The notes under the pieces were generated by a model. That model saw only the letters and a list, made by a program, of their open reading frames with translations. It did no database searches and was not told the DNA's origin. Positions 1 to 64,000 of a DNA stretch of 64,000 bases are shown piece after piece. Source of the stretch: Bradyrhizobium sp. LMTR 3 (GTDB taxonomy: Bacteria > Pseudomonadota > Alphaproteobacteria > Rhizobiales > Xanthobacteraceae); contig NZ_MAXC01000010.1 in assembly GCF_001693485.1 (NCBI RefSeq), positions 62,001 to 126,000 on the forward strand, in the 5' to 3' direction. How positions within the stretch are numbered: the first letter of the stretch is position 1; each line of letters begins with the position of its first letter. The position numbers were made by a program, and so were the translations under genes.

Positions 1-3000
1 AATGCCACGTCTTCGACGCCGCCGTCGATCTGGCCGAGATAGTTGAAGACAATCTTCGGCTCGGCAACGTCAGACAACGCCGCGCGCTGCTCCTCCGAGC
101 CGAGATAGCGCAATATGCCATAACCGAGTCCCCGGCCGGGTATGCCGCGAAGTTCCTCCTTCACGGTCTTGATGAGTGACGAGGGATCCTGTGACCCGCC
201 AGCCAGCCGCACGGGAAAGGCGGTGGTGAACCAGCCGACGGTGCGCGAAATGTCGAGATCGCCGAACAGGTCCTCGCGGCCGTGGCCCTCCAGCTCGACC
301 AGCACGTCGTGCAGTCCGCTCCATTGCCAGACAGCGCGTGCAAGGCCGGCAAGAAGAAGATCGTTGATCTGCGTCCGATAGGCGGACGGCGCATCCGTCA
401 GCAGGCGTTGCGTCAATTCCCGCTCGAACGTGAGCAAGACCTCGTCGGCATCGGCGACATAGTCGATGCCGCCATGCTCGTCATCGCAGGGAATATCCGC
501 ATTCGCACGGCGATCGATCCAATAGGAAAGTTCAATCGCCAATTCGGGCGACCCTGCATAATCTTGCAGCCGCTTGCCCCACACTGCATAGGCATGGCTC
601 TTCGGCGGAAGCGCAACCGCCGCGTCGCGGTTCATTAGCTGCACGTACGCGGCAGCGATGTCTTCCAGCAGGACCCGCCATGACACGCCGTCGACCACCA
701 GATGATGGATCACGATCAGAAAACGCTGAGTGCCATCGGCGACGTCGATCCCGACCGCCTGCAGCAGCGGTCCCCTCGATATCGAAAGACTTGCCTGCAC
801 TGATGCTGCCAACGCCGTCACAGCTTCGCCGTCGACCGCGCTTCGGATCCAAAGCAAATCCGCGGCGGCGGGTGCGGCGCCGTGCTCCGCGCGCCACGTT
901 CCTTCGACTTCCTCGAAGCGAAGCCGCAGCGCGTCATGATGGTCGACGACGGCCGCTAGCGCGCGCCGCATCATTTCCCAGTCGAGACGATCCTTCGGCC
1001 GCAGCAGCACCGCCTGGTTCCAGTGATCGCGCTTTCCTGCGTCCTCTGCAAAGAACCGCGCCTGGATCGGCAGCAGCGAATGCGGGCCGGTGACCTGCCC
1101 CTGATCGGCAAGCGTTTCGCTGCGCTGCTCGGTGCGTGCCGCGAGCGCCAGCGCTTCCAGCGTCTGATGCCGAAACACATCACGCGGTTCGATCAGGTAA
1201 CCGGCGCGGCGGGCCCGGCTCACCATCTGCAGCGAGATGATCGAATCGCCGCCGAGCTCGAAGAAATTGTCGGCGAGGCCGACAGCAGGCCGGCCGAGCA
1301 GTTCGGCCCAGATCGCCGCCAGCGCCAGTTCGGCCGGCGTGCGCGGCGCCTCGTACTGCGCAGCCGTGGACGCAGCGTCGGGCGCCGGAAGCGCCTGGCG
1401 GTCGATCTTGCCGTTCGGCGCCAGCGGCAGCCGCTCCAGCACCACGATCCGCGACGGCACCATGTAATCGGGCAGAACGGCCGACAGCACCGTCCGCAGC
1501 ACCTGTTCCTCCAGTTCACTCGCGCCGCTGACGTAACCGATGAGCTGGCGGCCGAATCCGACCTCGCGCGCCACCACCACCGCGGAGCGGACACCGGGCT
1601 GCTCAAGCAGCCGTGCCTCGATCTCGCCGAGCTCGATGCGGAATCCGCGAATCTTGATCTGGTGATCGGACCGCCCGACATACTCGATCGCCCCATCGGC
1701 GCGCCAACGCGCCAAATCACCCGTTCGATATAGAAGCGCGCCAGGGCCGCCGAAGGGATCGGGAAGGAAGCGTTCCGCCGTCAGCGCCTGACGTCGCCAG
1801 TAGCCCCGCGCCAGCCCTGCTCCGCCAATGAACAATTCACCGGTCACGCCGGCCGGGACCATATTCAGATCGGTATCGAGGATACGAATGACCGTACCCG
1901 GGATCGGCCGTCCGATCGGCACCCGCGCCGCGCCATCGTCGCGACAGTTCCAGAACGTGGCATTGATCAAGGCTTCGGTCGGACCGTAGCGATTGTCGAA
2001 GCGCACGTTGGGGAAGGCTGCGAGCGCACGCGTCTTCAATTCCGCCGGCAAGGCTTCGCCGCCGGAAAATAGCCGCTTGAGGGTGACGCAGCGCTCCGCT
2101 TCGGGCTCGGCAACAAAATGTTCGAGCATCTGCGGCACGAAATGCAGCGTCGTCACCTCATGGGCGACGATGACATCGACGAGAAGCCGCGGCTCCCGAT
2201 GCGCGCCCGGCGCCGCGATCGCAAGCCGTGCGCCGGTCGCCAGCGGCCACAGGATCTCCCAGACCGAGACGTCGAAGCTGAACGGCGTTTTCTGCAGCAA
2301 GGTCTCGCCGGCATCGAGGCGATATTCCGCCTGCATCCAGCCAAGCCGCGCAGCCAGCGCACCGTGCGAGCACGCCACGCCCTTCGGCATGCCCGTCGAT
2401 CCCGACGTGTACATCACATAGGCTAGGCTGTCGGCATGGAGCGCTACGTCGAGATTGCAAGCCGGCTCTCCTGCCCAAGTCTCGCTTTCTCCTTCTATAG
2501 CCCAGGCTTCAACGGACGCGCTCGCAATTGCGCGCTCGAGACGATCCAGCAGCCGGCTTTGCGTCAGCACCAGCGCGGCTCCGCTATCGCGCAGCATGTG
2601 CAGAAGACGGTCCGGCGGATAATCGGGATCGAGCGGCAGATAGGCTCCGCCGGCTTTCAGCACGGCGAGAACACCGACGATCAGTTCGACGCTGCGCTCC
2701 AGTGCCAGCCCGACCAACCGGTCGTGGCCGATTCCGTGGGCTTGTAGCCGCCTTGCCAGACAATTGGCGCGAGCGTTCAAATCCTCGTAGCTGACCTGCT
2801 GGTCGCCAAATACCAACGCAATAGCGGATGGCGAAGCAGCCGCACGAGCCTCGATCTGAGCGACGATACTATTGGCAACATTCGGAACCTTGGCAAAGCC
2901 ACCGCTCCAGCCGAGCACCTTCCGCGTCTCATCGGCGACGAGCCCGCTGAGCTCACCCAGCGGTCGGGAGGCATCCGCGACGATCTCGGCAAGGAGCCGC

Positions 3001-6000
3001 GACAGCGTGAGCTGCAGATATCTGACCTGGCCTTCATTGAACCGGGCTCGGTCATAGCGGAAGCCGAGATTGATGCCGTCGGCCTTGGCGAATACCGCTA
3101 CCGTCAGCGCATAGTTGGTGATCGAGACCTGCTCGACCCGCCCGAAACGGCGACCGCTTTCGTTCTCGCCGCGCAAGGCCTGATCGATCGGATAGTTCTC
3201 GAACACCAGGATATTGTCGAACAGCGGCCGGCCGGATCGTCCGGCGAGGCGCTGGATCTCGTAGAGCGGCATCCAGCCGTGATCGCGCAAATCGATGTTG
3301 CGTTCCTGCAGGTCCCGCAGCCATGCACCAACATCGGTTTGCGGGTTTGCCCGATCCACAACCGGTAGCGTGTTGATGAACAGGCCCACCATGTCCTCGG
3401 ACCCGCCGATCTCTGCCGGCCTGCCCGATACCGTCGCGCCGAAGCAGACCACGCGCCGGCCGGTATGACGGCGCAACAATTGCGCCCATGCGCCCTGCAA
3501 CAGGGTGTTCAGCGTGACGCGCTCGCGCTTTGTAAATGCGTGCAGCTTTGCAGTCAGATCGGCAGTGAGAAGCAGGTCGAGCGAACCATGGCCGGATGCA
3601 CCGGAGGCCGCAGGTCCTCCCAGCGTATCCGCCAGGAAACCCGGCTCATCCAGTTCCGCCAATGCGGTGCGCCAGAACGTCCCGGACGCGTCGCGGTCCT
3701 GCCGTTGCAGCCAGGCGATGTAGTCGCGGTAGCGGCCCTGTACGGCGGGTAAACGATGGCCGCGTTCGTGTTGCAGTATCTCGGCCACCAGCCGCGCCGA
3801 GCTCCAGCCGTCTAGCAGGATATGATGATGCGTCCAGATCAGCCAGTGGCGGCTTTCGTCAAGCCGGATCAGCCGCACGCGCTGCAAAGGCGCCTGCGAC
3901 AGGTCGAATCCCCTGGCGCGCTCGGCCTGCGACGCCTTCGCCAGCGCCGCCTCGCGTTCGCCGCGGTCCATGGCTGCGGCCTGCTCGCGCCAGTCTTCTT
4001 CCACGAATGGAAGCGTCACATGGCGATAGACCACTTGCTGTGCCGCGCCTGACAGTTCGCGCCAGGCAAAGCCGGTCCGCAGCACCGCGTGACGCCCGCT
4101 CACCTCGTGCCAGGCTGCACGCAACCTGCCGGCATCGAGACCTCGCACTTCGAGACCGACCTGGTTGACGTAGTTGCCGCTTTCTCCGTCGCGCAGTGCG
4201 TGGAAAAGCATGCCCTGCTGCATCGGCGACAGCGGATAGATGTCTTCGATGTCGCGGCAATCGATCGTCGCGCCCAGGAGATCGAGATCGGCTTGACTCA
4301 AATTCGACAATGCGACGTCCGATGGCGTGATGCCGCGAGCGCCGCTTGTGCAATGGTCGACGAGTTCTCTCAGCGCCGCGGCATAATGTTCTGCGAGGCG
4401 TTCGATCGTGGCTCGCCGGTAACGCCTGCGGCCGTAGCTGAACGACAGCCGTAGCTGGCCTTCCCGCACCTGGCCGTTGATGCTCAGCCAGCGGCCAAGC
4501 GGCGCGCTGTCGCTGCGCGACGGCCCGGCGCTCTCAGGAGCGATCCTGAACGGTGTGCCCTCACCCACGCTGGAATCAAACTGGCCGAGATAGTTGAAAA
4601 CGATGCGCGGCTCGGGCAGCGCGCCGAGCGCATGGCGCTGCGCCTCGGTGCCGAGATGGCGCAATACGCCGTAACCCAGTCCGCGGGCGGGAATCGCCCG
4701 AAGCTCCTCCTTGACGAATTTGATCAGCGAAGCGTCGTCGCCGGAGCCGCCCGGCAAGCGCACAGGGAAGGCGGTGGTGAACCAGCCGACCGTGCGGGAA
4801 ATGTCTACGCGAGCGAAGATGTCCTCGCGGCCGTGCCCTTCGAGCTCGACGGCAACATCCTCAATTCCGCTCCAGCGCGATACCGCCCGCGCCAATGCCG
4901 CCAGCAGCAGATCGTTGACCTGGGTCCGGTAGGCGGACGGTGTTTCCTTGAGCAGCCGCGTCGTCAGCCCGGCATCGAATGCCAGCAGAATTTCCTCACC
5001 CTCGGCAACCCGGTCGATCCCATCATGATCGTCGTCGCAGGGCAGATCGGCGCGCGAACCTCGTTCGAGCCAATAGGGCAACTCGGCAGAAAGCTCTTCG
5101 GCGCCGCTATATGCCTGCAACCGCGCGCCCCAGGATGCATAGGATTGGCTCCTCGCCAGCGCGAACGACGCTGTGCCTTGCCGAAACTGCCCGTAAGCCG
5201 CAGCAAAGTCTTCGAGCAGCACGCGCCACGACACGCCGTCGATGACGAGATGGTGCACCACGATCAGAAGCCGCTGGCTGCCGTCGACGAGATCCATGCC
5301 GACCACGCGCAGCAGCGGTCCTGCCAGCGACAGGCTCACCTGGGCGGCAGAAGCGACGGCCGTCACCTCGGCTGCATCGCGGATGCCGCTCCGAATCCAC
5401 AACAACTCCGAAGCTGCCGGCGCGGCGCCATAGATTGCGCGCCAAGCGCCATCGACTTCCCTAAAGCCAAGACGCAAGGCATCGTGATGCGCGACGACGG
5501 CGGCGACGGCGCGCTCAACGCTCGCCCAATCCAGCCGCGACTTCGGCATCAAGAGGACGGCCTGGTTCCAGTGATGACGCTCGCCGGCATCTTCGCTGAA
5601 GAACCGCGCCTGGATCGGCAACAGCGGATGTTCGCTGCCGTCGAGGTCTTTCTCCGGAGCCGCCTCTTCCACCGGCCGTTCGACGCGCGCGGCCCACGCC
5701 AGCTCCTGCAAGGTCTGGTGCCGGAAAACGTCACGCGGTTCGATCACGAGGCCCGCCTGCCGGGCGCGACCGACCAGTTGCAGCGAGATGATGGAATCGC
5801 CGCCGAGCTCGAAGAAATTGTCGTCAATGCCAATGAGCGGCTGGCCGAGCAGCTCGGCCCAGATCGCCGCAAGCGTCGCCTCGGTCGCGGTGCGCGGCGC
5901 GACATGTCCGCCCGCAGTAGCTTGCGCATCGGGCGCCGGCAGCGCTGCGCGGTCTACCTTGCCGTGCGCGGTGAGCGGCAGCCGCTCAAGCTTCACGATA

Positions 6001-8948
6001 CGGGCCGGCACCATGTAATCGGGCAGTTCGTCCGAAAGGGCCGCGCGCATTGCCGCTTCATCGAACGCAGCCTCGCCGGCGACATAGCCGACCAGTTGGC
6101 TGGTTACGCCGACTTCACGGGCAACGACCACCACCGATCGCACGCCCGGCTGGCGCATCAGCCACGCCTCGATTTCGCCGAGCTCGATCCGGAAGCCGCG
6201 GATTTTCACCTGGTGATCGAAGCGTCCGACATACTCGATCACGCCATCGGGGCGCCATCTCGCCAAATCGCCGGTGCGATATAGCCGCGCGCCGGGCGCG
6301 CCAAAGGGATCGGGGATGAATCTCTCGGCCGTCAGTTCGGCGCGCCGCCAATAGCCTCGCGCCAGTCCCTCGCCGCCAATGAACAATTCGCCGGTCACGC
6401 CGACCGGCACGATGTTCAGGTCACCATCCAGAATATAAGCCGAGCGGCGTCCCACGGGACGGCCGATGGGCGCATAGTTGCCTTCGATCTCTTCGCTGGC
6501 ATCGACCTTCCAGACCAGCGGCGTCACCACCGTTTCAGTCGGGCCGTAGCCGTTGATCAATGTCCGCGGCTTGAGCGCGCGCTTGACCTTGTCGAAGCCT
6601 GCCTTCGGCATGGCCTCGCCGCCGAACGAGTAAAGCCCGACCGGCGGCGGATCGCCGCGCCACGCCGCGAAGTCGGCGAGCTGCTGCAAATAGGCCGGCG
6701 GAAAGCCCGCGTTGGTGACGCGCTGCTCGCGCAGAACGTCGAGCGTCTGTTCGGCCGACCACAGATTCTCGTCGCGCATCACGAGCGCCGCGCCGCAAGT
6801 CAGCGCCGTCCAGAGCCGCTCATGGGCGCCGTCAAAGGTAAAAGACAGGAAGTGCAGTTCGCGCGAGTACCGGTCCATGTCGTAGAGTCCGGCGGTCACC
6901 TCGCAATGCATCGCAAACGGCCCGTGCTCGACGGCTACTCCCTTCGGGATGCCGGTGGAGCCAGAGGTGTAGATCACATAGGCAAGGCTTGTTGCTTCGA
7001 CGGCAATGCCGGGATCGTTCTCCGACTCTTGGCCGAGATCGCTTGCGTCGAGCGGGACAGCCGCGATCCCCGACGGAAGCGCAGTGAGTGCCGAGCCTTC
7101 CAAATCAACCAGCACGAAGCGCACGCCGGCGTCGTGCATGGTCCCGACCTGTCGTTTTGCCGGATGCTCGGGATGGAGCGGCAGATAGGCCGCGCCGGTC
7201 TTCAATATGGCCAACAGCGCTACCACGAGGAATGGCGAGCGCCGCGCCGAGATACCGACCAGATCGGCAGGACTGACGCCCAAGCGGATCAGGCGATGTG
7301 CCAGCCGATTGGCACGACGGTCAAGCTCGGCATAGGAGATTACATCGTCGCCAAAGATAAGCGCCGGCGCGTCAGGTGTTTCCGTGGCCAGCCGCGCGAC
7401 CGTTTGGTGCACCGGCGTAAACGACGCGCCCATCCCGGCACCCGCGCCGTTCCACTCGCGGAGCGTGGCCACTTCCTGCGCTGAAAGCAGTGCCATGCCG
7501 GCGACCGACTGCGCGGCGTCCTGAACCATCGTGTTCAGGATCGTGATCCAATGCGACGCAAGGCGTTCGATCGTGGCCGGCTCGAACAGCGCGGTTGCAT
7601 AGGTAACGATCGCGCGGATCTCGCCTGTCGGTCCCTCTTCGCTGTCGAGCGCCAGGTCGAACTTCACTGTATCGACTTCGGCGTCGAGCTTCTCGATCTG
7701 CAGGCCGGTGCGGACGGGCGGATTGCCCGACACGCGCCGGCGCTGATGGTTGTAGAGCACCTGAAAGAGCGGGTTCTGACTCAAGCTGCGCTTTGGCTGC
7801 AGTATCTCCAGCAACCGCTCGAACGGAAAGTCCTGGTTCTCCTGCGCTTCGATCGTGGCCGAATGAACGGCAGCGATGAAGTCAGCGATCGTCGCGCGAC
7901 CGTCGAGCTGCGTGCGGAGCACCTGGGTGTTGACGAACAGCCCGATCACGCCGCGAGTCTCATCGCGATGGCGATTGGCGACCGGCACGCCGACGCTGAT
8001 GTCGGACTGGCCGGTGTAGCGATAAAGGAGCAGTTTGAAGCTCGCCAGCAGGACGACGAACAGCGTGGTCCGATGCCGGCGCGCCAGCGCGCGCAAGCCC
8101 TCGGCGAGCGCCGGATCGAACGTCATGCGGAGCGCGGCGCCGGCGAGATCAGGAACCGCCGGCCGCGCCCGATCGATTGGAAGCTGCAGCACCGCCGGAT
8201 CGTTCAAGCGCGCCGTCCAGTAATTGACCTGGCGCTCGCCATCGACAGCGCTCATCCAGAGCCGCTGCCAACAGGCATAGTCGGCATATTCAATATCGGG
8301 CTCCGGTAAAGCCGGCGCCTCGCCGCCTGCGAACGCCGCATACAAGCGCCAGAACTCGTCGACCAGCACGCCCATCGACCAGCCATCGGCCACGATGTGA
8401 TGCAGGCTGACGACAAGGAGATGGTCGTCTTCTTCCAGCCTCAGCAACGCGGCGCGCATCAGCGGGCCGGCTTCGAGATCGAACGGCAGCGATCCTTCCT
8501 GCCGCGCCAGCAGATATGCCTGCTGCTCGCGGTCATCGCCATCGAGCAATACATGCCGCAACGTGAACGGTTGCGGGTCGAGCACGACCTGCTCGGCTTC
8601 CCTGCCCTGCTGCCGAAACACCGTACGAAGTGCGCTGTGACGGGCGACCAGCGCATCGAAGGCCTGCTGCAGGGCGCGCCGTTGAAGCTGCCCTCGCACC
8701 CGCACCGTCGCCGATATGTTATAGGCGGCGCTGTCCGGATCCATCCGCCAAAAGAACCAGAGGCGCGATTGCGCAAAGGAAAGCGGTGCCCGCGTTTTCT
8801 CCTGGCGCGCAATCGGCAGCATGGCGAGATTGACGCCCTTCGCCGCGAGCTGCGTCAGGAACGCTTGTTGCTTGCCGGCATCAAGACGCATCAAGCGTTG
8901 CGAGATGTCACGAAGCTGCTGCTTCTGCGTGGCGGCGATATCATTCAT
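1..8948 (-). CDS. NRPS, third gene of the siderophore assembly line (C-A-PCP-E-C-A-PCP-E..., 3' end outside window)
   Basis: About 2,980 residues are visible; the C-terminal part lies beyond the left edge. Domain order from the start: C (HHIVADG near residue 183), A5 (core near 655), PCP (LGGDS near 1050), E (HHLVIDGVSW near 1230), C of the D-accepting type (HHILLDG near 1710), A6 (core near 2180), PCP (near 2570), then a second E domain (HHLVVDGVSW) cut by the edge. The A5 pocket reads DGEGSGGVTK, which I do not assign with confidence; Glu at position 239 hints at a basic side chain. A6 reads DVWHFGRINK, close to serine codes but with odd Arg and Asn. Both residues would be D-configured. The ATG overlaps the stop of the preceding NRPS gene by 8 bases (ATGAATGA), so translation is probably coupled. 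No thioesterase domain is seen, so chain release must be encoded further left. Confidence 0.95.
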   Translation of the reverse strand, partial: MNDIAATQKQQLRDISQRLMRLDAGKQQAFLTQLAAKGVNLAMLPIARQEKTRAPLSFAQSRLWFFWRMDPDSAAYNISATVRVRGQLQRRALQQAFDALVARHSALRTVFRQQGREAEQVVLDPQPFTLRHVLLDGDDREQQAYLLARQEGSLPFDLEAGPLMRAALLRLEEDDHLLVVSLHHIVADGWSMGVLVDEFWRLYAAFAGGEAPALPEPDIEYADYACWQRLWMSAVDGERQVNYWTARLNDPAVLQLPIDRARPAVPDLAGAALRMTFDPALAEGLRALARRHRTTLFVVLLASFKLLLYRYTGQSDISVGVPVANRHRDETRGVIGLFVNTQVLRTQLDGRATIADFIAAVHSATIEAQENQDFPFERLLEILQPKRSLSQNPLFQVLYNHQRRRVSGNPPVRTGLQIEKLDAEVDTVKFDLALDSEEGPTGEIRAIVTYATALFEPATIERLASHWITILNTMVQDAAQSVAGMALLSAQEVATLREWNGAGAGMGASFTPVHQTVARLATETPDAPALIFGDDVISYAELDRRANRLAHRLIRLGVSPADLVGISARRSPFLVVALLAILKTGAAYLPLHPEHPAKRQVGTMHDAGVRFVLVDLEGSALTALPSGIAAVPLDASDLGQESENDPGIAVEATSLAYVIYTSGSTGIPKGVAVEHGPFAMHCEVTAGLYDMDRYSRELHFLSFTFDGAHERLWTALTCGAALVMRDENLWSAEQTLDVLREQRVTNAGFPPAYLQQLADFAAWRGDPPPVGLYSFGGEAMPKAGFDKVKRALKPRTLINGYGPTETVVTPLVWKVDASEEIEGNYAPIGRPVGRRSAYILDGDLNIVPVGVTGELFIGGEGLARGYWRRAELTAERFIPDPFGAPGARLYRTGDLARWRPDGVIEYVGRFDHQVKIRGFRIELGEIEAWLMRQPGVRSVVVVAREVGVTSQLVGYVAGEAAFDEAAMRAALSDELPDYMVPARIVKLERLPLTAHGKVDRAALPAPDAQATAGGHVAPRTATEATLAAIWAELLGQPLIGIDDNFFELGGDSIISLQLVGRARQAGLVIEPRDVFRHQTLQELAWAARVERPVEEAAPEKDLDGSEHPLLPIQARFFSEDAGERHHWNQAVLLMPKSRLDWASVERAVAAVVAHHDALRLGFREVDGAWRAIYGAAPAASELLWIRSGIRDAAEVTAVASAAQVSLSLAGPLLRVVGMDLVDGSQRLLIVVHHLVIDGVSWRVLLEDFAAAYGQFRQGTASFALARSQSYASWGARLQAYSGAEELSAELPYWLERGSRADLPCDDDHDGIDRVAEGEEILLAFDAGLTTRLLKETPSAYRTQVNDLLLAALARAVSRWSGIEDVAVELEGHGREDIFARVDISRTVGWFTTAFPVRLPGGSGDDASLIKFVKEELRAIPARGLGYGVLRHLGTEAQRHALGALPEPRIVFNYLGQFDSSVGEGTPFRIAPESAGPSRSDSAPLGRWLSINGQVREGQLRLSFSYGRRRYRRATIERLAEHYAAALRELVDHCTSGARGITPSDVALSNLSQADLDLLGATIDCRDIEDIYPLSPMQQGMLFHALRDGESGNYVNQVGLEVRGLDAGRLRAAWHEVSGRHAVLRTGFAWRELSGAAQQVVYRHVTLPFVEEDWREQAAAMDRGEREAALAKASQAERARGFDLSQAPLQRVRLIRLDESRHWLIWTHHHILLDGWSSARLVAEILQHERGHRLPAVQGRYRDYIAWLQRQDRDASGTFWRTALAELDEPGFLADTLGGPAASGASGHGSLDLLLTADLTAKLHAFTKRERVTLNTLLQGAWAQLLRRHTGRRVVCFGATVSGRPAEIGGSEDMVGLFINTLPVVDRANPQTDVGAWLRDLQERNIDLRDHGWMPLYEIQRLAGRSGRPLFDNILVFENYPIDQALRGENESGRRFGRVEQVSITNYALTVAVFAKADGINLGFRYDRARFNEGQVRYLQLTLSRLLAEIVADASRPLGELSGLVADETRKVLGWSGGFAKVPNVANSIVAQIEARAAASPSAIALVFGDQQVSYEDLNARANCLARRLQAHGIGHDRLVGLALERSVELIVGVLAVLKAGGAYLPLDPDYPPDRLLHMLRDSGAALVLTQSRLLDRLERAIASASVEAWAIEGESETWAGEPACNLDVALHADSLAYVMYTSGSTGMPKGVACSHGALAARLGWMQAEYRLDAGETLLQKTPFSFDVSVWEILWPLATGARLAIAAPGAHREPRLLVDVIVAHEVTTLHFVPQMLEHFVAEPEAERCVTLKRLFSGGEALPAELKTRALAAFPNVRFDNRYGPTEALINATFWNCRDDGAARVPIGRPIPGTVIRILDTDLNMVPAGVTGELFIGGAGLARGYWRRQALTAERFLPDPFGGPGALLYRTGDLARWRADGAIEYVGRSDHQIKIRGFRIELGEIEARLLEQPGVRSAVVVAREVGFGRQLIGYVSGASELEEQVLRTVLSAVLPDYMVPSRIVVLERLPLAPNGKIDRQALPAPDAASTAAQYEAPRTPAELALAAIWAELLGRPAVGLADNFFELGGDSIISLQMVSRARRAGYLIEPRDVFRHQTLEALALAARTEQRSETLADQGQVTGPHSLLPIQARFFAEDAGKRDHWNQAVLLRPKDRLDWEMMRRALAAVVDHHDALRLRFEEVEGTWRAEHGAAPAAADLLWIRSAVDGEAVTALAASVQASLSISRGPLLQAVGIDVADGTQRFLIVIHHLVVDGVSWRVLLEDIAAAYVQLMNRDAAVALPPKSHAYAVWGKRLQDYAGSPELAIELSYWIDRRANADIPCDDEHGGIDYVADADEVLLTFERELTQRLLTDAPSAYRTQINDLLLAGLARAVWQWSGLHDVLVELEGHGREDLFGDLDISRTVGWFTTAFPVRLAGGSQDPSSLIKTVKEELRGIPGRGLGYGILRYLGSEEQRAALSDVAEPKIVFNYLGQIDGGVEDVA

Positions 8949-11900
8949 CGGAAAGTTCGACTTCCTTCAACATGTCGAGCATCGCGGCGATGTCGTCGCC
9001 GCGCTTGTCGACCTGGATCTCCGGGGCAAGGGCAGCGGCCATCGTCTCGACGGTCGTCATTTCAAAGAGGCGGTTAAGCGGCAGGTCGTGGCCGAGATCG
9101 CGCTTGATGCGGCTGACGAGCTGGACGGCGATGAGAGAGTCGCCGCCGAGCTCGAAGAAGTTGTCGGTGACGCCGATATTGGGCTGGCGCAGCAAGTCGG
9201 CCCAGATCGCGGCCAGGACCACTTCTGCCGGTGTGCGCGGTGCCACATGCTCGGTTGATGTCGCAAGCTGATCGGGCGCCGGCAGCGCCTTGCGGTCGAT
9301 CTTGCCGTTCGGTGTCAGCGGCAGCCGGTCCAGCACCACGATCCGTGGCGGCACCATGTAGTCCGGCAGCGTTGACGACAGCGCGGTCTTGAGCTTGGCT
9401 GCATCCAGCGACGCGTCGCCGCTGACATAGCCGACGAGCTGGCGGGCAGCGCCAATCTCGCGCGCCACCACCACCGCCGAGCGCACGCCAGCCTGTTGGA
9501 GCAGCCGGGCCTCGATCTCGCCGAGCTCGATGCGAAAACCGCGGATCTTCACCTGGTGGTCGGCGCGGCCGATATATTCGATCACCCCGTCGGCGCGCCA
9601 TCGCGCCACGTCGCCGGTGCGGTAGAGCCGCGCGCCTGATTTGCCGAACGGATCGGGGATGAAGCGCTCCGCGGTCAGCGCGCCGCGCCGCCAGTAGCCG
9701 CGCGCAAGTCCCGCGCCGCCGATATAGAGCTCGCCCGCGACGCCAACCGGCGCGAGATTGAGGTCGTTGTCGAGGATATGCAGCGTGGTGTTGCCGATCG
9801 GTCCGCCCAAAACGGGACGGTCGTCTTTGGCATCGAGGCGGTGGCGGGCCGACCACACCGTGGTTTCGGTCGGGCCATACAGATTCCAGACCTCGCCGGC
9901 CTGCGCCACCAGCCGCCGCGCCAGGTCCGGCGGCAAGGCCTCGCCGCCGCACAGCACGCGGCAGCTTGGCAGCGATGGGCCGTCGTGATCGAGCAGCATC
10001 CGCCAGGTCGACGGCGTCGCCTGGATCATGGTGACGCCGTGCTTGGCCACCATGGCCTTGAGGCGCGACGGATCATGCGCGGCGGCGCGATCGGCCAGCA
10101 CCACCCGCGCGCCGATCGTCAGCGGCAGCCACAGTTCCAGCACCGCAATGTCGAACGACAGCGAGGTCAGGCCGAGCACGCGATCCTTGGCCGTCATGCC
10201 CGGCTGCTCCGTCATGGTCGCCAAAAAGTTTGTCACGGCGTCATGGCGGATCATCACGCCCTTGGGCAGGCCGGTCGAGCCGGAGGTGTAGATCACATAG
10301 GCGAGGCTTTCGGGGTGGACGGCGATGCCGAGATTCGCCGCATCACCGCTCTCGCCACCATCGTTCTCGTCGAGCAGCCACGCCTCGGCGCCGGTCTCCT
10401 CCAGCACGGGAGCGAACTGTTCCAGCAGCGTCCGCTGCGTCAGCACCAGTGCAGCGCCGCTGTCGCGCAGCATGTGCGCCAGCCGCTCCGCCGGGTAGTC
10501 CGGATCGAGCGGCAGATACGCGGCGCCCGCCTTCAACACCGCAAATAGCGCGACCATCATCTCGACGCCGCGGTCGAGCGCGAGCCCGACCACCACGTCG
10601 GTTCCGACGCCGCGATCGCGCAATCGCCGCGCCAGCCAGTTGGCGCGCACGTTCAACGCGCCGTAGCTCAATGCCTCATCGCCAAACACCAGCGCGATCC
10701 CGTTGGGAGATTGGCGGACCTGCGCCTCGAACTGCTCGATGAACGAGCGATCTCGTCGATATCGCGCGGGCGTCCGGTTCCACGTCTCGAGCAAAAGCCC
10801 ACGCTCTTCGGAAGGCAGAACATCCAGTTGTCGCACCGGAGAGCGAGGCGCGCGCTCCAGCGCCTCAGCCAATTGATCGAGCGCCTGCTGCATCAAGGCG
10901 CAGATGCGATCGGCCGAGAGCGGATGGACGACTTGAGCGGTCAAGCCGAGCGCCTGGCCATAATCCTCGACCGCCATCATCAAGGGATAGTTGGTGCGCT
11001 CTTCGCCGCCGAGCCACTCGACGCCGTGCAGGCTTGCGCCGCCCTGCCCCGTGGACGAAGCCGCCGGCATCGCATTGTGCCGGTAGTTGAGGATCGAGCT
11101 GAACAGGGGCGCCGGCGCGGCGACACCGCTGCATCGTTGCGCGTGCGCCAGCGAGGCATGTTCATGCGCCATCAACTCGGCCAAGCTTGCGTGCGCATGA
11201 CGAACACTGTCCTCAACCGCGCTGTCATCGAGATCGAGCCGCAGCGGCAATGTGTTGATGAACAATCCCATGGTGCGATCGCCACCGGCGCCCGCATGCA
11301 TACGGCCGAACAGAACCGTGCCGAACACGACGCGCTCACGCCCGCTGCTTCGCGCCACCACCTGTCCCCACGCGAGATGACAGAGGCTGGCAAGGCTCAC
11401 CCCCAGCCGCCGCGCCAGAGCGCGGAGCCGTGCATTGAGCTGTTCCGGCAGCGTTCGCCGCGCTTCCGCCATGCCACCACCGTCGCCGTGCACGCGATCC
11501 AGCCCAAACGGCGTGGTCGGTTCATCGATATCGGCCAGGATGCTGCGGAAGAAGCGCTCGTGCTCCGCAATCGCCGCCGATCCGCGCGACTGCGCCACCA
11601 GATTTCGGAACGGATACGGAGCCGGAAGCTCATGACCGCGTCCGGACAATATTTTCTGCACTTCGTCGTGCATTACCTCCAGGGTGGAGTGATCGCCGAT
11701 CAAATGATGCAGCAGTACCAAGAGCAGCCAGCGCTCCTTGCCGGGATCGCGCGCGACCGCAAACCGCAGCAGCGGCGCCTGGCCGAGATCGATCCGGTTA
11801 CGGCGCGGGTCGAAACGTCGCGCAAGCTGCTCATGCGCAGGGCTTTCGCGGTCCAGCACGACTTCAGTGACGACCACAGAAGCGCACCGCCAAACCACTT

Positions 11901-14900
11901 GCGCCGGAGCGGACAGCCCATCCCATGCAATGGACGTGCGGAGAATGTCGTGACGATCGATCACCTGTTGAACGGCAGCGAGATAGCGGTCGAGCAGGTC
12001 ACGGCTGGCAAACGCCATCTGGCCGACCAGCAAATATGGATCGCCCTGCTTCGACAGCAGATGGTGAAACAGGATGCCATCCTGAAGCGGCGATAGCCCG
12101 TAGATATCCTGGATGTTAGCTACGCCCCCGGGAACCTTGGCCACGATGCTGTCGAGGTCGGATTGCTTCAAGACGATCAATGGCAATAGCTCAGGCGTAA
12201 TTGCCGTCGTCTGCGGCGTGATCAGATTGGGCGGAACAGCCGCGCCGACGCCGCCATTGAGGCTGGCGACGAAATCAGCGAGCACGGGATTGGCGAACAG
12301 CGCGCGCACGTCGGCGCGGAGCGAATGCCGCTGCAAGCGTTCCAGCATGCGGACCGCAAGCAGCGAGTGGCCACCCAGTTCAAAGAAGTGATCGTTGCGT
12401 CCGATCCGGTCGACGCCGAGCAGCTCGGTCCAGATCTTTGCAACGATCTCCTCGGTCTCCCCTTGCGGCGGCTCAAAACTGCGCCTTGCAAAGGCATCAT
12501 CCTCCGGCGCGGGCAGCGCTTTGCGATCGACCTTGCCGTTCGGCGTCAGCGGCAGTGTATCCAGGCGCACGAACGCCGACGGCACCATGTAGTCCGGCAA
12601 GCGCTCACGGAGGTGATTGCGCATCGCAGCCGCAAATTCACCGGCATCACGCTTCACGCCGTCGTCCTTCGCGGCCACATAGGCGACCAGCCGCGGATCA
12701 CCGCTGTGATCCCGCGGCGCCAGCACCACCGCATCGGTCACGCCGGCGTGCTCATGAATACGAAATTCGATCTCGCCCAATTCAATGCGAAAGCCGCGAA
12801 TCTTGACCTGATGATCGTTGCGGCCGAGGAACGCGATGTTGCCGTCCGGCAGGTAGCGTCCGAGATCGCCGCTGCGATACATCCGCGCGTTAGCGTCGCC
12901 AATGAAGGGATCCCGCACGAAACGTTCCGCCGTCAGGTCGGCGCGATTGAGATACCCGCGGGCTACTCCTGCCCCGCCGATGTAGATTTCGCCGGTCGCC
13001 CCCAACGGCACAGGTGCACCGAATCTATCCAACAGATAGGTTCGCGTATTGGGAAGCGGCCGACCGATCGGGACGACATCGCCATCAAAGCCCGCCGGCC
13101 GCAGCCAACTGGTAGCACAGACCGTTGTTTCCGTCGGCCCATAGCCGTTAAAAACGGCAACGCTAGCCGGCAGATGCCTGATCAGTTCAGCCTTGGGCAA
13201 TTCGCCGGCGAGGACGAGCACCCGCAGCGACGCCAGCCTGTCGAGATCATCCCGCCCCTGCAGCATCGCCGGCGGCAAGGTCGCGTGCGTAATCGCGTTG
13301 TCCGCGAGAAAATCGAGCAGTTCCGACGTATTGCGGTGCTGTCGCGGGCCGACGAGAAACAGCTCGGCCCCCGAGCACAGCGCCATGACGATTTCCCAGG
13401 TGCTGGCATCGAAGCTGAACGAAGCAAACTGCACGACGCGGCTGCGTCGGGAAACCTCGAACAGCCCTCCCTGTGCCAGCGCCAGATTAACCAGGCCGCG
13501 ATGCTCGACCATCACCCCCTTTGGCCGGCCGGTGGAGCCGGAAGTGTAGATGATGTAGGCGAGATGCCGTGACGTAAGTCCCGTGACAAGGTCGCCTGGA
13601 TCTGAAGCCGTAAGCGCTGCGATGGCGGGCGCGCACGCATCGAGATCAACGATCTTGCACGCGACATTCGCGAAGATTGCGCGTCCGTCACTATCAGCGA
13701 TCAACAATCTCGGTTTTGCATCCTCCACGATCTGGCGCAGCCGCTCCGCCGGATAGGCCGGATCCAGCGGCAAATAAGCGCCGCCTGCCTTCAGCACGGC
13801 CAGCAGGCTGACGACCATGGCGATGCCGCGCTCCAGGCAGATCGCGACCGGCTGATCTGGACCGACGCCCAATGCGATCAGGTGCCGTGCGAGCTGATTG
13901 GCCTTCGCATCAAGTTCGCCATAGCTCAGGCGAATGCTTTCATGAACCAATGCTGTGGCTTCGGGCGCGGTTCGGACCTGCTCTGCGAACAGCTCGTGGA
14001 TGCAGCGCTCCGAGGGGAATGGCGCAGCCGTCTCGTTCCATGTGTCCAGAACGAGCTTGCGTTCCTCTTGGCCGACAATATCGATCCGGTCGACAATTTG
14101 GTCCGCGTCGGCGACCATGGCCCGCAGCAAAACCAGCAGATAGTCCCTGTGACGCCTGATCGTCGCTTCGTCGAACAGTGCCGCTGCATAGTTCAAGGCG
14201 CCGACGATGCGGCCGTCCACCTCCCCCAGATTGAGTTCGAGATCGAACTTGACTTGCCGCAGCGGAATATCGGCAATCTCGGCCCGGAGGCCGGGCAGTT
14301 CAAGTGCTGCCGCTTCGTTGTTCTGCCAGGCGAACACGACCTGGAAGACCGGCGTATGGTCCAATCGCCGCGGCGGCTGAATGATCTCGACGAGTTGCTC
14401 GAACGGCAGATCCTGATGATCCTGAGCTTCGAGCGCTGCAGCGCGCACGCGGCTGAGCAGCTCCGCCACATCAGGCTCTCCCGATAAATCGACGCGGAGC
14501 GCCAGCATGTTGACGAAGAAGCCGACCAGGCCCTCGATTTCGCGCCTGTTGCGGTTTGCCGTCGGCGTGCCGATCACGAGATCGGTCTGCCCGGAAAATC
14601 TTGACAACACCGCAGCCCAGGCTGCCAGCACCGTCATGAATGCCGTCACGCGGTGCGACTGGCAGAATAGCCTGATGCGATGCACAAGCTCGGCGTCGAT
14701 CTCGATCGGCAATGACGCGCCGGCGAGAGACCTGACCGGCGGGCGGGGCCGGTCTGTCGGCAGTTCGAGCACCGCGGCAGCGCCCGCGAGCGCCTGCCGC
14801 CAATAGTCGACCTGCCGCTGCAACCGCTCGCCCGCCAGCCATTGCCGTTGCCAGGCAGCGTAGTCCGGATACTGAATTTCCAGCGGCGGCAACGGATCGT

Positions 14901-15525
14901 CTTGGCCCGCCGTGAAGGCTCGGTAAAGCGCGCCAAGCTCGCGCACGAGCACGCCCATCGACCAGCCGTCGGAGATGACGTGGTGCTGGGTGAGCAGGAA
15001 CAGACACTTCTTCTCCGCTGTCCGTATCAGGCGTCCGCGGATCAACGGTCTCGCGGCGAGATCAAACGGCGTATCGGCCTCCTCACGGCACAAGCGCGCG
15101 AGTTCCTGTTCGGCATCCAGGTGTTGCCGCAAATCATGTTCGAGCACTGGCAGGTGCTCATCGGCCGGCAGCAATTCAACGAAAGGCTTTCCATCGACCA
15201 CGCGAAAGACACTGCGCAGCGCTTCGTGACGCGCAAACAACCGGTCAAGGCTGCGACGCCACGCATCGACGTCGAGATCACCCGAAAGCTGCAAAGCGCC
15301 GCGAATGTGATAGTTGGCGTTGGCGCCATCGAGCTGCGCCAGCAACCAAAGCCGCTGCTGGGCAAAGGACAATTCCAGCGGCCCGCCGCGTGGCACCGCC
15401 GGAATCGAGGCGATTCCATTCTTGCTGGCATTTCGGCCGCGGTCTCTCGCCAGCGACAGGAGTTTTTTCACCTGTGCGGAATCCAGATCACGCAAACCTG
15501 GCTTTGATGGTTCAGCCATGTTCAC
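8941..15525 (-). CDS. NRPS, second gene (C-A-PCP-C[dual E/C]-A-PCP)
   Basis: A 2,194-residue two-module NRPS. Module 3: an L-accepting C domain (HHVISDG near residue 180), A3 (core near 656; pocket DAWTVAGVCK, Phe-like) and PCP (LGGHS near 1050). Module 4: a C domain that carries the extra N-terminal motif HHLLSKQGD, fitting the HH[IL]xxxxGD signature of dual epimerization/condensation domains, and a variant active site HHLIGDH near 1271 instead of HHxxxDG. Then A4 (core near 1742; pocket DILQLGLVWK, the glycine code) and PCP (LGGDS near 2125). The dual domain implies that residue 3 is turned to D before coupling to glycine. The start is GTG at 15525, sharing GTGA with the upstream stop; ATG at 15519 is the alternative. 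There is no E or TE domain at the end, and the chain passes to the next gene. Confidence 0.96.
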   Translation of the reverse strand: MNMAEPSKPGLRDLDSAQVKKLLSLARDRGRNASKNGIASIPAVPRGGPLELSFAQQRLWLLAQLDGANANYHIRGALQLSGDLDVDAWRRSLDRLFARHEALRSVFRVVDGKPFVELLPADEHLPVLEHDLRQHLDAEQELARLCREEADTPFDLAARPLIRGRLIRTAEKKCLFLLTQHHVISDGWSMGVLVRELGALYRAFTAGQDDPLPPLEIQYPDYAAWQRQWLAGERLQRQVDYWRQALAGAAAVLELPTDRPRPPVRSLAGASLPIEIDAELVHRIRLFCQSHRVTAFMTVLAAWAAVLSRFSGQTDLVIGTPTANRNRREIEGLVGFFVNMLALRVDLSGEPDVAELLSRVRAAALEAQDHQDLPFEQLVEIIQPPRRLDHTPVFQVVFAWQNNEAAALELPGLRAEIADIPLRQVKFDLELNLGEVDGRIVGALNYAAALFDEATIRRHRDYLLVLLRAMVADADQIVDRIDIVGQEERKLVLDTWNETAAPFPSERCIHELFAEQVRTAPEATALVHESIRLSYGELDAKANQLARHLIALGVGPDQPVAICLERGIAMVVSLLAVLKAGGAYLPLDPAYPAERLRQIVEDAKPRLLIADSDGRAIFANVACKIVDLDACAPAIAALTASDPGDLVTGLTSRHLAYIIYTSGSTGRPKGVMVEHRGLVNLALAQGGLFEVSRRSRVVQFASFSFDASTWEIVMALCSGAELFLVGPRQHRNTSELLDFLADNAITHATLPPAMLQGRDDLDRLASLRVLVLAGELPKAELIRHLPASVAVFNGYGPTETTVCATSWLRPAGFDGDVVPIGRPLPNTRTYLLDRFGAPVPLGATGEIYIGGAGVARGYLNRADLTAERFVRDPFIGDANARMYRSGDLGRYLPDGNIAFLGRNDHQVKIRGFRIELGEIEFRIHEHAGVTDAVVLAPRDHSGDPRLVAYVAAKDDGVKRDAGEFAAAMRNHLRERLPDYMVPSAFVRLDTLPLTPNGKVDRKALPAPEDDAFARRSFEPPQGETEEIVAKIWTELLGVDRIGRNDHFFELGGHSLLAVRMLERLQRHSLRADVRALFANPVLADFVASLNGGVGAAVPPNLITPQTTAITPELLPLIVLKQSDLDSIVAKVPGGVANIQDIYGLSPLQDGILFHHLLSKQGDPYLLVGQMAFASRDLLDRYLAAVQQVIDRHDILRTSIAWDGLSAPAQVVWRCASVVVTEVVLDRESPAHEQLARRFDPRRNRIDLGQAPLLRFAVARDPGKERWLLLVLLHHLIGDHSTLEVMHDEVQKILSGRGHELPAPYPFRNLVAQSRGSAAIAEHERFFRSILADIDEPTTPFGLDRVHGDGGGMAEARRTLPEQLNARLRALARRLGVSLASLCHLAWGQVVARSSGRERVVFGTVLFGRMHAGAGGDRTMGLFINTLPLRLDLDDSAVEDSVRHAHASLAELMAHEHASLAHAQRCSGVAAPAPLFSSILNYRHNAMPAASSTGQGGASLHGVEWLGGEERTNYPLMMAVEDYGQALGLTAQVVHPLSADRICALMQQALDQLAEALERAPRSPVRQLDVLPSEERGLLLETWNRTPARYRRDRSFIEQFEAQVRQSPNGIALVFGDEALSYGALNVRANWLARRLRDRGVGTDVVVGLALDRGVEMMVALFAVLKAGAAYLPLDPDYPAERLAHMLRDSGAALVLTQRTLLEQFAPVLEETGAEAWLLDENDGGESGDAANLGIAVHPESLAYVIYTSGSTGLPKGVMIRHDAVTNFLATMTEQPGMTAKDRVLGLTSLSFDIAVLELWLPLTIGARVVLADRAAAHDPSRLKAMVAKHGVTMIQATPSTWRMLLDHDGPSLPSCRVLCGGEALPPDLARRLVAQAGEVWNLYGPTETTVWSARHRLDAKDDRPVLGGPIGNTTLHILDNDLNLAPVGVAGELYIGGAGLARGYWRRGALTAERFIPDPFGKSGARLYRTGDVARWRADGVIEYIGRADHQVKIRGFRIELGEIEARLLQQAGVRSAVVVAREIGAARQLVGYVSGDASLDAAKLKTALSSTLPDYMVPPRIVVLDRLPLTPNGKIDRKALPAPDQLATSTEHVAPRTPAEVVLAAIWADLLRQPNIGVTDNFFELGGDSLIAVQLVSRIKRDLGHDLPLNRLFEMTTVETMAAALAPEIQVDKRGDDIAAMLDMLKEVELSDE

Positions 15526-18500
15526 TGCCCCGCCGCGATCAGATCCTGGAGCTCATCGGCATCGAACTCCTGCTCGATCAGCCTGATCGACACGACGCGC
15601 GCGAATGACGCGAGGTCGGGATGAACGAACAGATCCGAAACCGGGATCGACACGCCGATCTCCTGCGACACCCGGCTGAGCACCCGCACCGCCAGCAGTG
15701 AGTGCCCCCCGAGCTCGAAGAAGTGATCGTTGCGTCCGATCAGGTCGACGCCGAGCAGTTCGGCCCAGATCTTCGCCAGCGCGATCTCGATTTCGTCCTC
15801 GGGCGCCTCATAGAAGCGGCGTGCCTGGGCATCCTCGTGCGGCGACGGCAATGCGCGACGGTCGATCTTGCCATTGGGGGTCAGCGGCAATTGCTCGAGC
15901 ACCATGATCGTCGATGGCACCATGTAGTCGGGCAGATTGGCCGACAGCGCATCACGCAAGGCGCGGCCGTCAAGGGTCGGCTCGCCGCTCGCATAGGCGA
16001 CCAACTGACGGCCGGTCCTGCTCTCGCGCGTCACCACGGCGGCGGCGCGCACGCCGCGCTGCTCGAGCAGCCGCGCCTCGATCTCTCCCAGTTCGATACG
16101 GAAGCCGCGGATCTTCACCTGCTGGTCCGCGCGGCCGACATAGTCGATCACGCCGTCCGCCCGCCACCGCGCAAGGTCGCCGGTCCGGTAGAGACGCGCG
16201 CCGCTACCGCCGAACGGATCCGGGATAAATCGTTCCGCCGTCAGCGCGCCCCGGTTCAGATAGCCTCGCGCCAACCCAACACCGCCGATGAACAGCTCGC
16301 CAGTGACACCAACGGGCACGATGTTGAGATCGGCGTCGAGGATGTAGGCGGACCTGATGCCAACGGGCCGTCCGATCGGCGCCGGCAGGCCCGGCGTCAA
16401 CGCAGCGTCGTCGACGAGCCACGCTGTCGGCGCGATCACCGTTTCGGTCGGGCCGTAAGCATTGACCAGAAGGTCGACGTCGGCGGTCTGGCGGAGCGCT
16501 TTGATTCCGCTATCCGACCAGGCCTCGCCGCCGACAATGCAGGCTCTGATTGCAAGGCGGCGCCGACTCTGCCGCAACGCTGCGCTCAATTGGTCCGCAT
16601 AGGCTGGCGGCAGAAAGATCGTCGAGACCGAGTTTCTCGCAATCTCATCGACGAGGTCGTCCATCAATAGACCTGGCCTGGACGGCAGCACGAGCGAGCC
16701 ACCCGTCATCAGCGGCACCAGCCAGCGCTCGTGGGCAATGTCGAAATTGATCGAGGCCGACTGGAATTCGCGGTCGCGCGAAGTCATGCGGTACAACCGG
16801 CCGATCGCTTCGCAATGCATCGCCAGCGGCCCATGCGAGACCGACACGCCCTTCGGCGTCCCGGTCGAACCCGACGTGTAGATCACGTAGGCCAGACTAT
16901 CCGGATGAATCTCGAGATTCAGATTGGCTGTATCTTCGCCGACGGGCCGCTGCGGCTCGTCGATGCACCAGGCCTCGACGCCGGTCTCGCGCAGCACCGG
17001 CGCGAGAGGTTCGAGCAGCACGCTTTGCGTCAAGACCAGTGTCGCCGCGCTGTCGCGCAGCATGTAGGCGAGCCGCTCGGCCGGATAATCCGGATCGAGC
17101 GGCAGATAGGCGCCGCCTGCTTTCAGAACGGCCAGCAGCGCGACCATCATTTCCGGGCTGCGCGCCAAGGCAATGCCGGTCAGGCGATCCGGACCGGCCT
17201 CGAAGTGGCGAAGCCGTTTCGCAAGCTGGTTGGCCCGGGCGTTCAATTCGCCATAGCTCAGGCGCTGGTCGCCCCACACAATCGCAAGGGCAGAAGGCGC
17301 CCGCGCGGCTTGCGCCTCGATATGCGCGACGACGCCGACATATGGAGCACCTGCCGCCAAACGGCCGGCACCGCTCCATTCGAGAATTCGCCGGGCCTCA
17401 TCGCCGGCGGATAATCCGAGATCGCCGATCGGTCGCTCCGCACTGGCGGCGATCCGCTCCAGCAATCCGTGCAGGATGTCCCGGAGGCGCCGGATGGCAA
17501 CCTCGTCAAAGCGGGCGCGGTCGTAATTGAACTCGAGATCGAGCCGTTCGCTTCCGGCAAACACGGCAACCGCCAGCGCATAATTCGTCGGCGTCACATG
17601 TTGCACCCGTCCCAGGCGCGGGCCGCTCTCCCCCGTTCGCCGCAGCGCCTCATCGATCGGATAGTTTTCGAACACCAGAATGCTGTCGAACAGCGCCTGC
17701 CCGGCCTGCCCAGCGAGGCGCTGGATTTCGTAGAGCGGCGTCCAGCCATGTTCGCGCAGAGCGAGGTTCTGCTCCTGCAACTGACGCAGCCAGTCACCGA
17801 CTCGCGCTTGCGGGCCCGGTGCGTCGACAATCGGCAACGTATTGATGAAGAGGCCCACCATCTCCTCGGAGCCCGGCAGGTCAGCCGGACGGCCCGACAC
17901 GGTCACCCCGAAACAGACGGCGGCCTGCCCCGAATGCCGGCGCAACAACTGCGCCCACGCCGCCTGAACGAGCGTATTGAGCGTCACCCGCTCGCGCTTC
18001 GCAGATGCCTTCAGCCGTTCGGTCAACTCCGGATTCACCGAAAGCGCAATGCTGGCGTGTCCCTCCTCCGATGTTTTGTTGTTCGTAGCCGGCGCATTCG
18101 CCAGCAGGGTCGGTGTTTCGAGCTCTGCCAAAGCGTCGCGCCAGAATTTTTCGGCGCCTGCGTGATCGCGACTTTGCAGCCATGCGATGTAGTCGCGATA
18201 GCTGCCCTGCACGGCTGGCAGTGCGCACCCGCTCACATGCCGAAACACCTCCGCAACCAGCCGCGCCGAGCTCCAGCCGTCGACAAAGATGTGGTGATGG
18301 GTCCAGATCAGCCAGTGACGCTTGTCGTCGAGCCGGATCAACCGCACCCGCTGCAACGGCGGCTGAGAGACGTCGAAGCCGCTCTCGCGCTCGCGCCGCG
18401 ATGCTTCCGCCAGCGCGGCGTCCAATTCAGCCCGTCCGCCACGTTCCAGCGCTGCGGTCCGGCTGCGCCAATCCTCTTCGACGAACGGCACCGTCACATG

Positions 18501-21500
18501 ACGGTGTACGACCTGCTGAGCCGCGCCTGACACGTGCTGCCAGACAAAGCCGGTCCGCACGGCGGCGTGCCGGTCACACACCGCTTGCCACGCGGCGCGA
18601 AGCTTGTCGGCATCGAAGCCGAACAGCTCGAGCCCGATCTGGTTGACATAGGCATCGTTGTCGCCATCGCGGATCGCGTGGAACAGCATGCCCTGCTGCA
18701 TCGGTGAAAGCGGATAAATGTCCTCGATGCTGCGGAGATCCAAAGTCGTCGCCAACCGATCGAGATCGGCCTGATCGAGTCCGGACAACGGGAAGTCCGA
18801 AGGCGTGAGACCAGATGCGCCGCTGCAGCAATGCGCCACCAGCTCGCGCAGGGCCGTTTCGTAAAGCTTCGCCAGCCGCTCGACCGTCTCCCGCCGATAG
18901 CGCTTGCGTCCATATCCGAACGACAGATGCAGACGTCCCTCACGCACCAGACCGGTGATGTTGAGCCACCCCCGCAAGGGAGCGGCGGCGCTGCGAGACG
19001 CCCCCGCGCTCTCGGACGCGAATCCGAACAGCGAGGAAGCTCCCACGCTGCCGTCGAAGCGGCCGAGATAGTTGAAGACGACCTGCGGCTCCGCCAGTTG
19101 CGCCAGGGCCTTGCGCTGGTGGTCGGCGCCGAGATAGCGCAACACGCCGTAGCCAAGCCCGCGGTTCGGAATCGCGCGAAGCCTCTCCTTCACCGTCTTG
19201 ATCAGGGAGGCGTGGTCGTCCGACCCGCCTTGCAGCCGCACCGGGAAGGCCGTCGTGAACCAGCCGACCGTCCGGGAAATGTCCGCGCCGGGGAATATGT
19301 CCTCGCGGCCGTGCCCCTCGAGCTCGACCGTTACATCGTCGCGCTGGCTCCAGCGCGATACGGCACGCGCCAGGCTCGCCAGCATCAGATCGTTGACCTG
19401 CGTCCGATAGGCGGAGGGCGCATCCTGCAGCAGGCTTGACGTCAGTTCGGTATCGAACACCAGCGACACCTCTTCGCCGTCACCGACGCGGTCGACGCCG
19501 CCATGATCATCGTCGCATGGCAGGCCTGGACCCGCCGCACAATCGAGCCAGAACGGCAGTTCGTCAGCAAGCTCGCTGGTCGTCGCGTAAGAATGCAACC
19601 GTTCGCCCCAGGACGCATAGGACTCGCTCTTCGGCGGCAGCGTCGCGGCGGCGCCTCTCTTCAACTGCTCGTACGCCGCGGCCAGATCTTCAAGCAGGAC
19701 CCGCCAGGATACGCCGTCGACAACCAGATGATGGATCGCGATCAGCAGCCGCTGGCTGCCGTCCGCAAGGTCCATCGCCACCGCACGCAGCAAACGACCC
19801 GCGGACAGCGACAAGCTTTCCTGCGCGGCCGATGCAAGCGCGGTGACCTGTGTCGCATCTCCGACATCGGTATGGATCCACAGCAACTCCGACGGCGATG
19901 GCGGCGTGCCCTGCGCCGCGCGCCACGCGCCGTCCACCTGCGCGAACCGCAGGCGCAACGCATCGTGATGATCGACGATCGTCGTCAGCGCACGTCGCAG
20001 GGTCTCCCAGTCCATCCGCGATTGCGGGACCAGCAACACGGCCTGATTCCAGTGATCCCGGTTGCCGATGTCTTCGCTGAAAAAGCGTGCCTGAATTGGC
20101 AGCAAATGACGCATGCCGGTTGCCGCATCGATCGATACCTTTGCGGCCGAACTCTCCTTCCTTGCTAAAGGTGCTGCCGCGACGGCGGCAACGGTAGCCA
20201 ACCCCGCCACGGTCTGCTGGCCGAAGACCTGCTTCGGCGTCAGGCGAATGCCGCGCTTGCGCAGGCGCGCGATGATCTGCAGGCTGAGAATGGAATCGCC
20301 GCCAAGCTCGAAAAAATTGTCGGTGCGGCCGATGCGTTCGCGACCGAGCACCTCACGCCACACCGCCGCAATCTGTTCCTCCGTGTCTCCCAGCGGCGCG
20401 GAATAGTTCGCGGCGACCACGTCCCCAGCCGGCTCCGGCAGCGCCTTGCGGTCGATCTTGCCGTTTGGCGTGAGTGGCAGCCGTTGCAGAACAATGATGT
20501 GCGACGGCACCATGTATTCCGGCACCACCGCGGCCAGTTGCTGCTTGATCACATCCGGCTTCGGTGTGGCGCCCATCGCGGGCACACAGTGCGCAACGAT
20601 CTCCCAGCGTTCGGCGCTGTCGCCGATGGCGCGTGCGACAACCACCGCGTCGTCGATCCCCTGAAGCGCCTTGATCGCGCGCCCGACTTCGCCAAGCTCG
20701 ATGCGATAGCCGCGTAGCTTGATCTGATCATCGCCACGGCCGAGGAATATCAGCCGGCCTGTCCGATCGCAGCGAACGCGATCGCCGGTTCGATACAGCC
20801 GCGCTCCGGCCGGCCCAAACGGGTCCGGAATGAAGCGCTCGGCGGTCAAGCCGGCCTCGCCACGATAGCCCCGCGCGACGCCGGCGCCGCCAATGTAGAG
20901 TTCGCCGGATACGCCGATCGGAACCTCGTTGAGCGCATCATCCAGAACGTGCACGCGCAGATTGGCAAGCGGCAGGCCAATGGGGACCGGGCCTATCTCG
21001 TCTGTAGCCTCACATTCGTACGTGACCGCGCCAACAGTCGTTTCCGTCGGCCCGTAGTGATTGAGAATTCGGCATTGCGGCCGCAACTGCCGGATCTCGT
21101 TCAACAGCGCGGGATCGCTGGCCTCGCCACCGAGGATCAGCGTATCGCTGGGCAGGAGATCGGCCGAGCACGACGCCTTTAACAGCCCTCGCAGATGGCT
21201 GGGCACGATCTTGAGAATGCCGACTTCGCCGTCCCGCATGGCTTTCGCGAACGCATCCGCATCGAACACCACTTCGGGCGGCAACAAATGCAGCGTCGCG
21301 CCGCAGGCGAGCGCGCCGAACAGGACGGTGTGGCCAAGATCCGCCGCCACGGTCGAGACCATCGCCATGTTCGCCAAATGCTGCGGCTGCAGGCGTTGCA
21401 GCAGCGCTTGCACGTAATTGGCCAACGCACCGTGCGAGACGGCAACACCCTTCGGCGTCCCGGTCGATCCGGAGGTATAGATGACGTAAGCGGTCTGCGC

Positions 21501-24500
21501 CGGGTGGATCAGATCCTCGGGCGGCACGCTCGATGTTTCCTCGTGCGCCGCTTCGGCTTCCGCATCGAGCACGGTGCAATCGAGCGCAAGCGCTTGTGCC
21601 AGCTTCTCGCCGGCTGCCAGCACGATTGCGATGTCCCCGTCCTTCAGGATGCGCCTGATACGCTCCAGCGGCCATTTCGGATCGAGCGGCACATAGGCGC
21701 CGCCGGCCTTCAGCACGCCAAGCAGCCCGACAACGAAGGCCGGAGAGCGCTCGATCCACAGCGCAACCGGTACCTCGCGCGTCACGCCCTTGCCTGCAAG
21801 CATGTGAGCTATTCGGTTCGATTTCTGCTCCAGCTCGGCGAACGTCAGCGTCTCACTGCCGCACCGGATGGCAACCCCGGCCTGGCGATCGGCCGTCGAC
21901 GCACGATGAAGACCGACCACATCGGTAAATCCAAACGCGGCTGCCTCGCTCGGCACGACCTGCCGGTTCGCATCGTCGATGACGAAGTCCGAAATGCGCC
22001 GCTCAGCATTTTCCGCGATCTGGCGCAGCATCGAGCCGAACTGCGCCGCCAGCCGCGCAATCGTCGGGCGATTGAACAAATCGGTGGCGTAGTTGAACGT
22101 CGCCTTCATGCCGCCGGCGCCATCGACGACATCAAGCGCAAGATCGAAATGCGAACCCGCGAGGTCCATGATGTCGATCTCGGCGGTGAGCCCTGCGATA
22201 CCGTCGAACCCGCGCGGCGCCGTCATGTAGTTGAACTTGGCCTGGAACAGCGGATTGTGCCCACCGCTTCGTTCAGGGCGCAGCCCGTCGACAAGCATTT
22301 CGAATGGCAGATCCTGATGCGACAGCGCTTCGATCACCGCGCCCTTGACCTCTCGCAGCAGGTTCGGGAAGGTTGCGTCATCGGCAATCTCGGCCCGCAG
22401 CACCAGCGTGTTGACGAAGCAGCCAATCAGCCGCTCGAGCTGCGCGTGACGGCGTCCCGCGACCGGCACGCCGACGCGCAAATCGCTCTGCCCCGTATAG
22501 CGATGCAACAGCCCCTGGTACGCCGCGAGCAGCAGCATGAAGACGCTCACGCGATATCTTGCGGCGATCTCCCGTAATCGAGCGGCCAGCGCGCCGTCGA
22601 CGGCAAGGCCGATCGTATCGCCGGCATGGCTTTGCGTTGCCAGACGCGGCCGGTCATGGGGCAGCGCCAGCACGGGGTGCGCGTCACCCAGCTTTGCGCG
22701 CCAATAGGCGAGCTGCCGATCTCCCTCGCCACCAGCGAGCCAGTTTCGCTGCCAGACCGCGAAATCCGCATATTGCATCATCGGCACCGGCGGCCGGCCT
22801 GCGTCCTGCCCGGTGCCGTTGCGGTAGAGTCCCGCCAGCTCTTCGAGCATCACGTCGAGCGACCATCCATCGACGGCGATGTGATGAGCAAGCAGCAGCA
22901 ATTCGTGCGCATCATCTGCGAGCTGAAGCAACACCGCCCGCAATAGCGGCCCATTGACAAGGTCGAACGGTTTGCCGAGTTCGGACCGCCTGACCTCCGC
23001 CGCATGTTCGGCGGGACTTCCACGGAGATCCTGGTGCCTGATATCGACGCCGATGGCGTCGTGAATGACCTGCCTTGCGCGACCGTCCGTTGCGACGAAT
23101 GTGGTGCGCAGCACCTCATGACGCTGAACGATTTCCGCAATTGCCTGCGACAAGGCGATATGGTCGAGCTTCCCCTTCAGCCGGATCGTGCTCGCGACCG
23201 TATACGCCGTACCATTGGGGTCCAGATTCCAGAGAAACCACAGCCGCTCCTGCGCATGGGACAAGGTCGCGCGATCGGCCGGCGTCGCCCGCTGGATCGG
23301 AGAAAGCCCCCTCTTCGCGCCATCGCGCAACAGAGCGTCGATATGATCAGCGAATGCGCCAAGCCTCGGCGCATCGAAGAAGCTGCGCAGTTCCAGCTCG
23401 ACGCCGAAACGTTCGCGCAGCGCCGCGGCGATCTGGCCGGCCGCGATCGAGTTTCCGCCCAGCACGAAGAAATCGTCCTCGCGGTGCACGGCTCTTACGC
23501 CCAGCGCCTCGCACCAGATCGACGCCAGCGCGCGCTCGGTGTCGGTTACGGGCGCGGTCAGCGTCGCGCCATCGCGGCGTCGCCCTCGCTCGAACACCAT
23601 AAAGCTGTCGAGCGTGTTGTTGGCCCAGCCGGCGGCGCAGGCGGAGCGCTGCAACTTTCCACTCGTCGTCAGCGGCATCGCTTGCGGATTCAACAGCACG
23701 ATCACGGCCGGATATTCCTGCGCCTGCCGCAGCACCGCCTCGCCGATTCCCTGGGCGAGAGCCTCGGGACGCTCGCGCTTGAGAACGGCGCGGCTGAACT
23801 CTGCCGCGACGCCAATGCTTTCCCGCCCATCGATCTCGACCGCAAACGCGGCAACCCGTCCGCTACGGACGGATTCGACCTCGGCTTCGACCGCCTGCTC
23901 AACGTCAGTCGGATATACATTCTGGCCGCGAACGATCAGCAGGTCCTTGAGCCGGCCCGTCACGATCAGCGCGCCGTCCTTGACGAAACCGATATCCCCG
24001 GTACGCAGCCAACGCACGCCGTCGCGCTCGACGAAGGCTTTGTGTGTGGCTTCGGGATTGTTCCAGTATCCGAGCGCGACACTCGGGCCCGCGACCCAGA
24101 TCTCGCCGACTTCGTCGGCCGGTGCCGCCATCGATCCATCAATGCGCATGATGCGCGTGACATGATTGGCGGCCGCCCGACCGCATGCCACAAGGTCAGT
24201 GCCCTCGTCGGCTGTTGCGACGCGGCCCGCCGCAAGCGCCGCCGTATCGAGGGTATAGCTGACGGTTTTGGTCGAGAGGTCACCTGCCGTTACCAGCAGC
24301 GTTGCCTCGGCCAAGCCGTAGCACGCGTTCAACGCTCGTCGATTGAACCCGGCCGGCTCGAACCTGTCGCCGAATCTGCGCAGCGTGGTCTGGCGCACAA
24401 ATTCCGAGCCGGAGAATGCGAACCGCCAGCGGCTAAGGTCGAGCCGGCCGATCGTTTCGTCGGAGATGCGGTCGGCACACAGCGCGAAGGCAAAGTCAGG

Positions 24501-25271
24501 TCCGCCACTGAGCGTACCGCCGTGACGATCGATGGCCTCAAGCCAGCGTCGCGGCCGCTCGAGAAAATTGCGCGGCGACATCAGGACGGCGGTAAAGCCG
24601 GTAAACAGCGGATTCAACAGCCCGCCGATCAGTCCCATGTCATGATAGAGCGGCAGCCAGCTCACAAAGACGTCGTCGGGCGTCCCTGCGGCCACGGCCT
24701 CGATCGCCTTCTCGTTGGCCGTCAGGTTCGCGTGAGAGACGCAGACGCCTTTCGGCTGCGAGGTCGATCCGGACGTGTACTGCAGGAAGGCAATCGCATC
24801 TGCCTCCGGCCTCGTCTCGCGCCACTCTGCAGCAAGCGCCGCCGGTATCGCATCTACCGCGATGATCTCTACATTCGCCAGCTCGGGAGGTGCCGCTTCC
24901 ACCGCACCAACCAGCGCGGCTTCCGTCAGGATGAAGCGAGGCGTCGCATCGCGCAGAATGCCGTTGAGACGCCCTGCATAGCGCTCGGCACCGGTCTCCG
25001 GCGCATACGCCGGGACAGCGATCACACCGGAATACAGGCACGCATAGAACGCCACGGCATAGTCGAGGCCGCTGGGCAGCAGGATAACCCCGCGCTCGCC
25101 CGCGCCGCCCAACTGCTGCAGGTAGGCCGCGACGGATCGAATCCGGGCGTCGAGACCGGCAAACGTCAACTCTTCGGCGACGCCGTCTCCCTCCAGGAAG
25201 CGCAACGCGATCCCGTCCGGGCGTAACGCGGCGTGGCACCGTAGTCGTTCGACGAGGTTATCTCTGTACAT
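15522..25271 (-). CDS. NRPS, first gene: FAAL-ACP loading module plus two modules (C-A-PCP-E-C-A-PCP)
   Basis: A 3,249-residue initiating synthetase. Residues 1 to about 580 form a fatty-acyl-AMP ligase (YTSGSTSQPKG near 165, LPLYHDMGLIGG further on). A carrier domain with FVLGGNS near 605 follows. Module 1: C (HHIAVDG near 793), A1 (core near 1265), PCP (LGGDS near 1655), E (HHLVVDGVSW near 1847, with EGHGRE and VFNYLG motifs). Module 2: D-accepting C (HHIFVDG near 2326), A2 (core near 2800), PCP (LGGHS near 3185). The A1 pocket reads DLTKIGHVGK, essentially the aspartate code; A2 reads DIEFIGAIAK, unassigned. So a lipid-loaded chain starts with D-Asp, a candidate for beta-hydroxylation by the neighbouring dioxygenase. 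The start ATG is 55 bases after the hydroxylase gene, in the same operon. Confidence 0.97.
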   Translation of the reverse strand: MYRDNLVERLRCHAALRPDGIALRFLEGDGVAEELTFAGLDARIRSVAAYLQQLGGAGERGVILLPSGLDYAVAFYACLYSGVIAVPAYAPETGAERYAGRLNGILRDATPRFILTEAALVGAVEAAPPELANVEIIAVDAIPAALAAEWRETRPEADAIAFLQYTSGSTSQPKGVCVSHANLTANEKAIEAVAAGTPDDVFVSWLPLYHDMGLIGGLLNPLFTGFTAVLMSPRNFLERPRRWLEAIDRHGGTLSGGPDFAFALCADRISDETIGRLDLSRWRFAFSGSEFVRQTTLRRFGDRFEPAGFNRRALNACYGLAEATLLVTAGDLSTKTVSYTLDTAALAAGRVATADEGTDLVACGRAAANHVTRIMRIDGSMAAPADEVGEIWVAGPSVALGYWNNPEATHKAFVERDGVRWLRTGDIGFVKDGALIVTGRLKDLLIVRGQNVYPTDVEQAVEAEVESVRSGRVAAFAVEIDGRESIGVAAEFSRAVLKRERPEALAQGIGEAVLRQAQEYPAVIVLLNPQAMPLTTSGKLQRSACAAGWANNTLDSFMVFERGRRRDGATLTAPVTDTERALASIWCEALGVRAVHREDDFFVLGGNSIAAGQIAAALRERFGVELELRSFFDAPRLGAFADHIDALLRDGAKRGLSPIQRATPADRATLSHAQERLWFLWNLDPNGTAYTVASTIRLKGKLDHIALSQAIAEIVQRHEVLRTTFVATDGRARQVIHDAIGVDIRHQDLRGSPAEHAAEVRRSELGKPFDLVNGPLLRAVLLQLADDAHELLLLAHHIAVDGWSLDVMLEELAGLYRNGTGQDAGRPPVPMMQYADFAVWQRNWLAGGEGDRQLAYWRAKLGDAHPVLALPHDRPRLATQSHAGDTIGLAVDGALAARLREIAARYRVSVFMLLLAAYQGLLHRYTGQSDLRVGVPVAGRRHAQLERLIGCFVNTLVLRAEIADDATFPNLLREVKGAVIEALSHQDLPFEMLVDGLRPERSGGHNPLFQAKFNYMTAPRGFDGIAGLTAEIDIMDLAGSHFDLALDVVDGAGGMKATFNYATDLFNRPTIARLAAQFGSMLRQIAENAERRISDFVIDDANRQVVPSEAAAFGFTDVVGLHRASTADRQAGVAIRCGSETLTFAELEQKSNRIAHMLAGKGVTREVPVALWIERSPAFVVGLLGVLKAGGAYVPLDPKWPLERIRRILKDGDIAIVLAAGEKLAQALALDCTVLDAEAEAAHEETSSVPPEDLIHPAQTAYVIYTSGSTGTPKGVAVSHGALANYVQALLQRLQPQHLANMAMVSTVAADLGHTVLFGALACGATLHLLPPEVVFDADAFAKAMRDGEVGILKIVPSHLRGLLKASCSADLLPSDTLILGGEASDPALLNEIRQLRPQCRILNHYGPTETTVGAVTYECEATDEIGPVPIGLPLANLRVHVLDDALNEVPIGVSGELYIGGAGVARGYRGEAGLTAERFIPDPFGPAGARLYRTGDRVRCDRTGRLIFLGRGDDQIKLRGYRIELGEVGRAIKALQGIDDAVVVARAIGDSAERWEIVAHCVPAMGATPKPDVIKQQLAAVVPEYMVPSHIIVLQRLPLTPNGKIDRKALPEPAGDVVAANYSAPLGDTEEQIAAVWREVLGRERIGRTDNFFELGGDSILSLQIIARLRKRGIRLTPKQVFGQQTVAGLATVAAVAAAPLARKESSAAKVSIDAATGMRHLLPIQARFFSEDIGNRDHWNQAVLLVPQSRMDWETLRRALTTIVDHHDALRLRFAQVDGAWRAAQGTPPSPSELLWIHTDVGDATQVTALASAAQESLSLSAGRLLRAVAMDLADGSQRLLIAIHHLVVDGVSWRVLLEDLAAAYEQLKRGAAATLPPKSESYASWGERLHSYATTSELADELPFWLDCAAGPGLPCDDDHGGVDRVGDGEEVSLVFDTELTSSLLQDAPSAYRTQVNDLMLASLARAVSRWSQRDDVTVELEGHGREDIFPGADISRTVGWFTTAFPVRLQGGSDDHASLIKTVKERLRAIPNRGLGYGVLRYLGADHQRKALAQLAEPQVVFNYLGRFDGSVGASSLFGFASESAGASRSAAAPLRGWLNITGLVREGRLHLSFGYGRKRYRRETVERLAKLYETALRELVAHCCSGASGLTPSDFPLSGLDQADLDRLATTLDLRSIEDIYPLSPMQQGMLFHAIRDGDNDAYVNQIGLELFGFDADKLRAAWQAVCDRHAAVRTGFVWQHVSGAAQQVVHRHVTVPFVEEDWRSRTAALERGGRAELDAALAEASRRERESGFDVSQPPLQRVRLIRLDDKRHWLIWTHHHIFVDGWSSARLVAEVFRHVSGCALPAVQGSYRDYIAWLQSRDHAGAEKFWRDALAELETPTLLANAPATNNKTSEEGHASIALSVNPELTERLKASAKRERVTLNTLVQAAWAQLLRRHSGQAAVCFGVTVSGRPADLPGSEEMVGLFINTLPIVDAPGPQARVGDWLRQLQEQNLALREHGWTPLYEIQRLAGQAGQALFDSILVFENYPIDEALRRTGESGPRLGRVQHVTPTNYALAVAVFAGSERLDLEFNYDRARFDEVAIRRLRDILHGLLERIAASAERPIGDLGLSAGDEARRILEWSGAGRLAAGAPYVGVVAHIEAQAARAPSALAIVWGDQRLSYGELNARANQLAKRLRHFEAGPDRLTGIALARSPEMMVALLAVLKAGGAYLPLDPDYPAERLAYMLRDSAATLVLTQSVLLEPLAPVLRETGVEAWCIDEPQRPVGEDTANLNLEIHPDSLAYVIYTSGSTGTPKGVSVSHGPLAMHCEAIGRLYRMTSRDREFQSASINFDIAHERWLVPLMTGGSLVLPSRPGLLMDDLVDEIARNSVSTIFLPPAYADQLSAALRQSRRRLAIRACIVGGEAWSDSGIKALRQTADVDLLVNAYGPTETVIAPTAWLVDDAALTPGLPAPIGRPVGIRSAYILDADLNIVPVGVTGELFIGGVGLARGYLNRGALTAERFIPDPFGGSGARLYRTGDLARWRADGVIDYVGRADQQVKIRGFRIELGEIEARLLEQRGVRAAAVVTRESRTGRQLVAYASGEPTLDGRALRDALSANLPDYMVPSTIMVLEQLPLTPNGKIDRRALPSPHEDAQARRFYEAPEDEIEIALAKIWAELLGVDLIGRNDHFFELGGHSLLAVRVLSRVSQEIGVSIPVSDLFVHPDLASFARVVSIRLIEQEFDADELQDLIAAGQ

Positions 25272-25326
25272 CTTCTCGAATCCAGTTCGCCCGCGACCGA
25301 CGATTCTCGCCGCCCGAAAATGCCGA

Positions 25327-26295
25327 TCAGCCCTGCCGATGCGCTTCCGCCATGGCGACGATCACCTTGCGAGGCCCCTTGAACGGCGCGCGCGCATGCG
25401 CGGTGAGCATGTTGTCCAGCATCACCACGTCGCCGGCCTGCCAGGGAAAGCTGATCTTGTGCGTTTCGAGAACGTTGCGGACGGTGGCGAGCATCTCGTC
25501 GTCGATCGGCGAGCCGTCGCCGTAGAACACGTTACGCGGCAGGTCGGTCTCGTCGCCGACCACGTCGAGCAAGCTCTCGCGCACCTCCGGCTCGAGATTG
25601 GAGACGTGAAACAAATGGGCCTGATTGAACCAGACCCACTCTCCCGTTACCGGATGCCGTGCCGTCCCCTGACAGATCTGGCGCGTGCGAAGCTCGCCGT
25701 CTTCCTTCCATTCACATTCGATGTCGTGCCCGGCGCAGTAGGCCTCGACCTCCGATCTCGACTCGGTGCCGAACACCTGCTGCCAGTCGACGTCGAGCCC
25801 GTTGCCATAGTTCCGCACATACATCACGCCCTTCTCGGCGAACCGCTCCCGAATGGCCGGCGGCATGTCGCGATAGATGGCGCGGCTGTCGGCGATCGGC
25901 GTCTCGCCGCCTTCCTGCGCCGGCTTCATGCAATAGAACCAGATCTTCATCGGCCAATCGCGCGTATAGGCCTGCTCGTTGTGCAGCGGGATATGCTGGT
26001 GCGGCGGGTATTCCGTGGAAGTGTAGACGCCGGAGGTAACCTGCGAGCGCGGCGTCGATCCAAACTCGTATGTGAGCAGCGGATGACCGAAATCGGCCGC
26101 GAACGCCCGGAACGCGTCGGGGCCATCGAGAGAGAAATCGCGAAACACGATGCCGCCGCAATCGGTCAAATGCCGGTCGATGGTATCGCGCAGCATGGGA
26201 AGCGCCGCGCCAAGCGGCTGCCCGGCCTTGTCGGCCTTCAGCAGCAACGGAAGAGTTTTGCCTTCAATGAGTGGCTGAACGGAGAATACGCTCAT
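25327..26295 (-). CDS. SyrP-like TauD/TfdA dioxygenase, probable NRPS-bound aspartate beta-hydroxylase
   Basis: 322 residues of the Fe(II)/2-oxoglutarate TauD family. The iron triad is visible as His105-x-Glu107 (LHNEQAY) and distal His300, with Arg309 placed for 2-oxoglutarate. His-Asn-Glu instead of His-x-Asp is the form seen in SyrP-type hydroxylases that act on carrier-bound aspartate. Context agrees: the gene lies directly before the NRPS genes, and the first A domain reads as Asp. Inferred role: it makes beta-hydroxy-Asp, a bidentate iron ligand, in the cytoplasm on the PCP. The first 32 bases overlap the end of the thioesterase gene, so the two are co-transcribed. A taurine or sulfonate dioxygenase function is less likely given the operon. 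Confidence 0.9.
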   Translation of the reverse strand: MSVFSVQPLIEGKTLPLLLKADKAGQPLGAALPMLRDTIDRHLTDCGGIVFRDFSLDGPDAFRAFAADFGHPLLTYEFGSTPRSQVTSGVYTSTEYPPHQHIPLHNEQAYTRDWPMKIWFYCMKPAQEGGETPIADSRAIYRDMPPAIRERFAEKGVMYVRNYGNGLDVDWQQVFGTESRSEVEAYCAGHDIECEWKEDGELRTRQICQGTARHPVTGEWVWFNQAHLFHVSNLEPEVRESLLDVVGDETDLPRNVFYGDGSPIDDEMLATVRNVLETHKISFPWQAGDVVMLDNMLTAHARAPFKGPRKVIVAMAEAHRQG

Positions 26296-27019
26296 GATCC
26301 TCGCTCCGATGCGAACTAATCGATCGCCCTGATCGCCGGGCCAGGGCCGATCCGATCAGGCCGAGCAGTTCGGCTTGCTGCGTGTGAATGAAGAAGTGAT
26401 GGCCTGGCAGCACGTCGAGCGCGAATTCCGCCGACGTTTCCTGCCGCCAGGCCTGTAACGATTCGTGGCCGGTCTTGTCGTCAGCCCCGCCGAAGACGTG
26501 CACGGGACACGACAGCGGATGCCGCCGCCGATAGACATACGCGCCGCACATCAAAAAATCCGCGCGGAGCACCGGCAATGCGGACCGCATCAGCTCCGCA
26601 TTCGACAACGCCTCATCCGGCGTGCCCTGCAGATCGCGCAGCTCCTTCAGCAGCGCCTCGTCGCTCAATGGCAGGCGCCATTTGCTGCCGTCTCGAACGG
26701 CCGGCGCCTCGGCACCTGAGGCAAAGAGAATGGCCGGAGCAGCCGCGCCGCGATCGCGCAAGCTATGCGCGAGTTCGAACGCAATCAGCGCGCCGAGACT
26801 ATGTCCAAACAACGCATACGGCGTATCGAGCTGGACGTGAAGTTCTGCAGCGAGTTGCCGTGCAAGCGCGTGCGGGTCGGTCGCCAGCGGCTCGTCCATG
26901 CGTGCGCCGCGCCCGGGCCATTCCACCGGCCGGACATCGATCCATGACGGCAACAGCCTGCGCCACCGTGCATAGAACATGGCGCTGCCGCCGGAGTAAG
27001 GCAGACAAAGAAGCCGCAT
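26264..27019 (-). CDS. Type II (editing) thioesterase
   Basis: 251 residues, alpha/beta hydrolase fold of the NRPS-associated external thioesterases (GrsT/RifR type). The nucleophile elbow GHSLGA has Ser74; the acidic residue lies in the FGGADD segment and the catalytic His in GHHFFIH near residue 207. It opens with LCLPYSGGSA, the usual LPYAGGS-like start of this family. Such enzymes clear misprimed or stalled carrier domains in trans. The gene lies 22 bases after mbtH and overlaps the hydroxylase gene by 32 bases, so all belong to one operon. Because no TE domain is in view in the synthetases, a role in product release cannot be excluded from this window alone. Confidence 0.93.
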   Translation of the reverse strand: MRLLCLPYSGGSAMFYARWRRLLPSWIDVRPVEWPGRGARMDEPLATDPHALARQLAAELHVQLDTPYALFGHSLGALIAFELAHSLRDRGAAAPAILFASGAEAPAVRDGSKWRLPLSDEALLKELRDLQGTPDEALSNAELMRSALPVLRADFLMCGAYVYRRRHPLSCPVHVFGGADDKTGHESLQAWRQETSAEFALDVLPGHHFFIHTQQAELLGLIGSALARRSGRSISSHRSEDHERILRSATH

Positions 27020-27041
27020 CGGACGACAAGGCTCCGTTGGC

Positions 27042-27269
27042 TCAAGCCGACTTCTGCGGCGCCGTCTCGTCCATGAATTTGCGCAGCGTTAGGGGGCGCA
27101 TGTCGGTCCACACTTGCTCGATGTGCTCGAGGCATTCCTTCTTGCTGCCCGTCTTGCCAACTGCTTTCCAGCCGTTCGGAATTTCCTTGAACGTCGGCCA
27201 GATGGAGTATTGCTCTTCGTGATTGATAACGACGGTAAAGGTGACGTCGTCTCTGTCGAACACCATCAT
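27042..27269 (-). CDS. MbtH-like NRPS accessory protein
   Basis: 75 residues with the family pattern: [14 protein letters not shown], the Cys-Leu helix, and the WTDMRPLTL signature. MbtH proteins bind A domains and help them fold or activate amino acids. It is the first gene of the siderophore operon, 22 bases before the thioesterase. The double ATG at the start is preceded by GAGGGA about 8 bases upstream, a good ribosome binding site, which fixes the start. A short Lys/Ala tail after RPLTL is normal for the family. Confidence 0.97.
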
Positions 27270-27308
27270 GGTTCGGTCCCTCTTCAGAAAACGAAAGCAA
27301 TGACGTGT

Positions 27309-27337
27309 TGACTAGGTCAGAAGCAAATGAGGGTCAA
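27309..27337 (-). promoter_or_regulatory. Candidate -35/-10 promoter of the mbtH-NRPS operon
   Basis: On the minus strand TTGACC (27332-27337) is followed after 17 bases by TAGTCA (27309-27314), ending 39 bases before the mbtH start. The -35 match is good and the -10 match weak. The rest of the 27270-27580 gap shows only a half-site resembling an ICE box near 27463-27479, too weak to call. Inferred from spacing and sequence only. Confidence 0.3.
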
Positions 27338-27581
27338 AGCAATATCGACGACGAAGTTTTTAATAGCTCCAAGGTGGCGATAGCGTGAAATGATGCAACC
27401 TCCGCGCTTGCGCGGCCGAGCTCGTGACAAGCGACTGATGGGCAATGCGATGCGCAGTTTCTTGCAATTCTAGCTCGCCAGGCGGGAACCTTTTTGATTT
27501 CCGAAATCGCACATCCAACGTCCGACGATTTTTTCATCGCATTGTCATCAATTTCGACGCGTCAGGTTTGCGACACCATCA

Positions 27582-27620
27582 GATCAAAGAAATGCCGCCG
27601 CGGATGAGATCCGCGGCGGC
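27582..27620 (-). terminator. Hairpin terminator of the TonB receptor gene
   Basis: A perfect 12-bp stem (GCCGCCGCGGAT at 27594-27605 pairing with 27609-27620) with a 3-base loop, followed on the minus strand by ATTTCTTT. It starts 32 bases after the receptor stop codon and separates the receptor from the mbtH operon. Confidence 0.75.
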
Positions 27621-27652
27621 AAATATTTCAGGTGATGCGAACGGCGTAGCGT

Positions 27653-30031
27653 TCAGAAGTTGAACGTCGTCGACAGGAGGTAGGTCCGAGGAGCAGCGAG
27701 CGTGATCACGCCGCTGTAGGCCGAGGCCCAGTAAGCCTCGTTGAAGACGTTCTCGATGTTGGCGCGCACCACGATCGGCTTGCCGTTCCAGGGTGAGGTG
27801 AAGGTATATCGCGCGCCGATATCGACGCGCGTCCACTCCGGCAGCGTGAGGGTGTTGGTCTCGTTGACATATTGCGGACCGGTATAAATGACCCTTGCCG
27901 AGAGGGTCAGGTCACGCATGAACGGCGTATCCCAATCCACTCCGATGTTCGCGGTGAGCGCTGGCACGCCAACCGCCTTCTTGCCATTGTTGCGTGGGTC
28001 TCGGGCCTGTTCCTGCACGCCGTCGATCAAGGCTAGGCCACCAAGCAATCGAATCGCCGGCGTGATTTCGCCGAATACGTTGATCTCCGCACCGCGGTTG
28101 CGCTGTCTGCCGTTGAGTTCCTGGGTCGCAGTCACACCCGAGCCCACCGTGATGATGCTCGGCTGATTGATGTCGAACATACTCAGCGTTGTCGTGATGC
28201 GGCCTGCGTCGATCTTCACGCCCGCCTCGGCCTGTTGCGTTTGTGCGACCGGGAACACAGTCCCGCGATTGGCATAGATGCCACTGACGACAGTCGGTGT
28301 CTGGAGCCCTTCGATATAATTTGCGTAGAGCGAGATATTCTCGACCGGCTTGATCAAGATGGCATAGGCCGGGCTCCACACGGATTCTTCCTGAAAGGGC
28401 CGGCTCGGATTGGCGAGGGTTGGCAAGAAATTTAGCACCTCGCTTCCAGCCGTCTGACGACGAAGGCCGACGGTGAACTGGACGCGCTCGTTCAGCATCG
28501 ACATGGTATCGGTAACGCCGATGCTCGACAATCTCACTCCGGTAATTTGATTGGCAGCCAGAAACGTGAAGTTGGGCTTGGGAATATTGGTCGGCTCGTT
28601 GTAGAGGTTCCAGAAGATAACGTCGGCCACAGGATTATTCGAACGTGTCCGGACCTGCTGCGTATAGGTTCGGTCGTTGATGGAGTAGTTGGCGTTCAGC
28701 GCATGATTGATCGGGCCGGTGTCCACCGTTGCACGAAGGCCCGCCTCACCTGCGAGCGTCTCGAACGTCTCCTTGCCGGCAAACGGTCGCGACCACAGGC
28801 CTCCCAATTGGAACGTACCCGGGGGGGACGTTATGGCTCCCGGAGCAAGATTGGAGATGTTGGGCGAAGGATAGGCATAGTTGATGTTACTGTCGTGATA
28901 TCCAAACGCCGCATAGGCGGTTACCGAGTCGGTGAGGTCAACCTCGCCCTTTACGGTCGAGAAGAAGTCCGTTGGCGCATAGTAGGCCCACGGAACTTGG
29001 AAATTGTGTCCGGCTTTCGGCGGCGGAGGAATAATGGTTGTTGTGGGAGCGACTGTAAAGAAACGCAAGGGCGGCTTCAGATTGTCGGCCTGGTAGCCGA
29101 CATCAACCTCCATGCGCGCGTTCTCACCGCGGTAGTCGAGACCGAGGTGAACGTTGCCAAATTCGTCGGTCTGACGATTCCAGGGCGTGTTGCCGTTTGA
29201 ATAGGTGCTGTTCAGCCGAATGCCCCACTCCTTGCGCTCGCCGTAGCGCCGGCTGACGTCCATATGCCCGCCGAACTGCGATTTCGAAACATAGGTGCCC
29301 GTCAGCCGCGTGATGTCGACATCGAGAGCATGCTTGGTGATGAGATTGATGCTGCCGCCGACCGCACCACCGCTCGAAACACCGGTACCGCCAGTGGTCA
29401 TGCCGTTGAGCACGGCGCTCGGGCCCTTCAATACCTCGACGCGCTCGATGAAATTTGCCCCGATGGAGTAGTATGGCGCGATTCCGTACAGGCCGTTCAA
29501 CCCAAAATCGCCGCTGTCATAATAGAAGCCGCGGATGAACAGACTGTCGGCGCCGCCGCCCGCTGCCTGCACCACTCTCACGGAAGGATCGTTCGCCAGT
29601 ACGTCACGGATGGTGCGCGCCTGCTGGTTTGCGATCAATTCCGCCGTGTAGCTGGTCTGGTTGAACGGCGTATCCATCACGCCGCGATTGCCGAGAATGC
29701 CCAAGGTTCCGCCACTCGCCACCTGTCCGCCAGCATAGGGAGCCGGGAGCGCGCCGATAGTTCCAGTCGAAGGCGTCACATACGGAACCGGCTCCACCCG
29801 AGGCGGCGCCGGCGCAGCGACGCGCCGCTGCACGCGCGACGTCGACGTTTGCGTTCTCCGTGCTGCTGCGGGCCGCGCGCGTTGCTGGGTTGGAGCATCG
29901 ACGGTGACGGGCGGCAGGTTCTGCGCGAATGCGCTCGGGCCGCCGGCAAAATCCAGTGAGAGCGCAAGATAGCTCACCGCTCCCAGCGAAACAGCGCGCA
30001 TAACATTTCTGGCAGCGACACGATGCGTCAT
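27653..30031 (-). CDS. TonB-dependent siderophore receptor
   Basis: About 792 residues. The start at 30031 is chosen because it gives a signal peptide (a basic start, a hydrophobic stretch, cleavage after SAFAQ) and has GGGG 7 bases upstream; the same frame opens further upstream at 30130 with no sensible signal. After a Pro/Arg/Thr-rich linker holding a TonB-box-like VTVDA comes a plug domain (IRDVLANDPSVRV, then VEVLKGPSAVLNG near 235), and a beta-barrel ending in the aromatic STTFNF tail. This is the ferric-siderophore receptor subtype. It lies directly upstream of the siderophore operon on the same strand with its own terminator, and two ICE-like boxes lie 140-185 bases before its start, so iron-dependent expression and uptake of the local product are likely. 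Confidence 0.95.
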   Translation of the reverse strand: MTHRVAARNVMRAVSLGAVSYLALSLDFAGGPSAFAQNLPPVTVDAPTQQRARPAAARRTQTSTSRVQRRVAAPAPPRVEPVPYVTPSTGTIGALPAPYAGGQVASGGTLGILGNRGVMDTPFNQTSYTAELIANQQARTIRDVLANDPSVRVVQAAGGGADSLFIRGFYYDSGDFGLNGLYGIAPYYSIGANFIERVEVLKGPSAVLNGMTTGGTGVSSGGAVGGSINLITKHALDVDITRLTGTYVSKSQFGGHMDVSRRYGERKEWGIRLNSTYSNGNTPWNRQTDEFGNVHLGLDYRGENARMEVDVGYQADNLKPPLRFFTVAPTTTIIPPPPKAGHNFQVPWAYYAPTDFFSTVKGEVDLTDSVTAYAAFGYHDSNINYAYPSPNISNLAPGAITSPPGTFQLGGLWSRPFAGKETFETLAGEAGLRATVDTGPINHALNANYSINDRTYTQQVRTRSNNPVADVIFWNLYNEPTNIPKPNFTFLAANQITGVRLSSIGVTDTMSMLNERVQFTVGLRRQTAGSEVLNFLPTLANPSRPFQEESVWSPAYAILIKPVENISLYANYIEGLQTPTVVSGIYANRGTVFPVAQTQQAEAGVKIDAGRITTTLSMFDINQPSIITVGSGVTATQELNGRQRNRGAEINVFGEITPAIRLLGGLALIDGVQEQARDPRNNGKKAVGVPALTANIGVDWDTPFMRDLTLSARVIYTGPQYVNETNTLTLPEWTRVDIGARYTFTSPWNGKPIVVRANIENVFNEAYWASAYSGVITLAAPRTYLLSTTFNF

Positions 30032-30170
30032 ACTTCTACCCCAAAGACCCACAAGCAGGTTCCGGCTCGTTCTAACTTCTGAGGTGGAAACGGCGAGTAG
30101 AAGCCATCTAAGGTAACGAAGCGTGCACATAACGGATTGCGTTAGTGGCGACGAGGCAACACCTCACACT

Positions 30171-30187
30171 TTTCGAATCGTTCTAAG
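30171..30187 (-). promoter_or_regulatory. ICE-like (Irr) box 1 upstream of the TonB receptor
   Basis: TTTCGAA-TCG-TTCTAAG, matching the rhizobial Irr/ICE palindrome TTTAGAA-NNN-TTCTAAA, as I recall it, at 12 of 14 positions. It is one of two tandem copies in the receptor's upstream region. The function is inferred from the motif and from the siderophore context. Confidence 0.55.
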
Positions 30188-30197
30188 CCGCATGGAA

Positions 30198-30214
30198 TTT
30201 TTAAGCGTTCTAAA
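30198..30214 (-). promoter_or_regulatory. ICE-like (Irr) box 2 upstream of the TonB receptor
   Basis: TTTTTAA-GCG-TTCTAAA: the right half matches the ICE half-site perfectly and the left half at 5 of 7. Its centre is 27 bases from box 1. A further lone half-site (CGTTCTAA) lies near 30068-30075. Confidence 0.5.
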
Positions 30215-30306
30215 TTTTGTGAGCTAAACCCGAAGTCGAATGAAGCGGTCGGCCGAGTCGTGATGCTTTGTTATGCAGCGATATCTGGAAATTGATTCGC
30301 CTCACA

Positions 30307-31455
30307 TCAACCCAACAGGTTGCGCAGCGCGCGGATGAAGACGCGCGAGCCGACTTCGATCAGCTCGTCCGGAAAATCATAGTCCGGCGCATGCAGGCCG
30401 GCATGATCCACGCCCGCGCCCACGAAAAACATCGCAGACTTCGCTTGCCGGTTGAACAGGCCGAAATCCTCGGAGCCGCGCAGCGGCAGCCCCCGCGCGG
30501 AATGCGCGATGCCTTCGTCATCTAGCGCCCTCTTCAGATGAATGACGGCCTCCGGCGCGTTCATGCAGTGAGCGAAGACGTCGCGATAGGCGATCTCCAC
30601 CTTCAGCCGCTCGTCTAACGCAACGCGCCGAACCAAATTCTCAGCCTGCAAGCGGATGCTTTCCATCTTTGCATCCGTCAGCGTTCTGAGCGTCAACCAG
30701 AGCTCGGCATGACCCGGCGAGATTCCAAACGCCGGCTCGCCCAGCCGCGCGTGGGTGACCGTGACCATCGAGAATTCGCTGGCGAGCTCGCCGCCCTGTC
30801 CCAGCGCGGGGATTTCGTTCAGCAGCCGGACCATGGCGGCTTGCGGCGAAACGCCAAGCTCCGGATTCGACGCGTGCGTCGTTCGGCCGAACAATGCGAT
30901 CTGCATGCCGCGCGAGGCGCAATTGACCAGACCTTCTGCGATGGCAACCTCGCCCAGCACAAGTCCCGGCAGATTGTGCAAGGAAAACACGAAGTCCGGC
31001 TGGACGTGCTGAAATTTTTCGTCGGCAAGCACAGAAGCTGCGCCCGATCCATTCTCTTCAGCAGGCTGGAACAGCAACACGGCCCGCCCGCAGCGCGGAC
31101 GCGTTCGGCCGAGGTCGCGCGCCACGGCTGCCAGGATCGTCATGTGACCGTCATGGCCACAGAGATGCGCTTTTCCCGGCACCTCGGACCGATGCGGAAT
31201 CGCGGATGTCTCATGAATCGGCAGTCCGTCCAGTTCGGCCCGAAGCATGATCGTCGGGCCGGGCGTCCTCCCGTCATAGATCCCGGCCACGCCATGCCCG
31301 CCCAATTCCGCGATGACCTTGTCAGCCCCGGTTGCCCTGAGAAGCGCTTGTACGGCTTGCGCCGTTTCCTTCTCCTGCCCCGACAATTCCGGCCTGCGGT
31401 GTAATTCGCGGCGCCAGGCGACCAATTCGGCCAGGTCCTGTTCGAGCAAGAACAT
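30307..31455 (-). CDS. M20D-family amidohydrolase (N-acyl-amino-acid / hippurate hydrolase-like)
   Basis: 382 residues, a metal-dependent amidohydrolase of the aminoacylase/carboxypeptidase M20 group. Visible: RRELHRRPELSGQE at the start, the metal site HLCGHDGH near residue 98, the catalytic pair in QPAEEN, and a late conserved His in GVDHAGLHAP. No signal peptide, so it is cytoplasmic. Relatives cleave N-acyl or auxin-amino-acid conjugates; the substrate cannot be read from sequence. GGGGA sits 6 bases before the ATG. It is transcribed toward the TonB receptor, and because the local siderophore should be N-acylated, a role in its processing or breakdown is possible but unproven. Confidence 0.88.
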   Translation of the reverse strand: MFLLEQDLAELVAWRRELHRRPELSGQEKETAQAVQALLRATGADKVIAELGGHGVAGIYDGRTPGPTIMLRAELDGLPIHETSAIPHRSEVPGKAHLCGHDGHMTILAAVARDLGRTRPRCGRAVLLFQPAEENGSGAASVLADEKFQHVQPDFVFSLHNLPGLVLGEVAIAEGLVNCASRGMQIALFGRTTHASNPELGVSPQAAMVRLLNEIPALGQGGELASEFSMVTVTHARLGEPAFGISPGHAELWLTLRTLTDAKMESIRLQAENLVRRVALDERLKVEIAYRDVFAHCMNAPEAVIHLKRALDDEGIAHSARGLPLRGSEDFGLFNRQAKSAMFFVGAGVDHAGLHAPDYDFPDELIEVGSRVFIRALRNLLG

Positions 31456-31695
31456 GAGCTATCCCCGGGTTAAGAGTGAAGATTGCGTTTACCAAAATTC
31501 CGCACATCAGCGCTCCGACGCGGCGCGCGAACGCAATTGTTTCGACTGCTCCTTCATATCCGCGGCAGATGCGGTACCGATGTCCAGTGGAGCTGGAATG
31601 TGCATTCCCGGATCTACCCGCGAATCCCAAAGCCCGTATTGGGGTGCCAGGGCTCTCAGCAGCAGTGTCGTGGGTTTAGCCACCCATTCTGAGGG

Positions 31696-31733
31696 TTGGC
31701 TTTCCCGAAAAATGATATATATTGCCGATATCA
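31696..31733 (+). promoter_or_regulatory. vapBC promoter with overlapping operator-like inverted repeat
   Basis: TTGGCT (31696-31701), a 16-base spacer, then TATATT (31718-31723) form a good sigma-70 type promoter. The inverted repeat TGATAT (31713-31718) / ATATCA (31728-31733) overlaps the -10, as expected for autorepression by a VapBC complex. The local DNA is much more AT-rich than its surroundings. Confidence 0.55.
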
Positions 31734-31752
31734 TGTATCAAGGATGCAGGCA

Positions 31753-31968
31753 ATGCGGACATTGGTTGATCTCGGCGATACCCAGATCCAAGCGCTCGAC
31801 GAATTATCGAGGAAGGAGAAGCGGTCTCGCGCGGCCCTGATCCGTCAGGCGATCGACGACTATCTCGCAAAGCGACATAGCAAACAGGAAGATGATGCAT
31901 TTGGCCTATGGGGCAAGCGCAAAGTTGATGGATTAGCCTACCAGGAAAAAGTGCGTAACGAATGGTGA
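31753..31968 (+). CDS. vapB: VapB-type antitoxin (ribbon-helix-helix)
   Basis: 71 residues. The N-terminal part (RTLVDLGDTQIQALDELSR, then RSRAALIRQAIDDYL) is a ribbon-helix-helix DNA-binding domain; the C-terminal part is a charged tail ending in NEW that would wrap the toxin. The ATG at 31753 is chosen because AAGGA lies 10 bases upstream; an ATG at 31744 is too close to it. The stop overlaps the toxin start by 7 bases, the usual coupled antitoxin-toxin order. It is probably self-repressing through the inverted repeat in its promoter. Its location beside a broken integrase suggests a mobile origin. Confidence 0.92.
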   Translation: MRTLVDLGDTQIQALDELSRKEKRSRAALIRQAIDDYLAKRHSKQEDDAFGLWGKRKVDGLAYQEKVRNEW

Positions 31969-32327
31969 AGCCGCTGTTCGACACCAACGTTCTGGTCGAC
32001 TATCTTAATGCCGTTCCCGAAGCGCGCACTGAACTTCAGCGCTACACGGAAAAAGCAATCAGTATCATCACCTGGATGGAGGTCATGGTTGGCGTCAATC
32101 AGGATCTTGAAGCGGCGACGCGCAGCTTTCTGAGTGGCTTTGATCTCATTGGTGTCGATGAGCGGATTGCCGAACGCGCTGTCAGTCTTCGTCGCAATCA
32201 TCGCATCAAACTACCCGATGCAATCATCCGGGCAACAGCACAGGTGCACGCGATGCTACTCGTCACGCGCAATATCAGGGATTTCCCGGCCGGCGATCCC
32301 GGTATCCGCGCCCCTTACAAGTTGTGA
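31962..32327 (+). CDS. vapC: VapC-type PIN-domain ribonuclease toxin
   Basis: 121 residues with all the expected PIN acidic residues: Asp7 (FDTNVLVD), Glu40 (TWMEV), Asp86 (LPDAII) and Asp107 (TRNIRDF). VapC toxins cut tRNA or rRNA and are held inactive by the partner antitoxin encoded just upstream, whose end overlaps this start by 7 bases. Length and motifs are intact, so the toxin is probably functional. The exact RNA target cannot be inferred. Confidence 0.94.
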   Translation: MVKPLFDTNVLVDYLNAVPEARTELQRYTEKAISIITWMEVMVGVNQDLEAATRSFLSGFDLIGVDERIAERAVSLRRNHRIKLPDAIIRATAQVHAMLLVTRNIRDFPAGDPGIRAPYKL

Positions 32328-32554
32328 GAGAGCACGGTGTCGAATCTGACTCCGAAACGCGCATGTCTTTCTACTACACTGCGACGGCCTGATTTACGTT
32401 TATCTACGACCGGGCGCGCGGAAACAACCTAGCACTCGACACGGGGTATTAAGATGCAACGAGATTTTCGTATTCTTTCGCCGTCGCCAGTGTCACCCAT
32501 TGCAGAATGGCGCAATCATGCGCGCAGCGTTGAGCATACAGCGAACGTGCAATA

Positions 32555-32911
32555 GTGAGTGCATCGTCAACACGCCGAAGCGACGTAAATCCCAACAATC
32601 CCATTCGACTGTCCACGGCAGCCTCGTTGGCGTTTCCCGATGGATCGATGACCAGCTCAGGGCTTCGCAAGGAGGCGTTGCGCGGTCGACTCGTCATCGA
32701 GCGTATTGCTGGCAAGGATTTCACGACGCTGGCACATATTGAGCGCATGAGGGAACTATGCCGCGTATCAGCAAGGGCCCAAGGCTCTACAAGCGAAAGG
32801 CGAAGCGAAAGAACGGACGCATCATTGCCAACGCCGTCTGGACCATCCGTGACGGAGAACGGGAAATTGCCACAGGAGTCTTTGCGGGCGAAGCTGAAAG
32901 AAAGCCGCTGA
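32555..32911 (+). pseudogene. Excisionase-like DNA-binding protein remnant
   Basis: The middle of this frame (AASLAFPDG, MTSSGLRKEALRGRL, then GKDFTTLAHIERMREL) resembles the small helix-turn-helix/excisionase proteins that precede integrases in rhizobial mobile elements. The downstream third reads as low-complexity out-of-frame sequence overlapping the integrase start, so the original C-terminus is probably lost. Recognised by resemblance only. The 32328-32554 stretch before it shows nothing I can name. Confidence 0.35.
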
Positions 32912-33995
32912 GGATGCCCTAGCCAACCACATCGTTTCAAAATATCAACCTTCCCGTCGGACCCGCGACATTGAAGATATTGATATCGCGGACGTGCTTG
33001 CAATCTACCACGCCCATCGCGAGGGTATTTATCTCGAGCGCAAAGCCAAGCAAACCGACATCACAGAATTTGCCGATCGCATTGGCCGCCTGAACGATTT
33101 TTTTGGCGGCATGATGTTGATTGAAGTGAATGCGCATACCTGCGCAAAGTACGTCAAGGCGCGTCGTCGACCAGGTGGGGCCCGCCGCGATCTCGAAGAT
33201 CTGCGCGCCGCGATCAACCATCATTCGCGCGAGGGCCTTCACCGCGGCCCTGGTTCGTGTGGCACTGCCAGCCAAAGGGCGCGGCCGCGACCGATGGCTA
33301 ACACGTAGCGAAGCGGCTGCTCTTTGTGGACCTGCTGGCGATATCGCGAGGTGCAGACGCAACATCGCGGTGCCTTGAAAAATCAAAAAATAGAAACCGA
33401 CAAGCGTCCACTGCGTCACATCGCACGCTTCATCCTGATTGGCCTCAATACGGGGACGCGAGCCGGCGCCATCGCATCCGCGTCACCGTATCGGGATGAA
33501 GGCCGATCGTATGTCGATCTGGAGCACGGCATCTTCTACAGGCTTGCACAGGGTCAGACAGGCACCAAGAAACGCCAGCCACCGGCGCCATTACCCGATC
33601 GCCTGCTCGCACATATGCGGCGCTGGATTCGAACGGATGCTATCATATCGCATTTCGTGGAGTTCAACGGCGCGGCTGTGAAATCCGTGAAGACCGGATT
33701 TCGAAGCGCTGTCAGGCTTGCGCGACTATCCACCGAACAGGGCAAGGTCACGCCTCACACGTTACGACACACCGCCGCAACCTGGCTGATGCAGCGCGGG
33801 GCAGACCCGTGGAAGTCGGCTGGATTCCTCGGGATGTCCGTCGAAGTACTACTCGATACCTACGGCCATCATCATCCGGATTTTTTACGCGATGCGGCCA
33901 GCGCAATCACGTCGAAACCAAAGCAGAACACCGTTTCTGGGGTTATTTCCGGGGTTGACTTGGCTGCCTATCGTGAAAAAAGACGAAAAGCATAA
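32758..33995 (+). pseudogene. Frameshifted tyrosine-family phage integrase
   Basis: One integrase can be followed through three frames: residues from ATG 32758 to about 32896, a shift near 32896-32903, then to about 33240, a shift near 33230-33245, and a last shift near 33322 into the final frame, which runs to the stop at 33993. The C-terminal catalytic core is intact: Arg in NTGTRAGAI, His-x-x-Arg in HTLRHTAA, and Tyr in LDTYGHHHP. The N-terminal SAM-like binding domain is the broken part. It ends 8 bases from the 3' end of tRNA-Pro, the normal place for an element that inserts at a tRNA 3' end. Such a gene should be inactive unless frameshifting rescues it. Confidence 0.88.
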
Positions 33996-34003
33996 GAATT
34001 TCA

Positions 34004-34080
34004 TGGTCGGAGTGGCAGGATTCGAACCTGCGACCCCTGCGTCCCGAACGCAGTGCTCTACCGGGCTGAGCCACACTCCG
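34004..34080 (-). tRNA. tRNA-Pro (anticodon CGG)
   Basis: 77 bases on the minus strand with a complete cloverleaf: acceptor CGGAGTG/CACTCCG, D arm GCTC/GAGC, anticodon arm CTGCG-TTCGGGA-CGCAG (anticodon CGG), five-base variable loop, T arm GCAGG-TTCGAAT-CCTGC, discriminator A and encoded CCA. Its 3' end faces the broken integrase 8 bases away, so the 3' half of the gene is probably the attachment site of an integrated element lying to the left. Confidence 0.98.
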
Positions 34081-34149
34081 ACTTGGAACGCGGCTTATAG
34101 CCTTGGGTTTCGGCGACCGCAAGCAGCCGAATTAAGGAAATTAATCACA

Positions 34150-35142
34150 GTGAATGTTGGCCTGAAAACCCAGATTTTGCCCGCCGGCGAGGCTGCCGTG
34201 GCGGCTGCCGCGCGTGCGCTTTCAGAAGGCGGGCTGGTGGCGTTCCCGACCGAGACGGTCTACGGCCTCGGCGCCGACGCCACCAATCCGGCCGCGATCG
34301 CCCGCCTCTACCAGGCCAAGGGCCGGCCCGCCTTCAACCCGCTGATCGCCCATGTCGGCGATCTCGCGGCCGCGCGGCAGATCGCCCGGTTTGATGCGGC
34401 TGCGACGGCGCTCGCCGAAACATTCTGGCCCGGCCCGCTGACGCTGGTGCTGCCGAAGACGGAAGGTTGCTCAGTCGCCGATCTCGCCACCGCGGGACTC
34501 GATACGGTGGCGGTCCGCATTCCGGCCCACAGGATCGCGCGCGACATCCTGCGCGAGTTCGGCGGCCCCGTGGTGGCGCCGTCCGCGAACATCTCCGGCC
34601 ATGTCTCGCCGACGACCGCAGCCCATGTGCTGAGCGACCTCGCGGGGCGGATCGACCTGATCGTCAATGGCGGCGCGGTCGAGGTCGGCGTCGAATCGAC
34701 CATCGTCGGCTGCTTTGACGCGCCGACGCTGCTGCGCCCCGGCGGCCTGCCCCGCGCCGAGATCGAGCGCGTGCTGGGCCGTGTGCTGGTGCAGCCACCG
34801 ACGGACGCCGAAAACGAAGGCGGTCAGCCGCTGGCGCCGGGCATGCTGGCCTCGCACTACGCGCCCCGCGCGCGCGTGCGGCTCAATGCCGTCGCGCTCG
34901 AGCCGGGAGAAGCATTGCTCGCGTTTGGCCTCGGAGCAATTTCGGGAATTGACGCCGCCTCTCACGTGATGAATCTGTCGGGGCGTGGCGATCTTGACGA
35001 GGCCGCCGCCAATTTGTTCGGCCATCTTCGCGCGCTCGACAGCAAAGGCGCGCGCACCATCGCGGTGATGCCAATCCCCGAGGAAGGATTGGGCGAAGCC
35101 ATCAACGACCGGCTGCGCCGCGCAGCAGTTGGGCGAGAATAA
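34150..35142 (+). CDS. tsaC: L-threonylcarbamoyladenylate synthase (TsaC/Sua5, long form)
   Basis: 330 residues. The N-terminal YrdC domain (LVAFPTETVYGLGADA, KGRPAFNPL, VAPSANISG, VNGG..VGVESTIV) makes threonylcarbamoyl-AMP from Thr, bicarbonate and ATP for t6A tRNA modification. The C-terminal part from about residue 225 (APGMLASHYAPRA onwards) is the Sua5 domain, so this is the long Sua5-type protein rather than the short TsaC. The start is GTG at 34150 with AAGGA about 11 bases upstream; the frame is open further back through the tRNA, which is not coding. It is the first gene of a run of four on the plus strand. Confidence 0.95.
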   Translation: MNVGLKTQILPAGEAAVAAAARALSEGGLVAFPTETVYGLGADATNPAAIARLYQAKGRPAFNPLIAHVGDLAAARQIARFDAAATALAETFWPGPLTLVLPKTEGCSVADLATAGLDTVAVRIPAHRIARDILREFGGPVVAPSANISGHVSPTTAAHVLSDLAGRIDLIVNGGAVEVGVESTIVGCFDAPTLLRPGGLPRAEIERVLGRVLVQPPTDAENEGGQPLAPGMLASHYAPRARVRLNAVALEPGEALLAFGLGAISGIDAASHVMNLSGRGDLDEAAANLFGHLRALDSKGARTIAVMPIPEEGLGEAINDRLRRAAVGRE

Positions 35143-35167
35143 ACGGGCGGGAATGAAAGAGAAGAAA

Positions 35168-36595
35168 ATGAATATCGTTCAGGGTTCCGTGCCGCCGCTT
35201 CCCGCCGAGCGGATCGCAAAATTCCGCGCCATCGTCGGCGACAAATATGCGGTGACCGATGCCGCCGATATCGCGCCCTACGTCACCGAGGAACGCGACC
35301 TGTTCCACGGCCGCTCGCCGCTGGTGCTGCGGCCGGGCTCGACGGCAGAGGTGTCCGCGATCTGCAAGCTCGCCAGCGAGCACAAAATCGCGCTGGTGCC
35401 GCAGGGTGGGAATACCGGCCTGGTCGGCGGGCAGACCCCGCATCATGGCGAGGTCGTCGTCTCGCTACGGCGGCTGGACAAAATTCGCGAGATCGATCCC
35501 GCGTCCAACACCATGACGTGCGAGGCCGGCGTGGTGCTGCAGATCGCGCAAGCTCGCGCGGCCGAAGTGGATCGCCTGTTCCCGCTCTCGCTCGGTGCGG
35601 AAGGAAGCTGCACCATCGGCGGCAATCTCTCCACCAATGCCGGCGGCACGGCGGCGCTGGCGTATGGCGTGGCGCGCGAGATGGCGCTCGGGCTCGAAGT
35701 CGTCCTCGCCGACGGCCGGATCCTGAACGGATTGTCCAAACTGAAAAAGGACAACACCGGCTACGATTTGCGCAACCTCTTCATCGGCGCCGAGGGCACG
35801 CTCGGCATCATCACTGCGGCGACGTTAAAGCTGTTTCCGAAGCCGCACGCGGTGGAGACCGCCTATGTCGGCCTCCAATCGCCGGCGCAGGCATTGAAGC
35901 TGTTGTCGATCGCGCAGAATGAGGCTGCCGGCAGCCTGACCAGCTTCGAATTGCTGGCCGACATCGCCGTCGATTTCAGCCTGCGTCACGGCATCGACAT
36001 CCGCGATCCGCTCTCGACCAAGCACCCCTGGTACGTGCTGATGGAATTGTCGTCCTCGCGCGAAGACGCGCGTGATGCGCTGGAAGCGATCCTCGCTCAG
36101 GGCATGGAGGAAGGCATCGTCGACGATGCCGTGATCGCGGCGAATCTCTCGCAGCGCGCCGGGTTCTGGAAACTGCGCGATGAAATGTCGGCCGCGCAGA
36201 AGCCGGAAGGCGGCTCGATCAAGCACGATATCTCGGTGCCGGTCGCGGCCGTGCCCGCCTTCATCGAGGAGGCCAATGCGGCCGTTGTAAAACTCATTCC
36301 GGGCTCGCGGCCGGTGCCATTCGGCCATCTCGGCGACGGCAACATCCACTACAATGTCAGCCAGCCGATCGGCGGCAACACCGCCGACTTCATGTCGCGC
36401 TGGCATGAGGTCAACGAGGTGGTGTTCGAAATCGTGCTGCGGATGGGCGGATCGATTTCCGCCGAGCACGGCATCGGCGTGCTCAAGCGCGACGAACTGC
36501 CCGACGTCAAGGACAAGGTCGCGATCGAACTGATGCGCAGCATCAAGGCAATGCTCGACCCGCTCGGCATCATGAACCCGGGCAAGGTGTTGTGA
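35168..36595 (+). CDS. FAD-linked oxidase of the GlcD / D-2-hydroxyacid dehydrogenase family
   Basis: 475 residues from ATG 35168; ATG 35153 is an equally possible start. FAD-binding PCMH domain at the N-terminus (VPQGGNTGLVGGQTP near 75, IGGNLSTNAGG near 145, NLFIGAEGTLGIIT near 200), then the FAD-oxidase C-terminal domain (PFGHLGDGNIHYN, ISAEHGIG, DPLGIMNPGKVL). These motifs fit D-lactate or D-2-hydroxyglutarate dehydrogenases; the exact acid is not decidable from sequence. Its stop overlaps the start of the acetyltransferase gene (GTGA), so they are translationally coupled. Confidence 0.93.
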   Translation: MNIVQGSVPPLPAERIAKFRAIVGDKYAVTDAADIAPYVTEERDLFHGRSPLVLRPGSTAEVSAICKLASEHKIALVPQGGNTGLVGGQTPHHGEVVVSLRRLDKIREIDPASNTMTCEAGVVLQIAQARAAEVDRLFPLSLGAEGSCTIGGNLSTNAGGTAALAYGVAREMALGLEVVLADGRILNGLSKLKKDNTGYDLRNLFIGAEGTLGIITAATLKLFPKPHAVETAYVGLQSPAQALKLLSIAQNEAAGSLTSFELLADIAVDFSLRHGIDIRDPLSTKHPWYVLMELSSSREDARDALEAILAQGMEEGIVDDAVIAANLSQRAGFWKLRDEMSAAQKPEGGSIKHDISVPVAAVPAFIEEANAAVVKLIPGSRPVPFGHLGDGNIHYNVSQPIGGNTADFMSRWHEVNEVVFEIVLRMGGSISAEHGIGVLKRDELPDVKDKVAIELMRSIKAMLDPLGIMNPGKVL

Positions 36596-37053
36596 CCGCA
36601 TCAGCGACGAAGCCCGTGCCTGCGCTCGCCATCACCGACATCGCAGATGCCGACGTCGCGGCCGTGATCGCGCTGTGGCAGGCCTGCGGCCTGACGCGGC
36701 CCTGGAACGATCCCGCCAGCGATATCGCGCTGGCACGTCGCGGGCCGAATTCGACCGTGCTGATCGGCCGCGAGGGTGCCGCGATCGTGGCCACCGCGAT
36801 GGTCGGCCATGATGGGCATCGTGGCTGGGTCTATTACGTCGCGTCGGATCCTGATCGCCGCGCCAAAGGCTATGGCCGCGCCATCATGAACGCGGCCGAG
36901 GACTGGCTGCGCGCGGCCGGCATTCCGAAACTGCAATTGCTGGTGCGGCCGGAAAATTCGGGCGTCGCCGCGTTCTACCAGTCGATCGGTTTCGGCGAGC
37001 AACAGATCCTGTTCTTCTCCAAATGGCTCGACGGCCGCGAGCCGCCGCGGTGA
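36592..37053 (+). CDS. ypeA: GNAT acetyltransferase, YpeA type
   Basis: 153 residues. The segment CGLTRPWNDP near residue 32 and the DGHRGWVYYVASDP / RRAKGYGRAIM acetyl-CoA binding loop match E. coli YpeA closely. The acceptor substrate is unknown. The start is GTG at 36592, which overlaps the stop of the oxidase gene by four bases. It lies 14 bases before the Nudix gene in the same operon. Confidence 0.9.
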   Translation: MTASATKPVPALAITDIADADVAAVIALWQACGLTRPWNDPASDIALARRGPNSTVLIGREGAAIVATAMVGHDGHRGWVYYVASDPDRRAKGYGRAIMNAAEDWLRAAGIPKLQLLVRPENSGVAAFYQSIGFGEQQILFFSKWLDGREPPR

Positions 37054-37067
37054 ACTGAAGGATTGCC

Positions 37068-37649
37068 ATGAGCCTCGCAGATCGTGTCCGCGTCAAGAAC
37101 GTCCATGTGCTCTCCGACCGGCACTATCGGTTGGAGGAAGTCGAGTTCGACTATCGACGCGGCAACGGCGAATGGCAGACGATGAAGCGGGAGGTTTTCG
37201 ACCGCGGCCACGCCGCCACGCTGTTGGCGTACAATGTCGCAAGCCGCACCGTCGTGCTGACGCGGCAGTTCCGCCTGCCGCCCTATCGTGCCGGTCACGA
37301 CGATCTCATGATCGAGGCCGCCGCCGGCATGCTCGACGACGAGACTCCCGAGAACCGGATTCGTGCGGAGGCGGAGGAGGAAATCGGCTATCTATTGCAC
37401 GATGTGCGCAAGGTGTTCGAGGCCTTCATGAGCCCGGGCTCGGTTACCGAGAAACTGCACTTCTTCGTCGCCGAATACGAAGCTGCGATGCGGGTCGGCG
37501 ACGGCGGCGGATTGGCCGACGAAGGCGAGGACATCGAGGTGCTGGAGTTGCCGATCGACCAGGCGCTCGCAATGATATTGGACGGCCGCATCGTCGACGC
37601 CAAGACCATCATGCTGTTGCAATACGCAGCGCTGAATATTTTTCGCTGA
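37068..37649 (+). CDS. NudK-like Nudix hydrolase (GDP-mannose / sugar-nucleotide pyrophosphatase family)
   Basis: 193 residues with the layout of the NudK/ADP-ribose pyrophosphatase branch: RQFRLPPYRAGHDD, then the Nudix box region AGMLDDETPENRIRAEAEEEIGY near residues 85-107, then SPGSVTEKLHFFVAEY. The box is not canonical: a Thr stands where the first Glu is expected, while the terminal EE-x-G part is kept. Substrate is therefore uncertain. Last gene of the tsaC-led run; a dispersed palindrome follows its stop at once. Confidence 0.9.
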   Translation: MSLADRVRVKNVHVLSDRHYRLEEVEFDYRRGNGEWQTMKREVFDRGHAATLLAYNVASRTVVLTRQFRLPPYRAGHDDLMIEAAAGMLDDETPENRIRAEAEEEIGYLLHDVRKVFEAFMSPGSVTEKLHFFVAEYEAAMRVGDGGGLADEGEDIEVLELPIDQALAMILDGRIVDAKTIMLLQYAALNIFR

Positions 37650-37650
37650 C

Positions 37651-37741
37651 TGTAGGGTGGGCAAAGCGCAGCGTGCCGACCATTGCGAGCAGAATTGCGC
37701 GGTGAAAATGGTGGGCACGCTTCGCTTTCCTCACCCTACGA
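37651..37741. repeat. Dispersed palindrome family I, copy 1
   Basis: Begins TGTAGGGTGGGCAAAGCG and ends CTTTCCTCACCCTACGA, forming a long imperfect stem around a variable centre. The inner arms pair as well (GTGCCGACCAT / ATGGTGGGCAC). Two further copies lie at 44953-45044 and 59089-59184. It starts right after the Nudix stop codon. Copy 1 is the most diverged. Confidence 0.85.
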
Positions 37742-37766
37742 GAGAACGACGAGATCTGCATCCACC

Positions 37767-38534
37767 TCAGAACAACGACCCCTGCCCGTCATCCTCCGGC
37801 ACCGCCGGAGCCGCCTTGCGCGGCGCGGCGCGCTTCGCAGGCTTCGGCTCCTCCGCTGCGCGCTGCTCGTCGGTGATCGGCAGCAGCAATTGCGCGTCGT
37901 CATTGACCACGCGATTGACGCGCGTGGAAATCTCGTGCCAGGCGAATTCGCCCTCGGTCGGCCCGCGCAGCAGCGGCATGACATCCTCTGCGTCGTGGAT
38001 GCGGCCGTCGAGCCAGCGCTCGAATTCGTCAGGGGCGATCGTCACGGGCACGCGGTGATGCAGCGTGGCGAGATCGCGGCTGGCCGGTGCGGTGACGATG
38101 GCGACGCTGTCGGTCTCCTCGCCGTTCGGCCCCATCCAGGTCTCCGCGAGCGCAGCAAAGCCAACGGGATGGCCGTCGCGGCGATGGATGAAGAACGGCC
38201 GCTTGCGGCCGCCCGCGTCCTGCCATTCGTAGTAGCCGTCCGCCGGGATCAGACAGCGCCGCCGCTTGATGGCGTTTTTGAACGCGGGCTTGTCGAGCAC
38301 CGTCTCCGAGCGCGCGTTGATCAGGAGCGTAAATTTGCGGGGATCCTTCACCCAAGCCGGCACCAGGCCCCAGCGCATCAGCCGGAAGTGACGGCCGCCG
38401 TTTTCCAGAATCACCACCGGAACCGGTTGAGTCGGCGCGATATTATACTGTGGCGGGAAATTGGGCTGCTCGATATAGCCGAAGATTTGCCGGAGCGCCT
38501 CCGGCGGCGAGGTGATGACGAAGCGTCCGCACAT
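37767..38534 (-). CDS. SRAP-family abasic-site processing protein (YedK/HMCES-like)
   Basis: 255 residues. After removal of the initiator Met, Cys2 (MCGRF) forms a thiazolidine crosslink to abasic sites in single-stranded DNA. The other active-site residues are in place: Asn73 (LLINARSET), Glu103 (DGYYEW) and His160 (ATLHHRVP), matching E. coli YedK. A basic Ala/Pro/Lys tail after residue 220 ends in QGSLF, which resembles the beta sliding-clamp binding pentapeptide. It is convergent with the Nudix gene and divergent from the hypothetical gene at 38597. Confidence 0.95.
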   Translation of the reverse strand: MCGRFVITSPPEALRQIFGYIEQPNFPPQYNIAPTQPVPVVILENGGRHFRLMRWGLVPAWVKDPRKFTLLINARSETVLDKPAFKNAIKRRRCLIPADGYYEWQDAGGRKRPFFIHRRDGHPVGFAALAETWMGPNGEETDSVAIVTAPASRDLATLHHRVPVTIAPDEFERWLDGRIHDAEDVMPLLRGPTEGEFAWHEISTRVNRVVNDDAQLLLPITDEQRAAEEPKPAKRAAPRKAAPAVPEDDGQGSLF

Positions 38535-38596
38535 TATCTGACCAACATAAGCTTCCGTTTAATGGGTGTTAACCCCAGATGTTAACAGTGGGGCCG

Positions 38597-39109
38597 ATGA
38601 CCTCCATGGCCGCCACAGAAGTGCGATCCGATCCGCCGATGCCGCCACCGACGGGCCGTATAGACGAGGCTCGCGCGGAGCAATTGCGCGTCGCCAACAT
38701 CAATCCCCGCACCGGGCTCGCCACCGACTATCTGAATCATTTCAACGAAGCCATCATGCTGCTCGAAATGGTTCCGGACATGCCGGAATGCGCCGAGGAT
38801 TTTCTCACCTGGACGCCGCTGTCCTACGCCGAGCATTTCTGGGCCTCCAACTTCAAGGCCCGCGACCTCGCGATCGAGGCCTATGAATGCGCCGACCCCA
38901 AGGTCCGTGCCGATTTCGACAAGCTTACGGCGACCATGACCTCGATACTGACCGCGGTGGGCAAGGCGATGCGCGAGGCCCAGCAGGACAAAACCCGCGC
39001 TACGCTGGCCGAGCAGGCCACCGCCTGGGTCAAGCCGCTGGTGGCGTTGGCCGGCGGCGTCATCAACGGCAATGCCGAGGCCGACTTCGACGCGGCGATG
39101 TCGAACTAG
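38597..39109 (+). CDS. Conserved hypothetical protein (helical)
   Basis: 170 residues from ATG 38597 (alternatives 38579 and 38606). After a Pro-rich start it is mostly helical, with NINPRTGLATDYLNHFNEAIMLLEM near 35 and VKPLVALAGGVING near 145. No signal peptide or membrane segment. I do not recognise a domain of known function. The coding bias and the clean frame support a real gene. It is transcribed away from the SRAP gene. Confidence 0.75.
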   Translation: MTSMAATEVRSDPPMPPPTGRIDEARAEQLRVANINPRTGLATDYLNHFNEAIMLLEMVPDMPECAEDFLTWTPLSYAEHFWASNFKARDLAIEAYECADPKVRADFDKLTATMTSILTAVGKAMREAQQDKTRATLAEQATAWVKPLVALAGGVINGNAEADFDAAMSN

Positions 39110-39201
39110 CCGCCTCGTCCCCGGCCCACCACATTAGACCTGCGCGGCCCGATCGGGCATGATCGCTTGCGCAGCGAGTTCCCTGCTTACCGGATCACCC
39201 C

Positions 39202-39621
39202 TTGACCTCCCCCATTCAGCCGGACCGCCCCCAACTCGCCGTCAGCGGCGCGATCTTCCGCGACGGCAAGGTCCTCTTGGTCCGCCGCGCCCGCTCGCCG
39301 GGCAAGGGCTTCTACTCGCTCCCCGGCGGCCGGGTCGAATTCGGCGAATCCCTGCATACTGCGCTCCACCGCGAGGTGGACGAGGAAACCGGCTTGCGAA
39401 TCGAGATTCTGGGCCTGGCCGGCTGGCGCGAGGTGTTGCCTGGGGCCAGCGGCGGCGGGCATTACCTGATCATGTCGTTCGCGGCGCGCTGGACGGCCAG
39501 GGAGCCGGTCCTGAACGACGAGCACGACGATTTCAAATGGCTGGCGCCGGATGGGCTCGGCGATCTCAAGATGACCGGCGGCCTGCTGGAGGTCATCGAG
39601 GCCGCCCGGAAGCTGGTCTAG
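39202..39621 (+). CDS. Nudix hydrolase (ADP-ribose pyrophosphatase-like)
   Basis: 139 residues with a perfect 23-residue Nudix box at 43-65 (Gly43-x5-Glu49-x7-Arg57-Glu58-Val-x-Glu61-Glu62-x-Gly64-Leu). Domain organisation is that of small MutT-like enzymes (VSGAIFRDGKVLLVRRA at the start). It hydrolyses a nucleoside diphosphate linked to some group; ADP-ribose-like or NTP substrates are typical. The start appears to be TTG at 39202; no better start lies between it and the box. Confidence 0.92.
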   Translation: MTSPIQPDRPQLAVSGAIFRDGKVLLVRRARSPGKGFYSLPGGRVEFGESLHTALHREVDEETGLRIEILGLAGWREVLPGASGGGHYLIMSFAARWTAREPVLNDEHDDFKWLAPDGLGDLKMTGGLLEVIEAARKLV

Positions 39622-39684
39622 GCCGTCCCTGCCGGCGCCTCACGCCTTGCCTCGGGCGTATTGAGGGGGCATATCGGCCCTCAA

Positions 39685-40062
39685 ATGTTCAAGCACGCCC
39701 TCGCCGCCCTCATCCTCATTTCGGCATGCCATGTGGCCCCCGCACGCGCCCAGGACGCGGCTGCGCCGTTCGACGGCGACCTGCAGCGGCTGGCCGAAAT
39801 TCTCGGCACCCTGCATTACCTCCGGGGCATTTGCGGCGCCAATGAAGGAGCGAAATGGCGCAATGAGATGCAGGCGCTGATCGACGCCGAAACCCCTTCC
39901 GGGGACCGCCGCGCCCGCATGATCGCCGGCTTCAACCGCGGCTATAACGGCTTTCAGCAGACCTACCGGACCTGCACGCCGGCAGCCTCGGTCGCGATCC
40001 GCAGGTATATCGAGGAAGGCTCCAAAATCTCGCGCGACCTCACCGCGCGCTATGCGAACTGA
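39685..40062 (+). CDS. TIGR02301-family exported protein
   Basis: 125 residues. A signal peptide (MFKHALAALILISACHVAPARAQ) is followed by the conserved core: LGTLHYLRGICG, then AGFNRGYNGFQQTYRTCTPAA and a helical end. This matches the TIGR02301 family of small periplasmic proteins known from Rhizobiales; its function is unknown. Two Cys (in GICG and RTCTP) may form a disulfide. The start at 39685 is chosen for the signal peptide; the frame is open back to 39661. Confidence 0.85.
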   Translation: MFKHALAALILISACHVAPARAQDAAAPFDGDLQRLAEILGTLHYLRGICGANEGAKWRNEMQALIDAETPSGDRRARMIAGFNRGYNGFQQTYRTCTPAASVAIRRYIEEGSKISRDLTARYAN

Positions 40063-40071
40063 GGGTCGTTG

Positions 40072-40123
40072 TTTGACGCATTTTCTCACCGCGAACCGGG
40101 TCCCCACTTCGCTCGAAAACGCT
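40072..40123. repeat. Dispersed repeat family II, copy A, abutting the HAD gene start
   Basis: Runs from TTTGACGCATTTTCTC to CGAAAACGCT, with inverted ends (GCATTTTC / GAAAACGC). A second copy at 63371-63421 is about 85% identical. The base after the repeat is the A of the HAD start codon, so the repeat is also that gene's leader. Confidence 0.8.
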
Positions 40124-40762
40124 ATGACGGACGCAATTTATTTCGACCTCGATGGAACGCTGACCGACCCCAAGCCGGGTATCACCCGTTGCATCCAATA
40201 CGCGCTGCAAAGGCTCGATCATCATACGATTCCGACCGCGGACGAACTGACCTGGTGCATCGGCCCGCCGCTGCGCTCGAGCTTTGTGAAGTTGCTCGGC
40301 GATCACTCCGCGGACCGCGCGGTGACGCTCTACCGGGAGCGATTTTCCGACATCGGTCTCTACGAAAACGGCGTGTACGACGGCATCGACGAGGTGCTGA
40401 CGGCACTCCGCGCGTCCGGCCACCGGCTGTTCATCGCTACCAGCAAGGCGCACGTGTTCGCCGAACGCATCATCGACCATTTCGGCTTGCGCAAGCACTT
40501 CGAGCGCGTGTTCGGCGCCGAGCTCGACGGCACCCGCGCCGACAAGTCGCATCTGCTGCAATACGCGCTGAAGGAAGTCGCCGTCGATCCGTCCAAAACC
40601 CTGATGATCGGCGACCGCGGCCACGACATGGTCGGCGCAAAAAACAACGGCATGAAGGGCATCGGCGTGTTGTACGGCTATGGCAGCCGGGCCGAGCTGA
40701 TCGAGGCCGGCGCCCACCATGTCTGCGCCACGCCCGGAGCGATCCCCGGCTGCATTTCTTGA
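40124..40762 (+). CDS. HAD-superfamily phosphatase, phosphoglycolate phosphatase-like
   Basis: 212 residues with the HAD motifs in order: Asp8/Asp10 (FDLDGTLTD), Ser in IATSKAH near 107, Lys in RADKSHLL and the acidic motif MIGDRGHDMVGAKNNG near 166-181. The cap domain after motif I and overall length match Gph/PGP-like enzymes. The substrate is not certain. The ATG at 40124 is the first in frame before motif I and sits exactly at the end of a dispersed repeat; no clear Shine-Dalgarno is visible within it. Confidence 0.92.
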   Translation: MTDAIYFDLDGTLTDPKPGITRCIQYALQRLDHHTIPTADELTWCIGPPLRSSFVKLLGDHSADRAVTLYRERFSDIGLYENGVYDGIDEVLTALRASGHRLFIATSKAHVFAERIIDHFGLRKHFERVFGAELDGTRADKSHLLQYALKEVAVDPSKTLMIGDRGHDMVGAKNNGMKGIGVLYGYGSRAELIEAGAHHVCATPGAIPGCIS

Positions 40763-40915
40763 CGTTGGGAACCTCGTGGAACCGCCGCCCGAAAAATCGG
40801 CACTGCCGTTAACCTTTCCTAAAGATGTGGCCTAGGCGGCCCTGCACCGCGTGCTACAGCTTGTCGCGTCAGGATGCGATCCGCCCTGGTTCGCGCGCAG
40901 ATTTCGTTGAGCTTC

Positions 40916-41182
40916 ATGAGCCGCCCAGTCTCCTTCTCGACCACCCACGACCCGCTTCCGGATCTCGAACAGAAGCAGACTGCCCTTAGCTACCTGAGCG
41001 AGGCCTGGGCCGAAGCGCGGCACGATGGCGTCGACGGCGACTGCCTGGCGCAGGCGAGCCTGTTCACGGCACTCGCCGAACTGGTCTCGACCTATGGCGA
41101 GGACGCGGTAGCAAAATTCGCCGAAGGTCTTTCGGCACGCGTGCGCAACGGCGAGTTTTCGCTGACGCTGGCGAAGCAATGA
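40916..41182 (+). CDS. Conserved hypothetical protein, 88 residues
   Basis: A small acidic helical protein without signal or membrane segment: SRPVSFSTTHDPLPDLEQ at the start, then a helical stretch ending GEFSLTLAKQ. I cannot assign a function. The start at 40916 gives a compact product; the frame is open upstream to 40874. It is alone between the HAD gene and a palindromic repeat. Confidence 0.65.
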   Translation: MSRPVSFSTTHDPLPDLEQKQTALSYLSEAWAEARHDGVDGDCLAQASLFTALAELVSTYGEDAVAKFAEGLSARVRNGEFSLTLAKQ

Positions 41183-41199
41183 GCTTGCACAAATGTCAT

Positions 41200-41292
41200 C
41201 GCCCGGCTTGACCGGGCGACCCAGTACGCCGCGGCTTCTCGATTCAATCACTACCGTCTCTGGAATACTGGATCACCCGCCTTCGCGGGTGA
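41200..41292. repeat. Composite palindromic repeat (two hairpins)
   Basis: Hairpin CGCCCGG-CTTGA-CCGGGCG (41200-41218) and hairpin TCACCCGC-CTTC-GCGGGTGA (41273-41292), about 55 bases apart. It lies between convergent genes, where it may also end transcription, but neither hairpin is followed by a T run. Confidence 0.7.
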
Positions 41293-41343
41293 CGACGACT
41301 ATGGGCGGCGCGACACCGTGCCCTCGCTCGACGGCAGAGACTC

Positions 41344-42678
41344 TTACGCCCTCAACGTCTCCAGGAACCGCACCGGTTCGCCGATGGACGGCGTCGTTAC
41401 CTCGCCCTGCCACATCACGCGCCTGCCGCGCACGAAGGTGCCGACCGGCCATCCGGTGACGCGGACGCCGTCATAGGGCGTCCACCCGGCGCGCGAGGCC
41501 ACCCACTTATTGGTGATGGTCTCAGAGCGCTTGAGATCGACGATGGTGAAGTCGGCGTCGTAGCCCGCAGCAATGCGGCCCTTGCAGGCGATGTTGTACA
41601 GCCGCGCAGGACCCGCGCTGGTGAGATCGACGAAACGCTGTAGCGACAGCCGCCCGGCATTGACGTGATCGAGCATCAAGGGCACCAGCGTCTGCACGCC
41701 GGTCATGCCGGAGGGCGAAGCGGGATAGGTCTTCGCCTTTTCTTCCAGCGTATGCGGCGCATGGTCGGAGCCGAGCACGTCGATGATGCCCTGCTCGATG
41801 CCATACCAGATTCCCTCACGGTGATCGGCCGCGCGCACCGGCGGGTTCATCTGCGCAAGCGTGCCGAGCCGCTCGTAGCATTCCGGCGCGGCCATGGTGA
41901 GATGATGCGGCGTCGCCTCGCAGGATGCGACATCCTTGTGGTCGCGCAGATATTCGATCTCCTGCTTGGTCGAGATGTGCAGCACGTGGATGCGCTTGCC
42001 GGTCTCGCGCGCAAGATTGACCAGCCGCTGGGTTGCCATCAGCGCTGCAGTCTCGTCGCGCCATACCGGATGCGAGCGCGGGTCGCCCTCGATGCGGAGC
42101 GACTTGCGGTCGTTGAGGCGATATTCGTCCTCAGCGTGAAAGGCGGCGCGGCGGCGGATTACCTGGAAGATGCGCCGCAGGCTTTCGTCGTCCTCGACCA
42201 ACAACGCGCCGGTGGAAGAGCCGATGAACACCTTGACGCCGGCACAACCAGGCGCGCGTTCCAACTCGGGCAGATGGTTCACGTTCTCGCGGGTGCCGCC
42301 GATGAAAAAGGCAAAGTCGCAATGCATGCGATGACGGCCGGCGTTGATCTTGGCGGTGAACGTCTCCTCGGTGACCGTGAGCGGATTGGTGTTCGGCATC
42401 TCGAACACTGCGGTAACGCCGCCCATTACGGCGCTGCGCGAGCCGGTCTCGAGGTCTTCCTTGTGCGTCAGCCCCGGCTCGCGGAAATGCACCTGCGTGT
42501 CCATCACGCCAGGCAGGATGTGCAGGCCTTTGCAGTCAATGGTCTCGCCGGCGGAGGCCTGTCCGAGCCCCCCGATCGCAGCGATCCGGCCATTGGAGAT
42601 GCCGATGTCGCAGATGCCCTCACCGTCCTGATTGACCACGGTGCCGGATTTTAGAATGGTATCAAATCGCTGATTCAT
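41344..42678 (-). CDS. Dihydroorotase-like amidohydrolase (PyrC family)
   Basis: 444 residues of the cyclic amidohydrolase superfamily, length typical of long dihydroorotases. Visible: DTQVHFREPG at 60-69, MPNTNPLT near 94, the carbamylated-lysine candidate Lys149 (GVKVFIGSSTG), HVLHIST, EATPHHL and the catalytic Asp in GSDHAPH. The first metal His of the usual His-x-His is Gln62 here, although His64 and Arg66 are kept. The family could perform the dihydroorotate ring closure in pyrimidine synthesis, or a related cyclic-amide hydrolysis. It is divergent from ygfZ across a 150-base gap. Confidence 0.87.
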   Translation of the reverse strand: MNQRFDTILKSGTVVNQDGEGICDIGISNGRIAAIGGLGQASAGETIDCKGLHILPGVMDTQVHFREPGLTHKEDLETGSRSAVMGGVTAVFEMPNTNPLTVTEETFTAKINAGRHRMHCDFAFFIGGTRENVNHLPELERAPGCAGVKVFIGSSTGALLVEDDESLRRIFQVIRRRAAFHAEDEYRLNDRKSLRIEGDPRSHPVWRDETAALMATQRLVNLARETGKRIHVLHISTKQEIEYLRDHKDVASCEATPHHLTMAAPECYERLGTLAQMNPPVRAADHREGIWYGIEQGIIDVLGSDHAPHTLEEKAKTYPASPSGMTGVQTLVPLMLDHVNAGRLSLQRFVDLTSAGPARLYNIACKGRIAAGYDADFTIVDLKRSETITNKWVASRAGWTPYDGVRVTGWPVGTFVRGRRVMWQGEVTTPSIGEPVRFLETLRA

Positions 42679-42828
42679 CGCTGCTTCATGGTCCTCTGGC
42701 GCTCGCTTTAAGGCCTTGTTGACAGCACCTTAGCGCCTTACGTTCCCATGTGATATCCGGCTCCTGCGTTTTCCCAGGAACTTGAGAGCTCACTGCAAAT
42801 CGCACTGCAAAAGAGGCCGTTTTACCTA

Positions 42829-43710
42829 ATGAAAGCAGCGTTTCTTCCGGACCGGGGCGTGGTCAAGGTCAGCGGCGAGGATGCCCGCAATTTCCTCAAC
42901 GGCCTCGTCACCACAGATGTCACGCCGCTGCAGCCCGGTCTTGGCCGGTTCGGCGCGCTGCTGACGCCGCAGGGAAAAATCACGGCGGACTTCCTCATTA
43001 CCGAAGCCCCTGCAGGTCACGGCGGCGACTTCCTGATCGATGCGCCCCGCGTGCTGGCGCAAAACCTCGCTGACAAGCTCGGCTTCTACAAGCTGCGCGC
43101 CAAGGTCGCGGTGGAGAACATCTCCGACAGCATGGGCGTGCTGGCGGCTTGGGACGGCGAGCCCGCGGTGAAGCCCGATCTGGCCTTTGCCGATCCGCGG
43201 CATGAAGCTCTCGGCTGGCGTATTCTTGTCCCTGAAGATCTCAAGCAAAAGGTGGCCGAGCTGATCGGCGCCGACCTCGTCGACAGCGAGGCCTACGAGG
43301 CGCATCGCATCGCCTTGGGCGTGCCGCGCGGCGGGCTCGACTTCATGTACAGCGACGCATTCCCGCACGAGACCAATATGGATCGCCTGCACGGCGTCGA
43401 TTTCGACAAGGGCTGCTATGTCGGCCAGGAAGTCGTGTCGCGCATGCAGCATCGCGGCACCGCGCGCACGCGGATCGTGCGGGTCACGCTCGAAGACTTT
43501 TCGCCGGAAACCGGCGTCGCCGTTCTCGGCGGCGACAAGCAGGTCGGCACCATGGGATCGACCGCCGGCGGCCGCGGCCTCGCACTGGTCCGGATCGACC
43601 GCGTTGCGGATGCGCTCGATGCAGGACTTTCGTTGACCGCCGGCGGCCTTGCGATCCGGCTGACCGATCCGAATGACGTTCGCGTCCCACCGAAGCAGAC
43701 CGTCGCATGA
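42829..43710 (+). CDS. ygfZ: YgfZ/GcvT-like folate-binding protein for Fe-S cluster enzymes
   Basis: 293 residues. The signature KGCYVGQEVVSRMQHRG near 203-219 has the conserved Cys of the YgfZ family, which helps maintain certain Fe-S enzymes with tetrahydrofolate. The N-terminal GcvT-like fold is seen in VSGEDARNFLNGLVTTDV and LLTPQGKITADF. The last four bases overlap the tag start (ATGA), starting a three-gene operon. Confidence 0.95.
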   Translation: MKAAFLPDRGVVKVSGEDARNFLNGLVTTDVTPLQPGLGRFGALLTPQGKITADFLITEAPAGHGGDFLIDAPRVLAQNLADKLGFYKLRAKVAVENISDSMGVLAAWDGEPAVKPDLAFADPRHEALGWRILVPEDLKQKVAELIGADLVDSEAYEAHRIALGVPRGGLDFMYSDAFPHETNMDRLHGVDFDKGCYVGQEVVSRMQHRGTARTRIVRVTLEDFSPETGVAVLGGDKQVGTMGSTAGGRGLALVRIDRVADALDAGLSLTAGGLAIRLTDPNDVRVPPKQTVA

Positions 43711-44333
43711 GCAAATCTGCGCGCCTGCACGCCGACGGCAAGACACGGTGCCCGTGGCCCGGCGAAGACCCGTTCTACATGGCCTATCACGACACGGAAT
43801 GGGGTGTGCCTGAGTATGACGACCGGGCGCTGTACGAAAAGCTGATCCTCGACGGTTTTCAGGCCGGGCTGTCGTGGATCACGATTTTGCGCAAGCGCGA
43901 AAACTTCCGCAAAGCATTCGACGATTTCCAGCCGGAAAAGATCGCGCGCTACAATGCCAAGAAAATCCACGCGCTGATGAACGACGCCGGCATCGTGCGC
44001 AACCGCGCCAAGATCGAAGGCGCCGTCAACAGCGCCAAGGCCTATTTGAAGATCATGGAAGAAGGCGCGGGCTTTTCCAAATTCCTGTGGGACTTCGTCG
44101 ATGGCAAGCCCATCGTCAACCAGTTCAAGACCACGGCCAGCGTACCGGCCTCGACCCCGGTCTCGGTCAAGATCTCAAAGGAACTCGGCGCGCGCGGCTT
44201 CAAGTTTGTCGGCCCGACCATCGTCTACGCCTTCATGCAGGCTACCGGCATGGTCAACGACCATCTCGTCACGTGCTTCTGCCACGAGGCCTGCAGCGGC
44301 AAACTGCGCAAGCCCCGCCTCAAGGCCAAATGA
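43707..44333 (+). CDS. tag: DNA-3-methyladenine glycosylase I
   Basis: 208 residues of the Tag family: KTRCPWPGEDPFYMAYHDTEWG at the start with the first zinc ligands (Cys, His), LILDGFQAGLSWITIL as the helix-hairpin region, and the second zinc pair in HLVTCFCHEAC. It removes 3-methyladenine from alkylated DNA. It overlaps its neighbours on both sides by four bases (ATGA), so it is translationally coupled with ygfZ and the HD gene. Confidence 0.97.
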   Translation: MSKSARLHADGKTRCPWPGEDPFYMAYHDTEWGVPEYDDRALYEKLILDGFQAGLSWITILRKRENFRKAFDDFQPEKIARYNAKKIHALMNDAGIVRNRAKIEGAVNSAKAYLKIMEEGAGFSKFLWDFVDGKPIVNQFKTTASVPASTPVSVKISKELGARGFKFVGPTIVYAFMQATGMVNDHLVTCFCHEACSGKLRKPRLKAK

Positions 44334-44941
44334 CGGCGCGAAGATCGTCCAGCGTCGCCACGCGCGCCTGGCAGCGGATGCTGTCGGGGCGGCGGCTCGA
44401 TCTGCTCGATCCTTCCCCGCTCGATATCGAAATCGCTGACATAGCCCATGGCCTGGCGCGCGTGGCGCGCTGGAACGGGCAGACCAGCGGCGCGCACATC
44501 TTCTCGGTGGCGCAGCACACGCTATTGGTCGAAGCCGTGATGCGTGAGCAGATGCCGCGCGTCGACGCCCGCTTCCGTCTCGCTGCGATGCTGCACGACG
44601 CGCCGGAATATGTCATTGGCGACATGATCTCACCGTTCAAGGCAGTGCTCGGCGGCGACTACAAGTTGGTGGAGAAGCGCCTGCTGGCCGCGATCCATAT
44701 GCGCTTCGGCCTGCCGCCAAGCCTCGCCGATGAAATCACGAGGGCCATCAAAGCGGCCGACCGCGGTGCGGCCTATCTCGAAGCCACCCATCTGGCGGGA
44801 TTTTCGGTAAATGAAGCGAAGCGCCTGTTCGGCAGGGACCCCGGCCTCCCCGAGGCCACCGTGCGGGACTACCTGACGCCGTGGACCGCAGCCCGGGCCG
44901 AAAAGCAGTTTTTGGCGCGATTCGAGCTGTTGCTCGGTTGA
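44330..44941 (+). CDS. HD-domain phosphohydrolase (YfbR-like)
   Basis: 203 residues. Metal-binding HD motifs: His in FSVAQHTLLV near 64, the HD pair in AAMLHDAPEYVIGD near 87, and Asp in KAADRGAAYLEA near 145. This fits small HD hydrolases that act on nucleotides, such as 5'-deoxynucleotidase YfbR. The ATG at 44330 overlaps the tag stop by four bases; the frame is open upstream inside tag but that is not the start. Last gene of the ygfZ-tag operon. Confidence 0.9.
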   Translation: MTARRSSSVATRAWQRMLSGRRLDLLDPSPLDIEIADIAHGLARVARWNGQTSGAHIFSVAQHTLLVEAVMREQMPRVDARFRLAAMLHDAPEYVIGDMISPFKAVLGGDYKLVEKRLLAAIHMRFGLPPSLADEITRAIKAADRGAAYLEATHLAGFSVNEAKRLFGRDPGLPEATVRDYLTPWTAARAEKQFLARFELLLG

Positions 44942-44952
44942 ATGGAGGCCGT

Positions 44953-45044
44953 TGTAGGGTGGGCAAAGCGAAGCGTGCCCACCATTATTGCCCCCGGAAC
45001 AAGATGGTGGGCACGGCGCAAGAGCGCCTTTGCCCACCCTACGG
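44953..45044. repeat. Dispersed palindrome family I, copy 2
   Basis: TGTAGGGTGGGCAAAGCG at the left, CTTTGCCCACCCTACG at the right, inner arms GTGCCCACCAT / ATGGTGGGCAC. It follows the HD gene by 11 bases and lies upstream of the phosphatase gene. An open frame passes through it but is a chance product of the repeat. Confidence 0.9.
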
Positions 45045-45085
45045 CACCGGTTATATTGCTGGCCAAAGACTACCCAGGGAACGCC

Positions 45086-45592
45086 ATGCTTCACGTCTGT
45101 TCGCTTGCCGCACTTCCCGACACCGTCAGGACGACCGGCGCCAGCCATATTCTCACCGTGATGGCCAATGTCGATCAGGTGCAGCGCCCGACCTCGGTGC
45201 TCGAGGCCAACCATCTGAAAATCTCGATGGACGACATCATCGAGGAGATGGACGGCTTTGTCGCGCCGGCGCATCACCACATCGAAAGAGTGCTGAATTT
45301 TGTCCGAAGCTGGGACCGCAGCGCGCCCATGGTGGTGCATTGCTATGCCGGCATCAGCCGCTCGACGGCGAGCGCGTTTGCCGCCGCCTGCGCCCTTAAT
45401 CCGCATCGCGCCGAGATCGAGATCGCCCGGCAAATTCGCGCCCGCTCCCCGATCGCGTCGCCGAACCGGTTGATCGTCAGCCTTGCCGACAAGGCGCTGG
45501 GCCGCGAGGGGCGAATGCTGCGCGCGCTGGACGAAATGGGCCCGGGCAGCATGATGGTCGAAGGCCGGCCGTTCCGACTAGATCTGGAGTGA
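45086..45592 (+). CDS. Protein tyrosine / dual-specificity phosphatase-like protein
   Basis: 168 residues. The P-loop HCYAGISRS near 92 provides Cys-x5-Arg, the phosphatase signature. Preceding helices (MDGFVAPAHHHIERVLNFVR) and ISMDDI supply the general-acid region. Relatives hydrolyse phosphotyrosine or related esters. ATG 45086 is preceded by AGGGA and lies just after a dispersed palindrome; an upstream in-frame start would translate the repeat and is rejected. Confidence 0.9.
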   Translation: MLHVCSLAALPDTVRTTGASHILTVMANVDQVQRPTSVLEANHLKISMDDIIEEMDGFVAPAHHHIERVLNFVRSWDRSAPMVVHCYAGISRSTASAFAAACALNPHRAEIEIARQIRARSPIASPNRLIVSLADKALGREGRMLRALDEMGPGSMMVEGRPFRLDLE

Positions 45593-45782
45593 CGCAGCGC
45601 TCCCCGGATGCTGCGCAGCGCCATCAGCGCGTTCACGCGCGTCTTTGACGCGCCATGGCTACGGATGCGCCAAATGACGCCCGGATCGGCGTGAACTTTT
45701 AGCGGACAAAGGTACACACAGGATTGCAACCGGGCTGCGGACGTGGCCGGTTAACGCTCTGACGCGCCCGCCTGGAGGCCCG

Positions 45783-48476
45783 ATGTTCGACGACCCCTTC
45801 GTTTTCTTTTCGCTTGCGATCGCGATCGTCGCCCTGATCTTGGCGCGGAAGGCCATGAATGAGGTGGCGGGATTGCGTCAGCGTCTGGAGGCGATGCAGG
45901 CCACGCCGGCGGCCGCCGCTGCAGCCGTGCCTCCGCCCCTCACGCCATTTGAAGCCTTCGAGCAAAGCCTGCCACCAGCTCCGAGCGGGGCCACGCCGAC
46001 GCCTCCGCCGATCGTTCCCGAAGCGGAATCCATCGCGTCCGCCGCCGGCCCTGAGGCGGCTGGGCAAGCCGCCGGCGGAGCACCGCCGCCGCCTCTATTG
46101 CCGCCGGCCGATCGCGGTTTCGAGGAAACCGTCGGCACGCGCTGGGTGGTGTGGATCGGCGGCCTGACGCTGGCGCTCGGCGGATTCTTCATGGTGCGCT
46201 ATTCGATCGAAGCAGGTTTGCTCGGCCCCGGCGTGCGCACCATCCTCGGCGGCCTGTTCGCGCTGGCTTTGCTGCTTGCGGGCGAATGGACGCGGCGCAA
46301 GGAAAGCATTTCCACGATCGACGCGCTACCGATCGCCAATATCCCGGCCATTCTCACCGCTGCCGGAACGGCGGTGGCATTTGCCACGGTTTATGCAGCC
46401 TATGCGCTGTACGGCTTCCTGGTGCCGGCGACCGCGTTCATCCTGCTCGGGCTGGTAGCGCTGGGCACGCTGGCCGCGGCGCTGCTGCATGGCCCGGCGC
46501 TTGCCGGCCTCGGCGTGGTCGGCGCCTTTGTGACGCCGGTCCTGGTTTCGTCCGACAAGCCGGACTTTTGGGCGCTCTACATCTATCTCGCAATCGTCAC
46601 TGCGGCGGCCTTCGGCCTGGCGCGCGTCAGGCTGTGGCGCTGGCTCGCGGTCACCACGATCGCGTTTGCCCTGTTATGGACATTCCCCTGCCTGCAGTGC
46701 GGTCCGTCGATGGTCGGCCCGCATGCGTTCCACGTGCTCGCCGGTTTCATTCTCGCCGCGCTACTCGTGGTGTGCGGCTTCATGTTCGGCCCGCCCGCGG
46801 ACGAAGGCCGGGTTGAGCCGATCTCGTCCGGCTCGCTTGCGGCCTATCTGCTCGGCGCGACCTTGATCGTGCTGAACAGTTTTCATGCCGATACCGCGAT
46901 GATCGTGTTCGGGCTGTTGGTGGCCGGCAGCCTCGCGGTTGCCTGGCGCAGCGATGCCGCCGCGGGTGCCGTCGGCGCTGCTGCTGCGTTGGTCTTCGTC
47001 GTGTTCGCCGAATGGGCGATTCGCGCCAATCCAGACATGCTGGTGCTGCCCGGCGGTCCGCTGCAAGGCATCGGGCCGACCGTCACGGACGGATCAGTGT
47101 CGCTGCATCTGATCTCGGCCGCGATCTTCGCGGCGGGCTTTGGCGTGGCGGGATTTTTCGCGCAGGCCCGCTCCGCGGGTCCGGTCATGCCGGTGATCTG
47201 GTCGGCCGCGGCGGTGTTCACGCCGCTGGCGCTGCTGGTCGCACTCTACGCCCGCATCGCGCATCTCGACCGCTCGATTCCGTTTGCGATTGTCGCGGTG
47301 ATGCTCGCCGCGGCCTATGCTGCTGCGACCGAGATACTCGGCAAGCGCGAGGATCGTCCGGGATTACAGGCCTCGATCGCGCTGTTTGCGACCGGCACCC
47401 TCGCAGCCCTGGCGCTGGCGCTGACCTTTGCGCTGGAAAAAGGCTGGCTGACGATCGCCCTGGCGCTGATGTCGGCAGGCACCGCCTGGATATCCACGCA
47501 GCGGCCGATTCCGTTCCTGCGCACCCTTGCGGCCATCCTCGCCGGCATCGTCGTGCTGCGCATCGGCTACGAGCCGCGCATCGTTGGCGAGGCCGTCGGC
47601 ACCACGCCGATCTTCAACTGGCTGTTGTGGGGCTACGGCATTCCGGCAGCATCGTTCTGGGCCGGCAGCATCTTCCTGCGCCGCGGCGGCGATGACGCAC
47701 CACTGCGCACGGTGGAATCGGCGGCGATCCTGTTCACGGTGCTGCTGGCGTTCATGGAAATCCGCCACGCCGTCAACAATGGCGACGTCTACCGCCAGAG
47801 CGCCGGCCTCACCGAAGTCGCGCTGCAGGTCTGCGTTACGCTGGCGATGGCGATCGGGCTGGAGCGGCTGCGCATCCGCACCGGCAGCGTCATTCACAAT
47901 GCCGGCGCGATCCTGCTCACGGCGTTTGCCGGCCTCGCGACCGTGTTCGGGCTGTTGCTGTTGGAAAACCCGATGCTGCGATGGATCGATGTCGGCGGCA
48001 TCGTCATCAATCTTTTGCTGCTCGGCTATGCCCTGCCCGCGGTGCTCGCGCTGCTGTTGTCCTATGCCGTCGCGGGTCGGCGGCCGGTCGCCTATGCCAA
48101 CACGATCGCGGCGGCAGCGCTCGTTCTGGCGCTCGCCTATGTGACGTTCGAGATCAGGCGAATCTATCACGGCCCGGCGATTGCGGCCGGCCCGACCAGC
48201 GGCGCAGAGCAATATACCTACTCGATCGCATATCTCGCCTTCGGCGTCGTCTTGCTCGGCATCGGTATTCTCTTCAACTCGCAGCGCGCGCGGCTGGCGT
48301 CCGCGGTGGTTATCGGACTGACGATCCTGAAAGCATTCCTGATCGACATGTCGGCACTGACCGGCGTTTATCGCGCGCTGTCCTTCATGTGTCTCGGCCT
48401 GGTGCTGGTGGCGATCGGGTGGCTGTACCAGCGGATCCTGTTCCGCAGGCAAGCGGCCGCGCCGACGGGAAGCTAG
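45783..48476 (+). CDS. DUF2339 large polytopic membrane protein
   Basis: 897 residues. It begins with a membrane anchor (FVFFSLAIAIVALILA), a short coiled stretch (VAGLRQRLEAMQ) and a Pro/Ala-rich linker, then TRWVVWIGGLTLALGG and roughly 25 hydrophobic segments to the end. This is the DUF2339 family of inner-membrane proteins of unknown function. Near the end, SALTGVYRALSFMCLG is the most conserved stretch of the family. The ATG is at 45783. No operon partner. Confidence 0.92.
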   Translation: MFDDPFVFFSLAIAIVALILARKAMNEVAGLRQRLEAMQATPAAAAAAVPPPLTPFEAFEQSLPPAPSGATPTPPPIVPEAESIASAAGPEAAGQAAGGAPPPPLLPPADRGFEETVGTRWVVWIGGLTLALGGFFMVRYSIEAGLLGPGVRTILGGLFALALLLAGEWTRRKESISTIDALPIANIPAILTAAGTAVAFATVYAAYALYGFLVPATAFILLGLVALGTLAAALLHGPALAGLGVVGAFVTPVLVSSDKPDFWALYIYLAIVTAAAFGLARVRLWRWLAVTTIAFALLWTFPCLQCGPSMVGPHAFHVLAGFILAALLVVCGFMFGPPADEGRVEPISSGSLAAYLLGATLIVLNSFHADTAMIVFGLLVAGSLAVAWRSDAAAGAVGAAAALVFVVFAEWAIRANPDMLVLPGGPLQGIGPTVTDGSVSLHLISAAIFAAGFGVAGFFAQARSAGPVMPVIWSAAAVFTPLALLVALYARIAHLDRSIPFAIVAVMLAAAYAAATEILGKREDRPGLQASIALFATGTLAALALALTFALEKGWLTIALALMSAGTAWISTQRPIPFLRTLAAILAGIVVLRIGYEPRIVGEAVGTTPIFNWLLWGYGIPAASFWAGSIFLRRGGDDAPLRTVESAAILFTVLLAFMEIRHAVNNGDVYRQSAGLTEVALQVCVTLAMAIGLERLRIRTGSVIHNAGAILLTAFAGLATVFGLLLLENPMLRWIDVGGIVINLLLLGYALPAVLALLLSYAVAGRRPVAYANTIAAAALVLALAYVTFEIRRIYHGPAIAAGPTSGAEQYTYSIAYLAFGVVLLGIGILFNSQRARLASAVVIGLTILKAFLIDMSALTGVYRALSFMCLGLVLVAIGWLYQRILFRRQAAAPTGS

Positions 48477-48487
48477 AGGATGGCCCT

Positions 48488-48721
48488 CTAACCGACGGAT
48501 TCGGCGACGAGGCGAATCCTGAAGACGGGCTTTTTGGCTTCGTCCAAAAGCTCCATCTGCCATTCGGCGTTCTGCTTCAGGCTGCGGGAAAGGCTGCCTA
48601 GGAGGTTGCCGCAGACCTTGGTCATCTCGGCCCAGGCGGCTTCGCGGCTTTCGAATTCGGATCCCTGATCGGACGCGCCTGCGTAGCGACCATGGCTGAT
48701 CCGAAAAAAATACAGCGGCAT
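48488..48721 (-). CDS. DUF6894-type small protein
   Basis: 77 residues starting MPLYFFRISHGRY, followed by a conserved acidic stretch and a final strand pair (WQMELLDEAKKPVFRIRL). This matches the small DUF6894 proteins frequent in Bradyrhizobium. No known function. The start at 48721 is chosen from the family's usual MPxYFF beginning; the frame is open to 48772. It is convergent with the DUF2339 gene 11 bases away. Confidence 0.82.
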   Translation of the reverse strand: MPLYFFRISHGRYAGASDQGSEFESREAAWAEMTKVCGNLLGSLSRSLKQNAEWQMELLDEAKKPVFRIRLVAESVG

Positions 48722-48859
48722 GATTGTTCTCACGTGTTGGGCCGCCTCCCGGCCTTCTCTGCCGGTCACCACTTGGAGCGAGATTCGCTACCAGGACATG
48801 AATGCGCCAGCCCGTATGACTACGGGCTCAGATGTGAGGGACGCGCAGTCAGCAGGGTT

Positions 48860-48884
48860 CCCTCCCCCGCAAGGGGGGAGGGAG
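48860..48884. repeat. Short GC palindrome
   Basis: TCCCTCCCCC-GCAA-GGGGGGAGGGA, a near-perfect hairpin in the 48722-48968 gap. Seen often in rhizobial genomes near gene ends. There is no other feature in this gap. Confidence 0.6.
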
Positions 48885-48968
48885 CCCGAGCAGTGTGCTC
48901 ACCTCACTTGGTAGAGCGCAGCGAAACTCTTCATTGATGCTGGCGGCGGCCGCCGGCGCAGTTCGCGA

Positions 48969-49574
48969 TCAATCTGTCGAGCGGCGCAGCTCCGGGGCGC
49001 TCTCCGCCTTGGCGGGTTCGGGCTTTGCCTGCTCCGCCTTCGGCTCGGATTTCACCGGCTCGAGTTTGGCGCTCTCGACCGCAGGCGTCTCGACCCGCGC
49101 CGATACTTCGGCCCGTGCATCGGCCGGCGCCTCTCGACGATGCAGCGAGCGCGGTCGCGCCACGGAGCGCGCCATCAGCATCTGCGAGGCGCCCTGATGG
49201 CGGAAATCGCAATAGGCAAAGCCCATGCCCGAGACCGAGCCGCGGAACGAGCGATCATCACGCTTGTCGAGATTGAAGCAAGGCTCGAACGGCAGTCCCT
49301 TGATCGAAGCGCAGACGGCCTGGCCGCGAATCTGCAACGTGTTGCCGGGCAGGCGCACATGACGGATCGGGCCCGAGCCGCTGAATTGGACGGAACCGGC
49401 CGCGCCGAGATCGTCGAGGATGCGCCCAGCGCCGCGGGTGCCGTCAAAGCAGGTAAAGGCGAAAACCTTGCCGCTCACGAACCGGCGCGCCTCGTCGGCA
49501 TTCATCATCCCAGCCAGCGCAGGAACGATCATCGCACTGGCCGTGACGGCCCCCAGAACCAAACGCGCAAGCAT
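48969..49574 (-). CDS. Exported hypothetical protein with Cys-rich core and charged tail
   Basis: 201 residues. A signal peptide (MLARLVLGAVTASAMIVPALA) is followed by a globular core of about 120 residues with four Cys (FTCFDG, AVCASI, EPCFN, AYCDF), likely two disulfides in the periplasm. A low-complexity Lys/Glu/Pro/Ala tail after about residue 150 is probably unstructured. I do not recognise the family with certainty. The start at 49574 is chosen for the signal peptide; the frame is open to 49595. Confidence 0.75.
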   Translation of the reverse strand: MLARLVLGAVTASAMIVPALAGMMNADEARRFVSGKVFAFTCFDGTRGAGRILDDLGAAGSVQFSGSGPIRHVRLPGNTLQIRGQAVCASIKGLPFEPCFNLDKRDDRSFRGSVSGMGFAYCDFRHQGASQMLMARSVARPRSLHRREAPADARAEVSARVETPAVESAKLEPVKSEPKAEQAKPEPAKAESAPELRRSTD

Positions 49575-49684
49575 ACAGCTACTCCAACTTAACAAGAGCG
49601 CGGGCGCCCGCCTTTACCCGCTACTTACCATACCAACCACCATGGCAACATTGGAGCAGGTTGGTTGGTAAAGTCTGAATACCG

Positions 49685-50671
49685 TTAGAGGATTTTTACC
49701 ACGATTCGACCGCGGACCTTCCCTGCGAGGATTTCGGCGCCCGCGCCGATGACCTGGTCCAGGCCAATTTCGTGAGTAATATCAGCCAGTTTCCCCTTAT
49801 CCAAGTCGTTGGCAAGGCGATTCCAGGCAAGCTTGCGCTGCTCGATCGGGCACATCACAGAGTCGATGCCTAGAAGGCACACTCCGCGTAAAATAAACGG
49901 CGCGACCGAGGACGGCAGATCCATACCGGCGGCAAGGCCGCAGGCGGCAATGGCTCCGCCATATTTGGTCATCGACAGCAGGTTGGCGAGCGTGGTCGAT
50001 CCGACGCTGTCGACGCCACCCGCCCAGCGCTCCTTCGCCAGCGGCTTGGCGGGACCTGCGAGCTCGGCGCGATCGATCACTTCGGCGGCGCCGAGGCCCT
50101 TGAGGTAGTCGGCCTCCGACATCCGCCCGGTGGACGCGATCACATGATAGCCGAGTTTCGAGAGCACGGCTGACGCGACCGAGCCGACGCCGCCGGCGGC
50201 GCCGGTCACCACGATGGGACCGCTCTTCGGCGTCAGTCCGTGTTTCTCCAGCGCCAGCACCGACAGCATCGCGGTGTAGCCGGCGGTGCCGATCGCCATC
50301 GCGTCACGCGTGGAGATGCCATCGGGCAGCCGCACCAGCCAGTCGCCCTTGACGCGCGCTTTTTCGGCGTAGGCGCCGAGATGAGTCTCGCCCATGCCCC
50401 AGCCGTTGCAGACGACCTTGTCGCCGGCCTGCCACGCCGGATGCGAAGATTGTTCGACGGTGCCTGCGAAGTCGATGCCGGCGATCATCGGGAAACGCCG
50501 CACGACGGGAGCCTTGCCGGTGACGGCTAGACCATCCTTGTAGTTCAACGTCGACCACTCGACGGCGACGGTGACGTCGCCTTCCATCAGCTCGGCTTCG
50601 TCGAACTGCGTCAGCGCGGCGGTGGTGCCTTTATCGGCCTTGTCGATCCTGATGGCCTTGAATGTTCCCAC
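49685..50671 (-). CDS. acuI: AcuI/YhdH-type NADPH-dependent quinone / acrylyl-CoA reductase
   Basis: 328 residues, medium-chain reductase fold without zinc ligands. Starts [12 protein letters not shown]; the NADPH loop is [10 protein letters not shown] near 155. AcuI reduces acryloyl-CoA to propanoyl-CoA; YhdH homologues are close. The start is GTG at 50671: GGGGAG lies 6 bases upstream and homologues begin with M(x)FKAIRIDK; an upstream TTG at 50731 would add a 20-residue tail that I reject. It lies 43 bases after the MFS transporter gene on the same strand, so they may be co-transcribed. Confidence 0.88.
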
Positions 50672-50714
50672 GGCAAACTCCCCGGACTTTTCTGTATCGG
50701 GAGTGTTTACCGCA

Positions 50715-51962
50715 TCAGGCGGGTTGTGCAACCGGGCGCGCGACCGGCTGCTCGACGATCGGCAGGTTGATCAGCGCCGACAGCACGCCGAACAGGATCG
50801 AGAGCCACCAGATCGGGGTATAGGAGCCGAACTGCTCGAACACGATGCCGCCGAGCCAGACGCCGAGGAAACCGCCGACCTGATGGCTGACGAAGGCAAA
50901 GCCGTACAGCGTTGCGAACCACTTTGTGCCGAACATCAGCGCCACCAGTGCCGAGGTCGGCGGCACCGTCGAGAGCCAGGTCAGGCCGCTGACCGCACCG
51001 AACATGATCGCCGAGAACGTCGTGATCGGAAACGAGATGAACGCGACGATCGCCAGGGCGCGGGTAAAGTAGATAAGCGAGAGGATGTAACGCTTCGGGT
51101 ACTTGTTCTGCAGCCAGCCGACGCTGAGCGAGCCGATGATGTTGAACAGTCCGATCGCCGCGACCACCCAGCCGCCGGTCTGCGACGAGACTCCGCGATC
51201 GGCGAGATAGGCCGGCAGATGCACCGTGATGAAGGCGAGCTGGAAGCCGCAGGTGAAGAAGCCCAGCACCAGAAGAACATAGGAGCGATGGCCGAATGCC
51301 TCCGCCAGCGCCGTCTTGAACGATTGCTGGTCCCCGACAGGCTCGTTCGACGACGTCGAGGGTGGCGTCGCGATCGCGAGCGACAGTGGCACGATCAGCA
51401 GCATCAGGAGCGCGAATACCGTCAGCGCCGCCTGCCAGCCGAAATTGTCGATCATCGCGACACCGAACGGCGCGAACAGGAACTGGCCGAAGGACCCGGC
51501 CGCGGTGCCGGCGCCGAGCGCAATGCCGCGCTTCTCGACCGGCAGCAGCTTGCTGAATGCCGACAGCACGAGATTGAACGAACAGCCCGAAAGACCGAAG
51601 CCGATCAGGACGCCGGCGCCGAGATCGAGCGACAGCGGCGCCGTGGAGTAACGCATCAGAAGCAGGCCGGCGGCATAGAGCAAGGCGCCGACAATCATCA
51701 CACGCAGGATGCCGAAGCGATCGGCGATGGCGCCCGCAATCGGCTGCCCCAGTCCCCACAGCAGATTCTGCAGCGCCAGCGCGAGGCCGAAAACGTCGCG
51801 GCCCCAGGCGAATTCGCGGCTCATCGGCTGCACGAAAAAACCGAGGCTGGAGCGCGGTCCAAAGCTCAACAGCGCGATCGCGCAGCCGCAGATGATGATG
51901 ACGACCGGCGTCCGCCAGGTGCCGAGGCCGGAGGACGGACGAAGGTCGGTCGTTACAGCCAT
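50715..51962 (-). CDS. Major facilitator superfamily transporter
   Basis: 415 residues with twelve hydrophobic segments in two halves of six, separated by a polar loop around residue 205. The motif-A-like loop follows helix 2 ([13 protein letters not shown]). It is similar to oxalate/formate-antiporter or monocarboxylate-type carriers; the substrate is unknown. ATG 51962 has GGGGA at good spacing. Next to the AcuI-type reductase, a role in uptake of a small acid is conceivable but unproven. Confidence 0.9.
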
Positions 51963-52162
51963 TTGCTTCCCCTGGACCAATCGGCGCCCGGGAAGGCCCG
52001 AGCGAAACGTTACGGTGAGTTAATGCAGTTGCATGAAAACCCCAAGGGGCGGAAGAGAAAAATTTTCCGCTGCAGGGCAGCTCTGCAAAATTGGCGAGGG
52101 CAATGAGTGCAATTTGCGAGGCGATGGCGCATTTGCTGAGATGCTGTGAGAGCTTGCTGAGA

Positions 52163-52287
52163 TGTCGTCCCTGCGAACGCAGGGACCCATACGCCGCGGC
52201 CGCGCAGTTTAAGGAAGTGCCCGTCGTTCAGCCTGGATCAAACAACCACGCCGGTGGTGATGGGTCCCTGCGCTCCGCAGGGACGAC
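52163..52287. repeat. Composite palindromic repeat in the MFS-sleB gap
   Basis: Hairpins GTCCCTGC-GAAC-GCAGGGAC (52167-52186) and GTCCCTGCG-CTC-CGCAGGGAC (52264-52284) face each other with outer TCGTCCCTGCG / CGCAGGGACGA arms. This fills much of the 51963-52295 gap; I see no gene there. Confidence 0.75.
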
Positions 52288-52295
52288 GGAGAGAG

Positions 52296-53723
52296 CTACC
52301 GCTTCGCGCTCGCCTGCTCGGCCGAGCTTTGTGCGGCTTCCGCGAGCTTGGCGGAGATCGCCGCGGTCTCGGCGGCGGTGCCCCAACTCGGCGCGTCGCT
52401 GCCATTGCCCCAGGCGCGTGGCCGATAGAAGGTGTGCACGCCGAACTTGTGCATCTTCTTCATTTCATTGACCCAGGACGGCCGCACCCAATAGGCGTGG
52501 TAGTGCGTCGACTTGTCGACTTCCGGCAGCCAGAGCTGGCCGTCGAGCATCGCCTTCGCGATCTTCTTCGCCCGCTCCCACATGTCGGGCTCGCGAATGA
52601 CGTCCTTGTTGTTATCGCAGGCGAAGGTGAACTGGCACGCCAGATGGCGATGCTTGTTCTGGTAGACCACGCCGCACACGGTTTCGGGATATTTGCCGGA
52701 GAAGGCGCGGTTCAAAACCACCTGCGCCACCGCGATCTGGCCTCGCACCGCTTCGCCGCGGGCCTCGAAGTAGACCGCTTCAGCCAGACACTTTTCCGAC
52801 TTGGCGCGCGATTTCTCGTCGAACAGGCCGAGACGTTCGGCCGGCGTCTTGGCGCGCTGGTTGTCGGCGTTGACCTCGCCCTTCGGCGCGACGCTCTCGC
52901 CCATCTCGCCGGCCCGCACCGGACCATCGGCATCGACCGGCAGCGAGGCCATCACCTTCATATCGGGATCCGGATGCGCTGGTGGCATGACGATGACGGG
53001 CTCTTCGCCGGGCTGCCAGCGTTCGATGCTTTCAGGCGAGCCGAGCGAAGAGCCAAAGAACAGGCTTGAGGTCTTGAAGGAGAAACCATCGCGCGGCGGC
53101 GCAGCCGCTTGCGGCGCGACCTTGAGATCGTCCTGCGGCTTGCTCTCGAGCGACAGCGACATATCCAGTGGCGGCGCGTTCAGCGCGGCCTGCAGCTCGG
53201 GATCGAGCGGTGCACGCTCGACAGGCGGCGGCGTCTCGGCGGTCTTGGCGCCCTTGACCGATGCATTTGATGTCGCGGGATCCTCGATCGCCGGCGCTCG
53301 ATCGGCAGGGCCTGTGGTCTCCACTGCCGGCGGCGGCGCGATGATAAGGCGGTCGCCCTTCAATGTGCGGTCGACCGTTGGGAAATCGGCAGCGTGATAG
53401 CGTGGCGGTGGAGCGACCAGAGGATTGCGCGTCACCGAACCCGTGACGTCGATGCCCTGAGTGTCGAGGCTTGCGAGACGGTAAGTCGCGGTCTGCGGCG
53501 ACGAGGTTCCGATCGGGCGGCCGAAGGAGAACGTCGCGACCTGGATGGTGCCCGCGGAGGAGAACACGCGCTTCTGCCAGCGCTCGGCGACGCCCGGCTG
53601 GCGCGCCAGCAGCGAGGCGATATCCTGATATCCGATCTCGGTCGGCATCAAAGCGAAGACGCAGAGACCGAGACCGAAGGACGCGAACCGCGCGCCCTTC
53701 GGCTGGTTACGCAACACAAACAT
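52296..53723 (-). CDS. SleB-type cell wall hydrolase with long linker
   Basis: 475 residues from ATG 53723. An N-terminal hydrophobic segment (FGLGLCVFALMP) acts as signal or anchor, followed by about 250 residues of Pro/Ala-rich disordered sequence, then a C-terminal Hydrolase_2 domain from about residue 325: CLAEAVYFEARGE, VLNRAFSGKYPETVCGVVYQ, CQFTFACD and THYHAYWVRPSW. Family members cut peptidoglycan (SleB/CwlJ cortex hydrolases); in Gram-negatives they act in the periplasm on wall remodelling. The unusually long linker could span to the wall. Confidence 0.9.
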   Translation of the reverse strand: MFVLRNQPKGARFASFGLGLCVFALMPTEIGYQDIASLLARQPGVAERWQKRVFSSAGTIQVATFSFGRPIGTSSPQTATYRLASLDTQGIDVTGSVTRNPLVAPPPRYHAADFPTVDRTLKGDRLIIAPPPAVETTGPADRAPAIEDPATSNASVKGAKTAETPPPVERAPLDPELQAALNAPPLDMSLSLESKPQDDLKVAPQAAAPPRDGFSFKTSSLFFGSSLGSPESIERWQPGEEPVIVMPPAHPDPDMKVMASLPVDADGPVRAGEMGESVAPKGEVNADNQRAKTPAERLGLFDEKSRAKSEKCLAEAVYFEARGEAVRGQIAVAQVVLNRAFSGKYPETVCGVVYQNKHRHLACQFTFACDNNKDVIREPDMWERAKKIAKAMLDGQLWLPEVDKSTHYHAYWVRPSWVNEMKKMHKFGVHTFYRPRAWGNGSDAPSWGTAAETAAISAKLAEAAQSSAEQASAKR

Positions 53724-53987
53724 CGATACGCTCACGCAACGCTTACACGATCGAATGTCAGTACATCCGTGCAATTCGACCTTTTTTGTTGGTATCGAAT
53801 TTAGGTTGCCGGGGAGTTAATCGGCGTGGCGTGCGTGCTACACGCAAGACGTTGCGCGAATTTCGCCGAGCGCATGAGAAGTGTTGGTAAACAGGCACGC
53901 GATGAAAGTGGTAAACATCCCGTCAACGAAGATGGTGAAGAGAAAATTACGCGGTGCAAATATGGGAACTCATGTTGCCTCCGCGTC

Positions 53988-53992
53988 ATTGC
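53988..53992. repeat. Target-site duplication, left copy (ATTGC)
   Basis: ATTGC directly precedes the left inverted repeat of the IS481-family element and is repeated at 55041-55045 directly after the right one. It marks a recent, intact insertion. Confidence 0.85.
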
Positions 53993-55040
53993 TGTCGATG
54001 TTCACTAATTCGCTGATTGGATCGCGGTGGTCTTGGTGGCTGCAAAAGCCTTCGGGGTCTGCCCTGCAAGGGCCTGATGAGGCCTGTGGTTATTGTAGTA
54101 GATCAGATACTCGAACAGCTCTTTGGCGAAGTGGTCGAGATTGTCGAATGTTGCACCCTCGATGACGTCCTCGTCGAGGGTTCGCCAGAAGCGCTCGGCT
54201 TTGCCATTGGTCTGCGGCCGATAGGGCCTGGTGTAGCGATGCTTGATGCCGAGTTCGAGCAGCATGGCCTCGAAGGGATGCTCCTGAGGGGTGTTGCGGG
54301 AGGCGAACTCGGCGCCGTTGTCGGATAGAATCTCGGCGAAGATCAGTCCGTAAGTGATGTTGAGAGTATTGATCATCTTCAGCGTCTTGAACATCACCGG
54401 AAGCGCCTTCTTGGAGGTCAGCACCTCGGCCCAGGCCAGGCGCGAGCAGCTGTCGACCAGGCAGATGATGTAGGCCGTGGCCGGGGGTGGCGCGAGGAAC
54501 ATGTCGCGCGGCAATTGATGCAGATCGACGTGGCCGAGCTCCCCGAGGTCCTTGATGATGCGGCGTTTCTCCTCGCGCATCGCCGGCGTACGGCGGTTCA
54601 GTTGATGGCGCTTCAGCACCCGGTAGATGGTCGATGGCGAAGGTACTGTGGCGCGCTGCTCACGCAAGACGGCATGGATCTCGTAGCGGTTCATCCCCCG
54701 TTTGCGCTGAGCGATGATCTCGGCCTCAATCCCGTTCGGCTCGCGCCGTTCCCGCCATTTGGGCCCGCGACGGCGCGGCAACAGGTCGGTCTCGTCGCCG
54801 CTTTGCAGATAGCGGTTGTAATACTTGCGGAAGGTCTGCGAGCAGGTTCCGTGGTGGCGGTAGAAATCCCCAACGCTCTTGAACACCGCCGATCGACCCG
54901 CCTTGACCGCCTCATATTCCGGGATCAGAAATCGCCACTTCTGCAGGTAATTACGTTCGATCGTCCGGTCATAGCTGTTATCGCGCATCGGATCGTCCTC
55001 CAGAGGAGCGATCCAATCAGCGAATTGCTGAACTTGCACA
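53993..55040 (-). mobile_element. Complete IS481-family insertion sequence
   Basis: 1,048 bp bounded by 33-bp imperfect terminal inverted repeats (53993-54025 and 55008-55040, about 28 of 33 matching) that start with TGT, as usual for IS481. ATTGC is duplicated on both flanks. It holds a single intact transposase gene, so it may be active. It has split a dispersed palindromic repeat (GTCATTGCGAGCGAAGCGAC) between the sleB and ppdK genes without hitting a gene. Confidence 0.93.
54005..54988 (-). CDS. IS481-family DDE transposase
   Basis: 327 residues. N-terminal helix-turn-helix (HHGTCSQTFRKYYNRYLQSG) and a second one (MNRYEIHAVLREQ), then the integrase core with the acidic triad: Asp in GHVDLHQLP, Asp in ILSDNGAEF and Glu in TNGKAERFWRT, and the NNHRPHQALAGQTP ending. 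ATG 54988 is chosen for GGAGGA 7 bases upstream; a GTG at 55039 lies inside the inverted repeat. The stop lies in the left inverted repeat. Confidence 0.95.
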   Translation of the reverse strand: MRDNSYDRTIERNYLQKWRFLIPEYEAVKAGRSAVFKSVGDFYRHHGTCSQTFRKYYNRYLQSGDETDLLPRRRGPKWRERREPNGIEAEIIAQRKRGMNRYEIHAVLREQRATVPSPSTIYRVLKRHQLNRRTPAMREEKRRIIKDLGELGHVDLHQLPRDMFLAPPPATAYIICLVDSCSRLAWAEVLTSKKALPVMFKTLKMINTLNITYGLIFAEILSDNGAEFASRNTPQEHPFEAMLLELGIKHRYTRPYRPQTNGKAERFWRTLDEDVIEGATFDNLDHFAKELFEYLIYYNNHRPHQALAGQTPKAFAATKTTAIQSAN

Positions 55041-55151
55041 ATTGCGAGCGAAGCGACTTGTCCGCCGTAGCTTTAGCGAAGGCGGAAGCAATCCATCGCG
55101 CGGCATAATGGATAGATGGATTGCTTCGTCGCTTCGCTCCTCGCAATGACG
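55041..55151. repeat. Dispersed palindromic repeat interrupted by the IS
   Basis: With the IS removed, GTCATTGCGAGCGAAGCGAC at the left faces its near reverse complement (GTCGCTTCGCTCCTCGCAATGAC, 55129-55151) across an inner hairpin, GAAGCAATCCATC (55085-55097) / GATGGATTGCTTC (55115-55127). It is a known style of rhizobial repeat. The first five bases are the right copy of the IS target duplication. Confidence 0.75.
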
Positions 55152-55182
55152 GCTTCTTCGTCGGAGCGCTCTGCTCTCACGC

Positions 55183-55215
55183 AAAAAACGCAAATGCCCG
55201 GGACTGGCCCGGGCA
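55183..55215 (-). terminator. Rho-independent terminator of ppdK
   Basis: Stem TGCCCGGG / CCCGGGCA (55195-55202 and 55208-55215) with a 5-base loop, followed on the minus strand by TTTGCGTTTTTT. It lies about 30 bases after the ppdK stop. Confidence 0.85.
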
Positions 55216-55244
55216 TCACGTGCTTCCGATCGCTATTGAGAAGG

Positions 55245-58115
55245 CTACGCTTGGCTCTCAATCTTCTTGCCGAGCGCGGCCTGCGCGGCGGCGAGGCGCG
55301 CGATCGGCACGCGGTAGGGCGAGCACGAAACGTAGTCGAGCCCGATCTCGTGGCAGAACGCCACCGAGGCGGGATCGCCGCCATGCTCACCGCAAATACC
55401 GACCTTCAAATTGGGCCGTGTCTTGCGACCACGGGTGACGCCGATCTTCACCAGCTCGCCAACGCCATCGCGATCGACCGAGATGAACGGATCGATCTCG
55501 AGAATTCCCTTGCTGACATAAGTGCCGAGGAAACTCGCGGCGTCGTCACGGCTGATGCCGTAGGTAGTCTGGGTCAGGTCGTTGGTGCCGAACGAGAAGA
55601 ACTCCGCGGTCTGGGCGACATCGCCGGCCAGCAGGCACGCGCGCGGCAGCTCGATCATCGTACCAACCTGATAAGCGAGCTTCTTGCCGGTCTCCTTCAT
55701 CACCTCCTGCGCGGTGGCGTCGATCCGCGCCTTGACCAGGTCGAACTCGGCCTTGGTCGCGATCAGCGGCACCATCACCTCGAGGCCGACGGCTTCGCCG
55801 GTGCGCTTCTCGGCTTCTACCGCCGCTTCGAAGATCGCGCGCGCCTGCATTTCGGCGATCTCAGGATAGGCGATCGCAAGACGGCAGCCGCGGAAGCCCA
55901 GCATCGGGTTGAACTCGGCGAGATCGCGGGCGCGATCGGCGAGCTTGCGCGGATCGGTGTTCATCGCGCGCGCGACTTCCTCGATCTCGTGTTGGGTGTG
56001 CGGCAGGAATTCATGCAGCGGCGGATCGAGCAGGCGGATCGTGACGGGCAGGCCCTTCATGATCTCGAACAGCTCGACGAAATCGGCGCGCTGCATCGGC
56101 AACAGTTTTGACAGCGCCGCGCGGCGCGACTGTTCGTCCTCGGAAAGGATCATCTCGCGCACGGTGCGGATGCGGGTTTCCTCGAAGAACATGTGCTCGG
56201 TGCGGCACAGCCCGATCCCCTCGGCGCCGAACTTCACGGCCGTGCGCGCGTCGTCAGGCGTATCGCCGTTGACGCGAACGCCGAGCTTGCGGACCGCATC
56301 GGCCCAACCCATCAGCGTGCCGAATTCGCCCGACAGTTTCGGCTCGATCATCGGCATCTTGCCGGCCAGCACCTGGCCGAGCGAGCCGTCGATGGTGATG
56401 ACGTCGCCGGTCTTGAAGGTGCGGGAGCCCACACTCATCGTGCCGCGGCCATAGTCGACGCGAATGGCGCCGCAGCCGGAGACGCAGGGCTTGCCCATGC
56501 CGCGCGCGACCACTGCGGCGTGCGAAGTCATGCCGCCACGGGTGGTCAAAATGCCTTCGGCGGCGTGCATGCCGTGAATGTCTTCCGGACTGGTTTCGAC
56601 GCGCACCAGAATGACGCTGCGGCCGTCGGCCTGGAGTTTGGCGGCTTCATCGGACGAGAACACGATCTCGCCGGATGCGGCGCCCGGCGAGGCCGGCAGG
56701 CCGGTTGCGATCACGTCGCGCTTGGCCTGGGGATCGATGGTCGGATGCAGCAATTGATCCAGCGAAGCCGGATCGATCCGCATCACCGCGTCCTTCTTCG
56801 AGATCAGGCCTTCATTGGCGAGCTCGACCGCGATGCGCAGCGCAGCCTTCGCGGTGCGCTTGCCGCCGCGGGTCTGCAGCATCCACAACTTGCCCTGCTC
56901 GACCGTGAACTCCATGTCCTGCATGTCGCGGTAGTGTTTTTCGAGCAGCGTGTAGAACCGCGTCAGTTCCTTGAAGGCGTCCGGCATCGCGCTTTCCATC
57001 GACGGCTTGTCGGAACCGGATTCCTGGCGCGCCTCCTCGGTGATATCCTGCGGCGTGCGGATGCCCGCCACCACGTCCTCACCCTGCGCGTTGATCAGGA
57101 ATTCGCCGTACAGCTTGCTCTCGCCGGTCGAGGGATTGCGAGTGAACGCTACGCCGGTCGCGGACGTCTCGCCCATATTGCCGAACACCATGGCCTGCAC
57201 GTTGACCGCGGTGCCCCAGGATTCCGGAATGTCGTGCAGGCGGCGATAGGTCACCGCGCGCGCGTTCATCCAGGATGAGAACACCGCGCCGATCGCGCCC
57301 CACAATTGCTCGTGCGGGTCCTGCGGAAAATCCCTGCCGGTCTCGCGCGCCACCGCTTCCTTGTACTTGCCGACCAGCTCGACCCAGTCGTCGCCGGTCA
57401 GATCAGTGTCGAGTGTGTAGCCCTGGCTGTCCTTGAAGGTGTCGAGGATGTCCTCGAAGTGATGATGCTCGAAGCCGAGCACCACGTCCGAATACATCGT
57501 GATGAAGCGGCGATAGCTGTCATAGGCAAAGCGGCGATCGCCGGAGAGCTCGGCGAGCGCTTCGACCGTTTTGTCGTTGAGGCCGAGATTGAGCACGGTG
57601 TCCATCATGCCCGGCATCGAGGCGCGGCCGCCGGAGCGGACCGACACCAGCAGCGGATTCTTCGAGTCGCCGAATGCCTTGCCGGTCAGCTTGCCAACAT
57701 ACTCAAGCGCCTTCTCGACCTGCGCCTTCAGCGCCGGCGGATAGGTTTTGTCATGCGCGTAGAAATAGGTGCAGACCGAGGTCGGAATGGTGAAGCCCGG
57801 AGGCACCGGCAGGCCCAAATTGGCCATCTCGGCGAGGTTGGCGCCCTTGCCGCCGAGCAGGTCGCGCAGGCCCGCTTTGCCCTCTGCCTTGCCGTCCCCG
57901 AAGGTATAGACCCACTTGCCGGATTTTACCGCTTCAGTGGCAGGCTTGCGGACGGCAGCCTTCTTGGCCGCGACCTTGGCGACCGGCTTGGCCGGGGCCT
58001 TCTTCAGCGCTTTGCGGGCCGAGGCCTGCGGCGCGGCCTTCGGCCGGGCGGATGGCTTTGATTTCGCTACAGATTTAACTGCAGCCTTCTTGGACTTCGC
58101 GACGGCTTTGGCCAT
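55245..58115 (-). CDS. ppdK: Pyruvate phosphate dikinase with Lys/Ala-rich N-terminal extension
   Basis: 956 residues. The catalytic protein starts near residue 70 (WVYTFGDGKAEGKAGLRDLLGGKGANLAEM, nucleotide-binding). The swivelling phosphohistidine domain has His near 531 (GGMTSHAAVVARG), and the PEP/pyruvate-binding barrel ends with the catalytic Cys near 930 (YVSCSPYRVP). It converts pyruvate, ATP and phosphate to PEP, AMP and PPi. The first 65 residues are almost only Lys, Ala and Pro (AKSKKAAVK repeats), like a histone-H1-type tail, unusual for this enzyme. ATG 58115 is chosen; a TTG three codons upstream is possible. A good terminator follows. Confidence 0.96.
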   Translation of the reverse strand: MAKAVAKSKKAAVKSVAKSKPSARPKAAPQASARKALKKAPAKPVAKVAAKKAAVRKPATEAVKSGKWVYTFGDGKAEGKAGLRDLLGGKGANLAEMANLGLPVPPGFTIPTSVCTYFYAHDKTYPPALKAQVEKALEYVGKLTGKAFGDSKNPLLVSVRSGGRASMPGMMDTVLNLGLNDKTVEALAELSGDRRFAYDSYRRFITMYSDVVLGFEHHHFEDILDTFKDSQGYTLDTDLTGDDWVELVGKYKEAVARETGRDFPQDPHEQLWGAIGAVFSSWMNARAVTYRRLHDIPESWGTAVNVQAMVFGNMGETSATGVAFTRNPSTGESKLYGEFLINAQGEDVVAGIRTPQDITEEARQESGSDKPSMESAMPDAFKELTRFYTLLEKHYRDMQDMEFTVEQGKLWMLQTRGGKRTAKAALRIAVELANEGLISKKDAVMRIDPASLDQLLHPTIDPQAKRDVIATGLPASPGAASGEIVFSSDEAAKLQADGRSVILVRVETSPEDIHGMHAAEGILTTRGGMTSHAAVVARGMGKPCVSGCGAIRVDYGRGTMSVGSRTFKTGDVITIDGSLGQVLAGKMPMIEPKLSGEFGTLMGWADAVRKLGVRVNGDTPDDARTAVKFGAEGIGLCRTEHMFFEETRIRTVREMILSEDEQSRRAALSKLLPMQRADFVELFEIMKGLPVTIRLLDPPLHEFLPHTQHEIEEVARAMNTDPRKLADRARDLAEFNPMLGFRGCRLAIAYPEIAEMQARAIFEAAVEAEKRTGEAVGLEVMVPLIATKAEFDLVKARIDATAQEVMKETGKKLAYQVGTMIELPRACLLAGDVAQTAEFFSFGTNDLTQTTYGISRDDAASFLGTYVSKGILEIDPFISVDRDGVGELVKIGVTRGRKTRPNLKVGICGEHGGDPASVAFCHEIGLDYVSCSPYRVPIARLAAAQAALGKKIESQA

Positions 58116-58206
58116 GGATTCCAACTATCCGAAAAAGGGAGAAGATTGCGCGCCTTACACCATTTTGAGGGGTTCCGCGCAAGCCGCGAAACCCCGCTTT
58201 CCAGTG

Positions 58207-58362
58207 CTAGAACTTGAACATCTTGAGCACGCCGAGACCAACCAGGCCGACGAAGATCAGGTAGATCGCGACGATATAGTTGAGCAGCCGCGGCATGATC
58301 AGGATGAATATCCCGGCGAGCAGAGCAACGATCGCGGGAACATGCGTGGCGGTGATGGTCAT
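58207..58362 (-). CDS. DUF3096 small membrane protein
   Basis: 51 residues: two closely spaced hydrophobic segments (VPAIVALLAGIFILIMP and YIVAIYLIFVGLVGLGVL) joined by RLLN. This is the DUF3096 pattern, a tiny inner-membrane protein of unknown function. ATG 58362 is preceded by GGAGA at 6 bases. A hairpin with one mismatch (58170-58196) between it and ppdK may end its transcript, but there is no T run. Confidence 0.88.
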   Translation of the reverse strand: MTITATHVPAIVALLAGIFILIMPRLLNYIVAIYLIFVGLVGLGVLKMFKF

Positions 58363-58601
58363 TGAAATCTCCGGATGATCGGGGGTGGGAAATCGAATCG
58401 AGGGCGGCAACTTAACCGCTGGCGCGGTTCGGGAATAGCAAGACGCTCAACTGGTTCAATGGGTTCCAGCCTCCGCAACAATTCCCCAGAAATGTCGCGG
58501 ATGAGGCCGCGCTTTTTCCGGAACAATGCCGCATGCGATGAATTGGCCCGCATTGTGTGTGCTGGCGAAAGCCGGCACATCTTCTCGCGAAGGAGTTGAC
58601 C

Positions 58602-58961
58602 ATGCGGAACAGACTATTTGCCATTGCGGCGATCGCGGGAGCGATGACCGTCCCGATCGCGGCTCAGGCGCAATCCACGATCGGCACAGGCGGCGGCAGC
58701 GCGGTCGTCATCGGTGAACATGTAGAAGGCATCGCGCCCGACGTGCGTCCGGCCTTCCGCGAATACATCGTGCGTGAACGCGTGCCGAACTACATGATTT
58801 CCGAGCGTGTGACGGTTGGCGCCGTGCTGCCGGAAACCGGCGTGACCTATTACGACGTGCCGCAATCGTTCGGGGTGACGCCTTATCGCTACACCGTGGT
58901 GAACGGCCAGACGATATTGGTCGAACCGCGTTCGCGTCGAATCGTTCAGGTGGTCGATTGA
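58602..58961 (+). CDS. DUF1236 exported protein
   Basis: 119 residues. A clear signal peptide (MRNRLFAIAAIAGAMTVPIAAQAQ) is followed by a Gly-rich segment and the conserved block DVPQSFGVTPYRYTVVNGQTILVEPRSRRIVQVVD-like end of DUF1236. A small periplasmic protein of unknown role, common in Bradyrhizobiaceae. AAGGAG lies 7 bases before the ATG and a strong terminator follows, so it is probably monocistronic. Confidence 0.9.
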   Translation: MRNRLFAIAAIAGAMTVPIAAQAQSTIGTGGGSAVVIGEHVEGIAPDVRPAFREYIVRERVPNYMISERVTVGAVLPETGVTYYDVPQSFGVTPYRYTVVNGQTILVEPRSRRIVQVVD

Positions 58962-59033
58962 CCTTCAGTAGCCTGAACGATTGGTCCGGGCGCCGCGCAA
59001 GCGGATGTGCGCGAGATACGACCGGACAAGAAG

Positions 59034-59068
59034 CCCCGCCCGGCGTCCCCTCCGGGCGGGGTCTTTTT
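59034..59068 (+). terminator. Rho-independent terminator after the DUF1236 gene
   Basis: Stem CCCCGCCCGG (59034-59043) / CCGGGCGGGG (59052-59061), 8-base loop, then TCTTTTT. Perfect pairing and a T run make this one of the clearest terminators in the window. Confidence 0.93.
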
Positions 59069-59088
59069 GTGTGGACGCGGTGCGGTTC

Positions 59089-59184
59089 TGTAGGGTGGGC
59101 AAAGGAGCGCTAGCGACGTGCCCACCATCTATCACCGACCGCGCTGCTTGATGGTGGGCACGCTTCGCTTTGCCCACCCTACGA
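59089..59184. repeat. Dispersed palindrome family I, copy 3
   Basis: TGTAGGGTGGGCAAAGGAG at the left and CTTCGCTTTGCCCACCCTACGA at the right, with inner arms GTGCCCACCAT / ATGGTGGGCAC. It lies between two convergent genes, after the DUF1236 terminator. Confidence 0.9.
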
Positions 59185-59191
59185 GTTACGG

Positions 59192-59794
59192 CTACTCGCG
59201 AATTTCCAATCCAGGCTTCTTCACCACCAGCCGGTGAATCTTCTTTCCCGATGAAGCGCTGACGATCTCTTCGTCGAGCAACACGGTTGCGCCCTTCAGC
59301 TCCGCCTGCACGACCGCCGGATCGAACGCGGCGTAAAGCCGTCCCTGCGCGTCGCGCTGATCGGCGCCCTCGGTGACGCGCCAGCTCAGATAGAGGATGC
59401 CGCTGGGCTTGACGATATCGAGCAGACGGCGGACCGATGCCGCAATCTCCTTGCGGTCGAGATGCATGATCACGGTTTCGCACAGCACGTTATCGAACGT
59501 GCCGATACCGCGCAGATCGGGCAATTCGGCATGCGCGAACTTGCACGACGGATAGCGCCGGCGCGCTTCGTTGAGCAGGCCCTCCGAGGCGTCGAAGCCC
59601 ACCGCCGAAAAGCCGTGGGTGTGAAGCCAGGCGACTTCGCGGCCGCAGCCGCAGCCGATATCGGCCGAGTTGCCGCCGCGCACGAAAAATCGTTCGACGA
59701 CCTCCTGCAGGTCGACGGGCGCCGGCTGACCGAGCCAGTCCTTCGCGAACGCCGCCGCATCCTGGTCATAAGCGGCGAGCGTCTGGGGATCCAT
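59192..59794 (-). CDS. Class I SAM-dependent methyltransferase
   Basis: 200 residues with a Rossmann-type SAM fold: motif I ADIGCGCGREVAWL near 44, motif II VGFDASEGLLNEARRR, and later motifs in NVLCETVIMHL and LYLSWRVTEG. The substrate is unknown; the TehB/Methyltransf-type fold suggests small-molecule methylation. The ATG lies three bases after the glyS stop, so it is in the glyQS operon. Confidence 0.9.
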   Translation of the reverse strand: MDPQTLAAYDQDAAAFAKDWLGQPAPVDLQEVVERFFVRGGNSADIGCGCGREVAWLHTHGFSAVGFDASEGLLNEARRRYPSCKFAHAELPDLRGIGTFDNVLCETVIMHLDRKEIAASVRRLLDIVKPSGILYLSWRVTEGADQRDAQGRLYAAFDPAVVQAELKGATVLLDEEIVSASSGKKIHRLVVKKPGLEIRE

Positions 59795-59797
59795 GGT

Positions 59798-61897
59798 CTA
59801 GCCTTCGATCTTGGAAAAATCCGCCACCGCGCGGGTCGCCGCACGGATTTCGTTCAGGAGTTTTAGTCGATTCTCGCGCACATCAGGTTCATCGGCATTG
59901 ACCTTGACCTTGTCGAAGAACGCATCGACGGCGGGGCGCAGCTTCGCCATCGCGCTCATCGCGGCGGCGAAATCTTCCTTCTGCACTGCGGCCCCGGCCT
60001 CGCTCTTGACCTGGTCGATCGCCTTGGCGAGCGCTTTTTCTTCGGCAAGCGCGTAGAGCCCGGCATCCGGCGCACCGTCGAACATGCGCTTGTCCTTTTT
60101 CTCCTCGATCGAGAGGATGTTACTCGCGCGCTTGGTCCCTGCAAGCAGGTTCTTGCCGTCGTCGGTGTCGAGGAACCTGCCGAGCGCCTCGACGCGGCGG
60201 ACCACCAACAGCAAATCATCCTGTCCGCCGAGCGAAAACACGGCATCAACGAGATCGTGCCGCGCGCCCTGGTCGCGGAGCTGGACCTTCAGGCGGTCGG
60301 CGAAGAAGGCAAGCAGGTCCCCCGGAACCTTCTCGGCGTCGCTCTTTTCAGGCAAACCAGCCAATGCCGACTTCGCCACGTTCAAGATCGGCAGCCGGAG
60401 CGTATTATCAACGATCAGCCTGATGGCGCCCAGCGCAGCGCGCCGCAAAGCATAGGGGTCCTTGCTGCCGGTCGGCTTCTCGTCGATCACCCAGAAACCC
60501 GCCAGAGTATCGAGCTTGTCGGCCAGTGCGACGGCCGCGCTTACCGGATCGCTCGGCACGCGATCAGTGGGGCCTTGCGGCTTGTAATGGTCCTCGCTCG
60601 CGGCGGCAACGGAAGCGTCTTCGCCTTGCGCCTGCGCATAATACTTCCCCATCAGGCCCTGCAACTCGGGGAATTCGCCGACGACTTCGGTCAACAGATC
60701 GGCTTTTGCCAGATGCGCGGCACGCTTGGCCTTCGCGACGTCGGCACCGACCAGCGGCGCGATCTCGACTGCCAGCCGTTCGATCCGCTTGATCCGCTCC
60801 GCCTGCGTGCCGAGCTTCTCATGAAACACGATCTGGTCGAACTTCGGCAGCCGGCTCTCGAGCTTCGTTTTCAGGTCGGTCTCGTAGAAGAACTTTGCAT
60901 CGCTCAACCGCGCGCGGATGACGCGCTCGTTGCCGGCAACGATCGTCTTGCCGCCGTCGGTCGCTTCGATATTGGCGGTGAGGATGAACTTGTTGGCAAG
61001 CTTCCCGGTCTTGGGGTCGCGCACCACAAAGCATTTCTGGTTGTTGCGGATGGTGGCGCGGATCACCTCGTCCGGGATCGTGAGGTACTCCTCGTCGAAC
61101 GATCCCATCAGTGCGACCGGCCATTCGACGAGGCCCGCGACTTCGTCGAGCAGCCCCTGATCCTCAACTAGTTCAAAACCTTGCGCGAATGCCAACTGCT
61201 TGGCGTCGGCCAGGATGATGTCCTTGCGCGCCTGCGGATCGAGAACGACTTTCGCGGCCTTCAGCTTGGCTTCGTAATCCTCGAAGCGGCGCACCGGGAT
61301 CGCCGATGGCACCATGAAGCGGTGACCGAACGTGGTCTGCCCGGCCTCGATGCCGTCGACGGAAAATTTCACCACGTCGGGGTCTTCGGTTTCCGGACCG
61401 AAGGTCGCGATGATCGAGTGCAGCGGCCGTACCCAGGAGAGCGAACCCGATTTGGTCGAACGTGCGCCCCACCGCATCGACTTCGGCCACGGGAAGGTTC
61501 GGATGATGACCGGCAGAATCTCGGCGAGCACATCGATGGTGGCGCGGCCCGGCTTTTCGATCAGCGCGATGTAGAAATCGCCCTTCTTCGGGTCGGTCTG
61601 TATCTTGGCGTCTTCGATCCTGGCCAGACCGGTCGCCTTCAAGAATCCCTGGATCGCGGCATCGGGGCCGCCGACGCGCGGGCCGCGGCGCTCTTCCTTG
61701 AGGTCGGATTGCCGCTGGGGAATGCCGTGCACGGTCAGCGCCAGCCGCCGCGGCGTCGCGAAGGCTTTCGCGCCCTCATAGACCAGGCCCTCGGCGACGA
61801 GTTTGTCGGTCACCATGCGGCGCAGATCGTCCGCCGCCTTCGCCTGCATGCGCGCGGGGATTTCCTCGGAAAACAGCTCCAGCAGAAGATCAGGCAT
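59798..61897 (-). CDS. glyS: Glycine--tRNA ligase, beta subunit
   Basis: 699 residues, the size and sequence of bacterial Gly[19 protein letters not shown] start, [22 protein letters not shown] and the DALR anticodon-like region near the C-terminus ([19 protein letters not shown]). It works with the alpha subunit as an alpha2beta2 enzyme that charges tRNA-Gly. The ATG at 61897 shares one base with the glyQ stop (TGATG), so the two are coupled. A longer frame upstream lies inside glyQ and is rejected. Confidence 0.98.
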
Positions 61898-62832
61898 CAG
61901 ACCGCCCTGCCCGCTTCGGTGTGAACCCAGGCTTCGCCGCAGGCCTTTGCCAATTCGCGCACGCGCATGATGTAGCTCTGCCGCTCCGTCACTGAGATCA
62001 CGCCGCGCGCATCGAGGAGGTTGAAGACATGGCTGGCCTTGATGCACTGGTCATAGGCCGGCAGCGCCATCAGATGCTCCTTCTGATTGCCGCCCTCCTT
62101 CCACCCGGCTGCGAGATATTTCTTGCAGGCGTCTTCGGCCATTTTGAACTGCTCGAACAGCATCGCCGTATCGGCGTGCTCGAAATTGTGCCGGGAATAC
62201 TCCTGCTCGGCCTGCAGGAAGACGTCGCCATAGGTGACCTTGTCGGCGCCGTCGCGGCCGTTGAAGTTGAGATCGTAGACGCGGTCGACGCCCTGCACGT
62301 ACATCGCAAGCCGCTCGAGCCCGTAGGTGAGTTCGCCGGAAACGGGTGCGCATTCGACGCCCGCGACCTGCTGGAAGTAAGTGAACTGGCTGACTTCCAT
62401 GCCGTCGCACCAGCACTCCCAGCCCAGCCCCCAGGCGCCAAGCGTCGGGCTTTCCCAATCGTCTTCGACGAAGCGGATGTCGTGTACGCTGGAATCAATG
62501 CCGATCGCAGCGAGCGACTTCAGGTACAGATCCTGAAGGTTCGGCGGCGACGGCTTCATGATCACCTGAAACTGATAATAGTGCTGCAGCCGGTTGGGGT
62601 TTTCGCCGTAGCGGCCGTCCTTCGGCCGGCGCGAGGGTTGCACATAGGCCGCATTCCAGCGCTTCGGCCCCAGCGCGCGCAGCGTCGTCGCCGGATGGAA
62701 GGTGCCTGCGCCCATTTCCATGTCGTAGGGCTGCAGGATCACGCAGCCCTGCTCCGCCCAGAACCGCTGGAGAGCAAGGATGAAGCCCTGGAACGAACGT
62801 TCCGGGCGCATATGGGCAGGCAAAGCGTCCAT
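61897..62832 (-). CDS. glyQ: Glycine--tRNA ligase, alpha subunit
   Basis: 311 residues from ATG 62832 (a later ATG at 62811 is possible). Typical Gly[39 protein letters not shown], the class II motifs around [12 protein letters not shown] and VIMKPSP, and [18 protein letters not shown]. Forms the adenylating core with glyS, directly downstream and coupled. A 14-bp inverted repeat pair lies about 85 bases upstream. Confidence 0.98.
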
Positions 62833-62917
62833 CGGCAGAATCGGTCTCGCGAAGGGGGATTTGAAGTGCGCGGGACCGTATCGGCGTAGGGGCGTGGAAT
62901 CAAGGCGAGCCCACAAT

Positions 62918-63018
62918 GTCATTCCGGGGCGATGCAAAGCATCGAACCCGGAATCTCGAGATTCTCAGGGGCGCAAGGGGCGCCCCATAGTTCGCGCTGA
63001 CGCGCGCCCCGGAATGAC
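62918..63018. repeat. Palindromic repeat upstream of glyQ
   Basis: Perfect 14-bp outer arms GTCATTCCGGGGCG (62918-62931) and CGCCCCGGAATGAC (63005-63018) enclose further small inverted repeats. It resembles dispersed repeats known from rhizobial genomes and touches the end of the small membrane-protein gene. Confidence 0.75.
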
Positions 63019-63021
63019 GAA

Positions 63022-63213
63022 TCAACCCGGCCGGTAGGCGCCGGTGACGGGGTCGCGGCGCAGCGTTGGGATATCGGCCGTCTCCGTGGCCTCGGTGACA
63101 CGCGCCAGCCGTGCCTCTTCGAGTTCCCTGTTGATACGGACAGCGGTCTTGTAGGCCCAGCGGACCACGGCGAGCCCTCCCAGGGCACCCGCGAATGCGA
63201 TCAGCGGCGGCAT
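63022..63213 (-). CDS. Small membrane-anchored hypothetical protein
   Basis: 63 residues from ATG 63213, preceded by AAGGA; GTG 63234 is possible. One hydrophobic segment (PLIAFAGALGGLAVVRWAY) and a charged helix (INRELEEARLARV) followed by a short tail. Function unknown. It lies between the glyQ operon and sppA, all on the same strand. Confidence 0.7.
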   Translation of the reverse strand: MPPLIAFAGALGGLAVVRWAYKTAVRINRELEEARLARVTEATETADIPTLRRDPVTGAYRPG

Positions 63214-63329
63214 CGGTCGATCCTTGTCGTTCACGTGTCAGCCCCCAATAGGTTGCATTCTCGCCGAAGCCGGCCTGCGCCGCAATTCCGCTTTTGGGAC
63301 TAAATGGCGCGGGTACCCCCGGCCTAGAA

Positions 63330-63356
63330 CCCGGTTCTGATTGAATCAGAACCGGG
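63330..63356. repeat. Perfect hairpin downstream of sppA
   Basis: CCCGGTTCTGATT (63330-63342) and AATCAGAACCGGG (63344-63356) pair with almost no loop. It lies downstream of sppA in its transcription direction but has no T run, so it is probably a repeat rather than a terminator. Confidence 0.7.
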
Positions 63357-63370
63357 CTCTAGCTTCTTGT

Positions 63371-63421
63371 TTTGACGCGTTTTCTTGACGCGAACCGGTA
63401 TCCACTTCGCTGGAAAACGCT
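63371..63421. repeat. Dispersed repeat family II, copy B, abutting the sppA stop
   Basis: TTTGACGCGTTTTCTTG to GGAAAACGCT with inverted ends GCGTTTTC / GAAAACGC; about 85% identical to the copy at 40072-40123. Its last base is immediately next to the sppA stop codon on the minus strand. Confidence 0.8.
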
Positions 63422-64000
63422 CTAGAACCCGAATTTGGCCCAAATTGCCCGCGTCTCCAGCGCCGAAATCAGGTCATCCGGCAATCCCCCGATACCGTCG
63501 GCCAGCGAGCCCGCGCCCGGCGATCTCCGGCCCAGGAGACCGGCCAGCATCCCACTTGCCGGCGCGATGAGGGGCGTCAGCACTTTGTCGCCATAGCGCT
63601 CGCGCAGCGTCGAGCGGAGATCGCCGATCTTGTCGGCAAGGCCGAGCGACACCGACCTCTCGCCCGCCCAGTACTCGCCGGTGAACAGGACGTCGTCGGC
63701 CCCCTTGAGGCGCGCACCGCGGCTGCCTTTGACCAGCGCGATGAAGATGGCGTGGATCTCGCGCTGAAGCGTCTTCAGGCGGGCGACGTCATCCGGATCT
63801 TCGGGCAGGAAGGGGTCCAGCATCGCCTTGTGCTCGCCTGCCGTGTAAAGCCGCCGCTCGACGCCAATCCTCTTGATCAAGTCCTGAAAGCCGAAACTGC
63901 CGCCGACCACGCCGATCGAGCCGAGGATCGAGGACGGATCGCAGAATATCTCGTCGCCCGCGCAGGCGATCATGTAGCCGCCGGATGCTGCGACGTCTTC
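63422..64000 (-). CDS. sppA: S49-family signal peptide peptidase (partial, 5' end outside window)
   Basis: The C-terminal part is visible, running in from the right edge. The Ser nucleophile region VAASGGYMIACA is at the extreme visible N-terminus, and the Lys of the Ser-Lys dyad lies in TAGEHKAMLDPF, with the helical end of the short S49 family. These membrane proteases degrade cleaved signal peptides. The tail after about 63600 (ASGMLAGLLGRR, SPGAGSL) is unlike the core. The start is outside the window. Confidence 0.9.
   Translation of the reverse strand, partial: EDVAASGGYMIACAGDEIFCDPSSILGSIGVVGGSFGFQDLIKRIGVERRLYTAGEHKAMLDPFLPEDPDDVARLKTLQREIHAIFIALVKGSRGARLKGADDVLFTGEYWAGERSVSLGLADKIGDLRSTLRERYGDKVLTPLIAPASGMLAGLLGRRSPGAGSLADGIGGLPDDLISALETRAIWAKFGF

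Follow-up and report, generated by a model that had tools for sequence, protein, structure and literature searches.

A probable acylated octapeptide siderophore locus in Bradyrhizobium and Nitrobacter, with a receptor of two classes

We identified what is very probably a complete locus for the biosynthesis, export and uptake of an acylated octapeptide siderophore of Bradyrhizobium, in which the genes, their order, the A-domain codes and their conservation are observed, and the chemistry, regulation and transport are predicted from them. It was found in a stretch of 64,000 nucleotides (the window; bases 62001-126000 of contig C11 in the 7.83-Mb draft genome G000 of Bradyrhizobium sp. LMTR 3), and the contig was also read for 26 kb leftward. 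Since orthologues were found in many species, a chance assembly of these genes is excluded. The features are listed below by window position unless a contig is named, with predicted residues in brackets:

15522..25271, minus strand: NRPS1, FAAL-ACP-C-A1(Asp)-PCP-E-C-A2(X2)-PCP, 3249 aa (motifs; codes DLTKIGHVG and DIEFIGAIA)
8941..15525, minus strand: NRPS2, C-A3(Phe)-PCP-probable dual C/E-A4(Gly)-PCP, 2194 aa (codes, linker, HHLIGDH motif)
1..8948, minus strand: window part of NRPS3, C-A5(N5-OH-Orn)-PCP-E-C-A6(X6)-PCP-E (motifs, codes)
Beyond the left edge to G000:C11:54506, minus strand: remainder of NRPS3, C-A7(Gly)-PCP-C-A8(N5-OH-Orn)-PCP-TE (motifs, codes)
G000:C11:54506-70948, minus strand: NRPS3 entire, 5480 aa
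25327..26295, minus strand: stand-alone TauD-type (TauD/SyrP-like) aspartyl beta-hydroxylase (PF02668, E 1.2e-50)
26264..27019, minus strand: type II thioesterase, TEII (PF00975, E 1.2e-47)
27042..27269, minus strand: MbtH-like protein (PF03621, E 1.5e-25)
27653..30130, minus strand: TonB-dependent siderophore receptor, class I plug and barrel (TIGR01783, 279.8 bits against a cut-off of 223.5); likely start at 30031, ahead of a signal-peptide-like stretch
30171..30213, minus strand: two ICE (Irr-box)-like elements on the upstream side of the receptor (motif search)

The Pfam and TIGR01783 matches bear out the MbtH, type II thioesterase, SyrP-like hydroxylase and TonB siderophore receptor named in the preliminary description of the window. 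That description also counted six modules, because the window edge cuts NRPS3. All six are present, and motif and code reading gives eight modules and a TE for the three synthetases together, in the order FAAL-ACP-C-A1-PCP-E-C-A2-PCP / C-A3-PCP-dual C/E-A4-PCP / C-A5-PCP-E-C-A6-PCP-E-C-A7-PCP-C-A8-PCP-TE. The further chain expected after residue 6 corresponds to Gly and N5-OH-ornithine modules and the TE. The locus accounts for 11 of the 14 condensation-family (PF00668) matches of the genome, which were assigned to eight C domains and three E domains, all with active-site His motifs, and it carries nine carrier motifs. A second NRPS locus of the same genome lies at G000:C52:26860-31059. Interface C domains were ruled out as a reading of the extra C-type domains, which carry (V/I)GWFT and are E domains; in seven genomes, NRPS3 has IGWFT instead of VGWFT in the first of its E domains. 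As in FAAL-primed lipopeptide siderophores, a FAAL-ACP loading domain precedes module 1. This start, already proposed earlier, is borne out by position, by motifs and by several fatty-acyl-AMP ligase models that match NRPS1 residues 5-555 with up to 550 bits, none above its curated cut-off.

The predicted chain is acyl, D-Asp(beta-OH), X2, D-Phe, Gly, D-(N5-OH-Orn), D-X6, Gly, N5-OH-Orn. The code of A3, DAWTVAGVC, is one we take to specify Phe, and A4 and A7 share the code DILQLGLVW, presumably for Gly; in the genome of the window, the A domains of these twin Gly modules have 91% identity. Between modules 3 and 4, the linker has 88 residues against 54-74 at five other measured carrier junctions (three of which lead to E domains), and the domain that follows carries the motif HHLIGDH, which we take to be typical of dual C/E domains. 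Linker and motif point to a dual C/E domain, and D-Phe is therefore likely. A PDB search with this domain returned other C-domain chains. Dual C/E domains have been reported with long linkers in the accessible text of PMC10212144; the carrier motif GGHSL, considered as further support, was dropped, as that paper assigns LGGHSL to LCL and LGGHSI to dual domains.

The A1 code DLTKIGHVG is of Asp type, and the Asp-coding module and an aspartyl beta-hydroxylase occur together in the locus, as in beta-OH-Asp lipopeptide siderophores. Neither the A2 code nor that of A6, DVWHFGRIN, has a secure match; the latter agrees at five of nine positions with DVWHFSLVD, presumably a Ser code, and Ser at module 6 is tentative. 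Among the code sequences given in the available part of PMC12283262, DLTKVGHVGK is common to Asp and Asn domains, DILQLGMIWK is given for Gly, and DGEGSGGVTK stands among those for modified ornithines. A5 and A8 share the code DGEGSGGVT, and X5 is very likely N5-OH-ornithine. The A6 code also has five of nine positions in common with the ornithine-type code DVWNIGLIH (PMC12283262), and a fourth bidentate ligand is therefore possible. When six of the A-domain code strings were sought in print, DGEGSGGVT alone was met, in one paper, and the A2 and A6 codes found no match. The codes, the E domains and the probable dual C/E domain are consistent with the residue order proposed earlier, its D-Ser-like residue 6 being tentative.

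Residue 2 had been left open, in agreement with the A2 code, with one correction: position 2 is Gly, judged by the A2 codes, in the BTAi1 clade (B. aeschynomenes, SSBR45G, BTAi1, G065 and G145). In all other Bradyrhizobium and Nitrobacter NRPS1 read, including 21 named loci and the window, A2 has DIEFIGAIA. Identity of NRPS1 to that of G145 is lowest at residues 2821-2940 (29-38%; the next lowest 60-residue stretch has 40%), and A2 of G145 is 78-79% identical to the Gly domains of G145 itself. It looks as if an exchange of the A-domain core made position 2 Gly in this clade. In the Gly version, the module for Asp and the two for OH-Orn are retained, so that residue 2 probably takes no part in iron binding.

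The beta-hydroxylase is 69% identical to Pandoraea hydroxylases. Siderophore Asp hydroxylases of the TBH_Asp class of Reitz et al. are reportedly free-standing and are said to act with synthetases that have no extra interface C-type domain. Here the hydroxylase has its own ORF, and the eight C domains and three E domains cover all 11 PF00668 matches at the locus, with no extra interface domain among them. In a 32-row tree with several long branches, it groups with Pandoraea and Pseudomonas enzymes (93/90, open fork), and a Variovorax-type clade (100/100) stands apart from this group. Given that the Pandoraea product holds L-erythro-OH-Asp, according to the text available of PMC12144892, and that an E domain follows module 1, D-threo-beta-OH-Asp would be expected here.

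An ornithine N-hydroxylase and an exporter, predicted earlier to be encoded to the left, were both found in the left flank. The Lys/Orn N-monooxygenase (PF13434, E 3e-115) lies there with a GNAT acyltransferase of the Acetyltransf_8 type (PF13523, E 1.7e-55), a pair also characteristic of hydroxamate lipopeptide siderophores, with substrates that are predicted. No formyltransferase was detected among 20 region proteins scanned with Pfam, the GNAT acyltransferase standing in its place. The ABC exporter is of the cyclic-peptide type (TIGR01194, 679 bits against a cut-off of 286), a FhuB-like permease exceeds the cut-off of NF007866, and a FhuD-like binding protein reaches 222.5 bits, below the cut-off of 252. 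Genes for a siderophore-interacting protein (SIP), an ABC ATPase, an esterase and a PPTase complete the flank (Pfam and NCBIfam). The GNAT acyltransferase matches none of the NCBIfam models, and the scores of the monooxygenase and the FhuD-like protein fall short of the curated cut-offs; the N5-acetyl group and the import of the hydroxamate are accordingly predictions.

Upstream of the receptor, the two ICE-like boxes of the preliminary description were recovered as Irr-type iron control elements common to most loci: TTAGAACGCTTAAAAA at 30198-30213 and TTAGAACGATTCGAAA at 30171-30186, both on the minus strand. Reading 'ICE' as integrative elements would be wrong for these boxes before a TonB receptor. 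A third TTAGAAC lies at 30075. Over both strands, the window has four TTAGAA words, three of them within the 140 bp of these elements. In S. meliloti mbfA, the ICE core that was mutated is TTCTAA, of the half-site TTCTAA/TTAGAA (PMC7540006, available text). The search covered 330 nt at the projected receptor start (300 upstream and 30 inside) in 24 loci, whose rows are related and not independent cases; TTAGAA-N7-AAA was found in 19 of them, against 1.2% of 4800 stretches of 330 nt drawn at random from these loci, and not in the other five (both Nitrobacter, LHD-71, B. aeschynomenes and SSBR45G). The locus thus has an ICE-like element near a promoter, as expected of the Irr regulon, and we infer that it may be under Irr control.

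In the pathway we propose, FAAL would activate a fatty acid and load it onto the ACP, and the eight modules would add D-(beta-OH)Asp, X2, D-Phe, Gly, D-(N5-acyl-N5-OH-Orn), D-X6, Gly and a terminal N5-OH-Orn, before the TE releases the product, either linear or as a cyclic hydroxamate. The stand-alone TauD enzyme would form the beta-OH-Asp, and the monooxygenase and the GNAT acyltransferase would build the hydroxamates. With beta-OH-Asp and two hydroxamates, the product would offer six iron donors and be hexadentate. The ABC exporter would secrete it, the TonB receptor with the FhuB-, FhuD- and FhuC-like proteins would return the iron complex, and the Irr boxes would tie expression to iron.

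The distribution of the locus was followed in named genomes, of which the best 80 of 186 hydroxylase relatives were kept. Among these 80, the nearest 21 belong to Bradyrhizobium and Nitrobacter, and their NRPS1 matches run over the full length at 72-93% identity; Methylobacterium comes next, with 54% over about 0.8 of the length in three loci, and in Inquilinus, Pandoraea and Pseudomonas NRPS1 is matched weakly or in part. By these sequence matches, the locus is one of Bradyrhizobium and Nitrobacter. The record titled Mycobacterium sp. KBS0706 (L086) has a hydroxylase locus that resembles those of Inquilinus and is possibly a misnamed genome. Within 146 sampled Bradyrhizobium genomes, the hydroxylase (E <= 1e-30) and the acyltransferase were each found in 27, with identities of at least 76% and at least 67%, respectively, in 26, and the same 26 hold both.

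G087, G114, G128, G143 and G135 keep the gene order of the cluster from monooxygenase to receptor. The PPTase has no match in the stretch of G135 that was read, nor the M20 peptidase in G128. G145 has the synthetases, monooxygenase, GNAT acyltransferase, exporter and receptor, with no match for FhuB, FhuD or SIP in the 54 kb read. The order A5-A8 is intact in 19 of the 21 genomes read, and two have single-residue code variants. An apparent five-module synthetase in G092 and G135 was dismissed as an artefact of draft assemblies that collapsed at modules 4 and 7, the twin Gly modules; the missing modules sit on other contigs (G092:C8 and G135:C22), starting at most 13 bases from the contig end. 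NRPS2 is broken into two reading frames in three of the 21 genomes (G087, L038-L039; G110, L140-L141; G001, L158), two of them single-contig, by decay or sequencing error. An M20 peptidase gene lies upstream of the receptor at window 30307-31455 and is matched (E <= 1e-20) in 16 of 24 loci including its own, in some partially. About 2.5 kb past it, at 34004-34080, is a tRNA-Pro (CGG) gene, a possible island edge.

The receptor was compared in 24 loci (the window's own, L057-L077, L081 and L084), with L078 and L085 omitted because their stored flanks gave no receptor match; in L085 (Bradyrhizobium sp. BTAi1), the hydroxylase and NRPS1 were found. It falls into two classes (100/100 support), class II being present in 8 of the 24. 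When the receptor class is mapped onto a quickly built tree of NRPS1 (residues 1-2600), it needs six changes, at least five of them forced by the starred branches; shuffled class labels need 6.9 changes on average, and 147-155 of 500 shuffles are equally low. Between the window and B. retamae (L073), compared in 250-nt steps, DNA identity is 86-96% on either side of the receptor and 45-72% inside it, from about 380 nt into the frame to about 100 nt short of its end. Columns that separate the classes at a threshold of 0.85 number 139 of 877 in the receptor, all at residue 145 or beyond, and none in NRPS1 (3296 columns), TauD, TEII, MbtH or M20 (24 rows, 17 for M20). Another set of up to 20 genomes, which overlaps the first and in which the six class II receptors were defined by less than 65% identity to that of the window, gave perfect separation in 102 of 860 receptor columns and none, with 14-20 rows each, in the PPTase, monooxygenase, GNAT, exporter, SIP, ATPase, FhuB-like, FhuD-like, esterase, NRPS2 or NRPS3. 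As identity drops within the receptor and class columns are absent elsewhere in the cluster, the receptor has been exchanged without the product genes. No second, class II receptor copy was detected at E <= 1e-60 in the class I genomes (four of seven genomes searched); each of the seven holds a single receptor allele, the other matches being paralogues of 42-48%. Three receptor stretches contain an in-frame stop, each ahead of the likely start codon.

Both classes would import the same compound. A further reading, with somewhat less than even chances, is a self-receptor that evolves free of its siderophore, two deeply diverged plug-barrel cassettes being swapped by recombination among species that make the same product; pressure on the receptor, such as phage or bacteriocin entry, rather than on the siderophore would drive the swap, and both forms would import the same molecule. 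Rather unlikely is that the two classes mark slightly different products, lock and key, the difference lying outside the A-domain codes, for example in the fatty acid, the hydroxamate acyl group or the release chemistry. Such covariation of synthetase and receptor has been described for pyoverdines (PMC12806101, text available), but the cluster proteins show no class-linked column against the 139 and 102 of the receptor, a comparison that a many-residue or unlinked determinant would escape.

We consider it very improbable that the lipopeptide serves mainly a purpose other than iron uptake, as a surfactant or antibacterial comparable to those of other SyrP-type hydroxylase clusters, with the siderophore genes mere neighbours. 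The product would be amphiphilic, and such hydroxylases also act in non-metallophore lipopeptides (PMC12971057, in part). Against this stand the two modules with hydroxamate-type codes, the Irr-type boxes, and the monooxygenase, N-acyltransferase, TonB receptor, FhuB/FhuD-like and SIP genes, which, in five genomes, lie beside the synthetases with identities of 55-99%.

Lipopeptide siderophores that are FAAL-primed and combine beta-OH-Asp with hydroxamates are already known, and what appears to be new is the predicted residue order. As far as their available texts go, three systems are close. The marinobactin and formomarinobactin loci (PMC13037486) share the FAAL start, Asp as first residue, two N-OH-ornithines, TauD enzyme, MbtH and TE, and a GNAT or a formyltransferase sets acetyl or formyl there; they differ in having six residues (Asp-Dab-Ser-OHOrn-Ser-OHOrn) against the eight with Phe and two Gly here. 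The pan locus for pandorabactin of Pandoraea (PMC12144892) shares FAAL, PPTase, MbtH, TEII, ornithine hydroxylase, acetyltransferase and Asp hydroxylase, but has six modules, predicted as OHOrn-Asp-Thr-OHOrn-Ala-Asp, and its NRPS1 counterpart is merely 38-40% identical to that here. Its backbone is predicted to start with N-delta-OH-Orn, and OH-Orn was detected in the product (PMC12144892); DGEGSGGMT, near-identical to the A5/A8 code, is the first-module code in all six Pandoraea loci read of eight fetched. Potashchelin of Halomonas (PMC7100376) shares the FAAL, a long acyl peptide from beta-OH-Asp, a dual C/E domain and a terminal OH-Orn, but has nine residues, two beta-OH-Asp, one hydroxamate and no Phe. 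The earlier remark that the order was not recognised still holds: no described cluster with the same residue order, and no mbaABCH set assigned to a FAAL-primed lipo-octapeptide, was met among the papers listed by the literature search, which lie mostly outside subscription papers.

According to the accessible text of PMC12815270 (2025), homologues of mbaAB occur in 85 and of mbaABCH in 41 of 278 Bradyrhizobium strains, the formyltransferase is absent, and the sets were read as incomplete and malleobactin-like, the N5-formyltransferase mbaE being essential for malleobactin. Of six strains tested there, one, B. yuanmingense CCBAU 25021, gave siderophore in culture, and it holds mbaABCH and a putative dimethylcoprogen cluster. 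The record of B. yuanmingense CCBAU 10071 contains the lipo-octapeptide locus. The ornithine monooxygenase of the locus is the only full-length PF13434 match both in G135 (B. yuanmingense) and in the genome of the window, others being partial and weak, and because of this position in G135 the mbaABCH sets are probably this locus, a complete lipo-octapeptide pathway in place of an incomplete malleobactin one. Very improbable, too, is the degraded or incomplete malleobactin/ornibactin-type locus that the 'mba' label suggests, since the shared ornithine monooxygenase, Asp hydroxylase and NRPSs with E and TE, and the counts of mba homologues, are outweighed by the FAAL-ACP start and eight modules, by a GNAT acyltransferase and no mbaE-type formyltransferase among the 20 region proteins scanned, and by the conserved receptor, exporter and uptake genes.

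Bradyrhizobium is a root-nodule genus that includes major soybean symbionts. It was recently judged limited in siderophore biosynthesis (PMC12815270, available text). The locus suggests a product for the single siderophore-making strain of the six tested in that study and may explain that result. It also offers a natural test of the question raised in PMC12806101, as far as its text is available, of whether siderophore or receptor must change, since at this locus it is the receptor that varies while the synthetase stays the same. The predicted complete pathway, present in 26 of 146 sampled genomes, would revise the view of Bradyrhizobium as limited in siderophore biosynthesis.
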